From: Sphingosinicella sp. CPCC 101087
Lineage (GTDB): Bacteria; Pseudomonadota; Alphaproteobacteria; Sphingomonadales; Sphingomonadaceae
NCBI RefSeq assembly: GCF_004151485.1
Contig: NZ_SBFF01000008.1
Location: forward strand, 124,001 to 188,000
Reading direction: 5' to 3'
DNA: 64,000 nt
Shown: in pieces, positions 1 to 64,000 of the stretch
Numbering within the stretch: the first letter of the stretch is position 1
How the letters are laid out: each line of letters begins with the position of its first letter
Translations under genes and position numbers: made by a program
Notes under the pieces: generated by a model
The model's input: only the letters and a program-made list of their open reading frames with translations
Databases searched by the model: none
What the model was told of the DNA's origin: nothing

Positions 1-407
1 CCGTCGAACCGCGCATTCGAGCGGCGGTCGCCTTCAGCCCCTCCCCGCCTTTCCGCAGATCGAGCGAAGCCGCCTTCGCCGACGTGCGGATCCCGTTCTT
101 CTCGGTCACCGGCACCGAGGATATCGTCCCGTTCCTGCCCGGGATCACGCCGGCCGATCGCGAACGCCCCTTCCGGGCCATGCCACCTGGCGGAAAATAT
201 CTGCTCGTCCTCTCGGGCGCGGATCATATGGCATTCAATGGCGGCGGAGACGGGCGACCGGAACCGGGGCCGCATGTGGCCGAGCTGGTCGTCGCGGCAA
301 CCACCGACTTCTGGCGCTGGACGCTCTCGGACGATGTTGCCGCCAGGCTCCGGCTGGACCGCCTGGAGCAGCGGCTCGCCCCGGAAGATCGCTTCGAGCG
401 GAGATAG
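1..407 (+). CDS. Alpha/beta hydrolase family protein, 5'-truncated by the window edge
   Basis: The reading frame is open from the first bases of the window to a TAG stop at 405-407, so only the C-terminal part of the protein is present. The visible part carries a strand followed by 'TGTED', which fits the acid residue of an alpha/beta hydrolase catalytic triad, and later 'GADHMAF', which fits the catalytic His loop. This resembles dienelactone-hydrolase or acetylhydrolase-like enzymes. The nucleophile motif would lie upstream of the window, so the substrate cannot be judged. An internal ATG at 84 is unlikely to be the true start because the frame is coding-like before it. Confidence 0.6.
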   Translation, partial: VEPRIRAAVAFSPSPPFRRSSEAAFADVRIPFFSVTGTEDIVPFLPGITPADRERPFRAMPPGGKYLLVLSGADHMAFNGGGDGRPEPGPHVAELVVAATTDFWRWTLSDDVAARLRLDRLEQRLAPEDRFERR

Positions 408-502
408 CCACCGACAGCAGATTACGGAATGAGCGACTATGGCAGGAATGCGGGTCTCGCTCCGCTCGCGAAGCTCATGTACCGCGCGATCCGAATTCAT
501 CG

Positions 503-1096
503 ATGGAGTCGGGCTTGACGGAAGACCGCTCTGCAGGATGGGATGCGGTCGCCGACAGGTTCATGGCGGTGCGTTCAACGGCCGGTGTCGAAATTGTACG
601 ACGCTGGGCAGCCCGCCTGCCACCGGGCGGCGCCGTCTTGGACGTTGGCTGTGGATCGGGCGTACCGATATCGGAAGCGCTCATCGGCGAAGGGTTCGAG
701 CTATTTGGCGTCGACGCTTCCCCCAGGCTGGTTTCGGCGTTCCGCCGCCGCCTTCCGACAGCCACGGTGGCTTGCGAGGCGGCGGAGGACAGCCCCTTTT
801 TCCACCGCGAGTTCGACGGCGCCGTCACGATAGGATTCCTGTTTCTGCTGCCCGCCGCAAATCAGCGAAAGATTATCGGCCGCATCGCTTCCGCCCTGAA
901 ACCCGGCGGACGCTTCCTGTTCAGCGCTCCGCTGGAGGCCTGCGAGTGGACCGACATCCTGACGGGCCGACTGTCGCTCTCGCTCGGCAGCGAAGCCTAT
1001 TGCCAGGCGCTTGACGCGGCGGGCATGGATCTCGGGGACAGCTATGTCGACGAGGGCGAAAACCACTATTTCGATGCACGACGACGGTCTCGGTGA
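503..1096 (+). CDS. Class I SAM-dependent methyltransferase
   Basis: This 197-residue protein has the SAM-binding motif I 'VLDVGCGSGVP' near residue 46, followed by the acidic end of strand two ('FGVDAS') and the post-motif region 'LKPGGRFLFSAP'. That order is the standard Rossmann-like methyltransferase core. There is almost no sequence beyond the core, so the substrate is not indicated. The start at 503 has no strong Shine-Dalgarno sequence and could be wrong by a few codons. The gene runs convergently towards katG, with a hairpin between them. Confidence 0.75.
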   Translation: MESGLTEDRSAGWDAVADRFMAVRSTAGVEIVRRWAARLPPGGAVLDVGCGSGVPISEALIGEGFELFGVDASPRLVSAFRRRLPTATVACEAAEDSPFFHREFDGAVTIGFLFLLPAANQRKIIGRIASALKPGGRFLFSAPLEACEWTDILTGRLSLSLGSEAYCQALDAAGMDLGDSYVDEGENHYFDARRRSR

Positions 1097-1131
1097 AGGG
1101 CAAGGCTCGGCCGACTGATCTCCGCAAATGT

Positions 1132-1161
1132 CATCGCCCGCCTGTGACCAGGCGGGCGATG
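1132..1161. terminator. Hairpin between convergent methyltransferase gene and katG
   Basis: A perfect 13-bp stem (1132-1144 with 1149-1161, 'catcgcccgcctg' and its complement) closes a TGAC loop between two convergent genes. There is no clean T tract on either side, so it may be a bidirectional or Rho-assisted terminator rather than a classical intrinsic one. Confidence 0.6.
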
Positions 1162-1182
1162 TGGCCTTGTCGCTCTCGGGCC

Positions 1183-3496
<2,314 letters not shown>

Positions 3497-3549
3497 GACT
3501 AAAGTTGGACAGTGAGAACTGGAAAATCGATCAATAAGCCGGGGCGCGC

Positions 3550-4905
3550 TCACCCCTGCTCGCGCAGGAAGGCGTCTACCGCATCGGCGCACTCCCGCCC
3601 CTCGCGAATTGCCCACACGACGAGCGATTGGCCGCGCCGCATGTCGCCGCAGGCGAAGACGGCTTCGCGGCTGGTGGCATAACCGCCGGTCCGCTCGATC
3701 GCGGCACCGGCCTTGTCGACCACCCCGCCCGGCGGCGCCCCGGTGAAGCCCATGGCGAGGAGCACCAGGTCGGCCTTGATCTCGAACTTCTCGCCGTCGC
3801 GTTCGCATTCGAGCGCCGTCACGCGATCCTCGCCGACGAATCGCCGGCTGACGATCGAAAATTCGCGGCTGCTGCCTTCCTCCTGCGACGAGGAGGAGCG
3901 CAGCTTCATCGGCCAATAGGGCCAGCTCAGGCCCTTATTCTCCTTGAGTGGCGGCTGCGGCAGGATTTCGAGCTGGGTGACGGAGGCAGCCCCCTGGCGG
4001 TTGGCCGTACCGATGCAGTCGGATCCGGTGTCGCCGCCGCCGATCACGACGACATGCTTTCCGGTGGCCGAGATCGGCTCGCTCTGGTCCGGCAGGCCCG
4101 CGACGCGACGGTTCTGCTGGACCAGATAATCCATCGCGAAGTGCACGCCGTCGAGCTCGCGTCCGGGCACCGTCAGGTCGCGGGGCTGCTCGGCGCCCCC
4201 GGCAAGGACGAGGACGTGATAATCGTCCATGATCCGCTCGACCGGAACGGTGCGCCCGACCTCGAGCCCGGTGCGGAAGATCACGCCTTCGACCTCCATC
4301 TGCGCGATGCGGCGGTCGATCAGGCTCTTGTCCATCTTGAAATCGGGAATGCCGTAGCGGAGCAGGCCGCCGACCCGGTCCGATTTCTCGAACACGGTCG
4401 GGGCATGGCCCATCCGCGCCAGCTGCTGCGCGCAGGCCAGGCCCGCCGGCCCGGAGCCGACCACGGCGATCCTCTTGCCGGTGCCGCGCGGTGCGCATTG
4501 CGGCACGATCCAACCTTCGCGCCAGCCGCGGTCGACGATCTCGCATTCCACCGTCTTGATCGTCACGGGATCGTCGTCGAGGTTCAGCGTGCAGGCCGCC
4601 TCGCAGGGAGCGGGACAGACCCGTCCGGTAAATTCCGGGAAATTGTTGGTCCGGTGCAGCCGGTCCAGCGCGGCCCGCCACTGGTCGCGCGAGACCAGGT
4701 CGTTCCAGTCCGGGATCAGATTGTTGACCGGGCAGCCGTTGTGACAGAAGGGAATGCCGCAATCCATGCAGCGCTCCGCCTGGCGGCGCACCTCGGGCAC
4801 CGGCAGCGGCTCGACGAATTCGTTCCAGGTCTTCAGCCGCTCGCGAACCGGCCGGTAGGGCCGGTCGCGCCGCTCGATTTCCAGGAAGCCTGTCGGATTG
4901 ACCAT
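3550..4905 (-). CDS. gltD: Glutamate synthase small (beta) subunit GltD
   Basis: GltD takes electrons from NADPH through FAD and passes them to GltB for glutamate formation from glutamine and 2-oxoglutarate. The N-terminal iron-sulfur region has cysteines at about 46, 49, 54 and 58 ('[13 protein letters not shown]'), with further cysteines in '[12 protein letters not shown]'. The FAD site '[16 protein letters not shown]' and the NADPH site '[14 protein letters not shown]' follow. At 451 residues it is slightly shorter than many homologues, but the C-terminal '[17 protein letters not shown]' motif is intact. It starts 11 bp after gltB ends and is the last gene of the apparent ilv-leu-glt operon. 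Confidence 0.95.
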
Positions 4906-4916
4906 CTTCTATACTC

Positions 4917-9494
<4,578 letters not shown>

Positions 9495-9508
9495 CACATT
9501 TCCCGCCT

Positions 9509-10126
9509 TCAGCCGAACCTCAAGGCGAGCCGGCGCTCGGCCGAGGGCTTCGCCATCTTCCAGCCGAGCAGAGGCGCGCTCTTCTCATAGTCGGCGATCG
9601 CCGCCTCGCTCTCCAGCGTGACTCCGATCTCGTCGAGGCCCCTGAGCAGGCATTCCCGCCGAAAGGGGTCGAGCGTGAAGGGGAAATATTCGCCGGCCGC
9701 CACGACCGACATCGCCTCTACATCGATAGAGATGGCGTGCTCGGCCGATATGGCAAGCAGCCGATCGATCCCGGGCTGGGGAATCTCGACGGCGACGATG
9801 CCGTTCTTGAAGGCGTTGCTCGCGAAGATGTCGGAAAATCCCGAAGCGACGACGGCCTGGATTCCCATGTCGGTCAGCGCCCAGGCGGCATGCTCGCGGC
9901 TCGAGCCGCAGCCGAAATTGTCCCCGGCGATCAGGATCGGCGCGCCCTCGAAGCGGGGATCGTCGAAGACGTTGCCCGGAACCGCCCTGAGCGCTTCGAA
10001 GGCGTGCCTCCCGAGCCCTTCGCGCGACACGGTCTTCAAATGCGCGGCCGGGATGATGAGGTCGGTGTCGACGTTGGACAGGCCGAGCGGGATCGCCCGT
10101 CCCTCGACGCGGGTCACTCCGGTCAT
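9509..10126 (-). CDS. leuD: 3-isopropylmalate dehydratase small subunit LeuD
   Basis: LeuD is the swivelling small subunit that, with LeuC, isomerises 2- to 3-isopropylmalate in leucine synthesis. The 205-residue protein has the signature '[13 protein letters not shown]' and ends in a typical short tail. Its ATG overlaps the LeuC stop codon (ATGA at 10123-10126), so translation is probably coupled. A longer open frame continues upstream of this ATG, but that part is the antisense or shadow of leuC. Confidence 0.95.
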
Positions 10127-11559
10127 GGCGAAACGAGCTCCCTGACGTCGGCGAGGCGGCCGGTCACCGCCGCCGCCGCCGCCATGGCCGGCGAGACCAG
10201 GTGGGTGCGCGCGCCCGGGCCCTGGCGGCCGACGAAGTTGCGGTTGGAAGTGGAGGCGCAGCGCTCGCCCGCCGGCACCTTGTCCGGATTCATCGCCAGG
10301 CACATGGAGCAGCCGGGCTCGCGCCACTGGAAGCCCGCTTCGATGAAGATCCGGTCCAGCCCTTCCTTCTCCGCCTGGCGCTTGACCAGGCCCGATCCCG
10401 GGACGACGAGCGCCTGCTTGATCCGGGGATCGACCTTGCGTGCGCGCACCACTTGCGCCGCCGCGCGCAGGTCCTCGATCCGGCTGTTGGTGCAGCTGCC
10501 GATGAAGACATGCTCGACGGTGACGTCGGCCATCGCCGTGCCGGCCTCGAGGCCCATATATTCCAGCGACTTGCGTGCGGCATTGCGCTTGGCCGGATCG
10601 GCGAAGCTGTCCGGATCGGGCACCCGTCCGGTCACCGCGACGACATCCTCCGGGCTGGTGCCCCAGGTGACGCTCGGCGCCACGTCCGCCGCGTCGAAGC
10701 GGACGCTGCGATCGAAGGCCGCGCCCTCGTCGCTGTGGAGCGTCCGCCACCAGTCGACCATGCGTTGCCAGTCGTCGCCGGCCGGCGCCATCGGGCGCCC
10801 CTTCAGATAGGCGAAGGTCGTCTCGTCGGGCGCGAACAGGCCGGAGCGGGCGCCCGCCTCGATCGACATGTTGGCGACCGTCAGCCGCCCCTCGATGCTC
10901 ATCTCCCGGAAGGTGCTGCCGCGATATTCGATGACATGGCCGTTGCCGCCGGCGGTCCCGATCCGGCCGATGATCGTCAGGATCAGGTCCTTGGCCGACA
11001 CGCCGAACGGCAGCTTGCCCTCGACCCGGACCTCCATCGTCCGCGACGGCTTCAGCAGCAGGGTCTGGGTAGCGAGCACATGCTCGACCTCGCTCGTGCC
11101 GATGCCGAAGGCGAGCGCGCCCAGCGCGCCGTGCGCCGCCGTATGGCTGTCGCCGCAGACCAGGGTGGTGCCCGGAAGGGTGAAGCCCTGCTCGGGCCCG
11201 ACGACATGGACGATGCCCTGCTCGGCGGCGACGTCCGATATGTAGGGTACCTCGAACTCCCGCACATTGGCCTCGAGCGCGGCGAGCTGCTCGGCGCTGC
11301 GCGGGTCGGAGACCGGCTCGCGCCGGCCATTGTCGGTCACCCGCCGCGTCGTCGGAACGTTGTGGTCCGGGACGGCCAGAGTGAGGTCCGGCCGGCGCAC
11401 GCGGCGCCCCTTGGCCCGCAGGCCGTCAAAGGCCTGGGGGGAGGTCACCTCGTGGACGAGGTGGCGGTCGATATAGATCAGGCAGGTGCCGTCGCCGCGG
11501 CGCTCCACGACATGGGCATCCCAGATCTTCTCGTACAGGGTCTTGGGCCCGGCGTTCAT
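10123..11559 (-). CDS. leuC: 3-isopropylmalate dehydratase large subunit LeuC
   Basis: LeuC is the aconitase-family large subunit carrying a 4Fe-4S cluster. The 478-residue product begins '[18 protein letters not shown]', the usual start of the family. It contains '[32 protein letters not shown]' type substrate motifs and the cluster cysteines in 'FIGSCTNSR' and 'GCSMCLAMN'. I chose the ATG at 11559 because it overlaps the leuB stop (ATGA) and gives the family N-terminus. Confidence 0.96.
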
Positions 11560-12653
11560 CCGCAGCATCCCCGGTTCATCGCGATCAGCTCCAGATGCGC
11601 CTCGCGCGCACTGATCCCTTCCTTCAGCCGCTGGCGCGTCTCCGCGCCGAACTCGGAGCAGGTGTCGCTGCCCCCCAGATCCGCGGTGCGGCAACCGTCG
11701 ACCAACGTATTCTCGACGGCGTCGACGAGGAGGCTTTCCATGTCGCTATGGCCGAGATGGCCCAGCATTATCGCCGCGGCGGAGATCGTCCCGGCCGGAT
11801 TGGCGATGTCGAGCCCGGCAATGTCGGGCGCCGATCCGTGGATCGGTTCGAACAGGGCCGGTCCGCCGGCGCCGAGGCTGGCCGACGGCAAAGTCCCGAT
11901 CGACCCGCCGATCACCGCCAGTTCGTCCGACAATATGTCGCCGAACAGATTCTCGGTCAGGATGACGTCGAAGCGGCGCGGCGAGGTCACCAGCGCCATC
12001 GCGGCGGCGTCGACGTACAGATGGTCCAGGGCCACGTCGGGATAGCCGCGCGCGACCTCGTTCACCACCAGCCGCCAGAGCTTCGAGGTGGCGAGCACGT
12101 TCGCCTTGTCGACCGACGTCACCTTCTTCTTGCGCCGGCGCGCCGCGGCGAAAGCGACGTGCGCGATCCGCTCGATCTCCGCCCTCGTATAGACCGAGGT
12201 GTCGGACGCGAAGTCATCGCTATAGCTCTTCTCGCCGAAATAGGCGCCGCCGGTCAGCTCGCGCACGACCAATATGTCGGCGCCGTCGGCCACCTCGTCC
12301 TTGAGCGGCGACAGGTGCCTCAGGCCGCGAAGCACCCGCGCCGGACGCAGGTTGGCGAACAGGCCGAGCCCGGCGCGAAGCTTGAGCAGGCCCGCCTCCG
12401 GCCGCTCGGCCGCCCCGTCCCATTTCGGGCCGCCGACGGCGCCGAGCAGGACGGCGTCGGCGCTGCGGCACGCCTCCAGCGTCTCGTCCGGAAGCGGCGT
12501 GCCGTGCCGGTCGATGGCGATTCCGCCGAAGTCCCGTTCCTCGAATTCGAGGCGCAGGTCGCATTGCTCGGAGAGCATGACGAGGCAGGCGCGCGCCTGC
12601 TCGACGATCTCCGGGCCGATCCCGTCTCCAGGCAGGATGACGATCCTGAGCAT
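11556..12653 (-). CDS. leuB: 3-isopropylmalate dehydrogenase LeuB
   Basis: LeuB performs the NAD-dependent oxidative decarboxylation of 3-isopropylmalate. The 365-residue protein starts '[16 protein letters not shown]', carries '[10 protein letters not shown]' in the substrate region and '[12 protein letters not shown]' for Mg binding, and ends with the usual dimer domain. A very strong ribosome site (GAGGAGGAGG) precedes the ATG. It follows leuA by 13 bp and overlaps leuC by four bases. Confidence 0.97.
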
Positions 12654-12666
12654 GATTTCCTCCTCC

Positions 12667-14253
12667 TCAGGCCGCCTGCGCCGGCTGGGTGCGCTCGGCC
12701 CGAATCTCGCGGACCGCGGCGGCATTGCCGGCGGCGTCGATATAAGCGGCAACGCATCCCGGCAGGACGTCGCGGGCGCGGGCGCGGCCGGCGAAGCTCT
12801 CGCCGTCGACCGAGATGCTGATCTCGACGAGCACGGTCGCACCCTGCCCGTCCCCGGCCGGCTCGTCGGGATCGGCGGCGACATATTGCAGCTCCAGCCC
12901 CTCGACGCGTCCCGGCACGCCCATGATCTGGCTGACCGCGGCGATCGCCGCGTCGAGCGCGCCGGGCGCCGAGGCGATGTCGGCGACCCGCCCGCGATCG
13001 CCATGCTCCAGCTCGACCCTGGCGACCGGCCACGACTTGCTCGCGGCCGGCGCCCTGATCTCGACCCGCGACAAGGTCCAGGGCCGCGCGTCGCGGCCGC
13101 TCTCGACGCTCGACAGCAGAGCGAGCAGCCGCGCCGAATCGATGATCCCGACCTCGTCGGCCAGCGCCTTGAAGGCACGGAACGCCGCGTCGAGCTTCTC
13201 GCCCTCCAGGTGGAAGCCGAGCTCGCGGGCGCGGACCGCCAGCGCATGGCGGCCGCTATGCTTGCCGAGCACGATGCCGTCGCTGGCGAGGCCGATATCC
13301 TCGGGCCGCATGATCTCGTAGGTCTCGCGATTCTGCAGCATGCCGTGCTGGTGGATGCCGGCTTCGTGGGCGAAGGCATTCGCCCCGACGATCGACTTGT
13401 TGCGCGGCGGCTGGACGCTGGTGACCTGCGCGAGCGCACGGCTCGCCGCCATGATCTTGGTCGTGTCCACGTCGGTCGACACGCCGAAATGGTCGGCGCG
13501 GGTCTTCAGCGCCATGACGACGTCCTCGAGCGCGCAATTTCCGGCCCGCTCGCCGATGCCGTTGACCGCGCATTCCACCTGCCGGGCGCCGGCCCGCACC
13601 GCGGCGAGCGAGTTGGCGACCGCCATGCCGAGATCGTCGTGGCAGTGGGCCGAGAAGATCACGTCGGCCGCACGGTCGACATGCTCGGTCAGGTGCCGGA
13701 ACAGGTCGTAAATCTCGTCCGGAGTCGTGTAGCCCACCGTGTCGGGGACGTTCAGCGTCGTCGCGCCGCTCGCCGCCGCCGCCGACAGGCATTCGACCAG
13801 ATAGTCCCGCTCGGTGCGGATCGCATCCTCGGCGGAGAATTCGACGTCCTCGGCCAGGTCGCGCGCATAAGCTACCTGGGTGCCGATCGCCTCCAGCACC
13901 TGCTCGCGGCTCATGTGAAGCTTGGACTCGCGATGGATCGGGCTGGTGCCCAAGAAGACGTGGATCCGCTTGCGCGGCGCCGCCGCGAGCGCGGCCGCGG
14001 CGGCATCGATGTCGCCGCGCACGGCGCGGGCGAGCGAGCAGATCACCGGCCCCTCGATGCTGCGGGAGATCGCCTCGACCGCGCGCGCGTCGCCGGGCGA
14101 GGCGGCGGCGAAGCCGGCCTCGATCACGTCGACCTTCAGCGCGGCGAGCGCGCGCGCCACCCGCATCTTGCCCTCCTCGGCCATCGAGAAGCCGGGCGCC
14201 TGCTCGCCGTCGCGCAGCGTCGTGTCGAAAATTCGTACTCGGTCCGCGCTCAT
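12667..14253 (-). CDS. leuA: 2-isopropylmalate synthase LeuA
   Basis: LeuA condenses acetyl-CoA with 2-ketoisovalerate, the first committed step of leucine synthesis. The 528-residue protein has the TIM-barrel start 'IFDTTLRDGEQAPG' and the metal-binding 'HCHDDLGMAVANS' motif. It ends in a C-terminal regulatory domain of the LeuA type, where leucine usually binds. I placed the start at the ATG overlapping the ilvM stop (ATGA at 14250-14253); the frame stays open further upstream, but that stretch is within ilvM. Confidence 0.96.
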   Translation of the reverse strand: MSADRVRIFDTTLRDGEQAPGFSMAEEGKMRVARALAALKVDVIEAGFAAASPGDARAVEAISRSIEGPVICSLARAVRGDIDAAAAALAAAPRKRIHVFLGTSPIHRESKLHMSREQVLEAIGTQVAYARDLAEDVEFSAEDAIRTERDYLVECLSAAAASGATTLNVPDTVGYTTPDEIYDLFRHLTEHVDRAADVIFSAHCHDDLGMAVANSLAAVRAGARQVECAVNGIGERAGNCALEDVVMALKTRADHFGVSTDVDTTKIMAASRALAQVTSVQPPRNKSIVGANAFAHEAGIHQHGMLQNRETYEIMRPEDIGLASDGIVLGKHSGRHALAVRARELGFHLEGEKLDAAFRAFKALADEVGIIDSARLLALLSSVESGRDARPWTLSRVEIRAPAASKSWPVARVELEHGDRGRVADIASAPGALDAAIAAVSQIMGVPGRVEGLELQYVAADPDEPAGDGQGATVLVEISISVDGESFAGRARARDVLPGCVAAYIDAAGNAAAVREIRAERTQPAQAA

Positions 14254-14513
14254 GCCGCCTGCTCCTGTACGTGCGGCGGCGCGAAGGTGACGCCCTGGAC
14301 GCCGTGCAGCCGGCGCAACTGGAGGCCGAGCACGTCGACGCTGCGACCGCCGTCGCGGGCGACCAGGTCGAGCGCCAGGCTGGCCTGCTTGCCGCACGGC
14401 CGCTCTGACATGCCGATTCCGCTCACCCGGAACCCGCGCCGTTCGACGAGGCCGAGAAGCCGAAGGACCACGCCTTCCGCGGGTGCGAAATCGACGACGA
14501 GACGTTCGGTCAT
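14250..14513 (-). CDS. ilvM: Acetolactate synthase small subunit, short IlvM-like ACT protein
   Basis: This 87-residue protein is a single ACT-like domain, with 'LVVDFAPAEGVVLRLLGLVERRGFRVSGIGM' type strand-helix-strand content. It sits between the catalytic subunit and leuA, overlapping both by four bases. Its size fits IlvM of the enterobacterial ilvGM pair rather than the longer IlvN/IlvH subunits usual in alphaproteobacteria. It probably stabilises the catalytic subunit and gives valine or isoleucine sensitivity. The name IlvM is by size and position; sequence identity to IlvM itself was not tested. Confidence 0.75.
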   Translation of the reverse strand: MTERLVVDFAPAEGVVLRLLGLVERRGFRVSGIGMSERPCGKQASLALDLVARDGGRSVDVLGLQLRRLHGVQGVTFAPPHVQEQAA

Positions 14514-16216
14514 GGCTTCTTCTCCATCATTTGCATGTTCGAGCTGTTGGGCGGCACGAGCGGCCACACATTCTCCCTGGGATCGATCCGCACGTGGCAC
14601 AGGATCGGCCCTTCGGTGGCGAGCAGCCGCGCGATCGCGGCGGGCACTTCCTCGCGCCGGTCGATCGTGAAGGCCTCGATTCCGAAGGCCCGGGCGACTT
14701 CGGCGAAGTCCGGATTGTCGTACAGGTCGACTTCCGAGAAATTGCCGTCGAAGAACAGTTCCTGCCACTGGCGGACCATGCCGAGCGCGCTGTTGTCGAG
14801 CAGCACGATCTTGAGCGGCAGCCGGTAGCGCCGGATCGTCGCCAGCTCGTGGATGTTCATCATGATCGATCCGTCGCCGCTCACCGTCACGACGGTGGAA
14901 TCCGGCTCGGCGAGCAGGGCGCCGATCCCGGCCGGCAGGCCGTAGCCCATCGTCCCGAGCCCGGCGCTGGTCAGATGCGCCTGCGGGCGGGTGAAGCGGC
15001 AATGCTGGGCCACCCACATCTGGTGCTGGCCGACGTCGCAGGTGATGACGAGGTCGTCGCCCGCGGCCTCGGACAATTGCTTGAGCAGGGCCGGCGCGTA
15101 GATGCCCGTCCCCGGCGCGTCGTAGCGTGCCTGCCACAGGGCCTTGCGCTCGGCGTTGAGCGCGCGCCACTCGCCGATGTCGGCCGGGGCGGCGGTCAGC
15201 CGGTCGAGGATCGCGCCGACGTCGCCCGGCAAGGCGATATCGGGCCGGCGCAGCTTGCCGATCTCGGCGGCGTCGCCGTCGATATGGATCACCCGGGCGT
15301 TGGGCGCGAACGTGTCGAGCTTGCCGGTGGCGCGGTCGTCGAAGCGGGCGCCGACGCAGATCAAGAGGTCGCACCCGTCGATCGCCGTATTCGCCGCCTT
15401 GGTGCCGTGCATGCCGAGCATGCCCAGGAAGTTCGCATCGTCGGTCGGAACCCCGCCCAGCCCCTTCAGCGTGGCGACCGAGGGGATGGAGGTGCGCGCC
15501 GCGAAGTCGCGCAGCGCCCGCTCGGCCCGCGCGATGGCGATCCCGCCGCCGAAATAGAGGACCGGCCTTTGCGACTCGGCGATCAGGCGGTTGGCCCGGG
15601 CGATGGCGCGCGGATCCGGATCGGCGGCGCCGGCGACGACCGGGGGCGGGAAGTTGGAATCGATCTGGATCTTCCGCTGCCCGACATCCTTGGGCAGGTC
15701 GATCAGCACCGGGCCCGGCCGCCCGGACTGGGCCAGCGCGAAGGCTTCGGCGAACACCAGGGGAATGTCCTCGGTGCGGCGGATCAGGTAGCTGTGCTTC
15801 ACGATCGGCAGCGTGATCCCGAAGATGTCGACTTCCTGGAAGGCGTCGGTACCCATCAGGGGCGCCGCGACCTGGCCTGTGATCGCGACCAAAGGCACGC
15901 TGTCCATGAAGGCGTTGGCGATTCCGGTGACCAGGTTGGTGGCGCCCGGCCCCGACGTGGCGAGGCACACGCCCGGCTTTCCGGTCAGCCGGCCGTAGGC
16001 GTCGGCGGCGAGTGCCGCCGCCTGCTCGTGCCGGACCAGGATGTGCATCAGGCTGGATCCGGGCAGGGCGTCATAAACCGGCATGATCGCGCCGCCGGGA
16101 TAGCCGAAGACGTGACGCACGCCCTCGCGCTCCAGCGCCTCTACGACCAGGCGGGCGCCGCTGACCGGCTCGGCCTGGTGCGGGAGGGATTCGAGGCTGG
16201 ATGCGAGGGCGTGCAT
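14510..16216 (-). CDS. ilvG: Acetolactate synthase catalytic subunit (IlvG/IlvB type)
   Basis: The enzyme makes acetolactate or acetohydroxybutyrate from pyruvate for Val, Leu and Ile synthesis. The 568-residue protein has the N-terminal 'GYPGGAIMPVYDAL' region, the catalytic Glu in 'LVRHEQAAALAADAYGR', a central FAD domain and the ThDP motif 'GDGSIMMNIHELATI' followed by 'DNSALGMVRQWQ'. It overlaps ilvM by four bases and follows ilvC by 16 bp, which fits a biosynthetic role. Confidence 0.93.
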   Translation of the reverse strand: MHALASSLESLPHQAEPVSGARLVVEALEREGVRHVFGYPGGAIMPVYDALPGSSLMHILVRHEQAAALAADAYGRLTGKPGVCLATSGPGATNLVTGIANAFMDSVPLVAITGQVAAPLMGTDAFQEVDIFGITLPIVKHSYLIRRTEDIPLVFAEAFALAQSGRPGPVLIDLPKDVGQRKIQIDSNFPPPVVAGAADPDPRAIARANRLIAESQRPVLYFGGGIAIARAERALRDFAARTSIPSVATLKGLGGVPTDDANFLGMLGMHGTKAANTAIDGCDLLICVGARFDDRATGKLDTFAPNARVIHIDGDAAEIGKLRRPDIALPGDVGAILDRLTAAPADIGEWRALNAERKALWQARYDAPGTGIYAPALLKQLSEAAGDDLVITCDVGQHQMWVAQHCRFTRPQAHLTSAGLGTMGYGLPAGIGALLAEPDSTVVTVSGDGSIMMNIHELATIRRYRLPLKIVLLDNSALGMVRQWQELFFDGNFSEVDLYDNPDFAEVARAFGIEAFTIDRREEVPAAIARLLATEGPILCHVRIDPRENVWPLVPPNSSNMQMMEKKP

Positions 16217-16232
16217 GTCCGGTTTCCTTCGC

Positions 16233-17246
16233 TCAGGCCGCTTCGGATTCCGGCCGCGACTGCAGCCAGGCCATGTTGCGCCGCAGCCGCGCGCCGACCT
16301 TCTCGATCGGCTCGTCCAGGTCGGCCTTCAGCATCGCGTCGTAATTGGGCTTTCCGGCCTCGTTCTCGGCGATCCAGTCGCGCGCGAACTTGCCGGTGCG
16401 GATGTCGCGCAGCACTTCGCGCATCCGCTCGCGCGTCTCGCTGTTGATCACCCGCGATCCCGAGACGAAGTCGCCATATTTGGCGGTTTCGGACACGAAT
16501 TCGTGCATCTTGGCGAGCCCGCCCTCGTAGAGCAGGTCGACGATCAGCTTGAGCTCGTGCAGGCACTCGAAATAGGCGACCTCGGGCTTGTAGCCCTCCT
16601 CGACCAGGGTGGAGTAGCCGGCGACGATCAGCTCGCTGACGCCGCCGCACAAAACGGCCTGCTCGCCGAACAGGTCGGTCTCGGTCTCCTCGGCGAAGCT
16701 GGTCTCGAGCGCGCCGCCCTTTGTCCCGCCGATCCCGCTGGCATAAGCGAGCGCCCGGTCGCGGGCCTTGCCGCTCTTGTCCTGCTGGACGGCGAACAGG
16801 CAGGGCACGCCGCGGCCGATCTCATATTCGCGGCGGACCAGGTCGCCCGGCCCCTTGGGCGCGACGAGGATGACATCGATGTCCGGGCGCGGATTGACCT
16901 CGCCATAATGGACTGAAAAGCCGTGGGCGACGAGCAGGGTCGCGCCGGCGGCGAGATTGGGGGCGATCGCCTCGGCATAGACCGAACGATGGCTCATGTC
17001 GGGGGTCAGCAGGGCGACCAATTCGGCCTCCCGCGCGGCGTCGGCCGGCGTGCGGGTGCGGAACCCGTCCGCCTTGGCGCGGCGCTCGGCGCCGCCGCCC
17101 GGCCGGGCGCCGACGACGACCCGGAAGCCGCTGTCCCTCAGGTTGCGGGCATGGGCGCGGCCCTGGCTGCCATAGCCGAGGATCGCGACCGTGCCCCCGT
17201 CGAGGGCGGATCGGTCGGCATCGGCGTCGGTATAGATTCTTTCCAC
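16233..17246 (-). CDS. ilvC: Ketol-acid reductoisomerase IlvC
   Basis: IlvC isomerises and reduces acetolactate with NADPH. At 337 residues it is the short class I form. The nucleotide site is '[19 protein letters not shown]', the catalytic His lies in 'AHGFSVHYG', and the metal-binding acids lie in '[16 protein letters not shown]'. The start is a GTG at 17246 with an AAAGGAG ribosome site about 8 bases upstream. That ribosome site lies just past the T tract of the leader terminator. IlvC is the first structural gene of the operon. Confidence 0.96.
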
Positions 17247-17264
17247 TGGGGTTCTCCTTTGGAC

Positions 17265-17304
17265 AAAAAGAAAAACCCCCCGCTCCGGGTGGGAGCGGGG
17301 GGTT
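17265..17304 (-). terminator. Attenuator terminator upstream of ilvC
   Basis: On the minus strand a 13-bp GC-rich stem (arms 17292-17304 and 17274-17286, loop 17287-17291) is followed by a T-rich run (17265-17275), a classical intrinsic terminator. It lies between a leader peptide ORF and ilvC. The 5' arm contains CCGCTCCC (complement of 17291-17298). Those bases can instead pair with GGGAGCGG of the leader (complement of 17350-17357), giving a mutually exclusive antiterminator. Confidence 0.93.
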
Positions 17305-17332
17305 CTGTTTCGGGTCTTTCTAATCTCGACCT

Positions 17333-17458
17333 TCAGCCAGAGCCGGGCACCGCTCCCGGTGGGGCGCTAATAAGTACGAGCGTAATAAGGAGGGTCGCGG
17401 CGGCGCGCTGCGCTGCCGTCTCGGTGTTCTCGAAGCTGATCACATTCGTCAGCAGCAC
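17333..17458 (-). CDS. ilvL: Branched-chain leader peptide (IlvL-like)
   Basis: An open frame of up to 41 codons ends with TGA at 17333, about 30 bp before the terminator stem. Codons at 17369-17392 read CTC CTT ATT ACG CTC GTA CTT ATT, so seven of eight specify Leu, Ile or Val. The tail '[12 protein letters not shown]' recalls the Pro-rich end of enterobacterial IlvL. No ATG is available; the start is probably GTG at 17458 or GTG at 17443. Stalling at these codons when charged Leu, Ile or Val tRNA is short would favour the antiterminator. Confidence 0.85.
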
Positions 17459-17505
17459 AACCGTCCCATCCAGAAAAATCGCGGCGAACCGCTTCGGTCA
17501 CCAAG

Positions 17506-17534
17506 GATATACGCCGGCGGCCGGAACGCAAGTC
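17506..17534 (-). promoter_or_regulatory. Possible promoter of the ilv-leu-glt operon
   Basis: A TATATC hexamer at 17506-17511 (minus strand) is a fair -10 element about 50 bp upstream of the leader start. The hexamer 17 bp further upstream (GACTTG) is a poor -35. The rest of 17459-17842 shows no gene, apart from the upstream region of the next plus-strand gene. Confidence 0.3.
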
Positions 17535-17842
17535 CTCATTTGCCGCAGTGCAAAAAAGTCACGATCCCCTTCTGGGGCAACGGGGTTAACAAATTGACGA
17601 CACGGCGCAAGCGGCTGGAAAAGCACGCGAACAGCCCGCCGTGCGGCTGCACGGCCACCTCGCCGGCATGGCCCTGCGCCCGGGGCGGACGACACGAGGC
17701 GCCGCAGATATGACGATACGCCCACCGTGCCGAGCGCGCTCGGCCCCGGTAGAGCCCGCGCCATGGGTCGGCTTGGCTCTCCTTGACCGGCGCAAGGGGT
17801 TGCCTGAAAACCGCTTCGGAAAACGGCAGGGAGGCTGCGGAG

Positions 17843-18829
17843 ATGGGACGAAGGCCGGAAATCGCCGGGCGGCGGCGGATCGGAAGGGCGGCCGCATTGG
17901 GCGCGGCTTTGGCCCTCGCCGCGACGGCCTGCGCCGCCGCCCCGGCCTTGCGCGCCTCCGCCCCGACGGCCTCGCCCGCGCCTGACGGCCCGGTGATCGA
18001 GATAGACGACGTCCGGCGCTTCTACGACCTTTATGATGCGACCGGCGGACGGCCGAGCGCCGAGCAGCTGCAGCGCGACTATCTCGACCGCGGCTCCGAA
18101 GGCCTCGGCGTGTTCATCCGCGCCCGCAACACGACCGCCGAGCGGATCGCCGAGGCGATCGCGACCCGCCCCGCTCTCTACGCCGATGCCCGGCGCTGCG
18201 AGGCGATGCTGCCGCGCGTGCGCCTGCGGGCGGCGGCCGCGCTCGCCGAGCTGCGCCGGCTCTATCCCGAGGCGCGCCTTCCGCCGGTCACATTGGTCAT
18301 CGGGCGCGGCCGGCCGATGGCGATCGGCAGCCCGGCGACCGGCGTGCAGATCGGGCTCGAAGTGCTGTGCGGCGCGGATTTCATCAACCCGAACATCGAG
18401 GATCTGTTCGTCCGCGTGATCGCGCACGAATATGTTCACGTGCAGCAGGTTCCGGCCCTGGTCGACGGCCAGGACCTCACGGTGCTCGAGGCCTCGGTCA
18501 TGGAGGGCGCGGCCGAGTTCGTGACCGAGCGCCTCACCGGCGACATCGGCTATGCCTATTTGCGGCCGCTGGTGGCCGGACGCGAGCTGGAGATCGAGAC
18601 CGCCTTCGTCGCCGACATGGACAAGAAGGATCTCTCGGACTGGCTGTTCAACACCACGCCCGAACGGCCGGGCGACCTCGGCTATTGGGTCGGGTACCGG
18701 ATCGCCAAGGCCTATTACCAGAACGCCGCAGACAAGGACCGCGCGCTGCGCGACATCCTGCAGGTGAGCGACGCGCGCGCCTTCCTCGCCGCCAGCGGCT
18801 GGCGCCCCGGCATCACGCTCGATCGGTAG
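17843..18829 (+). CDS. Secreted Zn-dependent protease-like protein with HEYVH motif
   Basis: The 328-residue product starts with a basic, hydrophobic signal-like segment ending near 'LAATACAAAPA'. It has 'VIAHEYVHVQQ' at about residue 200, the HExxH form of a zinc metalloprotease, with a downstream 'EGAAEFVTE' that could supply a third ligand. This resembles the DUF2268 family of putative predicted zinc-dependent proteases. The ATG at 17843 has GGGAGG eight bases upstream and is preferred over an upstream ATG at 17783. It is transcribed divergently from the ilv leader. Confidence 0.7.
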   Translation: MGRRPEIAGRRRIGRAAALGAALALAATACAAAPALRASAPTASPAPDGPVIEIDDVRRFYDLYDATGGRPSAEQLQRDYLDRGSEGLGVFIRARNTTAERIAEAIATRPALYADARRCEAMLPRVRLRAAAALAELRRLYPEARLPPVTLVIGRGRPMAIGSPATGVQIGLEVLCGADFINPNIEDLFVRVIAHEYVHVQQVPALVDGQDLTVLEASVMEGAAEFVTERLTGDIGYAYLRPLVAGRELEIETAFVADMDKKDLSDWLFNTTPERPGDLGYWVGYRIAKAYYQNAADKDRALRDILQVSDARAFLAASGWRPGITLDR

Positions 18830-18856
18830 CCGGCGGCTTCCCGAATTCCGGCCTTG

Positions 18857-19252
18857 TCACCGCGGCCGATGATCGGTCCCCTGCCCGGCGGTGATGAAGA
18901 TGCAGGTCGCCTCCACCCCCGGCTCGACGTCGGCGGTGTGCCAGACGCCCGCCGGGTTGACAGCATAGTCGCCAGGACCGAGCGTGACCCGCGCCTCCTC
19001 CCCGCCGGGGAATTGCTGGATCAAGGTCGCGCGGCCGGCGATGCAGAGGACGACCTCGGCGCCGTTCGGATGGACTTCCCACGTCGTCCAGCTTTCCGAG
19101 AAGCTGTACTGCGTCACCAGCCGCCCTTCCGCGCCGTCGCCGGCATGGCGCTCGCCATAAGCGGCGAACCATTCCATGCCGCCCAGGGGCGGCTCGACCA
19201 CGGCGGTCGCGCCGAGGCCGAGATGGATAGGATGGGTGGCGAGCTGGGGCAT
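18857..19252 (-). CDS. Cupin-domain protein
   Basis: This 131-residue protein shows a single cupin barrel. The first motif region runs through 'SESWTTWEVHPNGAEVVLCIAGRATL' and the second through 'LGPGDYAVNPAGVWHTADV'. A metal-binding His is clear only in the second part, so activity is uncertain. The ATG at 19252 has a strong AAAGGAG site; a longer frame upstream lacks one. It may share a transcript with the DinB gene upstream. Confidence 0.75.
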   Translation of the reverse strand: MPQLATHPIHLGLGATAVVEPPLGGMEWFAAYGERHAGDGAEGRLVTQYSFSESWTTWEVHPNGAEVVLCIAGRATLIQQFPGGEEARVTLGPGDYAVNPAGVWHTADVEPGVEATCIFITAGQGTDHRPR

Positions 19253-19311
19253 GGGTAGGCTCCTTTCGTCCGGGCGGCAGATGTCGGCCGCGTCGCATTT
19301 CAATGGCAGAC

Positions 19312-19863
19312 TCAGCGCGCGGGGGCGATGCCGTGCGTGCATGGCCGGGGTGGCTTCGACACCGGTGCCACCGCGCCGGCATGCGCGCTCTCCAGGAAAT
19401 CCGTTATCCGGTCCTGCGGGGGCTCGACCCCGTTCTTGTGCAGGAGCACGCCGACATTGCCGCGATGATAGGTGCCGTGCATCGCGACGTGCAGGAGCAT
19501 CTCGCCGCGTGTCATCCGCCCCGGCGCGCCGCTCGAGAAACGGAAGTCGATCGCCTCGTCCCGGCGTTCCGGGGTGAGCGCATCGGCATAATCGGCATAC
19601 CAGGCCGCCGTCGTGCGGGCGTTGCGGGCCAGGGTCTCGAACTCGGGAAGCTCGGCCGATCTGGGAGCGGCATGGACGGGCTCGCGCCCTTCGAGGACAT
19701 GGCTGAAAATCTCGTCCACCGTCTGGATATGGTCGAGCAAGCGCCGGATCAGGAGCCGGTCGGATTCGCCGAGGCGGTCCACGTTCGCGGCAATGACGGC
19801 ATTGAGGTCATTCGTCGCCCAGCGTTTGTAGCGCATCAGCGTGCGATAGGGACAGGTCGCCAT
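19312..19863 (-). CDS. DinB-family protein
   Basis: The 183-residue protein has the four-helix DinB fold pattern. 'LLDHIQTVDEIFSHVLEG' carries the first metal-ligand His and 'MLLHVAMHGTYHRGNV' carries the paired His residues. Members often act as thiol S-transferases or are stress induced; the substrate here is unknown. It is divergent from a TetR gene, with only about 86 bp between them, so that regulator may control it. Confidence 0.85.
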   Translation of the reverse strand: MATCPYRTLMRYKRWATNDLNAVIAANVDRLGESDRLLIRRLLDHIQTVDEIFSHVLEGREPVHAAPRSAELPEFETLARNARTTAAWYADYADALTPERRDEAIDFRFSSGAPGRMTRGEMLLHVAMHGTYHRGNVGVLLHKNGVEPPQDRITDFLESAHAGAVAPVSKPPRPCTHGIAPAR

Positions 19864-19949
19864 GTGGGGCCTTTCGTGTCGAGAGACTGCCGGCCCAGAA
19901 TCTGCGAGCTATCGCTCACATTGTCTACTCGCATTGGTGGATCCGGCTC

Positions 19950-20588
19950 ATGGCTCGCTCTATCTCGATGCTCCCGCGGAAATCAGCGTCCCAGGAAAGG
20001 TCCAGGGCGACGGTGGAAGCCTTGCTGGAGGCGACCGCTCGCATTCTGGTGCGCGAGGGCTATGACCGCGCCAGCACCAACCGGATCGCGGCCCTCGCCG
20101 GCGTCAGCGTCGGTTCGCTCTATCAATATTTCCCCAACAAGGAGTCGCTCGTGACGGCCCTGGTGGCGCGCCACACTCGCGAGATGCTCCAGCTGCTGCA
20201 GGACGCGATGGAGGAAGTGGCCACGCTCGACCTGGAAAGCGCGCTGCGCGAGCTCATTCGGGCGATGATCGAGGCCCACCGGATTGATCCCGTGCTGCAC
20301 CGCATCTTCGACGAGCAGGTCCCCCGCATGGGCCAGCTGGCCGAGATCGAGGCGATCGAGCGCGAGACTTTCGCCCTGGTCAGGAACTACCTGGAAGCGC
20401 GTCGCGATGAGATCGCGGTGGCGGACCTCGACACCGCCACCTTCATCTGCGTGACCACGGTGGAGACGCTGACGCATGAGTTCGTCATCCAGCGCCGGGA
20501 GGCGGGTAAGGGCGAGCAAGCGGCATTTGTCGAAGAGATCACGAGGATGATCTTCGGCTATTTGCGACCGGACCTTCCCGCCGTGTAG
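19950..20588 (+). CDS. TetR-family transcriptional regulator
   Basis: The 212-residue protein has an N-terminal TetR helix-turn-helix ('RIAALAGVSVGSLYQYFPNKESLV', residues about 45-70) and a C-terminal ligand domain. It is transcribed away from the DinB and cupin genes. A short inverted repeat GAGC-TATC-GCTC at 19906-19917 lies between them and could be an operator, but it is too short to rely on. Confidence 0.88.
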   Translation: MARSISMLPRKSASQERSRATVEALLEATARILVREGYDRASTNRIAALAGVSVGSLYQYFPNKESLVTALVARHTREMLQLLQDAMEEVATLDLESALRELIRAMIEAHRIDPVLHRIFDEQVPRMGQLAEIEAIERETFALVRNYLEARRDEIAVADLDTATFICVTTVETLTHEFVIQRREAGKGEQAAFVEEITRMIFGYLRPDLPAV

Positions 20589-20750
20589 CCCGCGCTCGAT
20601 TCCCCGCGACGGTGTACCGGTTCCGTCCCGCAACGCGTGCGACCGCAACGTCGGGGATTCTCCGCTAGCCTTCGATCATCGAATGCGCTTCCCATGAGCC
20701 GATTCATGGAGACGGTCAGCGCCGCCCGGAAATCGCCTCCCCAGCCTACT

Positions 20751-20766
20751 ACACTCCATGGTGTGT
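20751..20766. promoter_or_regulatory. Near-palindromic operator candidate upstream of the second TetR gene
   Basis: The 16-mer ACACTCCATGGTGTGT matches its own reverse complement at 14 of 16 positions. It lies about 60 bp upstream of the TetR gene at 20826, a usual place for an autoregulatory operator. Confidence 0.5.
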
Positions 20767-20825
20767 TTACACGTCCACCCGCCGATGTTCATCTGTCGGA
20801 TCACCCTCGCCGCAAGGAGACCACC

Positions 20826-21449
20826 ATGGCCAGCAGTGCGCCCCTCACGAGGGAGCGGATCCTGATCGCGGCGGACGACCTTTTCTATGCCGAGGGGTTG
20901 GCCGCGATCAGCATGGATCGCCTCGCCGCACGCGCCGGCGTCACCAAGAAGACGCTCTACTACCACTTCCGGTCGAAGGACGATCTGATGGGTGCCTATC
21001 TGGAGGCGCGGCGCGGCCCGGTGCTGAGACGCTATCAGGACTGGGCGGGCACCACCGGCAGCGTCGGGGAAAGAATGGCGCGCATGCTGAGAAAGCTGGC
21101 CCTCAATGCCGATGATCGCGGCTGGCGGGGCTGCGGCTTCATTCGTGCCGCCTGCGAACTCGCCCATCTTCCAGGCCATCCCGCCTCGGTCTCCGCGCGA
21201 CGGCACAAGGCCGAGTTCGAGGCCTGGATGCGCGCCATGCTGGAGGAGGAGAGACACGCTCACAGTGATCGGCTGGCGCGCGTCCTGATGGTCCTGCTCG
21301 ACGGCGCCATCGTGCAGACGCTCATCCACCGTCGCTCCGAACATGCCGAGGCCGCAGCCGAGTCGGTCGGGGCCCTGCTCGGCACACCGGCGTCGACCAG
21401 ACGCATCGCCCCGCCGGGAAGCGCGCGGGAGCAGTCCGCCGCCGCCTGA
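20826..21449 (+). CDS. TetR-family transcriptional regulator
   Basis: The 207-residue protein starts 'MASSAPLTRERILIAADDLFY' with an AAGGAG site five bases upstream of the ATG at 20826. The helix-turn-helix is 'RLAARAGVTKKTLYYHFRSKDDLM' at about 30-55. The C-terminal half includes 'GWRGCGFIRAACELAHLPGHP', a form seen in regulators that respond to small electrophiles or aromatic compounds. It has no obvious target gene next to it, so it may act on its own promoter and on a distant gene. Confidence 0.88.
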   Translation: MASSAPLTRERILIAADDLFYAEGLAAISMDRLAARAGVTKKTLYYHFRSKDDLMGAYLEARRGPVLRRYQDWAGTTGSVGERMARMLRKLALNADDRGWRGCGFIRAACELAHLPGHPASVSARRHKAEFEAWMRAMLEEERHAHSDRLARVLMVLLDGAIVQTLIHRRSEHAEAAAESVGALLGTPASTRRIAPPGSAREQSAAA

Positions 21450-21456
21450 CCCCGCC

Positions 21457-21795
21457 TCAGCGGCGCGATCGGTTGCATCGGGCGAGCGCCTCTTCGGACA
21501 GCGCGCCGGCTGGAGTCTCGAACCGGACCACGCGTCCGTACCGCCGCGCAAGCCGAGAGCAGGCGCGCTGCGCCGCGGCAGGGGTATCGACGATGGAGGC
21601 GGTGCAGTCTTCTTCGGCGCAGCGCCACAGGATCCCGTCGACCGCCATGCGCGGCCGCGGCCGGTAATCCCAGTCGATGACGGCGGTGGCCGTCGCCTCG
21701 CGCGCATAAGCCGGGGGATGAACGAGCGGAAAGCCGGCAAGGAGGGCGAGCGCCGGCACGAGCCTGGCGAAACGGAGAAGAGCGGCGCCGGTCAT
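21457..21795 (-). CDS. Small secreted protein of unknown function
   Basis: This 112-residue protein has a clear signal peptide ('LLRFARLVPALALLAGFPLV', cleavage near 'AYA-RE'). A short mature part holds three Cys residues, in 'WRCAEEDC' and 'QRACSRLA', plus one near the end. It looks like the small periplasmic family often annotated CC_3452-like in alphaproteobacteria. It converges on the TetR gene with seven bases between stops. Confidence 0.6.
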   Translation of the reverse strand: MTGAALLRFARLVPALALLAGFPLVHPPAYAREATATAVIDWDYRPRPRMAVDGILWRCAEEDCTASIVDTPAAAQRACSRLARRYGRVVRFETPAGALSEEALARCNRSRR

Positions 21796-22097
21796 GCCGC
21801 ATGTTTGCCGCGCGCTGCGCTGCGCTCAATTCACTAGCCGGTGTACAGGGTTCGTCGTCGACGATCGATAGCCGCAGCCGATATCGGACCGACGGTGAGG
21901 AATTGCGTCGTCAGTGACTGTTTTGCGGCGCAAATCCACTTTCGTCGAGCTGCCGCGCGCGTTGAGCGCACTGTCAGCGCCAGAGACGGCCGGCATATAA
22001 GGGCCGCGACATGGTCGCTATCCCCGGCGGAGTATGAGAGTGGACAGCAGCACCGGGCTGCAGCATCAAGGATGAAGGATCATCAATCGGAGGCCCG
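21796..22097. other. Intergenic region without recognised gene
   Basis: About 300 bp separate the divergent small secreted protein gene and the DUF2200 gene, so promoters for both should lie here. I see no strong repeat, terminator or RNA gene in it. Confidence 0.5.
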
Positions 22098-22448
22098 ATG
22101 ACCAAGCATCGAATCTACTCGATGAGCTTCGCCAGCGTCTATCCGCACTATGTCGCCAAGGCGGAGAAGAAAGGGCGAACTCTAGCCGAAGTCAACGAGA
22201 TCATTCGTTGGCTGACGGGATATACGCAAGAAGGGCTGGACGCTCAGCTGGAAGCGAAGACCGGCATGGAGGATTTCTTTGCCCAGGCGCCCCGGATGAA
22301 TCCTTCGCGGTCGCTGATAACGGGCGTGGTCTGCGGGGTCCGGGTCGAAGAGATCGAAGAGCCGACCATGCGAGAAATCCGCTACCTGGACAAGCTGATC
22401 GACGAACTTGCCAAGGGCAGGACGATGGAGAAGATCCTGCGGAAATGA
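22098..22448 (+). CDS. DUF2200 family protein
   Basis: The 116-residue product begins '[28 protein letters not shown]' and contains '[14 protein letters not shown]' and '[25 protein letters not shown]'. These are the hallmarks of the DUF2200 family (E. coli YhhA-size cytosolic proteins with no known role). A GGAGG-like site overlaps the sequence 'cggaggcccg' before the ATG. No operon partner is visible. Confidence 0.85.
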
Positions 22449-22494
22449 TAAGATTGCAGACTGCGGTCGGACCATCGCATGATCGGGCGGCCCA

Positions 22495-22842
22495 TCAGCC
22501 GGCCGCCGCACCCTCACGCGCTCGGTGCGTGCCGGAGACCGTCCCGAGCCATCCGGACTGCTCCAGATATTTCGCCACGATCCGCGCGTGCCCCGCTTCG
22601 GCCTCTGCCCAGGTGGCGTAGCGCGCCTCCCTGCGCCAGCCTCTTTCGATCTGCGCCGTCGTCATGAACAGAGGGGGCGGCCGGTCCGGTCCCTCCGCGG
22701 CGCCGTCGAAGAAGGTCATGACGGTCGCGGCCGGGAGGCGCGTCTCGGCCACCAGCATCCGCTCCTCCGGGAACGTCTCCCATTGCTCCTGAGTCGCGCC
22801 GACCACGCGCCGCTTCTCGTCGAGGACATAGAATGAGGTCAT
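22495..22842 (-). CDS. Hypothetical cytosolic protein
   Basis: A 115-residue product from the ATG at 22842 reads 'MTSFYVLDEKRRVVGATQEQW' and later has a Trp/Arg-rich 'GWRREARYATWAEAEAGHARI' stretch. The frame is coding-like in amino-acid composition, and similar short proteins occur in alphaproteobacteria, but I do not recognise a named domain. The open frame extends to 22899, yet the upstream part lacks a good ribosome site. Confidence 0.55.
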   Translation of the reverse strand: MTSFYVLDEKRRVVGATQEQWETFPEERMLVAETRLPAATVMTFFDGAAEGPDRPPPLFMTTAQIERGWRREARYATWAEAEAGHARIVAKYLEQSGWLGTVSGTHRAREGAAAG

Positions 22843-23073
22843 GTAAGTCTCGTTTGCGAGTCCGCAATGTGTTCTACATATGTTCTGGCGCGAAGTCACC
22901 GTTCTGTCGAAACTCCGCCTACCGGAGCATCGCGCGGAATGAACGGGCAGCCATGCTCCCGGCTATGCTGCGGGAGCGCGGCTCGCATCGCTCAGTGGCT
23001 TCTGCCCTTCGAAACGATGCGACACCAGGTTTCGGGCGACGGATGCCCGATTCCGGATCCGCGCATCCGGCCT

Positions 23074-23520
23074 CTAGAAACTGAAGCCCTGCGGCACGTT
23101 GAGATGCCAGAAATTCGCTTCGACCAGCTCGTTGATCCGCCACGCGCCGCCGTCGCGGACCAGCCGGTCCCGGTATCGCACGCCGAGCAGCATGGTCTGC
23201 GTCGCGCGCCCGGGCATCTCGACCACCATGGGACAAATACACTGCACCATGGCCCGGGCGGAATCCCCCTCCAGGTCGAGGAGGATCGTCGAGATCGTAT
23301 GTTGCGAGACACGGATTCGCTTCAGCGCACGCTTCAGATAGACGATATGCTCCTCGACGCCGCTGCGAATGCCGCCGGTCACCGCATCGTCGATGATCGC
23401 GTCCTCGGTGAAGATGGTCCGGTAGCTCTCCCAGTCGCGATCGTCCACGGCATAGCAGTAGCGCGCCAGCAGCTGGTCTATCTCGATCCGGTCCGAAATC
23501 TCCTGCGCAGTGAGCGTCAT
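23074..23520 (-). CDS. SnoaL-like (NTF2-fold) protein
   Basis: The 148-residue protein has the typical start 'ISDRIEIDQLLARYCYAVDDRDWESYRTIFTEDAII' and ends 'WRINELVEANFWH', matching the SnoaL_4 group of NTF2-fold proteins. Such proteins include isomerases, hydratases and dehydratases; the substrate is not clear. It is divergent from a MmyB-type regulator that probably controls it. Confidence 0.85.
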   Translation of the reverse strand: MTLTAQEISDRIEIDQLLARYCYAVDDRDWESYRTIFTEDAIIDDAVTGGIRSGVEEHIVYLKRALKRIRVSQHTISTILLDLEGDSARAMVQCICPMVVEMPGRATQTMLLGVRYRDRLVRDGGAWRINELVEANFWHLNVPQGFSF

Positions 23521-23564
23521 GCCCGGGCCTCCCTGGCTGGAGGGAGATTTACGCCCCGATGGTA

Positions 23565-23579
23565 ACTGAACAAGTCAGT
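23565..23579. promoter_or_regulatory. Inverted repeat between SnoaL and MmyB-type regulator genes
   Basis: A perfect ACTGA-N5-TCAGT inverted repeat lies midway between two divergent genes. It is a plausible operator for the adjacent XRE regulator. Confidence 0.4.
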
Positions 23580-23609
23580 CGATTATACGGGTAGTGGGAG
23601 CACCTGCAT

Positions 23610-24461
23610 ATGGAAGGTTCCGCCGAAGAAATCGCTCGGCGCCACGAGATCCGCCGGTTCCTGATGGCGCGCCGCGCGGCGATTTCGCCCGCCAGCGCCG
23701 GTCTGCCGGGCGGTTCGCGGCGGCGAACGCCGGGCTTGCGCCGCGAGGAGGTCGCCGCCCTCGCCGGCGTCGGCGTCACCTGGTATACCTGGTTCGAGCA
23801 AGGGCGCGACATTCGCCTGTCGCCGCCCACCTTGAGCCGCATCGCCCGCGCCCTGCGGCTGACTCCGAGCGACCAGGCCTATCTCTTCGCCTTGGCAGGC
23901 CTTCCCGCGGATGCCGATGCGCCCGACCCGGACGGCGCCGGCCAGGCGCTGCAGCGCGCCGTCGACGGCTTCACGGCCGGCCCCGCACTGTTGCTGGATC
24001 CGAGTTGGAACGTGATGGCGTATAATCGCCTGGCCGATCTCATATTCGAGTTCGACGCGGTCAAAGGTCCGTTCGCGTGCAACCATCTCTGGCGCCTCTT
24101 CATGGACCCGGCCCGGCGCGAAAAATATGTGGACTATGAAAAGGTCGCCGAAATCTCCGTGGGGATATTGCGGCAGGTGCATGGGCGCATGCTGCAGGAC
24201 CCGTTCCTCGACAATCTCATTCGCGATCTGTGCGACGGCAGCGAGGTGTTTCGCCGACACTGGGACCGTCAGGTGACCACGCTGATCCACACGATCGAGA
24301 TCGCCATGAAGCTTCCCGGACGAGGCGTGGTCCGCTTCACCTCCGTGCGCCTTCGCCCCGTCGGCGGCGACGGCTTGCTCCTCCTGCTGCCGCCCGCCGA
24401 CGAGGCGACGCCGCGCGCGATGCAATCGCTCGACCGATGCTCCGATCCGATGCCCCGCTAG
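23610..24461 (+). CDS. XRE-family regulator with MmyB-like ligand domain
   Basis: The 283-residue protein starts with an XRE helix-turn-helix ('RREEVAALAGVGVTWYTWFEQGRDI', about 45-70). The MmyB-type domain follows, with 'WNVMAYNRLADLIF' and 'NHLWRLFMDP'. This combination is common in regulators divergently paired with oxidoreductase or NTF2-fold genes, and the C-terminal half binds a fatty-acid-like ligand in the family prototype. The target here is probably the SnoaL-like gene. Confidence 0.85.
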   Translation: MEGSAEEIARRHEIRRFLMARRAAISPASAGLPGGSRRRTPGLRREEVAALAGVGVTWYTWFEQGRDIRLSPPTLSRIARALRLTPSDQAYLFALAGLPADADAPDPDGAGQALQRAVDGFTAGPALLLDPSWNVMAYNRLADLIFEFDAVKGPFACNHLWRLFMDPARREKYVDYEKVAEISVGILRQVHGRMLQDPFLDNLIRDLCDGSEVFRRHWDRQVTTLIHTIEIAMKLPGRGVVRFTSVRLRPVGGDGLLLLLPPADEATPRAMQSLDRCSDPMPR

Positions 24462-24487
24462 AAGCCGAAGACGGCGTCGGGCCCCGC

Positions 24488-24916
24488 TCAGAACGTGATC
24501 GTCACGCTTGCGGCCGAGCGCCTGGCCTCGCCATGATAGACCGCCTCGATATTGTTGCCGTCGGGGTCCAGCACGAACGCCGCATAATAGCCCGGATGGT
24601 AGGGCCGCTCGCCCGGCGCGCCATTGTCCCTGCCGCCATTTTCCAGCGCTGCCCTGTAAAACGCGTCCACGGTCGCCCGATCGGGAGCCTGGAAGGCGAT
24701 ATGGTGCCGCCCGGTCAACTCCCCTTGCGCCTCCTTGCTGTCGCGGGTGGAGACGAACAGCTCGTCCGCCCAGAAATGCTCCTTTGCGGACCCGCCGATC
24801 GGAATGCCGAGCACCTTCAGCACGGCTTCGTAGAAACGCCGGCTCGCCTCCAGGTCCGCCACGACGAGCTGGATATGATCGATGAGCCGCCCGCGCTCCA
24901 ATGATTGGGTTTCCAT
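24488..24916 (-). CDS. VOC-family (glyoxalase-fold) protein
   Basis: The 142-residue protein has the two beta-alpha-beta-beta-beta halves of a vicinal oxygen chelate domain. The first metal-ligand His lies in 'LIDHIQLVVADLEASRRFYEAVL', a second in 'GRHHIAFQAPDRATVDAFYRA', and the Glu in 'DPDGNNIEAVYHG'. Enzymes of this type include dioxygenases and glutathione transferases such as FosA; the substrate is unknown. It lies downstream of the CPBP gene on the same strand. Confidence 0.85.
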   Translation of the reverse strand: METQSLERGRLIDHIQLVVADLEASRRFYEAVLKVLGIPIGGSAKEHFWADELFVSTRDSKEAQGELTGRHHIAFQAPDRATVDAFYRAALENGGRDNGAPGERPYHPGYYAAFVLDPDGNNIEAVYHGEARRSAASVTITF

Positions 24917-25011
24917 GAGTGGGCTCCGCCAAGGCTGATCCTGCCGGCCGAACCGCTGGGCGCGCGGTCGGTTCCTGGGCGTGCGAGTCCGGGCTGCAAT
25001 GGCGACCGACC

Positions 25012-25971
25012 CTAGGCGTAGAGGATCACCAACGAGAAGATCACGGCGTCGGCGGCGACGTGCGCCACGATCGGTGCAAGCAGTCCCCCGGACCGGAGCG
25101 CCAGAGCGCCGAGCATGGCGCCATAGGTCGTCGCCAGCGCGGCCCCTGCGAAGCCCCCCGGAAATCCCAAGTAATGCGCCGCACCGAAGGAGAGCGCCTG
25201 TCCCGCCACGGCCACCGCGGGCGAGGCGATGGACATGAGCCAGCGCTGCAGAACGCCACGCCAGATGAACTCTTCGAGAACGGCATTCACCAGGGAAAAA
25301 GTCAGACCGGCACCGATCAGGGCCGGCACCGACCAGCCGGGTATCATTGCGCGGAACGGGGCCAGATCCGGCTCGAGCACCACCACCCAACCGAGCAAGG
25401 CGCCCGCCGAGACGATCCCGATCAGGAGGATGAGGCCGGCCTCTGCGGCGCCGAGGCGCCCTAGACGCGCGGCGGCCAGCACGCTGCTTATGGACCCCGC
25501 CGATCCGGCGGCAACCATCGCGGCAATGACAGGTATCAGGAGGTAGATCGGCCAGATGAACCATTGCGGCACCACCCCGCCATAGAGGCAGAGTCCGCCT
25601 GCAAGCGCCGCGGCCGGGGCGGCGAGGCTCCGCACGCGCCACAGAGACAGGAGAAGAACCACCCCTCCCGCGGCCGCCATGAACGGCCTTGCCGCGGCAA
25701 TTGGCAGACAGGCGAACAGCACAAGCGCCGCCATGATGGCGCCGTCGGGCCAGCCAAACCGCCGAGCGTTCGGGACGGTGCGGAGCGGGTTCGTGCCGTC
25801 AGCTTCGGCATCGCACGCTGAAGCGCCGACAAGAGCCTTGAGCTGAAGCAAGGTCACGCCTCCATCGCCTCGGGTGCTCGGGTCAGCATCAGCGACATCG
25901 GCGAGCAGGGAATAATATAGCCGATCAGGACCATCGAGCCAAACAAGGTCGAAGGAAATGCCGGGGCCCAC
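25012..25971 (-). CDS. CPBP family intramembrane protease-like protein
   Basis: Up to 319 residues are encoded, with several hydrophobic membrane segments. The three CPBP motifs are 'EEFIWRGVLQ' (EExxxR), 'SFGAAHYLG' (FxxxH) and 'HVAADAVIF' (HxxxD), the site of Abi/Rce1-type intramembrane proteases. The N-terminal 80 residues before the first membrane segment are atypical, so the true start may be further downstream, for example at 'MAALVLFACLP'. Confidence 0.78.
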   Translation of the reverse strand: MGPGISFDLVWLDGPDRLYYSLLADVADADPSTRGDGGVTLLQLKALVGASACDAEADGTNPLRTVPNARRFGWPDGAIMAALVLFACLPIAAARPFMAAAGGVVLLLSLWRVRSLAAPAAALAGGLCLYGGVVPQWFIWPIYLLIPVIAAMVAAGSAGSISSVLAAARLGRLGAAEAGLILLIGIVSAGALLGWVVVLEPDLAPFRAMIPGWSVPALIGAGLTFSLVNAVLEEFIWRGVLQRWLMSIASPAVAVAGQALSFGAAHYLGFPGGFAGAALATTYGAMLGALALRSGGLLAPIVAHVAADAVIFSLVILYA

Positions 25972-26115
25972 AAAGCGGAAGTTCCAATCGAGGCAAGCAA
26001 TGTCCTGTCCAGAAGCTGGCTTAGTCGGACGACTTCCTTTCTTCCCTCGGCGCCCGACGCGTGCTGTCGACCACGCGCACGGGGCCCGACATCATCGATC
26101 TGCGGGAGGCCGCTC

Positions 26116-27207
26116 TCACACCGCCGCCTCAAGCACCATGTTGAACGGCGTCTCCGCCGCCCGCCGCACCTTCGTCAGGCCGCCTTCCCGAAGCACCGCC
26201 TCGAGCCTTTTCTGGCCTGCCTGCGCCCCCAGCGCCGCGCCGACTTCCTGCCCGAGCGACGCGGGCACGCAGAAGTTGGTCGAGCAGGCATAGAAGATCC
26301 GCCCCACCGGGTGGAGATTCTCCTCGAGCGCGTCGCCCGCCATCGGCTCGACCAGCATCACCTTCCCGCCCGGCGCCAGCGTGCCGGCGATATGCCGCGC
26401 CGCGCCGACCGGATCGCCCATGTCGTGAAGCGCGTCGAACAGGGTGACCAGGTCGAAGTCGCCGCCGGCATAATCCTGCGCCCGGGCGAGCTCGAAGCGC
26501 AGGTTCGAAAGGCCGCGGCCCTTCTCCCGCGCCGCCTCGACCGACGCGTCGTGGAAATCGTAGCCGATGAACTCCGAGTTCGGGAATGCCTCGGCCATGA
26601 TCATCGTCGACGATCCGAAGCCGCAGCCGATGTCGGCCACGCGCGCGCCGCGCTCCAGTTTCTCCACCACGCCGTCCAGCGCCGGGAGCCAGCTGGACAG
26701 GAGATTGCCTTTGTAGCCCGGCCGGAAGAAGCGGTCGGTGCCGCAGAACAGGCAGTTGCAATGCTCGGTCCAGCACACCCCGCGACCCGTCCTGAACGCC
26801 TCGACCAGCTTCGGCCGGTCGGCATAGGTCGAGACCAGAGCGAAGAAGCCGCCGGCCATGTTGACCGGGCTGTCTGCGTCGGCGAGCACCGCCGCCTGCT
26901 CGGGGCTCAGGCCGAAGCGCCGGCTTTCCGCCTCGTAGGTCACGAAGCCCGACGCCGTCTGGGCCGACAGCCACTCGCGCACATAGCGCTCGTGCGTGCC
27001 GGTCGCTTTCGCCAGCGCGTCCGACGTGAGCGGGCCCTTGTCCGCCAGCGCGGCATAGAAACCGAGCTCGTCGCCGATGATGACCAGGGCCGCATTCTGC
27101 GCGGCGCCGAGCTCGTTCACCATCAGGCCCATCAGCGCGTGGAGCTTGGTCTCGTCGAGCGCCGGGCTGGGCTGCGGCTGCGGCCCGCCCGTCATATCCG
27201 TCTGCAT
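26116..27207 (-). CDS. SAM-dependent methyltransferase with N-terminal winged-helix region
   Basis: The 363-residue protein has an N-terminal helical or winged-helix part ('TSDALAKATGTHERYVREWLSAQ'), which in this family helps dimerisation. The class I methyltransferase core follows: motif I 'VADIGCGFGSSTMIMAEAFP' at about 180, then 'FIGYDFHDASVEAA' and 'LAPGGKVMLVEPMAGD'. A Cys-rich patch ('EHCNCLFCG') sits just before the core. It is divergent from a GlxA-type regulator. Confidence 0.85.
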   Translation of the reverse strand: MQTDMTGGPQPQPSPALDETKLHALMGLMVNELGAAQNAALVIIGDELGFYAALADKGPLTSDALAKATGTHERYVREWLSAQTASGFVTYEAESRRFGLSPEQAAVLADADSPVNMAGGFFALVSTYADRPKLVEAFRTGRGVCWTEHCNCLFCGTDRFFRPGYKGNLLSSWLPALDGVVEKLERGARVADIGCGFGSSTMIMAEAFPNSEFIGYDFHDASVEAAREKGRGLSNLRFELARAQDYAGGDFDLVTLFDALHDMGDPVGAARHIAGTLAPGGKVMLVEPMAGDALEENLHPVGRIFYACSTNFCVPASLGQEVGAALGAQAGQKRLEAVLREGGLTKVRRAAETPFNMVLEAAV

Positions 27208-27288
27208 CTTTTCGTCCTTCCAAGGGGGCTGGGAATGACGGGAGGATAAGGATGGCGGGCCCGATCGATCAGTGGCAGAATTGCCGTC

Positions 27289-28341
27289 ATGATGCCGATC
27301 GAGCCACTACCTTGCGGCGGACGGCCGCCGATCGACGTCAGCATCGTCGTCTTCCCCGAATCCGATCCCTGCATCATCTACGGAGTCTACGACACGCTCT
27401 GGGCCGCCGGCACCTTCTGGAACGCGATGGAGGGCCTTCCGCACAAGCCGCTGTTCCGGCCGCGCCTGGTCGCCGCCACGGCCGATCCGATCCGGCTGTA
27501 CACCGACGTCACCATCATGCCCCACCATTCCGTCGCCGACGTCGAGCGGACCGATATCGTCTTCGTGCCGAACGTGATGGTCTATACGGCCGAATGTCTG
27601 GGCCGCCTGGACCGGCGGCTGATCGACTGGATTCGCGACATGTACGCGCGCGGGGCGCAGCTCTGCGCGTCCTGCGGCGGGCCGCTCGTCCTGGCCGAAG
27701 CCGGGCTGCTCGACGGCCATGCGGCCACCACCCACTGGAGCTATGCCAAGCTGCTGCGCCAGCATTTCCCCAACGTCGCCGTCCACGCCAACCGGATCCT
27801 CACCCAGAGCGGACCCGGCCAATCCCTGGTCTGCTCGGGCGGCTCCTCCTCGTGGCAGGACCTGTGCCTCTATCTGATCGCCCGCCACGGCGGCATTGGC
27901 GAGGCGCTGCGGGTCTCCAAGATCTTCCTCTATCAATGGCACCGCGACGGACAGCAGCCTTATGCCTCGATGGTCGCCAATGTCGGTCACGACGATGCGG
28001 CGATCCGCCAGTGTCAGGCGTGGATCGCCGACCATTATGAGCGCGCCGACGTCGTCCGCGAGGCGGCGCGGCTGTCGGGGCTGCCCAAGCGGACCTTCGA
28101 CCGCCGCTTCCGCGCCGCGACCGGCTACGCCCCGCTCGCTTACGTGCAGGCGCTCCGGATCGAGGAGGCGAAGCAGATGCTCGAGACCGGCTTGGAGCCG
28201 GTGGAAGAGGTGGGGCACCAGGTCGGCTACGAGGATCCCGCGTCGTTCCGGAGACTGTTCCGCCGGCTGGTGGGGATGAACCCGGGCGACTATCGGCGCA
28301 AGTTCCAGGTCCCGGCGACCTTGCTGGCGGCGCTGGGGTAG
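27289..28341 (+). CDS. GlxA-family AraC-type transcriptional regulator
   Basis: The 350-residue protein has an N-terminal DJ-1/PfpI-like domain ('IDVSIVVFPESDPCIIYGVYD' and 'GAQLCASCGGPLVLAEAGLLDG', with Cys at the nucleophile-elbow position). A C-terminal AraC DNA-binding domain follows from about residue 245, with 'REAARLSGLPKRTFDRRFR' and 'VGYEDPASFRRLFRRLVGMNPGDYRR'. It lies opposite the methyltransferase gene, with 80 bp between, and probably regulates it. Confidence 0.9.
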   Translation: MMPIEPLPCGGRPPIDVSIVVFPESDPCIIYGVYDTLWAAGTFWNAMEGLPHKPLFRPRLVAATADPIRLYTDVTIMPHHSVADVERTDIVFVPNVMVYTAECLGRLDRRLIDWIRDMYARGAQLCASCGGPLVLAEAGLLDGHAATTHWSYAKLLRQHFPNVAVHANRILTQSGPGQSLVCSGGSSSWQDLCLYLIARHGGIGEALRVSKIFLYQWHRDGQQPYASMVANVGHDDAAIRQCQAWIADHYERADVVREAARLSGLPKRTFDRRFRAATGYAPLAYVQALRIEEAKQMLETGLEPVEEVGHQVGYEDPASFRRLFRRLVGMNPGDYRRKFQVPATLLAALG

Positions 28342-28355
28342 ATTGGATATTCATC

Positions 28356-28808
28356 ATGGCGGCCAATCCGATCATGCGCGAGCCTGACATTCGCCTCGAT
28401 GGCCTGTCGATCTGGGTGCACGGCCGTGAGTTTCCTGGCACTGCGGATTACTGGGACGGCAATTGGCTCAGGTTGCGGGCCACCATGCGAACCTCGGGAG
28501 CGTCGGTGACGGCCGAGGGTGCAATCCTCATGACGACGGACTTTGAGCGCTTCCGGGACGAGCTTGTTGCCATGCATGACACGCTGAAGGGCCAAGCCTC
28601 TTTGTCCGGCTTCGAACCAGAGCTGAAAGTCACGCTCACGGCTGGACGGGTCGGCGAGATCGGAGGTGAGGTCGAGATCACTCCTGACCAATTGAATCAG
28701 TTTCATCGTTTCGCGATCGGATTGGATCAATCCTATTTGCCTTCGCTCATCACATCGTGCGACGCACTCATCGAGCGCTATCCGGTCGTGGGAGCGCCAG
28801 ACGCTTGA
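28356..28808 (+). CDS. WapI-like immunity-type or hypothetical protein
   Basis: The 150-residue protein reads 'LDGLSIWVHGREFPGTADYWDGNWLRLRATM' near the start and ends with 'LDQSYLPSLITSCDALIERYPV'. This pattern is seen in small proteins sometimes named WapI-family immunity proteins. No toxin gene is adjacent, so a toxin-antitoxin or contact-inhibition role cannot be claimed. It follows the GlxA regulator by 14 bp. Confidence 0.55.
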   Translation: MAANPIMREPDIRLDGLSIWVHGREFPGTADYWDGNWLRLRATMRTSGASVTAEGAILMTTDFERFRDELVAMHDTLKGQASLSGFEPELKVTLTAGRVGEIGGEVEITPDQLNQFHRFAIGLDQSYLPSLITSCDALIERYPVVGAPDA

Positions 28809-28836
28809 GCGCCGCGCTCAGGCTGGGATCCGAGCC

Positions 28837-29124
28837 ATGATGTTCGCCAAGCGCCTCCGCCACGGTGTCCGCGAGGGCCGGATCACCTGCAGCGTGCGGA
28901 TCTGGACGCGGCCGCAGGTCAAGCCCGGGGGCCTCTACCGAATGGAAGACGGGCATATCGTGGTGGAGTCGATCCGGCTGATTTCCTTCGCCGACATCAC
29001 CGGCGAGTTGGCGCGCCGTTCGGGCCTCGAGGGCGTCGTCGACCTGCTCAAGGTCGCGAAGCATGGGAGCGGGAGGAACGTCTACCTCGTCGAGTTCCAA
29101 TATCTCCCGCCCGCTTGCCCGTAG
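28837..29124 (+). CDS. ASCH-like conserved hypothetical protein
   Basis: This 95-residue protein has 'GRITCSVRIWTRPQVKPGGLYRMEDGHIVVESI' and 'VVDLLKVAKHGSGRNVYLVEFQY', a conserved small alphaproteobacterial family with an ASCH/PUA-like appearance. An RNA-binding role is possible by fold only. It follows the preceding gene closely on the same strand. Confidence 0.65.
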   Translation: MMFAKRLRHGVREGRITCSVRIWTRPQVKPGGLYRMEDGHIVVESIRLISFADITGELARRSGLEGVVDLLKVAKHGSGRNVYLVEFQYLPPACP

Positions 29125-29178
29125 CCGCCGCCAGGCGAGGCGGCTCCCGCCTCATGCCGTCGCTTGCGGGCCCGAGGC

Positions 29179-30011
29179 TCAGTCGACGAAGAAGGCGATC
29201 CGGCCGATGCCGGCATTGTTCGCCGACGGCATCCAGGCCCGGATCTCGACTTCGTAGAGCCCGGGCACGCCGGTCCCGAGATCCGCACCGAACAGGCCCG
29301 AGGCAGGATCGAAGCGCATCGCGAGCTTCTCTTCCCTTGCTCCGTTGACGGAAATGAACGCATCGACCTCGAGGCCGTCCACCCGCCACGGACCTTGCGG
29401 CGAAAACGGACAGCCGCACATCATCGTGACGGTTGCCCGCAGCGGAACCGCCGTGCCGGCTTGGATCCGCTGATAGGCCGCCGGGCCGGCGAGGCCGACG
29501 ATGAGGCCGGTACCTCCAGCCGCCAGCCGTCCGCGGCCGTAAGGTGCCTGCCCGGCAGAATCCATTGCGTGCTCGTCACCGTCGTGGCGGCCTGCGGTTG
29601 GCTCAACGGACCCGTCGCGCTCACCGTCACGCGCCGGGGCGAGGCGAGGTCGAGCACGGTCCGGAACACCGCCGAACCGTCGGTCGCGAGTGGTGCGTCC
29701 TGGCTCCGCGCGCCGCTCAATATCCGCTGCGTATCGCCCGTCGTCCCCCGGGTCATGCCTTGGGCGAGGATCTCGCCGGTATCCGCATCCGTCAGAACGA
29801 TGCGCATGGAATCGCGGTAGCCGCCGATGAACTTGGCTCCGCGCGCCAGCAGGCGAACCTCGATCTGCGTCGGTTCGGCCAGCGCCGCCGGCGGCGCGAC
29901 GAGCAGGCCCGCGAGCAGAAGAAGCGACAAGCGACGCGCGCCGCCGGGAACGATCCGGTGCCGGCCCGGCCGCCCCGGGCCATGGCGCTCATTGGGCTGC
30001 GATCTGTGCAT
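29179..30011 (-). pseudogene. Secreted protein gene broken by a single-base frameshift
   Basis: Two overlapping open frames make one continuous protein if a single C is restored near 29509-29511: the upstream frame ends usefully at 'GWRLEV' and the downstream frame continues 'GLIVGLAGPAAYQRI'. The total span of 833 bp is one base short of a multiple of three. The joined product of about 277 residues has a signal peptide ('RLSLLLLAGLLVAPPAALA') and a 'MMCGCPFSPQGPW' motif; the family is not recognised. It may be a true recent pseudogene or a sequencing error. Its start overlaps the upstream serine hydrolase gene by 23 bp. Confidence 0.75.
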
Positions 30012-31518
30012 CGATTTCGCTCAATATGGTTCGGATTGTCGAGCTTCGCGGATCGAGCGCCAGCGCCCGCGAATAGCTGGCGCGCGCCGCCTGCAGGTCC
30101 CCGGCTGCGCGATAGGCCTCGCCGAGGCTGTCGTGCACGTTCGCCGAGCCCGGAAACCGGTCCACGTTGAACCGGAACGGGAGCAGCGCCGCCTGGGGGG
30201 TGAGCGCGAACAGGGCGTCATAGCCGACGCGGTTGACGGCCGCCTCCATCCCACGGTCGTCGAGCCCCTCCGCTCCGCCGTTGCCGATCCACGCGACCGC
30301 CTCTTCCCATCTTCCGTCCGCCAGAAGGCGGAAGAGCCTCTCCTCGAACGCCGCCGCGGGCCGCGCCGCCCCCGGCATCGCCCGGTCGGCCACCAGGCTC
30401 GCCAGGCGGTGGAGGTTGAGGAACGTGCGCCCGCCATTGTCGAGATAGATGACGGTCGCATTGTCGGCCGGATCGGCGGTTCTGAAGAAATGCCGCCAGA
30501 TCACCCGATCGCCCCCGGCGTGCCCGACGATGGTCACGTCGCCGTGCCGCTCATACTCCCAGCCGTTTGCGTGCCGGGCCACGGCGCCAGACACGAGGCG
30601 TTGCGGTTCCCAGCTTTGAAGCAGGGCGGGCAACGGCAGAAGCGCGCCACCGAGAAGCGACCGGGTCCAGCGGATCATGTCACCCAGCGTCGTGACCGCT
30701 CCGCTCGATCCGAACGTATAATCGGGCCAGACCGGAATCGGGTAGGCTGCCGGCGGAGCGCTCCGGTCCGGCGTCGGACGATAGCTGTGGACGAGGCCGG
30801 CGACCGGGTCTGCGCTCGTCCGGTAATGGGTGCGCCGCATGCCCGCACGGCTGCACTGTTCGGCGGCGACGGCGGTGAGCGGGCGGCCGGTGGCGCGCTC
30901 GATCGCCTCCTTGGCGAGCAGGTAGTTGGTCTGGTTGTATCGGCTGCCTGTGCCCGGCGGAAAGTCGAGCGGCTTGTCGCGGATGCTCGCGATGGCGGCC
31001 TCCGCCGTCGGCGGCAGCGCGTTCAGATCGGTCAGATAGTCCGGAAGGCCGGAAACATGGGATAGCGCCTGTCGCAGCGTGACGGTCCGCCATGCGCGCG
31101 GCAGATCGTCGCGGATCGCCGAAATGGGGGAGTCGAGATCGACGACGCCCCGGCCGGCGGCCTGGAACAGCGCCACGATCAGGAAGAGCTTCGAGACCGA
31201 GAAGATCGGATAGACCGAGGCCGGCGACACGGGAGTTCCCGCCTCGGCGTCGGCGAGGCCGGCATGCCGCTCGTAGACGAGCCTGTCCCGCCTCAGCAGC
31301 GCGGCCGAATGACCGACGGTGCCGAAGGCGGACGCAGCCCCGTCGAGCAACGCGTCCAGATCGGCCTCGAGGGCGGGAGGCGGCGCGTCCGCCTGCCTGC
31401 GCGCCGCTCCTGCGCCGACCCAGCCGGCCGACGAGGCGCTCACGGCCCCGGCAAAGGCGAGAGCGAGCAGGCGGCGGCGATCGAGTCTGCAGGCGCCGGC
31501 CATGTTCGTCTTTCGCAT
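29989..31518 (-). CDS. Serine hydrolase of the beta-lactamase (class C-like) family with C-terminal TPR-like tail
   Basis: The 509-residue protein starts with a twin-arginine-like signal region ('LDRRRLLALAFAGAVSA'). The nucleophile motif is 'FSVSKLFL' (SxxK), the second motif lies in 'SRYNQTNYLLA' (Y-x-N type), and the third region includes 'VGHAGGD'. The last 60 residues ('ANVHDSLGEAYRAAGDLQAARASYSRALALDPRS') form a tetratricopeptide-like repeat. It is probably a periplasmic peptidase or esterase rather than an antibiotic-hydrolysing enzyme. Confidence 0.87.
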   Translation of the reverse strand: MRKTNMAGACRLDRRRLLALAFAGAVSASSAGWVGAGAARRQADAPPPALEADLDALLDGAASAFGTVGHSAALLRRDRLVYERHAGLADAEAGTPVSPASVYPIFSVSKLFLIVALFQAAGRGVVDLDSPISAIRDDLPRAWRTVTLRQALSHVSGLPDYLTDLNALPPTAEAAIASIRDKPLDFPPGTGSRYNQTNYLLAKEAIERATGRPLTAVAAEQCSRAGMRRTHYRTSADPVAGLVHSYRPTPDRSAPPAAYPIPVWPDYTFGSSGAVTTLGDMIRWTRSLLGGALLPLPALLQSWEPQRLVSGAVARHANGWEYERHGDVTIVGHAGGDRVIWRHFFRTADPADNATVIYLDNGGRTFLNLHRLASLVADRAMPGAARPAAAFEERLFRLLADGRWEEAVAWIGNGGAEGLDDRGMEAAVNRVGYDALFALTPQAALLPFRFNVDRFPGSANVHDSLGEAYRAAGDLQAARASYSRALALDPRSSTIRTILSEIDAQIAAQ

Positions 31519-31692
31519 ATTCGCTGCCTCGATCTTCGCCGCCCGCGATCCGCGTGCGTCCCGTTGTGCGCCGCCTCGATCGCTACCGGGTATCGCGCCC
31601 GGCCGGCAAATGACTTACTGTGACCCTGGCTGACATTTCGCGCCGGCGGCTGACCGGCCGCTTCTTGCGCGGGCTGGAAAGGCAGGAGCAGA

Positions 31693-32502
31693 TTGTATCG
31701 TTTCGACGCCTTCCGGATCGACCCCGAAGCGCTCCAGCTCTTTCACGGCGACGAGCGGATCGAAGCTCCGCCGCTGACCGTAGAGGTCCTCGCCTTCCTG
31801 ATCGAGAACCGCGACCGCACGGTCGGCCGGCTCGAACTGATCGAGCGATTCTGGCCGCGGGCCGGAACGGGTGCCGACGCTTCGCTCAACACCTGCATCC
31901 GTCGGATCCGGATGTTGCTCGGCGACGCGGCCGGCGAGCCGAAATATGTCCGGACCCGGCCGCGGGCCGGCTACCGCTTCATTGGCGCGTTGCGCGAAGC
32001 GGAGCCGCCGGCGGTCCGGCGGCAGCGCGCTCCCGCGCTCGTCGCGCTGCTGCTCACCCTCCTGCTCATCCCGGCAGCCGCCTCGCTCCCGCCCGCTTCC
32101 GGCCCGGCTGCCGCCCGGAGGATCGCCATCGAACCGGTCCAGGGACTGTGCGAATATGTGCTCTTTCCCCGGTTCAACGAGGGCCTGCGAGAGACGTTGC
32201 TCGCCCGGACGTGGCGCGGCCTCCCGGCAGGATATCGGGTCGTCGAGCCGCCGCAGGAGGCGGACTTCAGGCTGCGTGTCTCGGTCCGCCAGACGCCCCG
32301 GACCACCTTCGTCACGGCAACCCTGGTTCGGGCTGCGGACGGGTCGGTCGTCCGGTCGGAAGAATTTGCCGAGCGCACCAGGATGGACGATTATGTCCCG
32401 GTCCAGCAGGCTATTGCCGAGCGCGTCGCCCGATCGATGAACGACGGCATTGCGGCCGCCGAGGCGGGAATATTGGACACCGGCGGAATTCCCCGGAGTT
32501 GA
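31693..32502 (+). CDS. CadC/ToxR-like winged-helix membrane regulator
   Basis: The 269-residue protein begins with an OmpR-type winged helix ('FRIDPEALQLFHGDERIEAPPLTVEVL' to 'YVRTRPRAGYRFIG', residues about 5-97). One membrane segment follows ('ALVALLLTLLLIPAAASLPP'), then a periplasmic domain. That is the layout of one-component membrane regulators such as CadC. The start is TTG at 31693 with AGGAG upstream. It lies between two periplasmic serine hydrolase genes, each on the minus strand, and may control them. Confidence 0.82.
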   Translation: MYRFDAFRIDPEALQLFHGDERIEAPPLTVEVLAFLIENRDRTVGRLELIERFWPRAGTGADASLNTCIRRIRMLLGDAAGEPKYVRTRPRAGYRFIGALREAEPPAVRRQRAPALVALLLTLLLIPAAASLPPASGPAAARRIAIEPVQGLCEYVLFPRFNEGLRETLLARTWRGLPAGYRVVEPPQEADFRLRVSVRQTPRTTFVTATLVRAADGSVVRSEEFAERTRMDDYVPVQQAIAERVARSMNDGIAAAEAGILDTGGIPRS

Positions 32503-32596
32503 GGCGCCAGGGCGCCGAACGGCTTGCCTGGAGAGTTTGAGAGACGCGTTCGAGAGCAGGCGCTCCGGCCCGTCGGCTCGCCGGTCGGCTAGGCGA

Positions 32597-33553
32597 TCAG
32601 CATTGCGCCGCGACCGCGCCTCCGCCCAGCGTGCAGGCGCCGGTGGCCGGCGAATTCTGCGGAACGGCCGCCCCTGCCGTGTTGCCGGAAGCGGCCTGGA
32701 TCACGCGGCCTTGCAGGCCTTGCAAACCGTCCGACGGCCTTCCGGAACCGACCGTTCCGAACGTGTCGTAGACGGCGCGTGCCGCGGTCGAGATGACCGC
32801 CGGCCGGTTGGTCCCGCCGCGAGCGAAGAACACCACCGCGATCCGGCGCCCGTCGGGCAGCGTGACGAAGCCCACGTCGCCCGTATAGCCGTTCAGCGTG
32901 CCCGTCTTGTGCGCAACCTGGACGCTCGGCGGCAGCAGGCCGCGGATGCGGTTCGATCCGGTGGCGCAGCGCCGCATCATGTCCAGCAGCAGCGAACGGC
33001 TGGACGGGCTGAGGGCATCCCCGGAATCGATCAGCCGGAGCAGGTCGATCATCGCCGCCGGCGTGCTCGAATCGCGTATGTCCCTCAAATCCCGGCGGTC
33101 GCTGAGGAGCTGGGCGATCGTCCTGTCGACCCTGATGCCGGTGAGCCGGTGCGCCCGAAGCCAGCGGTCGATCGCCCCCGGCCCGCCGAGCGAGGCCATC
33201 AGCAGATCGGTGGCGCGATTGTTGCTGCGCGTGATCATCGAATCGAGAAGGCTGGAGGCCGTCGCGCCCCCTATCGTGTCGCCGAGGCTCCGCCGCCCGG
33301 CATCGACCTCCGCCAGATAAGCGGCCGCGACGGCGATCTTCATCGTGCTCGCCATTGGAAAGGGCCGGTCGCCGTTGAAGCTGACCATGGCTCCGCTCTC
33401 CAGGTCGAGCGCCGCCATGCCATATTCCCCGGGATTCTCGATCGCCAGGGCGGCGAGACGCTGCTCGAGCGATTGGAGTTGCGGCGGGACTTGGGCCAGG
33501 GCCGGTTGGGCGACGAAGGCCAGGAGCCAGGCCAGAAATCCGACGAAACGCAT
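32597..33553 (-). CDS. Class A beta-lactamase-like serine hydrolase
   Basis: From the ATG at 33553 the 318-residue product has a signal peptide ('MRFVGFLAWLLAFVAQPALA'). The nucleophile motif is 'PMASTMKIA' (STMK), an 'SNN' stands where class A enzymes have SDN ('ITRSNNRATDLL'), and 'HKTGTLNGYTGDVG' gives KTG. No clear omega-loop ExxLN is seen, so true beta-lactamase activity is doubtful. A glycine- and alanine-rich tail with two Cys residues ends the protein. Confidence 0.85.
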   Translation of the reverse strand: MRFVGFLAWLLAFVAQPALAQVPPQLQSLEQRLAALAIENPGEYGMAALDLESGAMVSFNGDRPFPMASTMKIAVAAAYLAEVDAGRRSLGDTIGGATASSLLDSMITRSNNRATDLLMASLGGPGAIDRWLRAHRLTGIRVDRTIAQLLSDRRDLRDIRDSSTPAAMIDLLRLIDSGDALSPSSRSLLLDMMRRCATGSNRIRGLLPPSVQVAHKTGTLNGYTGDVGFVTLPDGRRIAVVFFARGGTNRPAVISTAARAVYDTFGTVGSGRPSDGLQGLQGRVIQAASGNTAGAAVPQNSPATGACTLGGGAVAAQC

Positions 33554-33894
33554 ATGAAAATCCCCGCATCCACCCGCGGCGGCCCGGTGCACGGAGCCGC
33601 CTGCCATCGCCGCAGCATAGGTGCTTCAGCTTAACATCGTTACTATGGCAAATCTATAAGCGCCTGGATTCGGCCCGCTTTCGCCTCGGTTCGGCGCGCG
33701 GCCGGCCATGGGATGGCCGCGTTGCGAGCCTGATGTTCGGCGGCTCGCGAAGGAATGCTTTTCCATCGGGAACAGAGAAAGATCGGGAATCAGGAGCGTG
33801 ATCTCGAACGGGATGGGGCCGGGCGGCTACCCCTGAGACGATGTTCAGGTTAGCATTCGTGCGGCAACGGCGATGATGAGGATGAGGACGGATC

Positions 33895-34542
33895 ATGACA
33901 CTGACGGTCTGGACATATGATTGGGTGCCCCAGGGCGAAAAAGGTCCTCGCGGCTTCGTGCGTGATATTCGGCTGCGATGGGCGCTTGAAGAAGCCGGGC
34001 TGAGCTATTCGGTGCGCAGCACGTCGTTCGACGATCGGGGACCCGAGCATCTGAAGCATCAGCCTTTCGGGCAGGTGCCGTACCTCACCGATGGTGACAT
34101 TTCGATCTTCGAGAGCGGGGCGTGCCTGCTCCATCTTGCCAGGAAGAGCGACAAGCTGATGCCGCGGGACGCTGCGGGCGAGGCGGAGACGCTGCAATGG
34201 GTGATCGCGGGCCTCAACTCCCTCGAAATGGTGACCGTGCCCTGGTGGTTCCTGTCATTTTCCGAAGGCAGGGAGAATGGCCTCACCGGCTGGCTGAGAA
34301 TGCGCCTGGGCCACCTTGAGGCCGTGCTTCGTGACCGCGAATGGCTCGCCGCTTCGCGCTTCACCGTCGCGGACCTGCTCATGGCGGACATTCTCCGCGT
34401 TCCGGACCTGCGTGAGTTCGCCGCTTCCCCCGTCATCGACGCCTATATCGAACGGGTTTGCGACCGTCAGGCCTTCAGGAAGGCGGTCGCCGATCAACTC
34501 GTGCACTTTCAGGCTGCTGACGGGAGCAGAGTCGCTTCCTAG
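33895..34542 (+). CDS. Glutathione S-transferase
   Basis: The 215-residue protein has an N-terminal thioredoxin-like domain with 'QPFGQVPYLTDGDISIFESGACLLHLA', which contains the conserved cis-Pro and the Glu-Ser pair that hold glutathione. An all-helical C-terminal half includes 'FTVADLLMADIL'. The class is not clear. It appears to be a single-gene unit. Confidence 0.9.
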   Translation: MTLTVWTYDWVPQGEKGPRGFVRDIRLRWALEEAGLSYSVRSTSFDDRGPEHLKHQPFGQVPYLTDGDISIFESGACLLHLARKSDKLMPRDAAGEAETLQWVIAGLNSLEMVTVPWWFLSFSEGRENGLTGWLRMRLGHLEAVLRDREWLAASRFTVADLLMADILRVPDLREFAASPVIDAYIERVCDRQAFRKAVADQLVHFQAADGSRVAS

Positions 34543-34899
34543 GGGCGCCGGCGGGACGGTGAGTGTCCGCAAAGGATCGCGCGATGCCGTCCCATGCGGT
34601 TCCCGGCCGAGCGCCCGGACCGGCGTGGAAGAAGCAGGATTCTTCTCGGGCGCGTTGGGCGCCCGCTCCAGCGGAGCCGCATCGACTCCCTGCGGCACGA
34701 TTTCGTCGATCGGATCGAGAGGCCGTCGTCGAGCACCAACTCGGCGCCGGCGAGCAGGACGCCGATCGGCTCCATCGACGACGAAGGCGACCGCCATGTG
34801 CACAGCGACGAATCCGCGGGCGCCCAGGCTGGCGCAAGTGGCTTGCCGATCCCGACCGGAAACTGGGCCGTCGCGATCGACGATGCTCGTCCGGACGTT
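34543..34899. other. Intergenic region without recognised gene
   Basis: About 360 bp between the GST gene and the convergent secreted SnoaL-type gene. Several frames are open here, but none has a recognisable protein motif or ribosome site. It may hold the remains of a decayed gene. Confidence 0.4.
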
Positions 34900-35616
34900 C
34901 TATTCGCGCAGCTCGGAATAGACGTACCAGTCATGGGTGATCCGTCCGTCCCGCACGCGATACACGGAAAGGCCATCGACCGAAGTCCCGTTCGGAAGCC
35001 GAGCCAAATCGTGACTCACCACGAGGTCGCCCAGCGCGATAACGGCGTTGGCCGTCACTTGCGCCTGCTGCTCGTTGCCGAACAGGGTGCGGTAGAATCG
35101 CTCCCGGCTGGCGGCATCCACGAGCGTCCGCGAAGGACGGTCGCCGATCCGGTTGGGATCCCCCGAGCTCCGGAAGTTCCGGGCCTGTGGGTGAAAGAGG
35201 GCGAGGAAAGCGTCGGCATCGCCCCGATTGTTGGTCTCGATGAACGTGCGCGCGACTTGGATCGATCCGGCCTCGACGGCCCGATCGCGTTCAGCGACTT
35301 CGATCAGCGTCCAGACATGCGTCGCGCGCCCATCCTGCAACCGGTACAAGCGCAAACCGTAACCCTCGTCCCGTCCTTCACGCGCGAGGCGAACCACCGC
35401 CACGATCAGGTCGCCGACTTCCGTTCGCTCGAGAACCGCCGAAACCGGGGACAGATCCTCCGGATTTCGAAGGGAGCCCGCGAGGACATCGGGATCCGGC
35501 GACGGCGCAAAGACCTTGGCGTCTGCCGTCAGGACGGGGACAGCGGCCGTGGATTGGGCCAGGGCAGGCATCGTCCAGGCCAGAAGCACGAGCAAGCCGG
35601 GTGTCAGGCGCTTCAT
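34900..35616 (-). CDS. Secreted SnoaL-like protein
   Basis: The 238-residue product from the ATG at 35616 has a strong AAAGGAG site and a signal peptide ('MKRLTPGLLVLLAWTMPALA'). The C-terminal half is NTF2-like ('QVARTFIETNNRGDADAFLALFHPQARNFRSSG' and 'VDGLSVYRVRDGRITHDWYVYSELRE'). It likely acts in the periplasm; no substrate is suggested. Confidence 0.78.
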   Translation of the reverse strand: MKRLTPGLLVLLAWTMPALAQSTAAVPVLTADAKVFAPSPDPDVLAGSLRNPEDLSPVSAVLERTEVGDLIVAVVRLAREGRDEGYGLRLYRLQDGRATHVWTLIEVAERDRAVEAGSIQVARTFIETNNRGDADAFLALFHPQARNFRSSGDPNRIGDRPSRTLVDAASRERFYRTLFGNEQQAQVTANAVIALGDLVVSHDLARLPNGTSVDGLSVYRVRDGRITHDWYVYSELRE

Positions 35617-35968
35617 GACGGTCTCCTTTGGTCGCACGTGGATCGGGTTCGCAGGGGGATCTGCGCCGGCAATCCGGCTGGCGCTCACAAGTCCGCGGAG
35701 CGTTGGAAAGTCGGACGACGCGGTTCGCATGAGGCATGCCTTCCCGATGACCGCACGAGGCTGGACGCGAACTGCAAGCGCCGACAGTGGCGCGCGTCAC
35801 GGTCTGCACCCATGATGCCGGTCATGGGACAGCGGCGTCCGGAGGAACTATGCTCGGGGCGCGGTGGGCGGCCCCACAAGCGGCAGATGCAGCTTTCCGG
35901 TTCAGTCGGCCCGTGCGCTCATGCCGTGCTGGAGGCGTCCCGCCTTGTTCACGTCGCTGAACGCCCCT
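35617..35968. other. Intergenic region without recognised gene
   Basis: About 350 bp upstream of the secreted SnoaL-type gene and downstream of a hydrolase remnant. No gene, repeat or RNA was recognised. Confidence 0.4.
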
Positions 35969-36157
35969 CTACTTGATCGTTTCCTGGATGAGCCTGACGG
36001 TTTCCTCGGGCTCGTCCCAGATCGGAAGGTGACCGCTCCGCTCGAACCAGTGCAGCCTGGCATTGGGAAAGGCAGCCTGGGCGCGAAGGGCCTATGGCGT
36101 TAGAGTCGCGGATGTAGCGCAGACCGTCGAAATGCGCTCCGCGGGAGAGACGGAGAC
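35969..36157 (-). pseudogene. Remnant of an alpha/beta hydrolase gene
   Basis: On the minus strand a short frame ending with TAG at 35969-35971 reads 'FPNARLHWFERSGHLPIWD', then 'EPEETVRLIQETIK'. This is the C-terminal His loop of an alpha/beta hydrolase. An in-frame stop lies just before it, and another frame upstream reads 'FDGLRYIRDSNAI', which resembles an earlier part of the same family. The strand order would be lacking, so this is the decayed tail of a lost gene. Confidence 0.6.
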
Positions 36158-36838
36158 ATGGAAGAAGAGACTAAGCCCAAGCGTGGCGTCCGGAGCCGTG
36201 CGAACGAAGTCAAGCCGTTTCGCTGCAAGCATCTCATTGCTGTGCTCGAATGCCCCAGCGACATGAGGAACATCGGAACGGTGGTCCGCAACGTGAACGC
36301 CTTGGGAGTCGAAAAGGTCTATATCGTCGATCCGCGCCGGGCGCTCTCCGACGACTGGCAGGAGCTGCGTGACCGCAAATCCCTCTCGAAAACCTCTGTC
36401 TCGGCGGTCAAATGGACGTTCGTCAGGCGCTTCGACAGCACCGACGAATGCTTCGACCATCTCGAGAAGAAGGGCTTTCGATCGATCGTCACTTCACCGC
36501 ACGTGAAGGGCAAGACCAACGTCATCCTCCATGAAGGCGATTATACCGCGTTCACGAAGCTCGCCGTCTGGTTCGGCAGCGAGGCCATCGGGATCAGCGA
36601 CGCCGCAGTCGAGCGCAGCGAAATGTGTGTCAACATTCCGATGTTCGGTATGATCGAGAGCCTGAACCTCGGGACGAGCTCTGGCATCGTTCTGTATGAA
36701 GTCACGAAGCAGCGCCGGGAATATCAGAGCAGGTTCCGGCGCCGCAAAAAGAGAGGCGAACGCTCAACCCCGTTGCCGACGGTCATTCCCCCGAAAAGCC
36801 ACGGCCTCATCGCGGGAATTGGGGACGACTATAGCTAA
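36158..36838 (+). CDS. SpoU/TrmH-family RNA methyltransferase
   Basis: The 226-residue protein has the SPOUT motif 1 'SDMRNIGTVVRNVNALGVEK' and motif 3 'IPMFGMIESLNLGTSSGIVLYE', which form the trefoil knot and the SAM site of 2'-O-ribose methyltransferases. 'VWFGSEAIGISD' is motif 2. The C-terminus is basic ('RFRRRKKRGER'). The target could be tRNA or rRNA; the exact family member is not identifiable. Confidence 0.88.
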   Translation: MEEETKPKRGVRSRANEVKPFRCKHLIAVLECPSDMRNIGTVVRNVNALGVEKVYIVDPRRALSDDWQELRDRKSLSKTSVSAVKWTFVRRFDSTDECFDHLEKKGFRSIVTSPHVKGKTNVILHEGDYTAFTKLAVWFGSEAIGISDAAVERSEMCVNIPMFGMIESLNLGTSSGIVLYEVTKQRREYQSRFRRRKKRGERSTPLPTVIPPKSHGLIAGIGDDYS

Positions 36839-36854
36839 GTCGCGAATAGCCGCC

Positions 36855-36874
36855 ATGGGTGGAAAGCGGACGTT
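36855..36874 (+). repeat. Copy of a dispersed 20-bp repeat
   Basis: ATGGGTGGAAAGCGGACGTT differs by one base from the copy at 41225. It lies between the SpoU gene and the arylsulfatase pseudogene. Confidence 0.65.
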
Positions 36875-36884
36875 TTGTACGCTG

Positions 36885-38242
36885 CTAGCTTCCGCTACGT
36901 TCGAGCGGGGGCAGCATTTGCTTGTCCCAGTCGGCATAAGCGGCTCGCAGCTCCTCGAACCGGTCACGCCGTTCGCTCTTGAGGTCACGCCGCTCGCCTG
37001 GGTCAAGACTGAGGTCGAAGAGGTGCTCATCCTCCCCGTCGCGCAGATACTTCCAGATGCCTCTGCGCACTGCCCCTTGCCTTGCACGGCCCATTCGCCA
37101 AAAGATCGTGCGGTCCCGAAGCACTCCGGCGGCAAGGTGGGGCAACAGGTCTGTTCCGTCCAACGGCAATGCGGCAGGTGGCGCCGCGCCGGCCACGGCG
37201 AGCATCGTCGCGGTCCAGTCCAGCGTCGTGGCCACCTGGGCGCTGGTGACACCGGCGGGGAGGATATTCGGCCAGCGGACGAAGGCGGGAACGCGTATCC
37301 CGCCCTCCCAGACATGGCCCTTTCCGCGAGTCAGCCCGGCCATGTTCGAATATTGCTTCCCGCCATTGTCGCTGGTGAAAATCATCAGCGTGCGCTGCGT
37401 CATGCTCCTTGCATCCAGCGCCGCAAGGATGCGGGCTACCGCTGAATCGAGCGCCAACATCATGCCGGGAAATCGATCGGGAGGTCCAACGTCGAGCCCT
37501 TGGACGACGCCTGGACCGACCCGCTCCACCGGAAGGTCTCCCGGTTTTTGCCAAGGGGAATGGGGAGCGGTCCCTGGTGGCTGAGGAAGAACGGCTCGCG
37601 CGCTTTCTCGATGAATCGCACCGCCTCCTCGGCGATCAATTCCGTCAGGTAACCTTGCGGGTGGACCGGATCACCGTTGCGATAGAGGTCGTGCGCTCCA
37701 CCGGGATCGGTATGCGCGACATAATCGACCGCTCCTCCGAGCGGGCCGAAAAACTCGTCGAAGCCGTGACGATTCGGATGAAATTGTGGCTGGGCGCCCA
37801 GGTGCCATTTGCCGAACAGCCCAGTCGCATAGCCGACGCCCTTGAGCAGGGACGGAAGCGTCGGGTCGGACGGGTTCAGCCCCACGTCGCGGTCTTCGGG
37901 AGACAAGGTTAGCGGCTCGTGGAGGCCGACCGGATGGCGCGCGGGATAGCGGCCGGTCATGAGACCGACGCGGGTGGGAGTACAGATCGGCGCGATCGAA
38001 TAAGCGTGGGTGAGGCGCACGCCATCCGCCGCGAGTCGATCGAGCACCGGCGTCTGGAAATCAGCGCGTCCGTAACTGCTGAGATCGCCGTAGCCGAGAT
38101 CGTCCGCAGTGATGAGGACGATGTTCGGACGCTGCCGAGGCCCGGCGCGGCCGAGGGGAGAGGCCGCCTCAATGGCGACGCCCGCAGCTCCGGCGCCCAC
38201 TGCGGACAGGAATCCGCGCCTGCTCAATGAAACGGATTCCAT
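36885..38242 (-). pseudogene. Arylsulfatase gene broken by a single-base frameshift
   Basis: The upstream frame (from ATG 38242) has a Tat signal ('SLSRRGFLSAVGAGAAG'), 'PNIVLITADDLGYGD' and the formylglycine motif 'ICTPTRVGLMTGRYPAR' of sulfatases. At about 37572 the frame is lost. The correct continuation, one base out, reads 'APHSPWQKPGDLPVE', then 'MIFTSDNGG', both sulfatase motifs. Restoring one base near 37570-37575 gives about 452 residues, and the 1358-bp span is one base short of a multiple of three. A true pseudogene and a sequencing error are both possible. Confidence 0.85.
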
Positions 38243-38375
38243 GCGGCCCCCGTCGATGCATCGACAGAGTGCATGAATTCCGCCCCGAATGCCATGCCGG
38301 CGAATGTTCGCGATGGATCGCAAGCGGGCATTCACGCGAGCTGAACTGGTGTGCTGCAAGGCCGGTGGTTTGGAT

Positions 38376-38400
38376 GTCCGCTATGAGATCGTTAGCGGAC
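38376..38400. repeat. Inverted repeat related to the dispersed element
   Basis: GTCCGCTA (38376-38383) and TAGCGGAC (38393-38400) form a perfect 8-bp inverted repeat that includes the AGCGGAC core of the dispersed repeat. It lies in the 206-bp gap between the sulfatase pseudogene and the next minus-strand gene. Confidence 0.5.
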
Positions 38401-38448
38401 GTTCAGTCCGTTCGGGGCTCGGGGGCGATGGCTCGCTACAGCGTGACC

Positions 38449-39015
38449 TTAATTGCACAATTCCGGATGAGCGCGAGCCGGGGCGCTGCCCGATGTCGCT
38501 TCCAACTTCGCCTGCTCGACCGCTTGGCACAGGCCGGTATAGTTATGCATGGCGGGACCGTAGACGACGCGCACCAGCCGTCCAGCTTCGATGTAATAGG
38601 TGACGTATCGAAGCGGGTATCCAGGATGGAAGACGATCTGGCTGCCTTCCGGAAGGATGGGGTAGTAGAACTCACGGACTGACACGCCGCCGTCGGCCAA
38701 TCGATGATATTCATCCCGACTGACGGTGTAACCCCTCGAACCGCGGGGCGCTCCTTGCCTGTGATCCTGAAGTTCGTTGATCCAAGCTTCGCGCGTTTCA
38801 TGGACCAGCCTGCTGTCGCGGTACACTTTGACATCTTCAGAAACGAGCGCCTCGAATGCCGACAGATCCTCGGCAGGGAATCGCTCAGGAAGGCCCGCAA
38901 ATAGCGCGACTTGCGCGTCCCGAACATCCGGTGGAGGCGGCGGCACGGAAGCGAAGGCAGCAGTTGCGAGAATGGTTGGCATCGCCAGGGCACGAACGAG
39001 GAGCCGCATCTCCAT
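38449..39015 (-). CDS. Secreted NTF2-like hypothetical protein
   Basis: The 188-residue product has a signal peptide ('LLVRALAMPTILATAAFAS'). The mature part, with 'FEALVSEDVKVYRDSRLVHETREAWINEL' and 'HPGYPLRYVTYYIEAGRLVRVVYGP', looks like an NTF2-fold lid and cone. Two late Cys residues may pair. The start may be the ATG at 39009 rather than 39015. Confidence 0.65.
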   Translation of the reverse strand: MEMRLLVRALAMPTILATAAFASVPPPPPDVRDAQVALFAGLPERFPAEDLSAFEALVSEDVKVYRDSRLVHETREAWINELQDHRQGAPRGSRGYTVSRDEYHRLADGGVSVREFYYPILPEGSQIVFHPGYPLRYVTYYIEAGRLVRVVYGPAMHNYTGLCQAVEQAKLEATSGSAPARAHPELCN

Positions 39016-39068
39016 CTTCTCCCAATATTCGACCTTCCGCCATGTCGCCCGTTTCCTCAGCGTCTACA

Positions 39069-39087
39069 ACGGGTGGAAAGCGGACAT
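39069..39087 (+). repeat. Copy of the dispersed repeat
   Basis: ACGGGTGGAAAGCGGACAT matches the repeat at 41225 except for one base. It lies upstream of the GNAT gene. Confidence 0.6.
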
Positions 39088-39124
39088 CCGTGTGCTACCA
39101 ACAACACAGACAGGGAGCAGCGTC

Positions 39125-39595
39125 GTGTCTAAGTTCATCATCCGCCCGGAGCAGGGCGATGCCGACCGCTCGTTCATCCGGGAGATGAATGCGCGCTTGA
39201 GCGCTGTTATCGACGCCCCAACTCATTCTAAAGAGGAAGTCGTTGCCTTTCAGGACCGCTTCACCGCCTCCTCTTGCAATGACGGCGCGGGAGATAGTGC
39301 GACATTTCTCGCAGTCCTCGATGATGGTCAACGGCTTGGCTATGTGAACGTAAGGGAGAGTGCGGACGAGATCGCGAATGAAAGATGCGGTTACATCGCG
39401 CTCCTCGCGGTCGTGGCTGATGCCGAGAGTGGAGGAGTGGGGCAGTCGCTTTTGGAAGCGGCTGAGAGATGGGCGGCCGAAATGGGCTTCAGCCGAATCG
39501 CGTTAGATGTTTTTTCGAGCAACGCCCGTGGCCGGCGCTTCTATGAGGCTGCCGGATTTCGACCTGAAACGATCCGCCTGATCAAGCGCCTCTGA
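39125..39595 (+). CDS. GNAT-family N-acetyltransferase
   Basis: From a GTG at 39125 with AGGGAG upstream, the 156-residue protein shows the GNAT core: motif A 'IALLAVVADAESGGVGQSLLEAAERWA' and motif B 'VFSSNARGRRFYEAAGFRPET'. The acceptor is not known. The frame is open further upstream, but that part contains the dispersed repeat and is not protein-like. Confidence 0.85.
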   Translation: MSKFIIRPEQGDADRSFIREMNARLSAVIDAPTHSKEEVVAFQDRFTASSCNDGAGDSATFLAVLDDGQRLGYVNVRESADEIANERCGYIALLAVVADAESGGVGQSLLEAAERWAAEMGFSRIALDVFSSNARGRRFYEAAGFRPETIRLIKRL

Positions 39596-39727
39596 CACAG
39601 GCGCAGCTTTGTTCATGTCCGCGAGGGGTCGAAAACGGGTACTGGCTAAACGGCCGCAATATTTCGATTTGCTGCCGTTCAGCCAAACGCCCTCGCGGCG
39701 CAGCGTCCCGCCCGCCGAATTTTCGCA

Positions 39728-39747
39728 ATGGTTGGAGAGCGGACATT
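39728..39747 (+). repeat. Copy of the dispersed repeat
   Basis: ATGGTTGGAGAGCGGACATT differs by two bases from the copy at 41225. An ATG inside it makes a spurious upstream start for the DUF2062 gene. Confidence 0.55.
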
Positions 39748-39802
39748 CGCCCGAATCCTACGAAGGTGGAAAAAGGGTGCTCGCTTCCTATCTCCGACGG
39801 CG

Positions 39803-40297
39803 ATGAAGGACCGTGACGCCATATTGCGCAGCCGCTGGATCAGGCCGTTCGCGCATCTGTTCGGGCACCCCTCATTGTGGCACCTCAATCGCCGGAGCGT
39901 TCCGCGAGCGCTGGCCGTTGGGCTGTTCGCCGCCTTCGCCCTTCCTTTGGGTCAGTTCCTCCTGGCCGCCCTCCTCGCCGTTCCGCTGCGCGCGAACGTA
40001 CCCCTGGCCGCGGCGGCGACACTGGTCACCAACCCCCTTACCTTCTCGCCCATCTACTTCGGTGCCTATAAGCTCGGCAGCTTCCTGCTCCATCACTCGC
40101 CCGGAGAGGATGTCGATGAAATGGCGCAGCACCTCGGAGCGATGCTGATCAGCGCATCGGGCCCGACCGCGCTCGGCCTGCTCGTGTTCGCCCTGGCCGC
40201 GGCGGCGGCGGGCTTTTGCGCCGGCGCCGCCTGGTGGCGCTACCGGCTGGTGAAGCGCTGGAGATCCAGCCGCGCCAGTGCGTCCGGCGGCCAGTAG
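39803..40297 (+). CDS. DUF2062 membrane protein
   Basis: The 164-residue product starts 'MKDRDAILRSRWIRPFAHLFGHPSLWHLNRRSVPRALAVGL' and has membrane segments and 'TLVTNPLTFSPIYFGAYKLGSFLL', the marks of the DUF2062 family of inner-membrane proteins of unknown role. I chose 39803 rather than 39728 because the upstream ATG lies in a dispersed repeat. The ribosome site is weak either way. Confidence 0.8.
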   Translation: MKDRDAILRSRWIRPFAHLFGHPSLWHLNRRSVPRALAVGLFAAFALPLGQFLLAALLAVPLRANVPLAAAATLVTNPLTFSPIYFGAYKLGSFLLHHSPGEDVDEMAQHLGAMLISASGPTALGLLVFALAAAAAGFCAGAAWWRYRLVKRWRSSRASASGGQ

Positions 40298-40796
40298 GCC
40301 TGCGGTAAGGCGTGCCACCGAACGGGTCGCCACCTGCCGCCGAAGCACCTCCGGTTGGGCATCCGAAAGGGTGGAATGCTGACCCATGCTGGGGTCAATC
40401 GGGCACGACGCGATGCGGGATAGGGGCAGGGACATGATTCCCGATCACGTGGTTTGTTCTTGATTTGTTCGGCTTGATCTGCTAAGGACAAGGCGGCTCT
40501 TTCGCATCGTGGATAAAGCGTTTCCCCGACGAATATCGGGATCTCGGCTGTGGCGACGCCTGGCGGCAACCCCGCGCCAGCGGGGAGTGGAGCCGCTTGG
40601 CCGAAGGGCAGGACGGGAGGGGCCGGCATCCGGACCGCCTCCCCTTGACGATCCGGTACGGCTATCCGCGCCTGATCCCCCATCGCGGCAGAAGGCCGGG
40701 CCTCACGCGCGAGGGCGCGCCCGCGCGCGTGGCGAGTGTCAATTTCGTCAATTTCACCGCGCCCGCCGAGGCCCGGGCGTGGCTGGACGGGCATCC
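40298..40796. other. Intergenic region with SOS box, otherwise no recognised gene
   Basis: About 500 bp after the DUF2062 gene and before the convergent VOC gene. It holds the LexA-like box at 40456. Plus-strand frames after the box are coding-like in composition but have no recognised product, and may be the remains of a lost gene. Confidence 0.45.
40456..40470. promoter_or_regulatory. LexA (SOS) box of alphaproteobacterial type
   Basis: GTTC-TTGATTT-GTTC is an exact match to the GTTC-N7-GTTC motif bound by LexA in alphaproteobacteria. On the minus strand it lies 21 bp before an ATG at 40435, but that frame soon runs antisense through the DUF2062 gene. No intact SOS gene is seen on either side. 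Confidence 0.6.
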
Positions 40797-41156
40797 TCAG
40801 GCGGGGCTGCAGATCTGCAGCCGGTTGCCGAACGGATCGTAGAAGCTCGCCACGGTGACATAGCCGGGGAAGGTCTCCGGATCGTCGCAGCGCACGCCGC
40901 GGGCGCGCAGCTCGGCGGCCGCGGCCGCGCAATCGTCGACGTTGAGCACGATGGTCGCGCCCGGTGCCCCTGCCCCTTCGGCGCCGGCAGTGGTCACGGC
41001 CACGTTGCCGCCATCTACGCCGGTACCGAACTCGACCCAACCGACGTCCGGAAGGTCGTAGAGCGGCATGCCCAGCCCCAGCGTCTCGCCGTAGAAGCGG
41101 CGCGCCAGGTCGAGGTCGGTGACTGGAACGGATACGACGTTGATGCCACGAAACAT
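40797..41156 (-). CDS. VOC-family (glyoxalase-fold) protein
   Basis: The 119-residue protein reads 'MFRGINVVSVPVTDLDLARRFYGETLGLGM' and ends 'YVTVASFYDPFGNRLQIC', with paired beta-alpha-beta-beta-beta modules of the VOC fold. Metal-ligand His residues are not obvious, so it may bind rather than catalyse. The ATG at 41156 is preferred over one at 41171 because it gives the usual N-terminus. Confidence 0.82.
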   Translation of the reverse strand: MFRGINVVSVPVTDLDLARRFYGETLGLGMPLYDLPDVGWVEFGTGVDGGNVAVTTAGAEGAGAPGATIVLNVDDCAAAAAELRARGVRCDDPETFPGYVTVASFYDPFGNRLQICSPA

Positions 41157-41224
41157 CCTTGCTGCCTCCATCGTCGGAAAGGCGGCAGACTAGGTCGTAG
41201 ACTCATAAACTGGGAAGGTCCGAG

Positions 41225-41244
41225 ATGGGTGGAAAGCGGACATT
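41225..41244 (+). repeat. Reference copy of the dispersed repeat
   Basis: ATGGGTGGAAAGCGGACATT, the fullest copy of the repeat seen here, lies between the VOC gene and a small hypothetical gene. Confidence 0.65.
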
Positions 41245-41286
41245 CCCCCAACTATCCTGCACTCTTTTGGAGCCGAGAGGTTGAAG

Positions 41287-41607
41287 ATGAGTCCGGAAGA
41301 TGCTGACGATTTTATTCCGCGCGACGAGTGCGATGTCCTGATTGATCAGTACGCCTTCAGTTCAAGCGATGACTACTCCCGTTTGACGGAGTCGGGCCGC
41401 GTCACCTTGGAAATCAGAAGTTTGGACTACTGCCAAGCTATTCAAGACATGGCCTTTGAAGTTCTTGATCAATCCAAATCTGAGTTCATGGCGGCAGTGG
41501 TTGGAGCTAGGTCGTCCGAGGCTTTGTCGGCATCCTATAAGGTCGTCGCAATGCGGGAGCTCTTGCGCCAGTTGCTCCCGATACGAGATGGGCTGAAGGC
41601 GCGTTGA
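41287..41607 (+). CDS. Small hypothetical protein with atypical base composition
   Basis: The 106-residue product is acidic at the start ('MSPEDADDFIPRDECDVLIDQYAF') and ends 'MRELLRQLLPIRDGLKAR'. The DNA is visibly less GC-rich than its neighbours and lies between two copies of the dispersed repeat, so it may be acquired. A GAGAGG site precedes the ATG. I recognise no family. Confidence 0.6.
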   Translation: MSPEDADDFIPRDECDVLIDQYAFSSSDDYSRLTESGRVTLEIRSLDYCQAIQDMAFEVLDQSKSEFMAAVVGARSSEALSASYKVVAMRELLRQLLPIRDGLKAR

Positions 41608-41620
41608 GGCTGGCATCCAC

Positions 41621-41640
41621 AATGGGTCGAAAGCGGTCAT
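41621..41640 (+). repeat. Copy of the dispersed repeat
   Basis: AATGGGTCGAAAGCGGTCAT matches the repeat at 41225 apart from two substitutions over the shared part. It lies just downstream of the small hypothetical gene. Confidence 0.6.
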
Positions 41641-41737
41641 CCGCGCTGTATGAGTTCACGACCTAGAACAACCGCCGCTTGAACCGGGAGCGATTTTTTG
41701 GCTTGTGCTGAGCAGGGGCTGGGCTTGTCCTGAAGCC

Positions 41738-43051
41738 TCAGGCCGCCGGCACCTCCGCGGCCGCCGGCGCCTCGGCCAACGCCTCGACAAGCGCTTCGAG
41801 CGTGGCGGGAATCGGGCGGGATGTGGACGGGCGGTCCAGGATCGCGGCAAGCGCCGGCGGCGGCGCCAGCTTCTCGCCGATCAACGGCTCCACGTCCTCC
41901 GCGAACTTGAACGGATGGGCGGTGGCGGCGGCGATCCACACACGCTCCTCGCGGCGCCCCGGATCGAGCCGCGCATAGCCTTCGGCCGCCGTCGCCGAAT
42001 GCGGGCACCAGACATAGCCGGTCCGGCGATGCTCCGCCTCGATGCGCGCCTTTATCGCCGCGTCGTCGACCAGCTCGACGTCGAGCTGGCGGCGCGGATC
42101 GGGAAGGCGGGCGAGCCGCTCGAAGTTGCTCGGTGCGCCGACGTCCATCGCATTGGCGATGGTCGCGACCGACGCCCGCGGCTCGTAGGCGCCGCTCCGG
42201 TGCCACTCGGAGAGCGTGCGGTTGGCGTTGGTGACGGCGAGCACCGGGCCGATCGGCGCGCCGAGCGCCCGCGCCCACAATGCCGCGACGCCATGGCCGA
42301 GATTTCCGGTTGGAACGATCAAGCCCGGATCCACTCCCGTTTCCCGCCTGACCTCGAGGGCGGCCCCGGCGAGATAGACCATCTGCGGCAGCAGCCGGCC
42401 GACATTGATCGAATTGGCCGAGCTCAGCCGGTGCCGCCTGGCGACGGCGGGATCGGCGAAGGCGGCCTTCACCAGCCGCTGGCAATCGTCGAAGTCGCCT
42501 TCCACTTCGAGCGCCGTCACCGGCTCGCGCCAGCAGCCGAGCTGGAGCCGCTGGAAGGGCGACACCCGCCCGCGCGGGAACAGGATCACCGCCCGGACCG
42601 ACCGCCGGCCCTCGGCGGCGCAGCCGACCGCCCCGCCGGTGTCGCCAGAGGTCGCGGCGAGCACCGTCAACGGCGCCTCCTCCAGGCCGAGCCGGTCGAA
42701 GCAGGCCATCAGGAAACGGGCGCCGAAATCCTTGAACGCGCCGGTCGGTCCGTGGAAAAGCTCCAGCGCGCGAAGCCGCTTGTCGGCCGGGTCGGGCACG
42801 ACCAGGGGCACCGGAAAGTCGAATGCCTCGGCGCAGATCGCCGGCAGGTCCGCCGCCAGCCGGTCGCCTGCGAAGAAAGGAGCGAGCAGGGAAGCGGCGA
42901 GCGACGGAAGGTCGTCGCCATCCAGCGCCGCAAAGTCGGCCGCCGCCCCATGCGCCGGAACGTAGAGCCCGCCGTCCGGCGCGGCGCCGTTCCTGATGGC
43001 CTCGGAGATGGATACCGCCGGCGACGCACCCCGCGTGCTGACGAACTTCAT
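41738..43051 (-). CDS. thrC: Threonine synthase ThrC
   Basis: ThrC converts phosphohomoserine to threonine with PLP. The 437-residue protein has the family start 'MKFVSTRGASPAVSISEAI', the PLP Lys in 'HGPTGAFKDFGARF', and the phosphate-binding loop 'PTGNLGHGVAALWA'. It overlaps the thrB stop by four bases (ATGA at 43048-43051) and is the last gene of the thr operon. Confidence 0.95.
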   Translation of the reverse strand: MKFVSTRGASPAVSISEAIRNGAAPDGGLYVPAHGAAADFAALDGDDLPSLAASLLAPFFAGDRLAADLPAICAEAFDFPVPLVVPDPADKRLRALELFHGPTGAFKDFGARFLMACFDRLGLEEAPLTVLAATSGDTGGAVGCAAEGRRSVRAVILFPRGRVSPFQRLQLGCWREPVTALEVEGDFDDCQRLVKAAFADPAVARRHRLSSANSINVGRLLPQMVYLAGAALEVRRETGVDPGLIVPTGNLGHGVAALWARALGAPIGPVLAVTNANRTLSEWHRSGAYEPRASVATIANAMDVGAPSNFERLARLPDPRRQLDVELVDDAAIKARIEAEHRRTGYVWCPHSATAAEGYARLDPGRREERVWIAAATAHPFKFAEDVEPLIGEKLAPPPALAAILDRPSTSRPIPATLEALVEALAEAPAAAEVPAA

Positions 43052-44013
43052 CGCGCCGCTCCCGCATAGACCGGCTCGGCGGTCCGCTCGACCCGCACGC
43101 CGGGCGAATCGACCGGTGCGCGATAGGCTTTCGCATCGAGTCCGCAGCGCGCGAAGGCATCGGCCATCGCCGCCTCGATAGGGTCGGCTTGTTCCTCCAG
43201 GGCCCAGGCGAAGACCGAGGGTCCGGAGCCGGAAAATGAACAGCCGAGCGCGCCGGCGGCGAGCGCCGCCGCCTTGACCACCGGCAACGAGGGCAGCAGC
43301 AGCTCGCGCTGCGGCTCGACCAGCAGGTCCTGGAAGCCGGCGCGTAGCAGATCGAGGTCGCCCGTGGCGCAGCCGGCGACGAAGGCTGCGAGCCGCCGCG
43401 AATGCTCCACCGCCAGGTGCATCGGCACGTCCGGCCGGAGCAGCCGCCGCGCCGCGCGCGTCTCGATCCGTACCGCCGGGTGGAACAGGATGGAGACGAT
43501 CCCGATCGGCGCCGGCAGCCGGTAGACGAAGGGAGGGTCCTGGGCGGCGACGATGGCAAGGCCGCCGAACAGGCTCGCGGCGACATTGTCCCAGGGCGGC
43601 GGATCGGAGGAGACCCGCTCCCCGTCGAGCGCGAAGGGCAGCAGCGCCTCCGTGTTGAACGGCCGCGGCAGCAAGGCGTTGGCGGCCGCCGCACCGGCGA
43701 CCGCGCTGGCCGCCGATCCGCCCATGCCGCCGCTTATCGGTATCCCCTTATGGATCGAAAGGCGCGCGCCGAACGAGGCGCCGGCGGCGTCGAGCACCGC
43801 CTTGGCCGCCGCCAGCGCACTATTCTCCTCGGGCGTGTCGGGAAGACTGTCGGTGAGCCCGGTCACCTCCCCGAGCCGGACGCCGGGCATCGATTCCCGG
43901 ACCGCGACCACCTCGTCGCGGGCGGCGTCGAACGCCTGGCCGAGGACGTCGAAGCCGACCCCGACATTGCCGATGCTGGCGGGCGCGGTGGCGGTTGCGA
44001 AGGCGGCCGTCAT
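43048..44013 (-). CDS. thrB: Homoserine kinase ThrB (GHMP type)
   Basis: The 321-residue GHMP kinase phosphorylates homoserine. It has the N-terminal 'ATAPASIGNVGVGFDVLG' motif, the ATP-binding loop 'PISGGMGGSAASAVAGA' and a third motif around 'GCSFSGSGPSVFAW'. This is the gammaproteobacterial-style GHMP ThrB, not the choline-kinase-like homoserine kinase common in many alphaproteobacteria. It starts three bases after the thrA stop. Confidence 0.94.
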   Translation of the reverse strand: MTAAFATATAPASIGNVGVGFDVLGQAFDAARDEVVAVRESMPGVRLGEVTGLTDSLPDTPEENSALAAAKAVLDAAGASFGARLSIHKGIPISGGMGGSAASAVAGAAAANALLPRPFNTEALLPFALDGERVSSDPPPWDNVAASLFGGLAIVAAQDPPFVYRLPAPIGIVSILFHPAVRIETRAARRLLRPDVPMHLAVEHSRRLAAFVAGCATGDLDLLRAGFQDLLVEPQRELLLPSLPVVKAAALAAGALGCSFSGSGPSVFAWALEEQADPIEAAMADAFARCGLDAKAYRAPVDSPGVRVERTAEPVYAGAAR

Positions 44014-44016
44014 CGG

Positions 44017-45780
44017 TCAGGCCGACATTCGCAGCATCGCCGGCTCGGCCGCGGCCGAAGCCCCTCCGGCCGAAGCGAGCGAGCGCTGCAGGTCCATGAC
44101 GTCGGCGAACACCGCAGCGGCGCTCGGCCACCGGCCCGCGCCCTTGCCGAAGACGGCGCGCCGCTGCCCGGCCCGGTCATGGACCAGGAAGCGATTCTCC
44201 TCGTTGCGTGCGCCGGCGAGCGGATGGGAAGCGGGAAGCGCCTCGATCCGGACCTCGGCCTTGATCGATCCGTCCGCATCCTGGCTGCAGCGGCCGACCT
44301 GCTTGAGCACCTCGCCGCGCGCCAGCGCCGCCTGCGGCTCGCCCGGCGCGATGTCGCGCAGCGACTGCTTGTAGATCCGACCCGGGGGAACGGCGACTCC
44401 GAAGGCCTTGCGGATCAGGATCGACAATTTGTCGGCCGCATCGTGGCCGTCCACGTCGGCGGCCGGATCGGCCTCGGCGAAGCCGAGCTCCTGCGCCTTC
44501 GCCACCGCGGCGGCGAAATCCCAGCCCTCGCCGAGCCGGCTCAGAAGGAAATTGGCGGTTCCGTTCATCACGCCTTCGATCTCGCCTACGCCGGCATCGG
44601 CGCGAACTCGGGCGATGGTCTCCAGGATCGGCGATCCGCCGCCGACCGCGGCCGAATAGGAGAAGGTCGCCTTGCCCGCCTCGGCGCAGGCGTGGAGCGC
44701 GTCATAATGGCGCGCCACCGCCGCCTTGTTCGCGGTCACGACATGGGATCCGCGGCGAAGCGCGGCGCACATGATGTCGGCCGGATATTCCGATCCGCCG
44801 ATCAGCTCGATCACCAGATCGGGATCGCCGTCCAGCGCCTCGTCGAGATTGGCCGTGAACAATGCGCCGCCCTCGCTCGAATGGAGGTCCGGATGGCGGA
44901 CCAGCACCGGGTTGACCTTGAACAGATCGGGCCGCTGCTCGAGATAGGAGAGCACGCCCGCGCCGACGGCGCCGCAGCCGAGCAGCGACACCTTGAGCGG
45001 GGGCCAGACCAGCGGCACTTCCTTGCGCGGCGCCACGTCGGCGATCACCGTCGCCTCGTGATGGCCGATCGCGGCCACCTCGATGACGATGTTCCCCGCC
45101 GCGGCCGCGTGGATCGCCTTCGGCTGGATCAGCCCGGCGCTCGCTTCCTCGGCCGCCTCGTAGCCCAGCGCGCCGTAGCGCTCGGCACGCGGGTTCTGCG
45201 CCGGATCCTCGGCATAGACGCCGTCGACGTCCTTGAGCAGCCGGACCCGCCTGGAGCCCAGTTGCGCGGCGAAGAAGACCGCCGACAGGTCGGTACCGCC
45301 CCGGCCGAGCGTCACCACGCCATGCTCGGCATGGCCGGCGGTGAAGCCGGGGACGACGACCACGTCATGATCGTCGAAGCGGGCGAGCACGTTCTCGGCA
45401 TCGAGGCCGCACAGGTCGGAATCGAGCGGGTCGCCCTTGGCCTCCAGGCCCATTTCGTGGGGATCGACGGCGCAGGCGCGCACGCCCATCCGGCACAAGG
45501 CCAGCGCCATCAGGGCGGCGGAGCGAAGCTCGCCGACGCGGGCCAGCCGGGCGACCAGGGCCGGCGGCGCCTCGCCGCCGACCGCGCCCGCCTGGTCGAG
45601 CAGGAAATCGGTCTCCCCGGCCAGCGCCGACACGACGGCGACGATCTTCTCGCCCTCCCGGACATGCCGGTACACTTCCTGTGCCGCCGTCCGGTAGTCG
45701 GCCTCGCATTCGAGCACCGAGCTCCCGAACTTCAGCACGCAGAGACTGTGTTTCGCTTCGAGTGAACCTTCGCCTGCCAT
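44017..45780 (-). CDS. thrA: Bifunctional aspartate kinase-homoserine dehydrogenase, short form
   Basis: The 587-residue protein joins an N-terminal aspartate kinase ('VLKFGSSVL', 'GRGGTDLSAVFFAA', 'LLKDVDGVYAEDP', residues about 15-240) to a homoserine dehydrogenase ('LKVSLLGCGAVGAGVL' NAD site near 265, then 'VVTANKAAVA', 'GVMNGTANFLL' and 'ADVDGHDAADKLSILI'). E. coli ThrA is about 820 residues. The ACT domains that bind threonine between and after the two enzymes are not seen. Control would then fall on the upstream attenuator. Confidence 0.93.
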   Translation of the reverse strand: MAGEGSLEAKHSLCVLKFGSSVLECEADYRTAAQEVYRHVREGEKIVAVVSALAGETDFLLDQAGAVGGEAPPALVARLARVGELRSAALMALALCRMGVRACAVDPHEMGLEAKGDPLDSDLCGLDAENVLARFDDHDVVVVPGFTAGHAEHGVVTLGRGGTDLSAVFFAAQLGSRRVRLLKDVDGVYAEDPAQNPRAERYGALGYEAAEEASAGLIQPKAIHAAAAGNIVIEVAAIGHHEATVIADVAPRKEVPLVWPPLKVSLLGCGAVGAGVLSYLEQRPDLFKVNPVLVRHPDLHSSEGGALFTANLDEALDGDPDLVIELIGGSEYPADIMCAALRRGSHVVTANKAAVARHYDALHACAEAGKATFSYSAAVGGGSPILETIARVRADAGVGEIEGVMNGTANFLLSRLGEGWDFAAAVAKAQELGFAEADPAADVDGHDAADKLSILIRKAFGVAVPPGRIYKQSLRDIAPGEPQAALARGEVLKQVGRCSQDADGSIKAEVRIEALPASHPLAGARNEENRFLVHDRAGQRRAVFGKGAGRWPSAAAVFADVMDLQRSLASAGGASAAAEPAMLRMSA

Positions 45781-45812
45781 GGTCTTGTCTTTCGTTCCGG
45801 CTGTCCGCCGCA

Positions 45813-45849
45813 GATAATAAAAAACCCGCTCGCCTGGTGGGGAGCGGGT
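45813..45849 (-). terminator. Attenuator terminator upstream of thrA
   Basis: On the minus strand ACCCGCTC (45842-45849) pairs with GAGCGGGT (45824-45831) across a 10-base loop and is followed by a run of T. It lies between the leader peptide and thrA. The leader bases GCGGG at about 45893-45897 could pair with CCCGC of the stem and so block it. Confidence 0.88.
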
Positions 45850-45878
45850 CGGTGAAGCCTGGTCTGATTTTCAGATGC

Positions 45879-45956
45879 TCAGCCGGTACCGCCCCGCACA
45901 CGGGTGATAATCGTGGTGATCATCATAATGGTCGTCGCGCGCGCGTCCGCCGCCAT
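45879..45956 (-). CDS. thrL: Threonine operon leader peptide (ThrL-like)
   Basis: A 25-codon frame from an ATG to TGA encodes 'ATTIMMITTIIT' in its middle: within 12 codons there are five Thr, four or more Ile and two Met. This matches the ThrL principle, as Thr and Ile share the pathway and Met branches from homoserine. The terminator follows about 30 bp later. A weak GGAAA lies upstream of the ATG. Stalling at these codons under Thr or Ile shortage should favour read-through into thrA. Confidence 0.9.
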   Translation of the reverse strand: MAADARATTIMMITTIITRVRGGTG

Positions 45957-46385
45957 GCCGTTTCCGGCACCGACCTCGGCAGACAGGATATGTGCAACCA
46001 GCGACATCGGATGCAGTCTCCAACGCCGTCCGAAGCGGACGACAGCGGCGTTCGACCGTCAAGATGACGGCTGAGACCATCATCCGTCAACTGGGTTAAT
46101 TTTGTGCTGCACCGGGTTTCGGAGCGCAGGATCGACTAAGTCACTGTTCCAGCTTGAAATTCTATGAGACAAATTTTTCCGGGCCAGCGGGTCGGAACGT
46201 GAGATATTCACCGCGTCGGCGTCCTGCGGGCAGTCCCGCTCGATCGTCACCCCGGCGAAGGCCGGGGTCAAGGCCTGCCGAAAGACTCGGCGCGATCGTC
46301 CGAATACCGGCCTTCGCCGGCATGACGAGATGCTTCGGCTCCGGTGTCTCACCCGCCCGGCGCAGCCGCGTGGCAGGGTGATCGA
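45957..46385. other. Intergenic region with thr promoter area and palindromic repeats
   Basis: About 430 bp between the thr leader and proA. The first part should hold the thr promoter, though I see no convincing hexamer pair. The second part holds a pair of palindromic repeats. No gene is recognised. Confidence 0.5.
46241..46329. repeat. REP-like pair of palindromic intergenic repeats
   Basis: CCCCGGCGAAGGCCGGGG near 46245-46265 and ACCGGCCTTCGCCGGCATGA near 46306-46325 are two copies of one palindromic unit in opposite orientation. Such units are common between genes in alphaproteobacteria and often end transcripts. They lie 3' of proA. Confidence 0.7.
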
Positions 46386-47627
46386 TCACCCCCGCACCTG
46401 CCCCGTCCCGCGCACGACATATTTGAACGTCGTCAGCTGCTCCGGCCCGACCGGCCCGCGGGCATGGAGCCGGCCGGTGGCGATTCCGATCTCGGCGCCG
46501 AAGCCGAATTCGCCGCCGTCGGCGAACTGGGTAGAGGCGTTCCACATCACGATCGCGCTGTCGACCGCGTTCAGGAACGCCTCGGCGGCGGCCGCATCCG
46601 CGGCGACGATCGCCTCGGTGTGGCCCGAACCGTAGCGCCGGATATGACCGACCGCCTCCTCCGGCCCGTCGACGATTCGGACGGCGAGGATCGGCGCGAG
46701 ATATTCGGCCGTCCAGTCCGCCTCCTGCGCCGGTTCGATCCCGCCCGCCAGGCGGCGGCTCTCCTCGTCGCCGCGAAGCGCACAGCCCCGCTCGCGAAGC
46801 GCATGGGCGATCCGCGGCAGCAGAACGGCCGCCGCGGCCCGGTCGACCAGCAGGGTCTCGGTCGCGCCGCAGACCGAGACGCGGCGCATCTTGGCGTTGA
46901 CGACGATCGCCTCGGCCATCTCCGGATCGGCCGAGGCGTGGAGGTAGGTGTGGCAGATCCCTTCGAGGTGGCCGAGCACCGGCACCCGCGCCTCGGCCTC
47001 GACGCGCGCCACCAGCGCCTTGCCGCCACGCGGAATGATGAGGTCGATCGCCCCGTCGAGCCCGCCGAGCATCAGCCCCACCGCCGCCCGGTCCGCGGTG
47101 GGAACGATCTGAACCGAATCGACCGGAAGGCCGGTCTGGCCGATCCCCGCCGCGATGGCGCGGTGGATGGCGAGGCAGCTTCGCAGCGCATCCGATCCGC
47201 CGCGAAGTATCAGCGCATTGCCCGAACGAAGGCAGATGGCGGCCGCGTCGGCGGTGACGTTGGGGCGGCTTTCGAAGATCATGCCGATGACGCCGATCGG
47301 CGTTCGCACCCGGGCGATGTCGAGCCCGCTCGGGCGGCGCCAGCGCTCGGTCTCGGCGCCGACGGGATCGGGCAAGGCGGCGACTTCCTCCAGCGAGGCG
47401 GCGATCGCCTCGACCCGCGACTCGTCGAGCCTCAGCCGGTCGACGAGGGCCGAGGCCGCGGCGACGTCCTCGGCATTGGCGGCGAGGATATTCGCGGCGC
47501 TGGCGCGAAGCTCGGCCGCCGCGGCGCGGATTGCCGCCGACCTTTGCTCGGCCGGTGCCGAACGCAGAATTTCGGCGGAGGCGCGGGCGCGCCGGCCCAT
47601 CGCGGTCATATCCTCGGAAAGGCTCAT
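46386..47627 (-). CDS. proA: Gamma-glutamyl phosphate reductase ProA
   Basis: ProA reduces gamma-glutamyl phosphate with NADPH in proline synthesis. The 413-residue protein has '[18 protein letters not shown]', the catalytic Cys region '[18 protein letters not shown]' and '[20 protein letters not shown]'. I placed the start at the ATG overlapping the proB stop (ATGA at 47624-47627). Its gene order proB-proA is the common one. Confidence 0.96.
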
Positions 47628-48790
47628 CGCGCGTGCATCACAAGATCGTCGCGGTGAATCAATTCGTCCGGCCCGCGCCAGCCGAGCAGGTCTTCGAACC
47701 TTTCGCTCGGGGCGCCGAGGATCAGGCGCGCATCGGCCGATCCGTAGGCGCACAGGCCGCGGCCGATCTCCCTTCCCTCGGCGTCGAGGATGGCGAGGCA
47801 GGCGCCGCGCTCGAACTCGCCGTCGACGGCGACGACCCCGGCCGGGAGCAGGCTGCGCCCGAGCGCGAGCGCCCGGACGGCGCCCGAATCCACGACGAGG
47901 CTGCCTGCGGTTGCCAGCGTTCCGGCGATCCACTGCTTGTAGGCGCGTCCCGGAGAGCCGTGCGCCGCCACCACCGTTCCCCGCGCCTCGCCTTCCAGCC
48001 GGCGCAGCGGATGGTCGCCGCGCCCGGAGGCGATCAGGGTGGCGCAGCCGGCGGCGCTGGCGATTCGCGCCGCGGCCAGCTTGGTGCGCATGCCGCCGGT
48101 CCCGGGTCCGCCCGCCGACGCGTCGCCGGCAAAGGCCTCGACCCGCGCATTGATCTCTCCGACATAGCCGATATGCGTCGCCCCGGGATCGCGCGCCGGA
48201 TCGGCGGTGTAGAGGCCGTCCACGTCCGACAGGAGGATCAGGAGGTCGGCGCGGGTCATCTGGGCGGCACGGGCCGAAAGCCGGTCATTGTCGCCATAGC
48301 GCAGCTCCTCGGTCGCGACGCTGTCATTCTCGTTGATGACGGGGATCGCCTCGCGGGCGAGCAGCATCTCGATCGTGGCACGCGCGTTCAGCCAGCGCCG
48401 CCGCTGCTCGGTATCGTCGTAGGTCAGCAGCAGCTGGGCGACGCGAAGGCCGTAGGGCGCCAGCGCCCGCTCCCACGCCTGCATCAACCGACCCTGCCCG
48501 GCGGCGGCCGCCGCCTGCTTGCGGTCCAGCCGGTCGGAGCGCTTCATACCCAGATAGGCACGCCCGAGCGCGACCGCGCCCGACGAGACCAGGACGATCT
48601 CCTTGCCGCGTCCGCGAAGGCCGGCGAGATCCGCGGCGAGCGTCCTCAGCCAGGCTCGCCGCGCACCTCGCCCGGACGGGTCGATGAAGAGCGACGAACC
48701 CACCTTGACGACGACGCGCCGCGAGGCCGCGATCAGCGCCGCCGGCGTCGCCGGAGCCTGACCTTCCCCTGCCAGCTTCGCGATCTTCAC
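47624..48790 (-). CDS. proB: Glutamate 5-kinase ProB
   Basis: The 388-residue protein has an amino-acid kinase domain ('[12 protein letters not shown]', '[27 protein letters not shown]', '[13 protein letters not shown]') and a C-terminal PUA domain from about 295. The start is GTG at 48790 with GAGGGAAG upstream; a longer frame exists but would overlap the promoter of the divergent aro operon. It carries out the first, proline-sensitive step. Confidence 0.94.
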
Positions 48791-48902
48791 TCGCTTCCCT
48801 CGCTTTCTTCGCAGATGCAGCAAGGCCACTTGACAGGCCGTGCTTCTATTGTCAGCCTCAAAGATGCGCGTGAACATGCGCCCTCGTCAGGAGCAAGGTG
48901 CC

Positions 48903-48995
48903 ATGAACAAAGGACAGGCCATTCGTCCCGCCTCCTTCGTCTCGACCGGCGCCTATATTTTTATCGGCTCGTTTATTGGCCGGTACGCCCGCTGA
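48903..48995 (+). CDS. Possible Phe/Tyr leader peptide upstream of the aro operon
   Basis: A 30-codon ORF with AGGAG and AAGG upstream encodes 'STGAYIFIGSFIGRYAR' at its end: the last half has three aromatic residues in seven and more close by (Phe at 12, 20 and 24; Tyr at 18 and 28). The operon that follows makes chorismate and prephenate products, so Phe or Tyr sensing is logical. A TTGACA at 48830-48835 may be the -35 of its promoter, though the -10 is poor. No T-tract terminator follows, so the mode of action differs from the other leaders here. Confidence 0.55.
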   Translation: MNKGQAIRPASFVSTGAYIFIGSFIGRYAR

Positions 48996-49044
48996 GGCGT
49001 GCCGGAGCCGATTGTCGCTTAACTTCCTGAAAACGAGCCAATAA
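48963..49044 (+). promoter_or_regulatory. Alternative hairpins over and after the aro leader ORF
   Basis: ATCGGCTC (48963-48970) pairs perfectly with GAGCCGAT (49005-49012). Directly inside, CGGTACGCC (48981-48989) pairs with GGCGTGCCG (48996-49004), and the leader stop codon lies at the loop. TTATTGGC (48973-48980) can instead pair with GCCAATAA (49037-49044). The bases overlap the codons where ribosomes would stall. Confidence 0.55.
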
Positions 49045-49099
49045 GCCACCCGAAATGCGCCTGCCCGATGGCGGGCGCGCGGTGGGATCGAGGGATGAA

Positions 49100-49729
49100 A
49101 TGCCGAAGACCCAAGCCGCCGAGCGCGCGCGAAGCGGCGACGCCGCCGCCCGGTCGCTCGCCGAACTGCGCACGCAGATCGACGCGATCGACGACGCGCT
49201 GCTCGATCTGATCGAAAAGAGGCTGGCCGCGTCGCAGTCGGTCGCCACCCTGAAATCGGCCCGTCCGGACGGGCATCTGTGGATGCACCCGCGCCGCGAA
49301 CAGGAGGTGATCGCCCGCCTCTCGCGCCGCGCCTCGATCGCCCCGCATCGCCTCGTCGAGCTGGTGTGGCGCGAGCTGATGGCGTTCAGCCTCCAGGCGC
49401 AGGTGCGGACCGAACTGGTGCTCGCCGGGCCGGATCCGGACCGGCTCGAGGGCCTTGCCCGGCGGCGGTTCGGATCGGCGGCGCCGGTCCGCTGCGCCGC
49501 CGACCCCGCCGAAGCGATTGCCGCCGCATCTTCCGGCGAGGCGGTGGCGGTGATCGCCTTCGATGGGTCGGCCGAATGGATCGAGCGGCTGCCGCCCACC
49601 TTGTCGATCTTCGACTGGGTCCGTGACGAGGAGGGCGAGGCGGTGGCGGCGGCGGTCGGCCGAATCGCCCCCGCCGAGCTGCCCGAGCCCGCAATCTCCG
49701 CTCAGGCCGAAGCGGAGTCCGAGCGATGA
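49100..49729 (+). CDS. Chorismate mutase (AroQ type) with C-terminal extension
   Basis: The 209-residue protein has an AroQ helical core at about 20-105 ('LAELRTQIDAIDDALLDLIEKRLAASQSVATLK' and 'REQEVIARLSRRA'), which turns chorismate into prephenate. About 100 further residues of unclear fold follow, ending in an acidic tail. The start at 49100 has GAGGGA upstream. It is the first gene of a seven-gene operon and overlaps the next gene by four bases. Confidence 0.87.
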   Translation: MPKTQAAERARSGDAAARSLAELRTQIDAIDDALLDLIEKRLAASQSVATLKSARPDGHLWMHPRREQEVIARLSRRASIAPHRLVELVWRELMAFSLQAQVRTELVLAGPDPDRLEGLARRRFGSAAPVRCAADPAEAIAAASSGEAVAVIAFDGSAEWIERLPPTLSIFDWVRDEEGEAVAAAVGRIAPAELPEPAISAQAEAESER

Positions 49730-51018
49730 GCTGGACCCCGGCAAGCTGGCGCGAACGGCCGGCGCGGCAGATGCCCTCTTATCCCGACCTCGGTGCGCTG
49801 GCGCAGGTCGAATCCCGGCTGGCCTCGGCGGCGCCGCTCGCCCGCGTCGCAGACATCCGGCGCTTGAGCGGCCTGATCGCGGAAGCCTCGGCGGGACGCG
49901 CCTTCCTGCTCCAGGGCGGGGACTGTGCCGAGAGCTTCGCCGAGTTCGGCGCCAACAAGGTGCGCACCGTCTTCAACCTCCTGCTCGAAATGGCGGCTAT
50001 GCTGTCCGCCGACGGCGGCCGCGAGGTGGTGACGGTGGCCAGGATCGCCGGCCAGTTCGCCAAGCCGCGCTCGGCGGCGACAGAGACGGTGGGCGAAATC
50101 ACCCTCCCCGCTTATCGCGGCGATATCGTCAACGGCGCCGCCTTCGATCCCTTGAGCCGGACGCCCGATCCGGAGCGCATGCTCCAGGCGCACCGCCAGT
50201 CGAAGGTGACGATAGAGCTGCTCCACGCCTTTTCGGCCGCCGCTTATGCCGATCTCGGCGCGATCCGGCTCAGTGCCCAGGCAAGGTTGGGACTCGGCTC
50301 GGAGCGAGGGCGCTGGGGCGAGGAGGCGCCGCAGCCGCGCGTCTTCACCAGCCACGAGGCGCTCCTGCTCCATTACGAGCAGGCGCTCACCCGCTGGGAC
50401 GAGGAGAGCGAGAGTTGGTGGGCGACCTCGGGCCACATGCTGTGGCTCGGCGACCGCACCCGCCAGATCGACGGCGCCCATGTCGAATATGCCAGCGGCG
50501 TCAGCAATCCGATCGGCCTCAAATGCGGCCCGAGCCTGAGCGCCGACGAGCTGCTCCGGCTGATCGACCGGCTCGATCCGGACAACCGCCCCGGCCGGCT
50601 GGTGCTGATCGGTCGGTTCGGCGCCAAGGCGGCGGCGGATCACCTCCCGGCGCTGATGCGCGCGACCCGCCAGGCCGGAAGCCAGGCTTTATGGGCGATC
50701 GACCCGATGCACGGCAACACGGTGACCGCCGGCGGCTTCAAGACGCGCTTCCTCGGCGATATCGTCGCGGAGATGACGCGCTTCTTCGACATTGCCGATT
50801 CGCAGGGCGTCCACGCCGGCGGGGTCCATCTCGAGCTGACCGGCGACGACGTCACCGAATGCCTGGGCGGCAGCCTTCCACTGTGCGAGGCGGACCTGCC
50901 GCGCCGCTACCTCACCCATTGCGACCCCCGCCTCAACGAAACCCAGGCGCTCGATCTGGCCGCCGAGGCGGCCCGCCTGATGAGGAGACGCACCCGGCCG
51001 GCGTCGCACGCCGCGTGA
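49726..51018 (+). CDS. Class II 3-deoxy-7-phosphoheptulonate (DAHP) synthase
   Basis: This plant-like type II enzyme starts the shikimate pathway from PEP and erythrose 4-phosphate. The 430-residue protein begins 'SWTPASWRERPARQMP', has 'LLQGGDCAESFAEF', 'AGQFAKPRS', 'LKCGPSLSADEL' and 'WAIDPMHGNTV', and ends in a typical helical tail. It overlaps the chorismate mutase gene by ATGA. Class II enzymes often pair with AroQ mutases for feedback, which may explain the order. Confidence 0.95.
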   Translation: MSWTPASWRERPARQMPSYPDLGALAQVESRLASAAPLARVADIRRLSGLIAEASAGRAFLLQGGDCAESFAEFGANKVRTVFNLLLEMAAMLSADGGREVVTVARIAGQFAKPRSAATETVGEITLPAYRGDIVNGAAFDPLSRTPDPERMLQAHRQSKVTIELLHAFSAAAYADLGAIRLSAQARLGLGSERGRWGEEAPQPRVFTSHEALLLHYEQALTRWDEESESWWATSGHMLWLGDRTRQIDGAHVEYASGVSNPIGLKCGPSLSADELLRLIDRLDPDNRPGRLVLIGRFGAKAAADHLPALMRATRQAGSQALWAIDPMHGNTVTAGGFKTRFLGDIVAEMTRFFDIADSQGVHAGGVHLELTGDDVTECLGGSLPLCEADLPRRYLTHCDPRLNETQALDLAAEAARLMRRRTRPASHAA

Positions 51019-52361
51019 GCGAGGCTCCCGCCCTGACGGCCGAGGCCGGCGACCGGCTGTCCGCCGGCCGCGCCGAGGCGCTGCGCGGATCGGTCCGCGT
51101 TCCCGGCGACAAGTCGATCTCGCACCGCGCCTTGATCCTCGCTGCGATGGCCGAGGGGGAGAGCCGGATCACCGGACTGCTCGAAGGTCAGGACGTGCTC
51201 GACACCGCCGCCGCCGTCGGTGCGCTCGGCGCGGCGGTCGAGCGCCGGGAAGGCGCTTGGCATGTCGCGGGGGCACCATGGCGCTCGCCGGACAAGGTGA
51301 TCGACTGCGGCAATTCGGGTACCGGCGTGCGGCTGCTGATGGGCGCCGTGGCCGGCCGCCCGGTCGAAGCCACGTTTACCGGCGACGACTCCTTGCGCGG
51401 GCGACCGATGGGGCGCGTGATCGAACCGCTGCGGGCCATGGGCGGGCGGATCGAAGCCGCGCCCGGGGACCGGCTGCCGCTCACCGTCCACGGCGGAACG
51501 CTGCACGGCATTCGCCACCTCAACGACAAGGCATCGGCCCAGGTCAAGTCGGCCATCCTGCTCGCCGGCCTGAGCGCCGACGGTCTGGTCGAGGTGATCG
51601 AGCCGAGGGCGAGTCGGGACCATAGCGAGATCATGCTGAAGGCGTTCGGCTGCGAGATCGAGACCGCCCCCGCGGGAGAGGGCCGGGTCGTGCGCCTCGG
51701 CCGCCGGCGCTTCCTACGCGGCACCGACGTCGACGTGCCGGGCGATCCGTCCTCTGCCGCCTTCCCGCTCGTCGCCGCTCTTATCGTGCCCGGATCCGAA
51801 GTGACCGTCCGCGACATGCTGCTCAATCCGCTGCGGACCGGACTTCTCACCACCCTGAGCGAGATGGGCGCGGCGATCAGCATCGCCAACAGGCGGGAGG
51901 TCGGCGGCGAGACGGTCGGCGACGTCACGGCACGCGCTTCGGGCTTGCGCGGGATCGAGGTCGGGCCGGCGCGGGCGCCTTCGATGATCGACGAATATCC
52001 GATTCTGGCGGTCGCCGCCGCCTGTGCCGACGGGGTGACCCGGCTGCACGGGCTGGGCGAGCTCCGGGTCAAGGAAAGCGACCGGCTGGAGGCGATCCTC
52101 GCCGGCCTTCGCGCCGGCGGCGTCGAGGCGGAAAGCCATGGCGACACGCTCGAGATACAAGGCTCCGGCTCCGGCTCCGCGCCGCCGGGCGGCGGGCAGG
52201 TGTCCACCCATGGCGATCACCGCATCGCGATGAGCTTCCTGGTGCTCGGCATGGCGGCGCGCGCGCCCGTCGCGGTCGACCGCCCGGAAATGATCGCGAC
52301 CAGCTTTCCCCTGTTTGCCGAGCTCATGCAGTCGCTCGGCGCCCGGATCGAAGCCGCATGA
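51015..52361 (+). CDS. aroA: 3-phosphoshikimate 1-carboxyvinyltransferase (EPSP synthase)
   Basis: The 448-residue protein has 'VPGDKSISHRALILAAMA', 'NSGTGVRLLMG', 'DEYPILAVAAA', 'LRVKESDRLEA' and 'STHGDHRIAMSFLVLG', the EPSP synthase signatures. The start is GTG at 51015, overlapping the previous stop (GTGA). The short Gly/Ser-rich insert before 'STHGDHR' is unusual but does not touch the site. Confidence 0.96.
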   Translation: MSEAPALTAEAGDRLSAGRAEALRGSVRVPGDKSISHRALILAAMAEGESRITGLLEGQDVLDTAAAVGALGAAVERREGAWHVAGAPWRSPDKVIDCGNSGTGVRLLMGAVAGRPVEATFTGDDSLRGRPMGRVIEPLRAMGGRIEAAPGDRLPLTVHGGTLHGIRHLNDKASAQVKSAILLAGLSADGLVEVIEPRASRDHSEIMLKAFGCEIETAPAGEGRVVRLGRRRFLRGTDVDVPGDPSSAAFPLVAALIVPGSEVTVRDMLLNPLRTGLLTTLSEMGAAISIANRREVGGETVGDVTARASGLRGIEVGPARAPSMIDEYPILAVAAACADGVTRLHGLGELRVKESDRLEAILAGLRAGGVEAESHGDTLEIQGSGSGSAPPGGGQVSTHGDHRIAMSFLVLGMAARAPVAVDRPEMIATSFPLFAELMQSLGARIEAA

Positions 52362-52915
52362 GCGGGACCGTCGCCTATCAGGGCGTTCGCGGCGCCTTCG
52401 GCGAGGAGGCCTGCCGGCTTTTCCTTCCCGACCTGAAGCCTGTGCCGCTGCCGACCTTCGCGGCCGTCGCCGAGGCCGTCGCGCGCGGCGAGACCGGGCG
52501 CGGCATGCTTCCGCGCAGGAATTCGACGGCCGGGCCGGTGCCGGGCATCGACGCGCTGATGGAAGAGAAGGGTCTTGAGGTGCAGGCGAGCCACGTCCTT
52601 CCGGTGCGGCTCCACCTGTTGGCGCGGCCCGGCGTGACGCTGGAGGCGGTACGGTCGGTCGTGAGCCATCCGATGGCGCTGGCACAATGCGCACGGACTT
52701 TGGAACGGCTCGGCCTCGCCACCGAGGAAGCCGCCAACACCGCCATGGCGGCGCGCGCGGTGGCGGAATCGGACGATAGCGGCCGCGCCGCCGTCGCCTC
52801 CGAGTTCGCCGCCGAGGCCTGGGGCCTGGCGATTCTCATGGGCGACGTCCATGACCGGGCGGACAATGCCACGACCTTCTGCGTCGTGACCCGCCGGAAC
52901 GGAGAATCGCGGTGA
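52358..52915 (+). CDS. Prephenate dehydratase-like protein lacking the ACT domain
   Basis: The 185-residue protein matches the prephenate dehydratase fold ('[18 protein letters not shown]', '[15 protein letters not shown]', 'DNATTFCVV') but is short: the usual enzyme has about 100 more residues with a Phe-binding ACT domain. Key motifs are altered. '[12 protein letters not shown]' stands where 'LPIENSLAG' is usual, and 'TTF' stands where 'TRF' is usual. It overlaps aroA and aroC. It may be a divergent or inactive form, or a partner of the adjacent mutase. Confidence 0.78.
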
Positions 52916-53991
52916 GCCTCAACAGCTTCGGCCGGATGCTGCGCTTCACCACCTGGGGCGAGAGCCACGGGCCGGCGATCGGCGCCGTCGTCGACGGCTG
53001 CCCGCCGGGCCTGCCGCTCGGCGAAGCGGACATCCAGCCCTGGCTCGACCGCCGCCGCCCGGGCACCTCGCGCTTCACCACTCAGCGGCGCGAGCCCGAC
53101 ACGGTCCGGATTCTTTCGGGCGTGTTCGAGGGTCTCACCACCGGTTCCCCGGTCAGCCTGATGATCGAGAATGTCGACCAGCGGTCCAAAGACTATTCCA
53201 ACATCGCCGGCGCCTATCGCCCCGGCCATGCCGACTACACCTACGACGCCAAATATGGCCGCCGCGACTGGCGGGGCGGCGGCCGCAGCTCCGCCCGCGA
53301 AACGGCGTCGCGCGTCGCTGCCGGCGCCGTGGCGCGCAAGGTGATCCCGGAGGTGGCCATCCGCGCCTATCTGGTCGAGCTGGGCGGGGATTCGATCGAC
53401 CGCGCCGCCTTCGACGATGCGGCGATCGACGCCAATCCCTTCTTCTGCCCCGATCCGACCGCCGCGGCGCGGTGGGAGGCGCTGGTCGACGGCGCCCGCA
53501 AGGACGGCAGTTCGCTGGGCGCGGTGGTGGAATGCGTGGCGACCGGCGTGCCAGCCGGGTGGGGAGCGCCCCTCTATGCCAAGCTGGACGCCGAACTCGC
53601 GGCGGCGATGATGTCGATCAACGCCGTGAAGGGCGTCGAGATAGGCGGCGGCTTCGCCGCGGCGCGTCTGCGCGGCGAGGAGAATGCCGACGAGATGCGT
53701 CGCGGCGAGGACGGCCGCCCGGCCTTCCTCAGCAACCATGCCGGCGGCATTCTCGGCGGGATTTCGTCGGGCCAGCCGGTCGTCGTGCGGATCGCGTTCA
53801 AGCCCACCTCGTCGCTGCCGATGCCGCTGCGGACGATCGACGCGGCGGGGGAGGAGACCGAGATCAGCACCCGGGGACGGCACGACCCCTGCGTCGGCAT
53901 ACGCGGCGTGCCGGTGGCCGAAGCGATGATGGCCCTGGTCCTGGCCGACCAGAAGCTCCTCCATCGCGCCCAGTGCGGGACCGGATCGTGA
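52912..53991 (+). CDS. aroC: Chorismate synthase AroC
   Basis: AroC makes chorismate using reduced FMN. The 359-residue protein has '[22 protein letters not shown]', '[15 protein letters not shown]' and '[17 protein letters not shown]'. The start is GTG at 52912, overlapping the preceding stop (GTGA). Length matches the family. Confidence 0.97.
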
Positions 53992-55124
53992 CCGGGCCGG
54001 AGCCGGTCGAAGTCGAGGTCGGGCTCGGCGCGCGCAGCTATTTCGTGCGGATCGAAGCGGGCCTGCTGGATCGCGCCGGCAAGCGGCTGGAGGGCTTCGC
54101 GCGCAACGGGCGTCTCGTCATCGTCTCGGACGAGACGGTCTGGGCGCTGCAGGGCGAGCGGCTCGCCGCCGGCCTTGCCGCTTCATCGATCGAGGCGGTG
54201 CCGATCCTCGTCCCGCCCGGCGAAGGCAGCAAGAGCTGGGCGGGCCTTTCCGCGCTGGTCGACCGTCTGCTTGTCCTGGGGGTCGAGCGGCGCGACCATC
54301 TCGTCGCCTTCGGCGGCGGCGTGGTCGGCGACCTGGCCGGCTTCGCCGCGGCGATTCTCAAGCGCGGCTGCCACTTCGTGCAGATCCCGACTACCCTGCT
54401 CGCCCAGGTCGACAGCTCGGTCGGCGGCAAGACCGGGATCAACGTCGCCGCGGGCAAGAATCTGGTCGGCGCCTTCCACCAGCCTGCGGAAGTGCTCCTC
54501 GACCCCCTGTGCCTCGACACGCTGCCGCCGCGCCAGTTGCGGGCCGGCTATGCCGAGGTGGTCAAATATGGACTGATCGGCGACGCCGGCTTCTTCGCCT
54601 GGTGCGAGGCGCATGGCGAGGCTCTGGTCGCCGGCGACCTGGCGGCTCGGCAGCGGGCGATCGCGATCAGCGTGGCCGCCAAGGCGGCGATCGTCGGGGA
54701 GGACGAGCGCGAGACGAGCGGCCGGCGCGCCTTGCTCAACCTCGGCCACACGTTCGGCCATGCGCTCGAGGCAGAGACCGGTTTCTCAGACGCACTGCTC
54801 CACGGCGAAGCGGTGGCGCTGGGCATGGCGCTCGCCTTCCGTTTCTCGGCCGAGCGCGGGCTGTGCAGCGACGGCGACGCGGCGCGAGTCGCCGCCCATC
54901 TCGCTTCGGCCGGCCTCCCGACCCGCCTTGCCGACGCCGGAATCGAGGCGGAGGCCGGACGGCTCGTCGCCCATATGGCGCACGACAAGAAGGCGAGCGG
55001 CGGGCGCCTCCCCTTCATCCTGGCGCGCGGCATCGGCGAGGCGTTCGTCGACTCCAGCGTCGAAATGGACGAAGTGGAACGCTTCCTCGCCGCCGAAGCG
55101 GCACAACAGGCAGGCCGACCATGA
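53988..55124 (+). CDS. aroB: 3-dehydroquinate synthase AroB
   Basis: The 378-residue protein has the NAD site '[17 protein letters not shown]', '[11 protein letters not shown]' and the metal-binding '[12 protein letters not shown]' and '[12 protein letters not shown]' motifs. The start is GTG at 53988, overlapping the aroC stop (GTGA). It cyclises DAHP in the second shikimate step. Confidence 0.97.
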
Positions 55125-55954
55125 TCCATGCCGAGGTCATCGGCGACCCGATCGCCCATTCGCGCTCGCCGGCGATCCACCGCTTCTGGCTGGAGGCGCT
55201 CGGCCTGGAGGGCGAATATCGCGCAACCCAGGTCGCGCCGGGTGGGCTGGCGGTGTATTTCGCCGACCGGCGAGGGGACCCGGGCTGGCGCGGCTGCAAC
55301 GTGACCGCGCCGCACAAGGAATCCGTCGCCGATTTTCTCGACGAGGTCGGTGCCGAGGCGAAGAAGATCGGGGCGGTCAACTGCATCCATCGCGAGGGCG
55401 ATCGCCTCGTCGGCCTCAACACCGACGTCGATGGCCTTGCCGAAGCGCTGGCCGGGGCCGAGCTTGCCGGGGCGAAGATCGCGGTGATCGGCGCCGGCGG
55501 CGGCGCGCGGGCGGCAGTCCACCTCGCCGTCCGGAGCCAGGTGCGAAGCATCGCCATCATCGCCCGCGATTCCGCCAAGGCGACGTCGCTGGCCGGGCTC
55601 GGCAGCGCGCGCACCGAGATCAGGATCCTGCCGTTCGAGCGCAGCCGCGAGGCCATCGCCGGCGCGGCGGCGGTGGTCAACGCGACGCCGATGGGCTTGG
55701 CCGGCGCCGACGAGATGCCTGCGCCGACGCTCGCCTCCCTGGACGAAGCGGCACCCGGCTGCGTCGCGCTCGACATGGTCTACGTCCCCCTCGATACGCC
55801 TTTCCTGACCGCCGCCCGCGCCGCCGGGCTGATCCCGGTCGACGGGCTGGCGATGCTGATCGGCCAGGCCCGTCGCGCTTTCAGACTGTTCTTCGGCGTG
55901 ACACCGCCGGCCGACCGGGACGCGGAGCTGCGCGAGTTGCTGACCCGGAAGTAG
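55121..55954 (+). CDS. aroE: Shikimate dehydrogenase AroE
   Basis: The 277-residue protein has '[12 protein letters not shown]' for shikimate binding, the catalytic Lys in '[15 protein letters not shown]', '[11 protein letters not shown]' and the NADP site '[13 protein letters not shown]'. It overlaps aroB by ATGA and ends the operon; no terminator is seen in the 20 bp before the convergent VOC gene. Confidence 0.96.
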
Positions 55955-55974
55955 CGTAAGGGACGTCTCCTTCC

Positions 55975-56382
55975 TCATTCGGCCATGGCATCCATGTTCA
56001 TCCAGGCCAGCTCGAGGACATGGCCGTCCGGATCCTCGACCGTGCGGTTATAGAGGAAGCCCAGGTCCATGGGCTCGCGCACGTCGGCCTTTCCCCCGGC
56101 CGCCGCGCCTGCCTCGACCGTGGCGTCGACATTTTCGCGGCTGTCGCGGGACAATGCGATCAGCACCGCGCATGTGGCGTGCGCATCGGCGATGGGCTTG
56201 GAAATGAAGCTGGCGAAATAGTCGCGCGCCAGGAGCTGGAAGGTGACGGCGTCGGACCAGACCATGCTGGAGGCCTGGTGATTGCTGAATTGCTCGTTCT
56301 TCTCGCATCCGATCGCCTGGTAGAAACGGGTCGCAGCGGCGAGATCCTTTACCGGCAGGTTCACGAAGGTCATGTTGGTCAT
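55975..56382 (-). CDS. VOC-family (glyoxalase-fold) protein
   Basis: The 135-residue protein reads 'MTFVNLPVKDLAAATRFYQAIGCEKNEQFSNHQASSMVWSD' and ends 'GFLYNRTVEDPDGHVLELAWM'. That is the glyoxalase-like lactoylglutathione-lyase-related type common in proteobacteria, which lacks part of the metal site. A GAGGAGAG site precedes the ATG at 56382. It lies downstream of a cupin gene on the same strand. Confidence 0.87.
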   Translation of the reverse strand: MTNMTFVNLPVKDLAAATRFYQAIGCEKNEQFSNHQASSMVWSDAVTFQLLARDYFASFISKPIADAHATCAVLIALSRDSRENVDATVEAGAAAGGKADVREPMDLGFLYNRTVEDPDGHVLELAWMNMDAMAE

Positions 56383-56405
56383 TGCGGCTCTCCTCTCCTT
56401 TGACG

Positions 56406-56750
56406 TTACGATGCGGTGGGCGCCTGCAGCCATTCGGTGACGAACCGGCCGCTGGCGTGAATATCGATCATCTCGGCCTCGTCGCTCAGGCTGGTGAATC
56501 GGTGCGGCACCCCTGCCGGAACGACGACGATCCGCCCGGCAGGCACATCCAGGGTCGCCTCGCCGACCGTGAACCGGATCCTTCCCTTCCGGACCAGGAA
56601 GGTCTCCGCATAGGGGTGGCGGTGGAGTTCCGGCCCCTCGCCCGGCCGCTCGAGCCTGTTGAAGATGATCGAGACCTGCGAACCGGCCCCCTGGAACTCG
56701 CCGCTCCAGGGCCCGGTCTCCTCCGTCCATGTTATGCACCTGGCTTTCAC
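56406..56750 (-). CDS. Cupin-domain protein
   Basis: The 114-residue protein has the first cupin motif 'GEGPELHRHPYAETFLVRKGRIRFTVG' and the second 'VPAGRIVVVPAGVPHRFTS', with His and Glu ligands for a metal. It is divergent from a LysR regulator and 23 bp upstream of the VOC gene, so the two may be a small LysR-controlled unit. Confidence 0.85.
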   Translation of the reverse strand: MKARCITWTEETGPWSGEFQGAGSQVSIIFNRLERPGEGPELHRHPYAETFLVRKGRIRFTVGEATLDVPAGRIVVVPAGVPHRFTSLSDEAEMIDIHASGRFVTEWLQAPTAS

Positions 56751-56816
56751 GTCGGCCTCCTTTGCACGACTCGACTATAGTTGCTGATTTGGAACGCCTG
56801 TAGTAACAGAAATGAA

Positions 56817-57728
56817 ATGCCGAATTTCACCCATCAAAGCCTTCAGTGGGACGATCTCCGCCTGATACTATGCGTCGCGCGCTCGGGTTCGTTCGCGGGC
56901 GCGGCCGAGCAGCTCGGCACGAGCACGCCGACAATCTTCCGCCGTGCAAAAGCTTTGGAGGAGCGCCTCGGCACGCTCGTCTTCCGACGCGACAATAGGG
57001 GCGTGTCGCTGACCGCCGCCGGAAGGGATGCCGCCGCCATCGCCGAGCAGGTCGAGGAGGAGATCGGCATGCTCGAAGCCAGGATCGGCAACGAAAATAG
57101 CGAGCCGGCGGGAACGATCCGGTTCGCGACGGTCGACACTTTGGTCGCCGGACCACTCATGCCGATGGTCGCCCGCTTCAGGCAGGCCTTTCCGGAGATC
57201 GTGCTCGACCTGCGCGCGGGCATGCAGATGGCGGACCTGCGCCAGCGGGAGGTCGATGCCGCGCTTCGCGCCGGCGGCGAGCCGCCTGAAAGCCTGGTCG
57301 GGCGCAGGCTTTGCCGGATCGCCGTGGCCGTCTATCGCGGGCAGGCCTTGTCCGGCGTCGGAACGGACGATCAGGAACGTCTGCCCTGGGTGGTGCCGGA
57401 CGACGAGCTCGGCCACCTCGCCTCGGCGCGATGGCTCAAGGCGCGCGGTCATTCCGCGCGGGCGGCGCTGCAGGTGAACAGTCTGCACTCCCTCGCGATG
57501 GCCGTGGCGAACGGTATCGGCCTCGGAGTCCTGCCCTGCTATCTGGCGGACGGTGATCCGCGGCTGGTGCGGCTGGGCGAGCCGATCGAGGCGCTGGCGA
57601 GCGACCTGTGGTTCCTCACCCACAGCGAGTTGCGGCGCACCACCAGGATCCGCGCGCTTTCGGACCATCTGGTCCGGGAGATCCGCGCTTTGCGCCCGCT
57701 GTTCGAGGGCGAGATGAAGCACGGCTGA
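56817..57728 (+). CDS. LysR-family transcriptional regulator
   Basis: The 303-residue protein has the LysR helix-turn-helix at about 10-65 ('WDDLRLILCVARSGSFAGAAEQLGTSTPTIFRRAKALEERLG') and a substrate-binding domain after it. The start at 56817 gives the usual N-terminus; a TTG at 56781 is an alternative. It is divergent from the cupin and VOC genes, which are its likely targets. Confidence 0.9.
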   Translation: MPNFTHQSLQWDDLRLILCVARSGSFAGAAEQLGTSTPTIFRRAKALEERLGTLVFRRDNRGVSLTAAGRDAAAIAEQVEEEIGMLEARIGNENSEPAGTIRFATVDTLVAGPLMPMVARFRQAFPEIVLDLRAGMQMADLRQREVDAALRAGGEPPESLVGRRLCRIAVAVYRGQALSGVGTDDQERLPWVVPDDELGHLASARWLKARGHSARAALQVNSLHSLAMAVANGIGLGVLPCYLADGDPRLVRLGEPIEALASDLWFLTHSELRRTTRIRALSDHLVREIRALRPLFEGEMKHG

Positions 57729-57831
57729 CGGGCCGCGGCAGCACGGATCTTCTCCGGCCGCCGGCCTGGGCAGCAGGGATCATGCGCCGGTAGGCCCGGA
57801 TGCGGATGAAAGTCGCGCTGGCATTTAAGGT

Positions 57832-57861
57832 TTGACAGCACCGCCGCGGCACCCCCATATT
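57832..57861 (+). promoter_or_regulatory. Promoter upstream of the phhA leader
   Basis: A perfect TTGACA (57832-57837) and a CATATT -10 (57856-57861) are 18 bp apart. The expected transcription start is near 57868, next to the leader ATG at 57869, so the leader mRNA may have little or no 5' untranslated part. Confidence 0.6.
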
Positions 57862-57868
57862 CAGCCCG

Positions 57869-57970
57869 ATGCAGATGCTTCGCGCTTCCTGCCGTCCCAA
57901 CGGTGCCGCGGCTCCCGCCGCCGCCATTTCCTATTGGTATCACGGTATCGCCCGGGCGGGACCGATCTAG
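57869..57970 (+). CDS. Tyr/Trp-containing leader peptide upstream of phhA
   Basis: A 33-codon frame encodes 'AAAISYWYHGIARAGPI' at its end, with TAT TGG TAT at 57932-57940 as the control codons. A terminator with T tract follows the stop by about 30 bp, then phhA. The bases GGCGGG at about 57954-57959 can pair with CCCGCC of the terminator stem. As phenylalanine hydroxylase makes tyrosine, stalling at Tyr codons would raise Tyr synthesis. There is no ribosome site, but the promoter predicts a leaderless message. Confidence 0.78.
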   Translation: MQMLRASCRPNGAAAPAAAISYWYHGIARAGPI

Positions 57971-58000
57971 CGCGCTTGAAATCGACGCTAAGGATTGTAG

Positions 58001-58034
58001 CCCCGCCTGGTCTCCCGGCGGGGTTTTTCGTTTT
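58001..58034 (+). terminator. Attenuator terminator upstream of phhA
   Basis: CCCCGCC (58001-58007) pairs with GGCGGGG (58017-58023) around a nine-base loop and is followed by TTTTTCGTTTT. It lies between the leader peptide and the phhA ribosome site. Confidence 0.92.
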
Positions 58035-58047
58035 GGAAGGACCCCAG

Positions 58048-58941
58048 ATGTTCAAGGACGTTTCAGACCCCACTCCGCTCGGCGCCCCAGCCGCCGAGCG
58101 CCATGGCGCAGCCAAGGATCCCACTTGCCCGCCGCCTGGAGCCGCGGCGGACTGGACCGTGCCGCAACGCTGGGACGCGCTCAGCGCCGAGGATCATGCC
58201 GTGTGGGACTTCCTGTTCGCGCGCCAGCAGGATGCGCTCGCCGGCCGCGCGGTCCGCGCCTTCGAGGAAGGGCTCGAGGTGCTGCGACTGTCGCGCCCCG
58301 GTGTCCCCGATTTCGACGAGCTGAACGAGCGGCTGTTCGGCCGCACCGGCTGGACGGTGGTCGCGGTGCCGGGGCTGGTCCCCGACGACGTCTTCTTCGA
58401 GCATCTGCGCCACCGCCGCTTCCCGGCCGGAAACTTCATCCGCAAGCGCTCGCAGCTCGATTATCTCGAGGAGCCCGACGTCTTCCACGACGTGTTCGGC
58501 CATGTGCCCCTGCTCGCCAATCCGGCGGTCGCCGACTTCATGCAGGCGCTGGGCGAGCTCGGCCTGCAGGCATTGGAGGCCGGCGCGCTGCACCGGCTGG
58601 CCCGGCTCTACTGGTACACGGTCGAGTTCGGCCTCGCCCGCGAGGACGATTGCCTCAAGATCTACGGCGCGGGCATCGTGTCGAGCTTCGGCGAAAGCCG
58701 CTTCTCGCTCGAAAGCCCGGAGCCGAACCGAATCGCCTTCGATCTCGAGCGGGTGCTGCGCACCGCCTATCGGTCGGACGCCTTCCAGAAGAGCTATTTC
58801 GTCATCGACGGGCTGCCCGGCCTGCTCAAGGTCACCGAGGGACGGGACTTCGAAGCACTCTATCGCGCGGCGGAAGCCGATGCGGACATCGATCCGGCGA
58901 CGGTGAGCCCGGCCGACCGGCTGGTCGCGGTGGGCGCATGA
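58048..58941 (+). CDS. phhA: Phenylalanine 4-monooxygenase (phenylalanine hydroxylase)
   Basis: This pterin- and iron-dependent enzyme turns phenylalanine into tyrosine. The 297-residue protein has the iron-binding 'DVFHDVFGHVPLLANP' with both His ligands, and the Glu in 'YTVEFGLAREDDCLKIYGAGIVSS'. A GGAAGGA site precedes the ATG at 58048; the frame is open upstream, but that part covers the leader and terminator. Its stop overlaps the start of the trp leader. Confidence 0.95.
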   Translation: MFKDVSDPTPLGAPAAERHGAAKDPTCPPPGAAADWTVPQRWDALSAEDHAVWDFLFARQQDALAGRAVRAFEEGLEVLRLSRPGVPDFDELNERLFGRTGWTVVAVPGLVPDDVFFEHLRHRRFPAGNFIRKRSQLDYLEEPDVFHDVFGHVPLLANPAVADFMQALGELGLQALEAGALHRLARLYWYTVEFGLAREDDCLKIYGAGIVSSFGESRFSLESPEPNRIAFDLERVLRTAYRSDAFQKSYFVIDGLPGLLKVTEGRDFEALYRAAEADADIDPATVSPADRLVAVGA

Positions 58942-59027
58942 CGCCGCTCGCCCTCCGCCTGGTCCCGACCCGTTGGTGGCGCTGGCGCGCTGCCCCGATG
59001 GGCGTGCCCGACCGGCGAAGCTTCTAG
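58938..59027 (+). CDS. trpL: Tryptophan leader peptide 1 (TrpL), overlapping the phhA stop
   Basis: A 29-codon frame starts at an ATG that overlaps the phhA TGA (ATGA at 58938-58941). It encodes 'RWWRWRAAP' with TGG TGG CGC TGG at 58974-58985. A terminator follows the stop by about 25 bp. Stalling at these Trp codons should favour transcription into the DAHP synthase and trpEG genes. The leader has no separate ribosome site, so its translation may depend on ribosomes ending at phhA. Confidence 0.92.
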   Translation: MTPLALRLVPTRWWRWRAAPMGVPDRRSF

Positions 59028-59052
59028 TCCATATTGGAAGCCCGATGACCGG

Positions 59053-59089
59053 AAAGGCCCGCCCCCAAAAGGCGGGCCTTTTCTTTTCC
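59053..59089 (+). terminator. Attenuator terminator upstream of the DAHP synthase gene
   Basis: An 11-bp stem AAAGGCCCGCC (59053-59063) with GGCGGGCCTTT (59071-59081) and an A-rich loop is followed by a T-rich run. It sits between TrpL 1 and the DAHP synthase gene. Confidence 0.94.
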
Positions 59090-59110
59090 CTCTGAAACGA
59101 AAGTTCTTTC

Positions 59111-60127
59111 ATGATCATCGTTCTCAAGCCCGAAGCCAGCCCGCAGATCGCCGAAGCTCTGCTCGCCGAGATTGCCGACCGCGGCCTCAAGCCGCTTCAC
59201 ATGCCGGGGGTCGAGCGCGTCGTGCTCGGCGCGCTCGGCGACGAGAGGGTGCTCGCCGAACTGAACCTCGAAAGCCATCCGATGGTGGAATCGGTAAAGC
59301 CGATCCTGGCCCCCTACAAGCTCGTGTCGCGCGAGATGCACCCGCACGATTCGGTGGTGAAGGTCGGCAAGGTTCCGATCGGCGGCCGCGCCTTCACGGT
59401 CATCGCCGGCCCCTGCGCGGTGGAGACTCGCGACCAGACCCGCAACACCGCCGAGGCGGTCAAGGCGGCGGGCGCCGCGGCTCTGCGGGCAGGCGCCTAC
59501 AAGCCGCGCACCAGCCCCTACGGCTTCCAGGGCCATGGCCGCGAAGGCCTGGCGATGCTGAAGGACGTGAGCGAGGAGACCGGCTTGCCCTTCGTGACCG
59601 AGGTGATGGACACGGCCGATGTCGACGCGGTGGCGCAAGCGGCCGACGCGATCCAGATCGGCGCGCGCAACATGCAGAATTTCGCCCTGCTCCGCGCCGT
59701 CGGCCAGACGAACAAGCCGGTGCTGCTGAAGCGCGGGCTTTCGGCGAAGATAGAGGAACTGCTGCTCGCCGCCGAATATCTGCTCGCCGCCGGCAACGAG
59801 CAGGTGATCCTGTGCGAGCGCGGCATTCGTACCTTCGAAACGGCGACCCGCAACACGCTGGACCTCAATGCCGTCCCCTATATCAAGCAGAAGACCCACC
59901 TGCCGGTGCTGGTCGATCCCTCGCACGGCACCGGATTTCGCGACCTCGTCATCCCGATGTCGCTGGCCGCGGCGGCGTGCGGCGCCGACGGCCTGCTCGT
60001 CGAGGTGCACGAAAATCCGGCCGTCGCCTTGTCCGACGGCGCCCAGTCGCTCTACCCGCAGGGCTTTCGCAACCTGATGGACTCGCTTCGGCCGGTCGTC
60101 GAAGCGGTCGGGCGGCAAATGGCATGA
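59111..60127 (+). CDS. aroF: Type I (beta-subtype) DAHP synthase with N-terminal ferredoxin-like domain
   Basis: The 338-residue protein has an N-terminal ferredoxin-like domain ('[21 protein letters not shown]', about 1-70) and a TIM barrel with '[45 protein letters not shown]' and '[25 protein letters not shown]', as in the Thermotoga-like enzymes regulated by the N-terminal domain. It is the second DAHP synthase in the window and of a different family from the one at 49726. It overlaps trpE by ATGA and lies behind a Trp attenuator, so it may be the Trp-linked isozyme. Confidence 0.94.
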
Positions 60128-61671
60128 GCGCCAGGATCGCCGAAGGCGAGGCGCTGGCGCTGTGCCGACAGCTGCCGCACGCCGTCGACCCGCTCGACCT
60201 CTATGCGGCCCTCAGCGACGGCGGGAAGCGACCGGACACGATGCTGCTCCAGCGGTCGACCGGGCCGAGCCTGCTGCTCGACCAGGCCGCGGTCCGGGCA
60301 GAGTGCCGCGGTCCGGCGGTGCATCTCGAGGCGCTGTCGGCGGGGGGCCGCAACGTGCTGGCTGCGGCGGCACGGGTGATGCCCGATCGCGTCTCCGAAC
60401 GATCCGACCAGCGGCTGGTGCTTCTATTCGCGCGCAACGACAGCGCGGAGCCCGAGGAAAGGCTGCGCGCTCCCTCGCCTTTCTCGGTGCTGCGCTTCCT
60501 TTCCGCCGGCCTCGCTTCGGCGTCACGCGAGGAGCCGTTCACGCTCGCCTGCCTCGGCGTCGTCGCTTTCGATCATGTCGACCTGATCGAAGACCTGCCC
60601 GGGGCGGCCGACGATCCGCTCGGCTTTCCGGACTTCCAGTTCTGGCTCGCCGAATCCCTGGTCGTGTTCGAGAGCGGCGCGCCGCCGCGCGCGGTGTGCA
60701 CGGCCTTCGGTGCCGCCGATCCGAACCAGGGGGCCCGGGCCTATTTCGGGGCGGCGGAGCGGCTCGCCGACCTGGTCGCCCGCAGCGGGCGCGCCGTGCC
60801 GATCACGGCTCCGCCGGTGGGGCGCCGGCCGGCCGACTTCACCCAGGCCGATCTCAGCGACGAGGATTATGCCGAGGTGGTGGTCCGGATGAAGGCGCAT
60901 ATCGCCGAAGGCCAAGTCTATCAGATCGTTCCGTCGCGAACCTTCCGCGCCCCCTGCCCCGATCCGCTGCCCGCCTTCGCCACCCTGCGCCGGCTGGATC
61001 CCAGCCCCTATCATTTCTTCGTCAGCGCACCCGGCCACCGGCTGATCGGTGCGTCGCCCGAAACGTCGGTGCGGCTGTTCCGCGAAGAGGGCGAAGCGAC
61101 CGTCGAGGTCAAACCGATCGCCGGCACCCGGCCGCGCGGCGCCTCCGGCGACGAGGACGACCGGCTGGAGGCGGAGATGCGGCTCGATATCAAGGAGGTC
61201 GCCGAGCATATGATGCTCGTCGACCTCGCCCGCAACGACGTCGCACGGGTGAGCGTCCCGGGCACGCGACGGGTCGCGAAGCTGCTGACCGTGGAACGCT
61301 ATGCGCGGGTGATGCACCTGGTCTCGTCGGTCACCGGCCGGCTGAGGCCCGGCATGGACGCGCTCCACGCGCTCCAGGCCTGCCTCAACGTCGGCACCCT
61401 GACCGGCGCGCCGAAGATCCGTGCCACCGAGCTGCTGCGCGAGACCGAGCGCACCAAGCGCGGTCCTTATGGCGGCGCGATCGGCTGGATCAACGGCGAC
61501 GGCATGATGGACACGGCGGTCGTCATCCGCTCTGCGGTGGTCAAGGACGGCACCGCCTTCGTGCGGGCCGGGGCCGGGATCGTCCATGACAGCGACCCGG
61601 CGAGCGAAGCCGCCGAGACGCGGCGCAAGGCCTCGGCGCTGCTGACCGTGCTGGCAGGAGCGCAGGAATGA
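60124..61671 (+). CDS. trpE: Anthranilate synthase component I TrpE
   Basis: The 515-residue protein makes anthranilate from chorismate. It has '[17 protein letters not shown]', '[17 protein letters not shown]', '[16 protein letters not shown]' and '[15 protein letters not shown]'. The usual Trp-binding 'LLES' near the N-terminus is replaced by '[14 protein letters not shown]', so feedback sensitivity may differ. The start overlaps the DAHP synthase stop (ATGA at 60124-60127). Confidence 0.95.
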
Positions 61672-62315
61672 AACCGCAGGTTCTTTTCATCGACAATTTC
61701 GATTCCTTCACGTTCAACCTGGTCGAGGCGTTCGAGCGGCTGGGATGCACCGTGCGGGTGCTACGCAACACGGTCGACTCGCGCACGGCGCTGGCTCTGG
61801 CCGACTCCGAGAGAGCCCTGATCGTCCTCTCGCCGGGGCCGGGCACGCCGCGCGACGCCGGCTGCTGCCTGGATCTGATCGGCCTCGCCTTGGGAAAGGT
61901 CCCGTTGCTCGGGATCTGCCTCGGCCATCAGGCGATCGTCGAGCAAGCGGGCGGCGCAGTTGTGCGGGCGCCCGAGCCGGTCCATGGCAAGGCCTCACGC
62001 ATCGACCATGACGGCGAAGGGCCGCTGCGCGGGCTCGAAAGCCCGCTCACGGTCGGGCGGTATCATTCACTGTGCACGCGCGACCTGCCGCCGCGCTTCC
62101 GGGTTCATGCCCAGGTCGGTGGAATGGCGATGGCGATCAGCGATCCCAATGCGATGCAGACCGGTTTGCAGTTCCACCCGGAGTCGATCCTCACTCTCCA
62201 CGGCGACGCGATCCTGCGCAACGTGCTCGCCCTGGCAGCGGGATTGAAGCGGGAGGCGGAGCCGGAAGACGCGGCGGGCGCCGGTCATCTCCGGGTCGGA
62301 GTGGCCGGGTCGTGA
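61668..62315 (+). CDS. trpG: Anthranilate synthase component II (glutamine amidotransferase) TrpG
   Basis: The 215-residue protein supplies ammonia to TrpE. It has 'LFIDNFDSFTFNLVEAFERLG', the catalytic Cys in 'PLLGICLGHQAIV' and the His-Glu pair in 'GLQFHPESILT'. It overlaps trpE by ATGA. Its TGA is overlapped by a GTG that could start an extended form of the following leader. Confidence 0.95.
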   Translation: MKPQVLFIDNFDSFTFNLVEAFERLGCTVRVLRNTVDSRTALALADSERALIVLSPGPGTPRDAGCCLDLIGLALGKVPLLGICLGHQAIVEQAGGAVVRAPEPVHGKASRIDHDGEGPLRGLESPLTVGRYHSLCTRDLPPRFRVHAQVGGMAMAISDPNAMQTGLQFHPESILTLHGDAILRNVLALAAGLKREAEPEDAAGAGHLRVGVAGS

Positions 62316-62386
62316 GCAAGAATATTCTCATTTGCGGCGCAAGAAAGCCATTGACCCTCGGCCGCAAAACCGGAACACTTGCGGAC

Positions 62387-62518
62387 ATGTTCGCGCCGAC
62401 GATCCGGAATGCTTTCCGCGACGCACGCCCCTTGGGCGATGCGGCAGGCGCCCATGCGCAGGCTTGGCTCTGGTGGCGGGATATCCCCTCCGCGGCGGCA
62501 AGCATGCGTCTCTGGTGA
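62387..62518 (+). CDS. Tryptophan leader peptide 2, between trpG and trpD
   Basis: A 43-codon frame from the ATG at 62387 encodes 'AHAQAWLWWRDIPSAAAS' and ends 'MRLW', with Trp codons at 62465, 62471, 62474 and 62513. The frame is also open back to a GTG at 62312, which overlaps the trpG stop (GTGA) and would give 68 residues. A strong terminator with eight T follows the stop by about 30 bp. This is a second, internal Trp attenuator inside the same operon. Confidence 0.88.
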   Translation: MFAPTIRNAFRDARPLGDAAGAHAQAWLWWRDIPSAAASMRLW

Positions 62519-62550
62519 CCCGGACTCCCTAGTCCAGATTCCCGAAGATG

Positions 62551-62576
62551 GCCCGCCGCCCGGCGGGCTTTTTTTT
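62551..62576 (+). terminator. Attenuator terminator upstream of trpD
   Basis: GCCCGCC (62551-62557) pairs with GGCGGGC (62562-62568) around a four-base loop, followed by eight T (62569-62576). GGCGGG in the leader (about 62475-62480) could compete for the first arm. Confidence 0.95.
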
Positions 62577-62602
62577 CGTCTCCATGCCGAAGGACTTCAG
62601 AG

Positions 62603-63664
62603 ATGTACGTCAGCAGCAATCTTGCCGAACGGGTCACCGAAACACCCGTCATCATGGCCGAAGACGCCCTTGCCGAACTGTTCAGCGGGCGCACTCTCGG
62701 CCAGGCCGCGGCCGAGCGGCTATTCGGGGACCTGGTCAAGGGCGAGATGCCCGAGCCGGCTATCGCCGCGATGCTCGTCGCGCTCAGGATCAAGGGCGAG
62801 ACGGTCGACGAGCTGATCGGCGCCGCCCGGGCGCTTCGCGGCGCCGACATGCCGTTCGAGCGCCCCGATTATCTGTTCGCCGACAGTTGCGGCACGGGCG
62901 GCGACGGATCGGGATCGATCAATATCTCGACGGCGGCGGCCTTTGTCTCGGCCGCGGCCGGCCTTCCGGTCGCCAAGCACGGCAACCGCTCCTTCACCTC
63001 GCGCTGCGGGTCGGCGGACGTGCTGGAGCAGCTCGGCGTCAAGCTCGACGTGTCGGCCGAAGTGTCGCGCCGAGCGCTCGACCATGCCGGGGTCTGCTTC
63101 CTGTTCGCGCCGCTCTACCATCCGGGTCTTCGCCATGCCGGCCCGGCGCGCCGCGCGCTCAAGGTGCGAACGATCATGAACGTGCTCGGCCCGTGCGTGA
63201 ATCCGGCCGAGCCGCCGGTCCAGTTGCTCGGCGTCGCCGAGCCTCGGCTGCTCGAGCCCGTGGCGAGCACGCTCGCCGCCCTCGGCATTCAGGCGGCGCT
63301 GGTCGTCCACGGCGCCGGGCTCGACGAGGTGGCGCTGCACGGCGAGACCCAGGCGGTGCGGGTTGCCGACGGCCGCCTGGAGCGGCTGGTGATCACCCCC
63401 GAAGCGGCCGGCCTGACCCGCGGGCGGCTCGACTCCGTGAAGGGCGGCGAGCCGGCCGAAAATGCGCAGCGGCTCGCGGCCCTGCTCAAGGGCGAGGGCG
63501 GAGCGATGGAGAGCGACGCGGTGGCGCTGAATGCTGGCGCGCTGCTGATGACCGCCGGGATCGCGCCGACGCTGCGTGAAGCAGTCGCCCTGGCGCGCGA
63601 CACGATCGCGTCGGGCGAGCCGTTCCGCCGCCTCGAAATGCTGGCGGAGGTGACGCGTGGCTGA
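62603..63664 (+). CDS. trpD: Anthranilate phosphoribosyltransferase TrpD
   Basis: The 353-residue protein joins anthranilate to PRPP. It has 'DSCGTGGDGSGSINISTAAAFV', 'KHGNRSFTSRCGSADVLEQLG' and the late 'GPCVNPAEPPVQLLGVAEP' region. A GAAGGA site precedes the ATG at 62603; an in-frame ATG 17 codons later gives the more usual N-terminus 'MAEDALAELFSG' and may be used instead. It overlaps trpC by eight bases. Confidence 0.95.
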   Translation: MYVSSNLAERVTETPVIMAEDALAELFSGRTLGQAAAERLFGDLVKGEMPEPAIAAMLVALRIKGETVDELIGAARALRGADMPFERPDYLFADSCGTGGDGSGSINISTAAAFVSAAAGLPVAKHGNRSFTSRCGSADVLEQLGVKLDVSAEVSRRALDHAGVCFLFAPLYHPGLRHAGPARRALKVRTIMNVLGPCVNPAEPPVQLLGVAEPRLLEPVASTLAALGIQAALVVHGAGLDEVALHGETQAVRVADGRLERLVITPEAAGLTRGRLDSVKGGEPAENAQRLAALLKGEGGAMESDAVALNAGALLMTAGIAPTLREAVALARDTIASGEPFRRLEMLAEVTRG

Positions 63665-64000
63665 CCCCGACGGCGTGCTCGGCGAGATCGTCGCGCGCAA
63701 GCGCAAGGACGTAACGGCGCGGCTCGGCACGACCAGCCTTGCCGACCTTCGCGGCCGGGCACAGCGGACGACGCGCCGGATGGGCGCCGCTCTGGCGCGA
63801 CCGGGCGCCCGCTTCGTCATGGAGGTGAAGCGCGCTTCTCCCTCCGGCGGCGCCCTGCGCGCCGAGGTCGATCCCGCAGCGCAGGCGCGCGCTTATGCCG
63901 GCGCCGCCGACGCGGTGAGCGTGCTGACCGACGCGCCTTTTTTCGACGGCTCTCTGGCGGACCTCGAGACGGTGCGACGCGCATTTGACGGCCCGGTCCT
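63657..64000 (+). CDS. trpC: Indole-3-glycerol phosphate synthase TrpC, 3'-truncated by the window edge
   Basis: From a GTG at 63657 the frame is open to the window end. It reads 'LGEIVARKRKDVTARLG' and 'FVMEVKRASPSGGALRAE', then 'AGAADAVSVLTDAPFFDGSL', the N-terminal third of TrpC with the catalytic Lys in 'EVKRASPS'. Whether TrpF is fused to its end cannot be seen here. Confidence 0.93.
   Translation, partial: MADPDGVLGEIVARKRKDVTARLGTTSLADLRGRAQRTTRRMGAALARPGARFVMEVKRASPSGGALRAEVDPAAQARAYAGAADAVSVLTDAPFFDGSLADLETVRRAFDGPV

What the first reader, a model, noticed from the sequence alone, without database searches (positions are those of the whole stretch)
17265..62576. Unusual density of leader-peptide attenuators
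Four leader-plus-terminator units in addition to the ilv unit, plus one possible hairpin-only unit, lie within 46 kb and cover Leu/Ile/Val, Thr, Phe/Tyr, Tyr and Trp. The concentration suggests that this lineage uses attenuation as its main means of amino-acid control, with the genes gathered in one chromosomal region. All leaders are too small for normal gene calling.
Basis: partly seen in the sequence, partly recalled or inferred. Interest (0 to 1): 0.8.

Follow-up and report, generated by a model that had tools for sequence, protein, structure and literature searches.

The report
Amino-acid gene island with attenuators
In one bacterium, five groups of amino-acid-making genes sitting close together each carry a tiny built-in sensor that should switch them on only when the matching amino acid runs short, including an unusual tyrosine sensor on an enzyme that is probably this microbe's way of making tyrosine.

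Summary
Observation confirmed. Five leader-peptide/terminator units precede ilvC (Leu/Ile/Val), thrA (Thr/Ile), phhA (Tyr), aroF-trpEG (Trp) and trpD (Trp). A sixth, hairpin-only unit precedes a shikimate operon (Phe/Tyr). In folding simulations the terminator's 5' arm is sequestered when the ribosome sits on the cognate codons and freer when it is at the stop. For ilvC, aroF, trpD and phhA, close orthologues keep cognate codons and terminator while the peptides diverge; thr has no such relative.

Interpretation partly supported. In 30 family loci scanned per gene, leaders occur only with close orthologues. The island continues past the window (trpCF-B-A, his, met- and cys-type genes), and his has a TrpR-family gene and no leader. 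IlvC of this type groups with another class of Pseudomonadota, some of whose loci share the leader, so that operon probably travelled as a cassette.

Most novel: a Tyr-codon attenuator on phenylalanine hydroxylase in a genome with no detectable TyrA, where PhhA should make tyrosine. It recurs in Sphingomonas parva (YSYYY), which does have TyrA. ThrA and PheA here lack ACT feedback domains. Attenuation is a known mechanism; I found no report of it on phhA in the held library. No expression data exist.

The parts
17333..17458 (-). ilv leader peptide, 41 aa, GTG start, control run LLITLVLI
   Evidence: leaders in L233, L234 and L305-L308, L311
17272..17306 (-). ilv intrinsic terminator (15-bp stem, TCTTTTTG tail)
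9509..17246 (-). attenuated operon ilvC-ilvG-ilvM-leuA-leuB-leuC-leuD
   Evidence: same order in G202 and G232
45879..46007 (-). thr leader peptide, 42 aa, control run TTIMMITTIIT
45824..45849 (-). thr intrinsic terminator
41738..45780 (-). thrA (aspartate kinase-homoserine dehydrogenase fusion without ACT domains) - thrB - thrC
48903..48995 (+). Phe/Tyr-rich leader peptide (ends YIFIGSFIGRYAR), hairpin-only unit
   Evidence: conserved in G332
48980..49005 (+). hairpin with the leader stop codon in its loop; no T run
49100..55954 (+). shikimate operon: chorismate mutase - DAHP synthase II - aroA - pheA (no ACT) - aroC - aroB - aroE
   Evidence: same order in G332
57832..57861 (+). promoter-like TTGACA-18-CATATT before the phhA leader; the leader ATG follows after 7 nt
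57869..57970 (+). Tyr leader peptide of phhA, 33 aa, control codons Tyr-Trp-Tyr
   Evidence: S. parva counterpart YSYYY
57999..58025 (+). phhA intrinsic terminator
58048..58941 (+). phhA, phenylalanine 4-monooxygenase
58938..59027 (+). Trp leader peptide of aroF-trpEG, 29 aa, WWRW; its ATG overlaps the phhA stop
   Evidence: L173-L175, S. parva
59051..59083 (+). aroF intrinsic terminator
59111..62315 (+). aroF (DAHP synthase) - trpE - trpG
62387..62518 (+). Trp leader peptide of trpD, 43 aa, WLWW
   Evidence: L203-L205
62551..62568 (+). trpD intrinsic terminator (tail of 8 T)
62603..64000 (+). trpD and the start of fused trpCF (trpB and trpA follow outside the window)

Best explanation
Five of the six units are classical ribosome-mediated transcription attenuators, each tuned to the product of the operon behind it. 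When the cognate charged tRNA is short, the ribosome stalls on the control codons, an upstream segment pairs with the 5' arm of the terminator, and RNA polymerase reads through. When it is plentiful, the ribosome runs to the stop codon, covers that segment, and the terminator forms. They lie together because the window is part of an amino-acid biosynthesis island put together from operon cassettes. The ilv cassette, leader included, was probably shared with another class of Pseudomonadota by horizontal transfer; the trp and shikimate cassettes turn up in a few relatives together with their leaders. The phhA unit makes a phenylalanine hydroxylase of ordinary sphingomonad type respond to tyrosine, which makes sense because this genome has no detectable TyrA, so PhhA is the likely tyrosine-making enzyme. 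Shown by computation: anatomy, cognate codons, conservation in relatives (not for thr), fold switching (weak for thr and phhA), no TyrA hit in the assembly. Inferred: that the leaders are translated, that termination occurs and responds, the direction of transfer, and that PhhA is anabolic here.
For: Anatomy and cognate codons. Ribosome-position folding (profiles, averages): probability that the terminator 5' arm is sequestered, ribosome on control codons vs on stop: ilv 0.85 vs 0.02, thr 0.68 vs 0.28, phhA 0.79 vs 0.32, aroF 0.69 vs 0.17, trpD 0.90 vs 0.06. With the whole terminator present its probability on the control codons falls from 1.00 to 0.02 (trpD) and from 0.81 to 0.42 (phhA). Of 13 homologous leaders folded, shuffles reach the sequestration difference 0-5 times of 100 in 7 (L233, L305, L308, L204, L173, L174, L032). 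Conservation: close orthologues of ilvC, aroF and trpD, S. parva for phhA and aroF. Operon logic: G094 has one aroF-trpEGD-CF-B run and one leader; G135 has two divergent runs and two leaders. IlvC tree of 59 rows: the leader-bearing type of window, G202 and G232 and nine more family members share a side of a branch with six other-class sequences (99/95), while 18 ordinary family IlvC sit with other members of the same class (100/98). Other-class loci L305-L308 carry leaders of the same pattern. TyrA (PF02153): no hit in the own genome, 14 of 14 control genomes positive. Chance controls.
Against: Fold-switch shuffles: strong for ilv (0 of 200), trpD (4 of 200) and aroF (11 of 200), weak for thr and phhA (25 of 200 each; on terminator probability 5 and 4 of 200). 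Six of 13 homologues switch no better than 14 or more of 100 shuffles on sequestration: L234 43, L205 34, L175 34, L307 23, L203 18, L306 14 (of these L205, L307, L175 and L203 do better on terminator probability: 0, 0, 3 and 7 of 100; L234 and L306 do not: 11 and 17). The S. parva phhA leader reaches 5 of 100 on sequestration but 23 of 100 on terminator probability. At equilibrium the ilv, thr and aroF terminators form in either state (0.82-0.98), so the switch there needs co-transcriptional timing. The phhA leader has only two Tyr codons, with a Trp between, and is found in two genomes only. The thr unit has no relative with a leader (1 of 30; the two full-length ThrA relatives lack it). S. 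parva keeps TyrA, so loss of TyrA is not the reason for the leader. Nothing has been tested in cells.
Confidence: 0.8

Rival explanations
1. Lineage-wide habit: this lineage controls amino-acid synthesis mainly by attenuation.
For: Five cognate units in 46 kb.
Against: In one search I accept no cognate leader in 27 of 30 ilvC, 26 of 30 aroF, 26 of 30 trpD and 29 of 30 thrA family loci (L196 and L215 have Trp-containing frames treated as chance). The his operon has a TrpR-family gene and no leader. No cognate leader showed up for other genes of the contig.
Confidence: 0.08
2. The hairpins are ordinary terminators of upstream genes and the short ORFs are chance.
For: Hairpin counts are not above shuffles in the three 20-kb blocks; the aroF unit follows phhA and the trpD unit follows trpG on the same strand.
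Against: Terminator plus cognate leader: 0-1 of 1000 shuffles. The leaders recur where the neighbouring gene or its direction differs (G135, S. parva). Sequestration is highest with the ribosome at or before the control codons and falls towards the stop.
Confidence: 0.04
3. Vertical inheritance: the attenuated operons are ancestral in the family and were lost by most members, rather than transferred.
For: The closest cassette relatives are in the same family, and nine more family members have the same IlvC type without a leader.
Against: IlvC of this type groups with another class, ordinary family IlvC with the same class. The sets of genomes that carry the ilv, trp and shikimate cassettes differ.
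Confidence: 0.25
4. The phhA leader senses Trp or aromatic amino acids in general, not tyrosine, since its control codons are Tyr-Trp-Tyr.
For: One Trp codon sits between the two Tyr codons, and the next operon is Trp-controlled.
Against: The S. parva counterpart is YSYYY with no Trp.
Confidence: 0.12

Closest known systems
Classical proteobacterial amino-acid attenuators (comparative set of Vitreschak et al. 2004: seen only as a reference entry in PMC9413887, PMC1262725 and PMC7298713; its contents recalled)
   Same: Leader ORF with cognate codons, terminator, competing antiterminator, biosynthetic operon behind
   Different: No Rfam match at gathering threshold and no amino-acid leader among nine matches at E up to 10; tyrosine on phhA is outside the classes named in the passages I read
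ilvCGM-leuA operon of Xanthomonas campestris (PMC12575087, passages seen, some from the abstract)
   Same: Begins ilvC-ilvG-ilvM and includes leuA; reported there as one operon with a promoter upstream of ilvC
   Different: Here leuA follows ilvM with no room for the threonine dehydratase gene reported there, and leuB-leuC-leuD follow; the passages seen do not discuss attenuation
trpE(G) attenuator of Sinorhizobium meliloti (PMC7298713, passages seen)
   Same: Alphaproteobacterial Trp-codon leader and terminator; there the RNA begins at the leader ATG, and here the phhA leader ATG lies 7 nt after a -10-like box
   Different: Here it controls aroF-trpEG and, separately, trpD; of three S. meliloti trp operons only trpE(G) is attenuated
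AroR leader of Corynebacterium glutamicum aroF (PMC11802643, passages seen)
   Same: Phe-Tyr-Phe leader before a DAHP synthase operon, like the hairpin-only unit here
   Different: AroR is reported to respond to Phe and not Tyr; the unit here has no T-run terminator
Predicted attenuators ahead of tyrA operons (PMC1173090, passages seen)
   Same: Attenuation proposed in the tyrosine pathway (Agrobacterium, Vibrio)
   Different: On tyrA operons, not on phhA
Tyrosine synthesis through phenylalanine hydroxylase (PMC7311316, passages seen: Dyella japonica, Legionella pneumophila, Echinicola vietnamensis)
   Same: PhhA as tyrosine-making enzyme; no TyrA found in the first two
   Different: No attenuator mentioned in the passages seen

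Membership tests
Ribosome-mediated transcription attenuator | Short ORF with codons for the operon's product | tested here: met
   Five of five units; chance 0-1 of 1000
Ribosome-mediated transcription attenuator | Intrinsic terminator between leader ORF and first gene | tested here: met
   Five of six units; the chorismate mutase unit fails this
Ribosome-mediated transcription attenuator | Competing antiterminator whose formation depends on ribosome position | tested here: met
   sequestration higher at control codons than at stop in five of five; clearly beyond shuffles for ilv, trpD and aroF, inconclusive for thr and phhA (25 of 200 each)
Ribosome-mediated transcription attenuator | Conservation of control codons across species | tested here: met
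   Met for ilv, aroF, trpD, phhA; not met for thr (1 of 30)
Ribosome-mediated transcription attenuator | Termination responds to cognate charged tRNA | not testable with these tools
   No expression data
Rfam amino-acid leader families | Covariance-model score at gathering threshold | tested here: not met
   0 matches; nine matches at E up to 10, none an amino-acid leader
Transcription attenuator, chorismate mutase unit | Terminator with T run | tested here: not met
   none found in the window or in G332
Translational attenuator, chorismate mutase unit | Start-region accessibility changes with ribosome position | tested here: not met
   flat, 0.54-0.59 (window) and 0.35-0.45 (G332)
Anabolic PhhA | No prephenate/arogenate dehydrogenase in the genome | tested here: met
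   PF02153 no hit in G000 (99.96% complete, 44 contigs); controls 14 of 14
Anabolic PhhA | Growth without tyrosine depends on phhA | not testable with these tools
   Needs an experiment

The most novel reading that the evidence does not exclude
The island replaces allosteric feedback by attenuation: self-contained, cis-encoded attenuators came with imported operons (needing no partner repressor in the new host), while enzymes behind them lack ACT feedback domains (ThrA, PheA). In the same setting a native phenylalanine hydroxylase, usually read as catabolic, gained a tyrosine-specific attenuator and became the regulated tyrosine-making enzyme. This would be a Tyr-specific ribosome-mediated attenuator on phhA, and a rule that attenuator-bearing operons are favoured when prototrophy is regained.
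Probability: 0.3. Interest if true: 0.7.

Novelty: new variant of a known kind. Interest (0 to 1): 0.5.

Why it matters
If right, the phhA unit is a tyrosine-responsive ribosome attenuator on an enzyme usually read as catabolic, so a leader could tell which PhhA proteins make tyrosine. That would be a simple annotation clue to prototrophy in genomes without TyrA. The cassette pattern also makes testable the idea that cis-encoded attenuators help operons survive horizontal transfer because they need no host regulator.

Tried and rejected
Rfam at gathering threshold and at E up to 10: no amino-acid leader. Plain terminator counts: no excess in three 20-kb blocks, a modest one in the last 10 kb; hairpin number alone is not evidence. 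One search, and the unnamed-genome part, under-counted leaders because unnamed-genome loci are not turned to the match strand; redone by tblastn anchoring. Translational control of the chorismate mutase unit: no change in start accessibility with ribosome position. A donor for aroF or thrA: 150 genomes of the phylum each; best aroF relatives 54% and 49%, no full-length ThrA relative among the listed matches; no conclusion. Leaders were not looked for in the loci those two searches brought (L334-L371). A his leader: none seen upstream of the TrpR-family gene and hisG. Frames I treated as chance: L196 and L215 (Trp), L327 and L333 (Leu/Ile/Val, 48-109 nt before a stem); L049 (Sphingopyxis sp. 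PET50, Tyr-Tyr before a strong stem) I leave open. In the thr unit a second frame is His/Tyr-rich because of the repetitive codons; the Thr/Ile frame fits thrA and has GGAG ahead of its ATG. Literature: ten searches. No title, abstract start or passage I saw reported a phhA attenuator; no listed paper held phhA together with the other two terms, and (Sphingomonadales, leader peptide, attenuat) returned 0 papers. This covers the held open library only.
Full report
What is there. The window is G000:C43:124001-188000 of a 4.70-Mb, 44-contig genome. Most of the 80 named loci related to its PhhA carry Sphingomonadales names, so I place it there. NCBIfam and Pfam name a dense set of biosynthesis genes: katG, gltD, gltB, leuC, leuA, ilvG, ilvC, thrC, thrB, thrA, proA, proB, chorismate mutase, DAHP synthase II, aroA, pheA, aroC, aroE, phhA, aroF, trpG, trpD, an ACT-type ilvM, trpE and an aconitase-type leuD, aroB (C-terminal part of the model) and leuB.

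The six units. Sequences are, coordinates. The control runs are LLITLVLI before ilvC, TTIMMITTIIT before thrA, YWY before phhA, WWRW before aroF and WLWW before trpD, each followed 23-32 nt after the stop by a strong terminator. The sixth, before the chorismate mutase, has a Phe/Tyr-rich peptide and a hairpin with the stop codon in its loop, but no T run.

More than chance? Yes for the five. Terminator plus cognate leader occurred in 0 of 1000 shuffles for thrA, aroF and trpD and 1 of 1000 for phhA, and in 0 of 1000 for ilvC after I lowered an over-strict ilv threshold from 8 to 7 of 12. Of 209 called genes on the contig, 6 have a strong terminator within 300 nt upstream and 4 of these are ilvC, thrA, aroF and trpD. 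The bare number of hairpins is not above shuffles in three 20-kb blocks and modestly above in the last 10 kb.

Mechanism. I moved a ribosome along each leader and folded the RNA downstream of it up to the terminator loop. The 5' arm of the terminator is sequestered when the ribosome sits on the control codons and much less when it is on the stop: ilv 0.85/0.02, thr 0.68/0.28, phhA 0.79/0.32, aroF 0.69/0.17, trpD 0.90/0.06. With the whole terminator present, trpD falls from 1.00 to 0.02 and phhA from 0.81 to 0.42 on the control codons. For ilv, thr and aroF the terminator wins at equilibrium in either state, so the model there needs co-transcriptional timing. Against shuffles of the intervening region the difference is reached 0 (ilv), 4 (trpD), 11 (aroF), 25 (thr) and 25 (phhA) times of 200. 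Of 13 homologous leaders, 7 are reached by 0-5 of 100 shuffles and 6 by 14-43 of 100; the six are listed in the evidence against.

Conservation. In one search, 30 family loci per gene were scanned. ilvC: own, L233 (79%) and L234 (76%) have leader and terminator; 27 others (68% or less) have no cognate leader. aroF: own, L173, L174, L175 (66-78%) have it; 26 others (36% or less) do not, apart from a Trp-rich frame 72 nt before a stem in L196. trpD: own, L203, L204, L205 (58-64%) have it; L206 (59%) does not; 25 others (49% or less) do not, apart from a frame with three Trp before a stem downstream of the start in L215. thrA: own only, 1 of 30. In a phylum sample of 29 ilvC loci, L305-L308 (62-64%, another class) carry leaders of the same pattern, L311 (57%, another class) a Leu/Ile/Val-rich one, and 24 have none that I accept. 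For phhA, 141 loci were scanned (the own locus twice): 9 showed a stem above threshold, and the Tyr leader is in two genomes, the window's and Sphingomonas parva; L049 is ambiguous.

Operon logic. G094 has aroF-trpE-trpG-trpD-trpCF-trpB in one run and one leader. G135 has aroF-trpEG divergent from trpD-trpCF-trpB-trpA and two leaders. S. parva has aroF-trpEG divergent from phhA, with a Trp leader on one side and the Tyr leader on the other. G202 and G232 have the full ilvC-G-M-leuA-B-C-D order. G332 has chorismate mutase-DAHPS II-aroA-pheA-aroC-aroB-aroE. The chorismate mutase leader is conserved between window and G332 from a CAGGAGCAA stretch before its ATG to the ..GSFIGRYA end, but I found neither a terminator nor a change in start accessibility, so its mechanism stays open.

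Origin. In an IlvC tree of 59 sequences (rooted only for drawing) the leader-bearing type of three genomes and nine more family members share a branch with six other-class sequences (99/95), while 18 ordinary family IlvC sit with seven other members of the same class (100/98). Operon order resembles ilvCGM-leuA of Xanthomonas campestris (PMC12575087, passages). ThrA of this form (kinase and dehydrogenase fused) matches over nearly its whole length, among the listed matches, in three of 199 family genomes, its own included. PhhA, by contrast, is of ordinary family type (about 60-65% to many family members) and most of those have no leader, so the leader looks like a local gain, beside an attenuated aroF operon in both genomes that have it.

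Tyrosine. PF02153 (TyrA) gave no hit in the own genome, while 14 of 14 control genomes, G005, G232 and the S. parva genome were positive. Of the nine other genomes asked, five more gave no hit (G332, G135, G173, G140, and G202, which is 89% complete) and G094 gave one below the cut-off. G135 and G173 also have no phhA hit, so absence of TyrA does not always go with phhA. GapMind (PMC7311316, passages) reports tyrosine made by PhhA in Dyella, Legionella and Echinicola. A Tyr-codon leader on phhA fits an anabolic PhhA. PMC1262725 (passages) names T-boxes for tyrosine and attenuators for histidine, threonine and phenylalanine; AroR of C. glutamicum has Phe-Tyr-Phe but responds to Phe (PMC11802643, passages). 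PMC1173090 (passages) reports predicted attenuators ahead of tyrA operons, so attenuation in the tyrosine pathway is not unheard of.

Feedback domains. Pfam finds no ACT domain in ThrA (587 aa) or PheA (185 aa); LeuA's dimer domain is just below cut-off (24.1 vs 24.9), and ilvM is itself an ACT-type protein. G332's ThrA relative ends too early for ACT domains (judged by length, not scanned) and has no leader, so a link between missing ACT domains and attenuation is only a suggestion.

But his has a TrpR-family gene before hisG (PF01371; compare HisR in PMC9413887, passages, which also mention a TrpR-like repressor for his in Xanthomonas oryzae) and no leader, and the family loci scanned lack these leaders. 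So the concentration reflects which operons were assembled here, not a lineage habit. The same paper (passages) gives a precedent for transfer of a his operon together with its attenuator.

Noticed in passing
L299:5100-5435 (C43:191100-191435): A TrpR-family gene (YerC/YecD type) overlaps the start of hisG, a likely his regulator in the same island.
   Followed up: partly
window 58938-58941: The aroF leader's ATG overlaps the phhA stop codon, so phhA and the Trp leader may share a transcript and be translationally coupled.
   Followed up: no
window 57832-57869 and 62351-62387: Promoter-like boxes sit so close to the phhA and trpD leader ATGs that these leaders may begin at the transcript's 5' end (the trpD boxes read by eye, weak -10).
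   Followed up: no
window 44017-45780 and 52358-52915: ThrA (kinase-dehydrogenase fusion) and PheA lack ACT domains.
   Followed up: partly
own genome, ilvC search: The own genome has three matches to IlvC; the two weaker ones were not inspected.
   Followed up: no
L049 (Sphingopyxis sp. PET50), upstream of phhA: A strong stem preceded by a short frame with Tyr-Tyr; a second Tyr leader or chance.
   Followed up: no
G135 and G173 (same genus): Small genomes (2.4-2.5 Mb) with no phhA hit and no TyrA hit; they may need tyrosine from outside.
   Followed up: no
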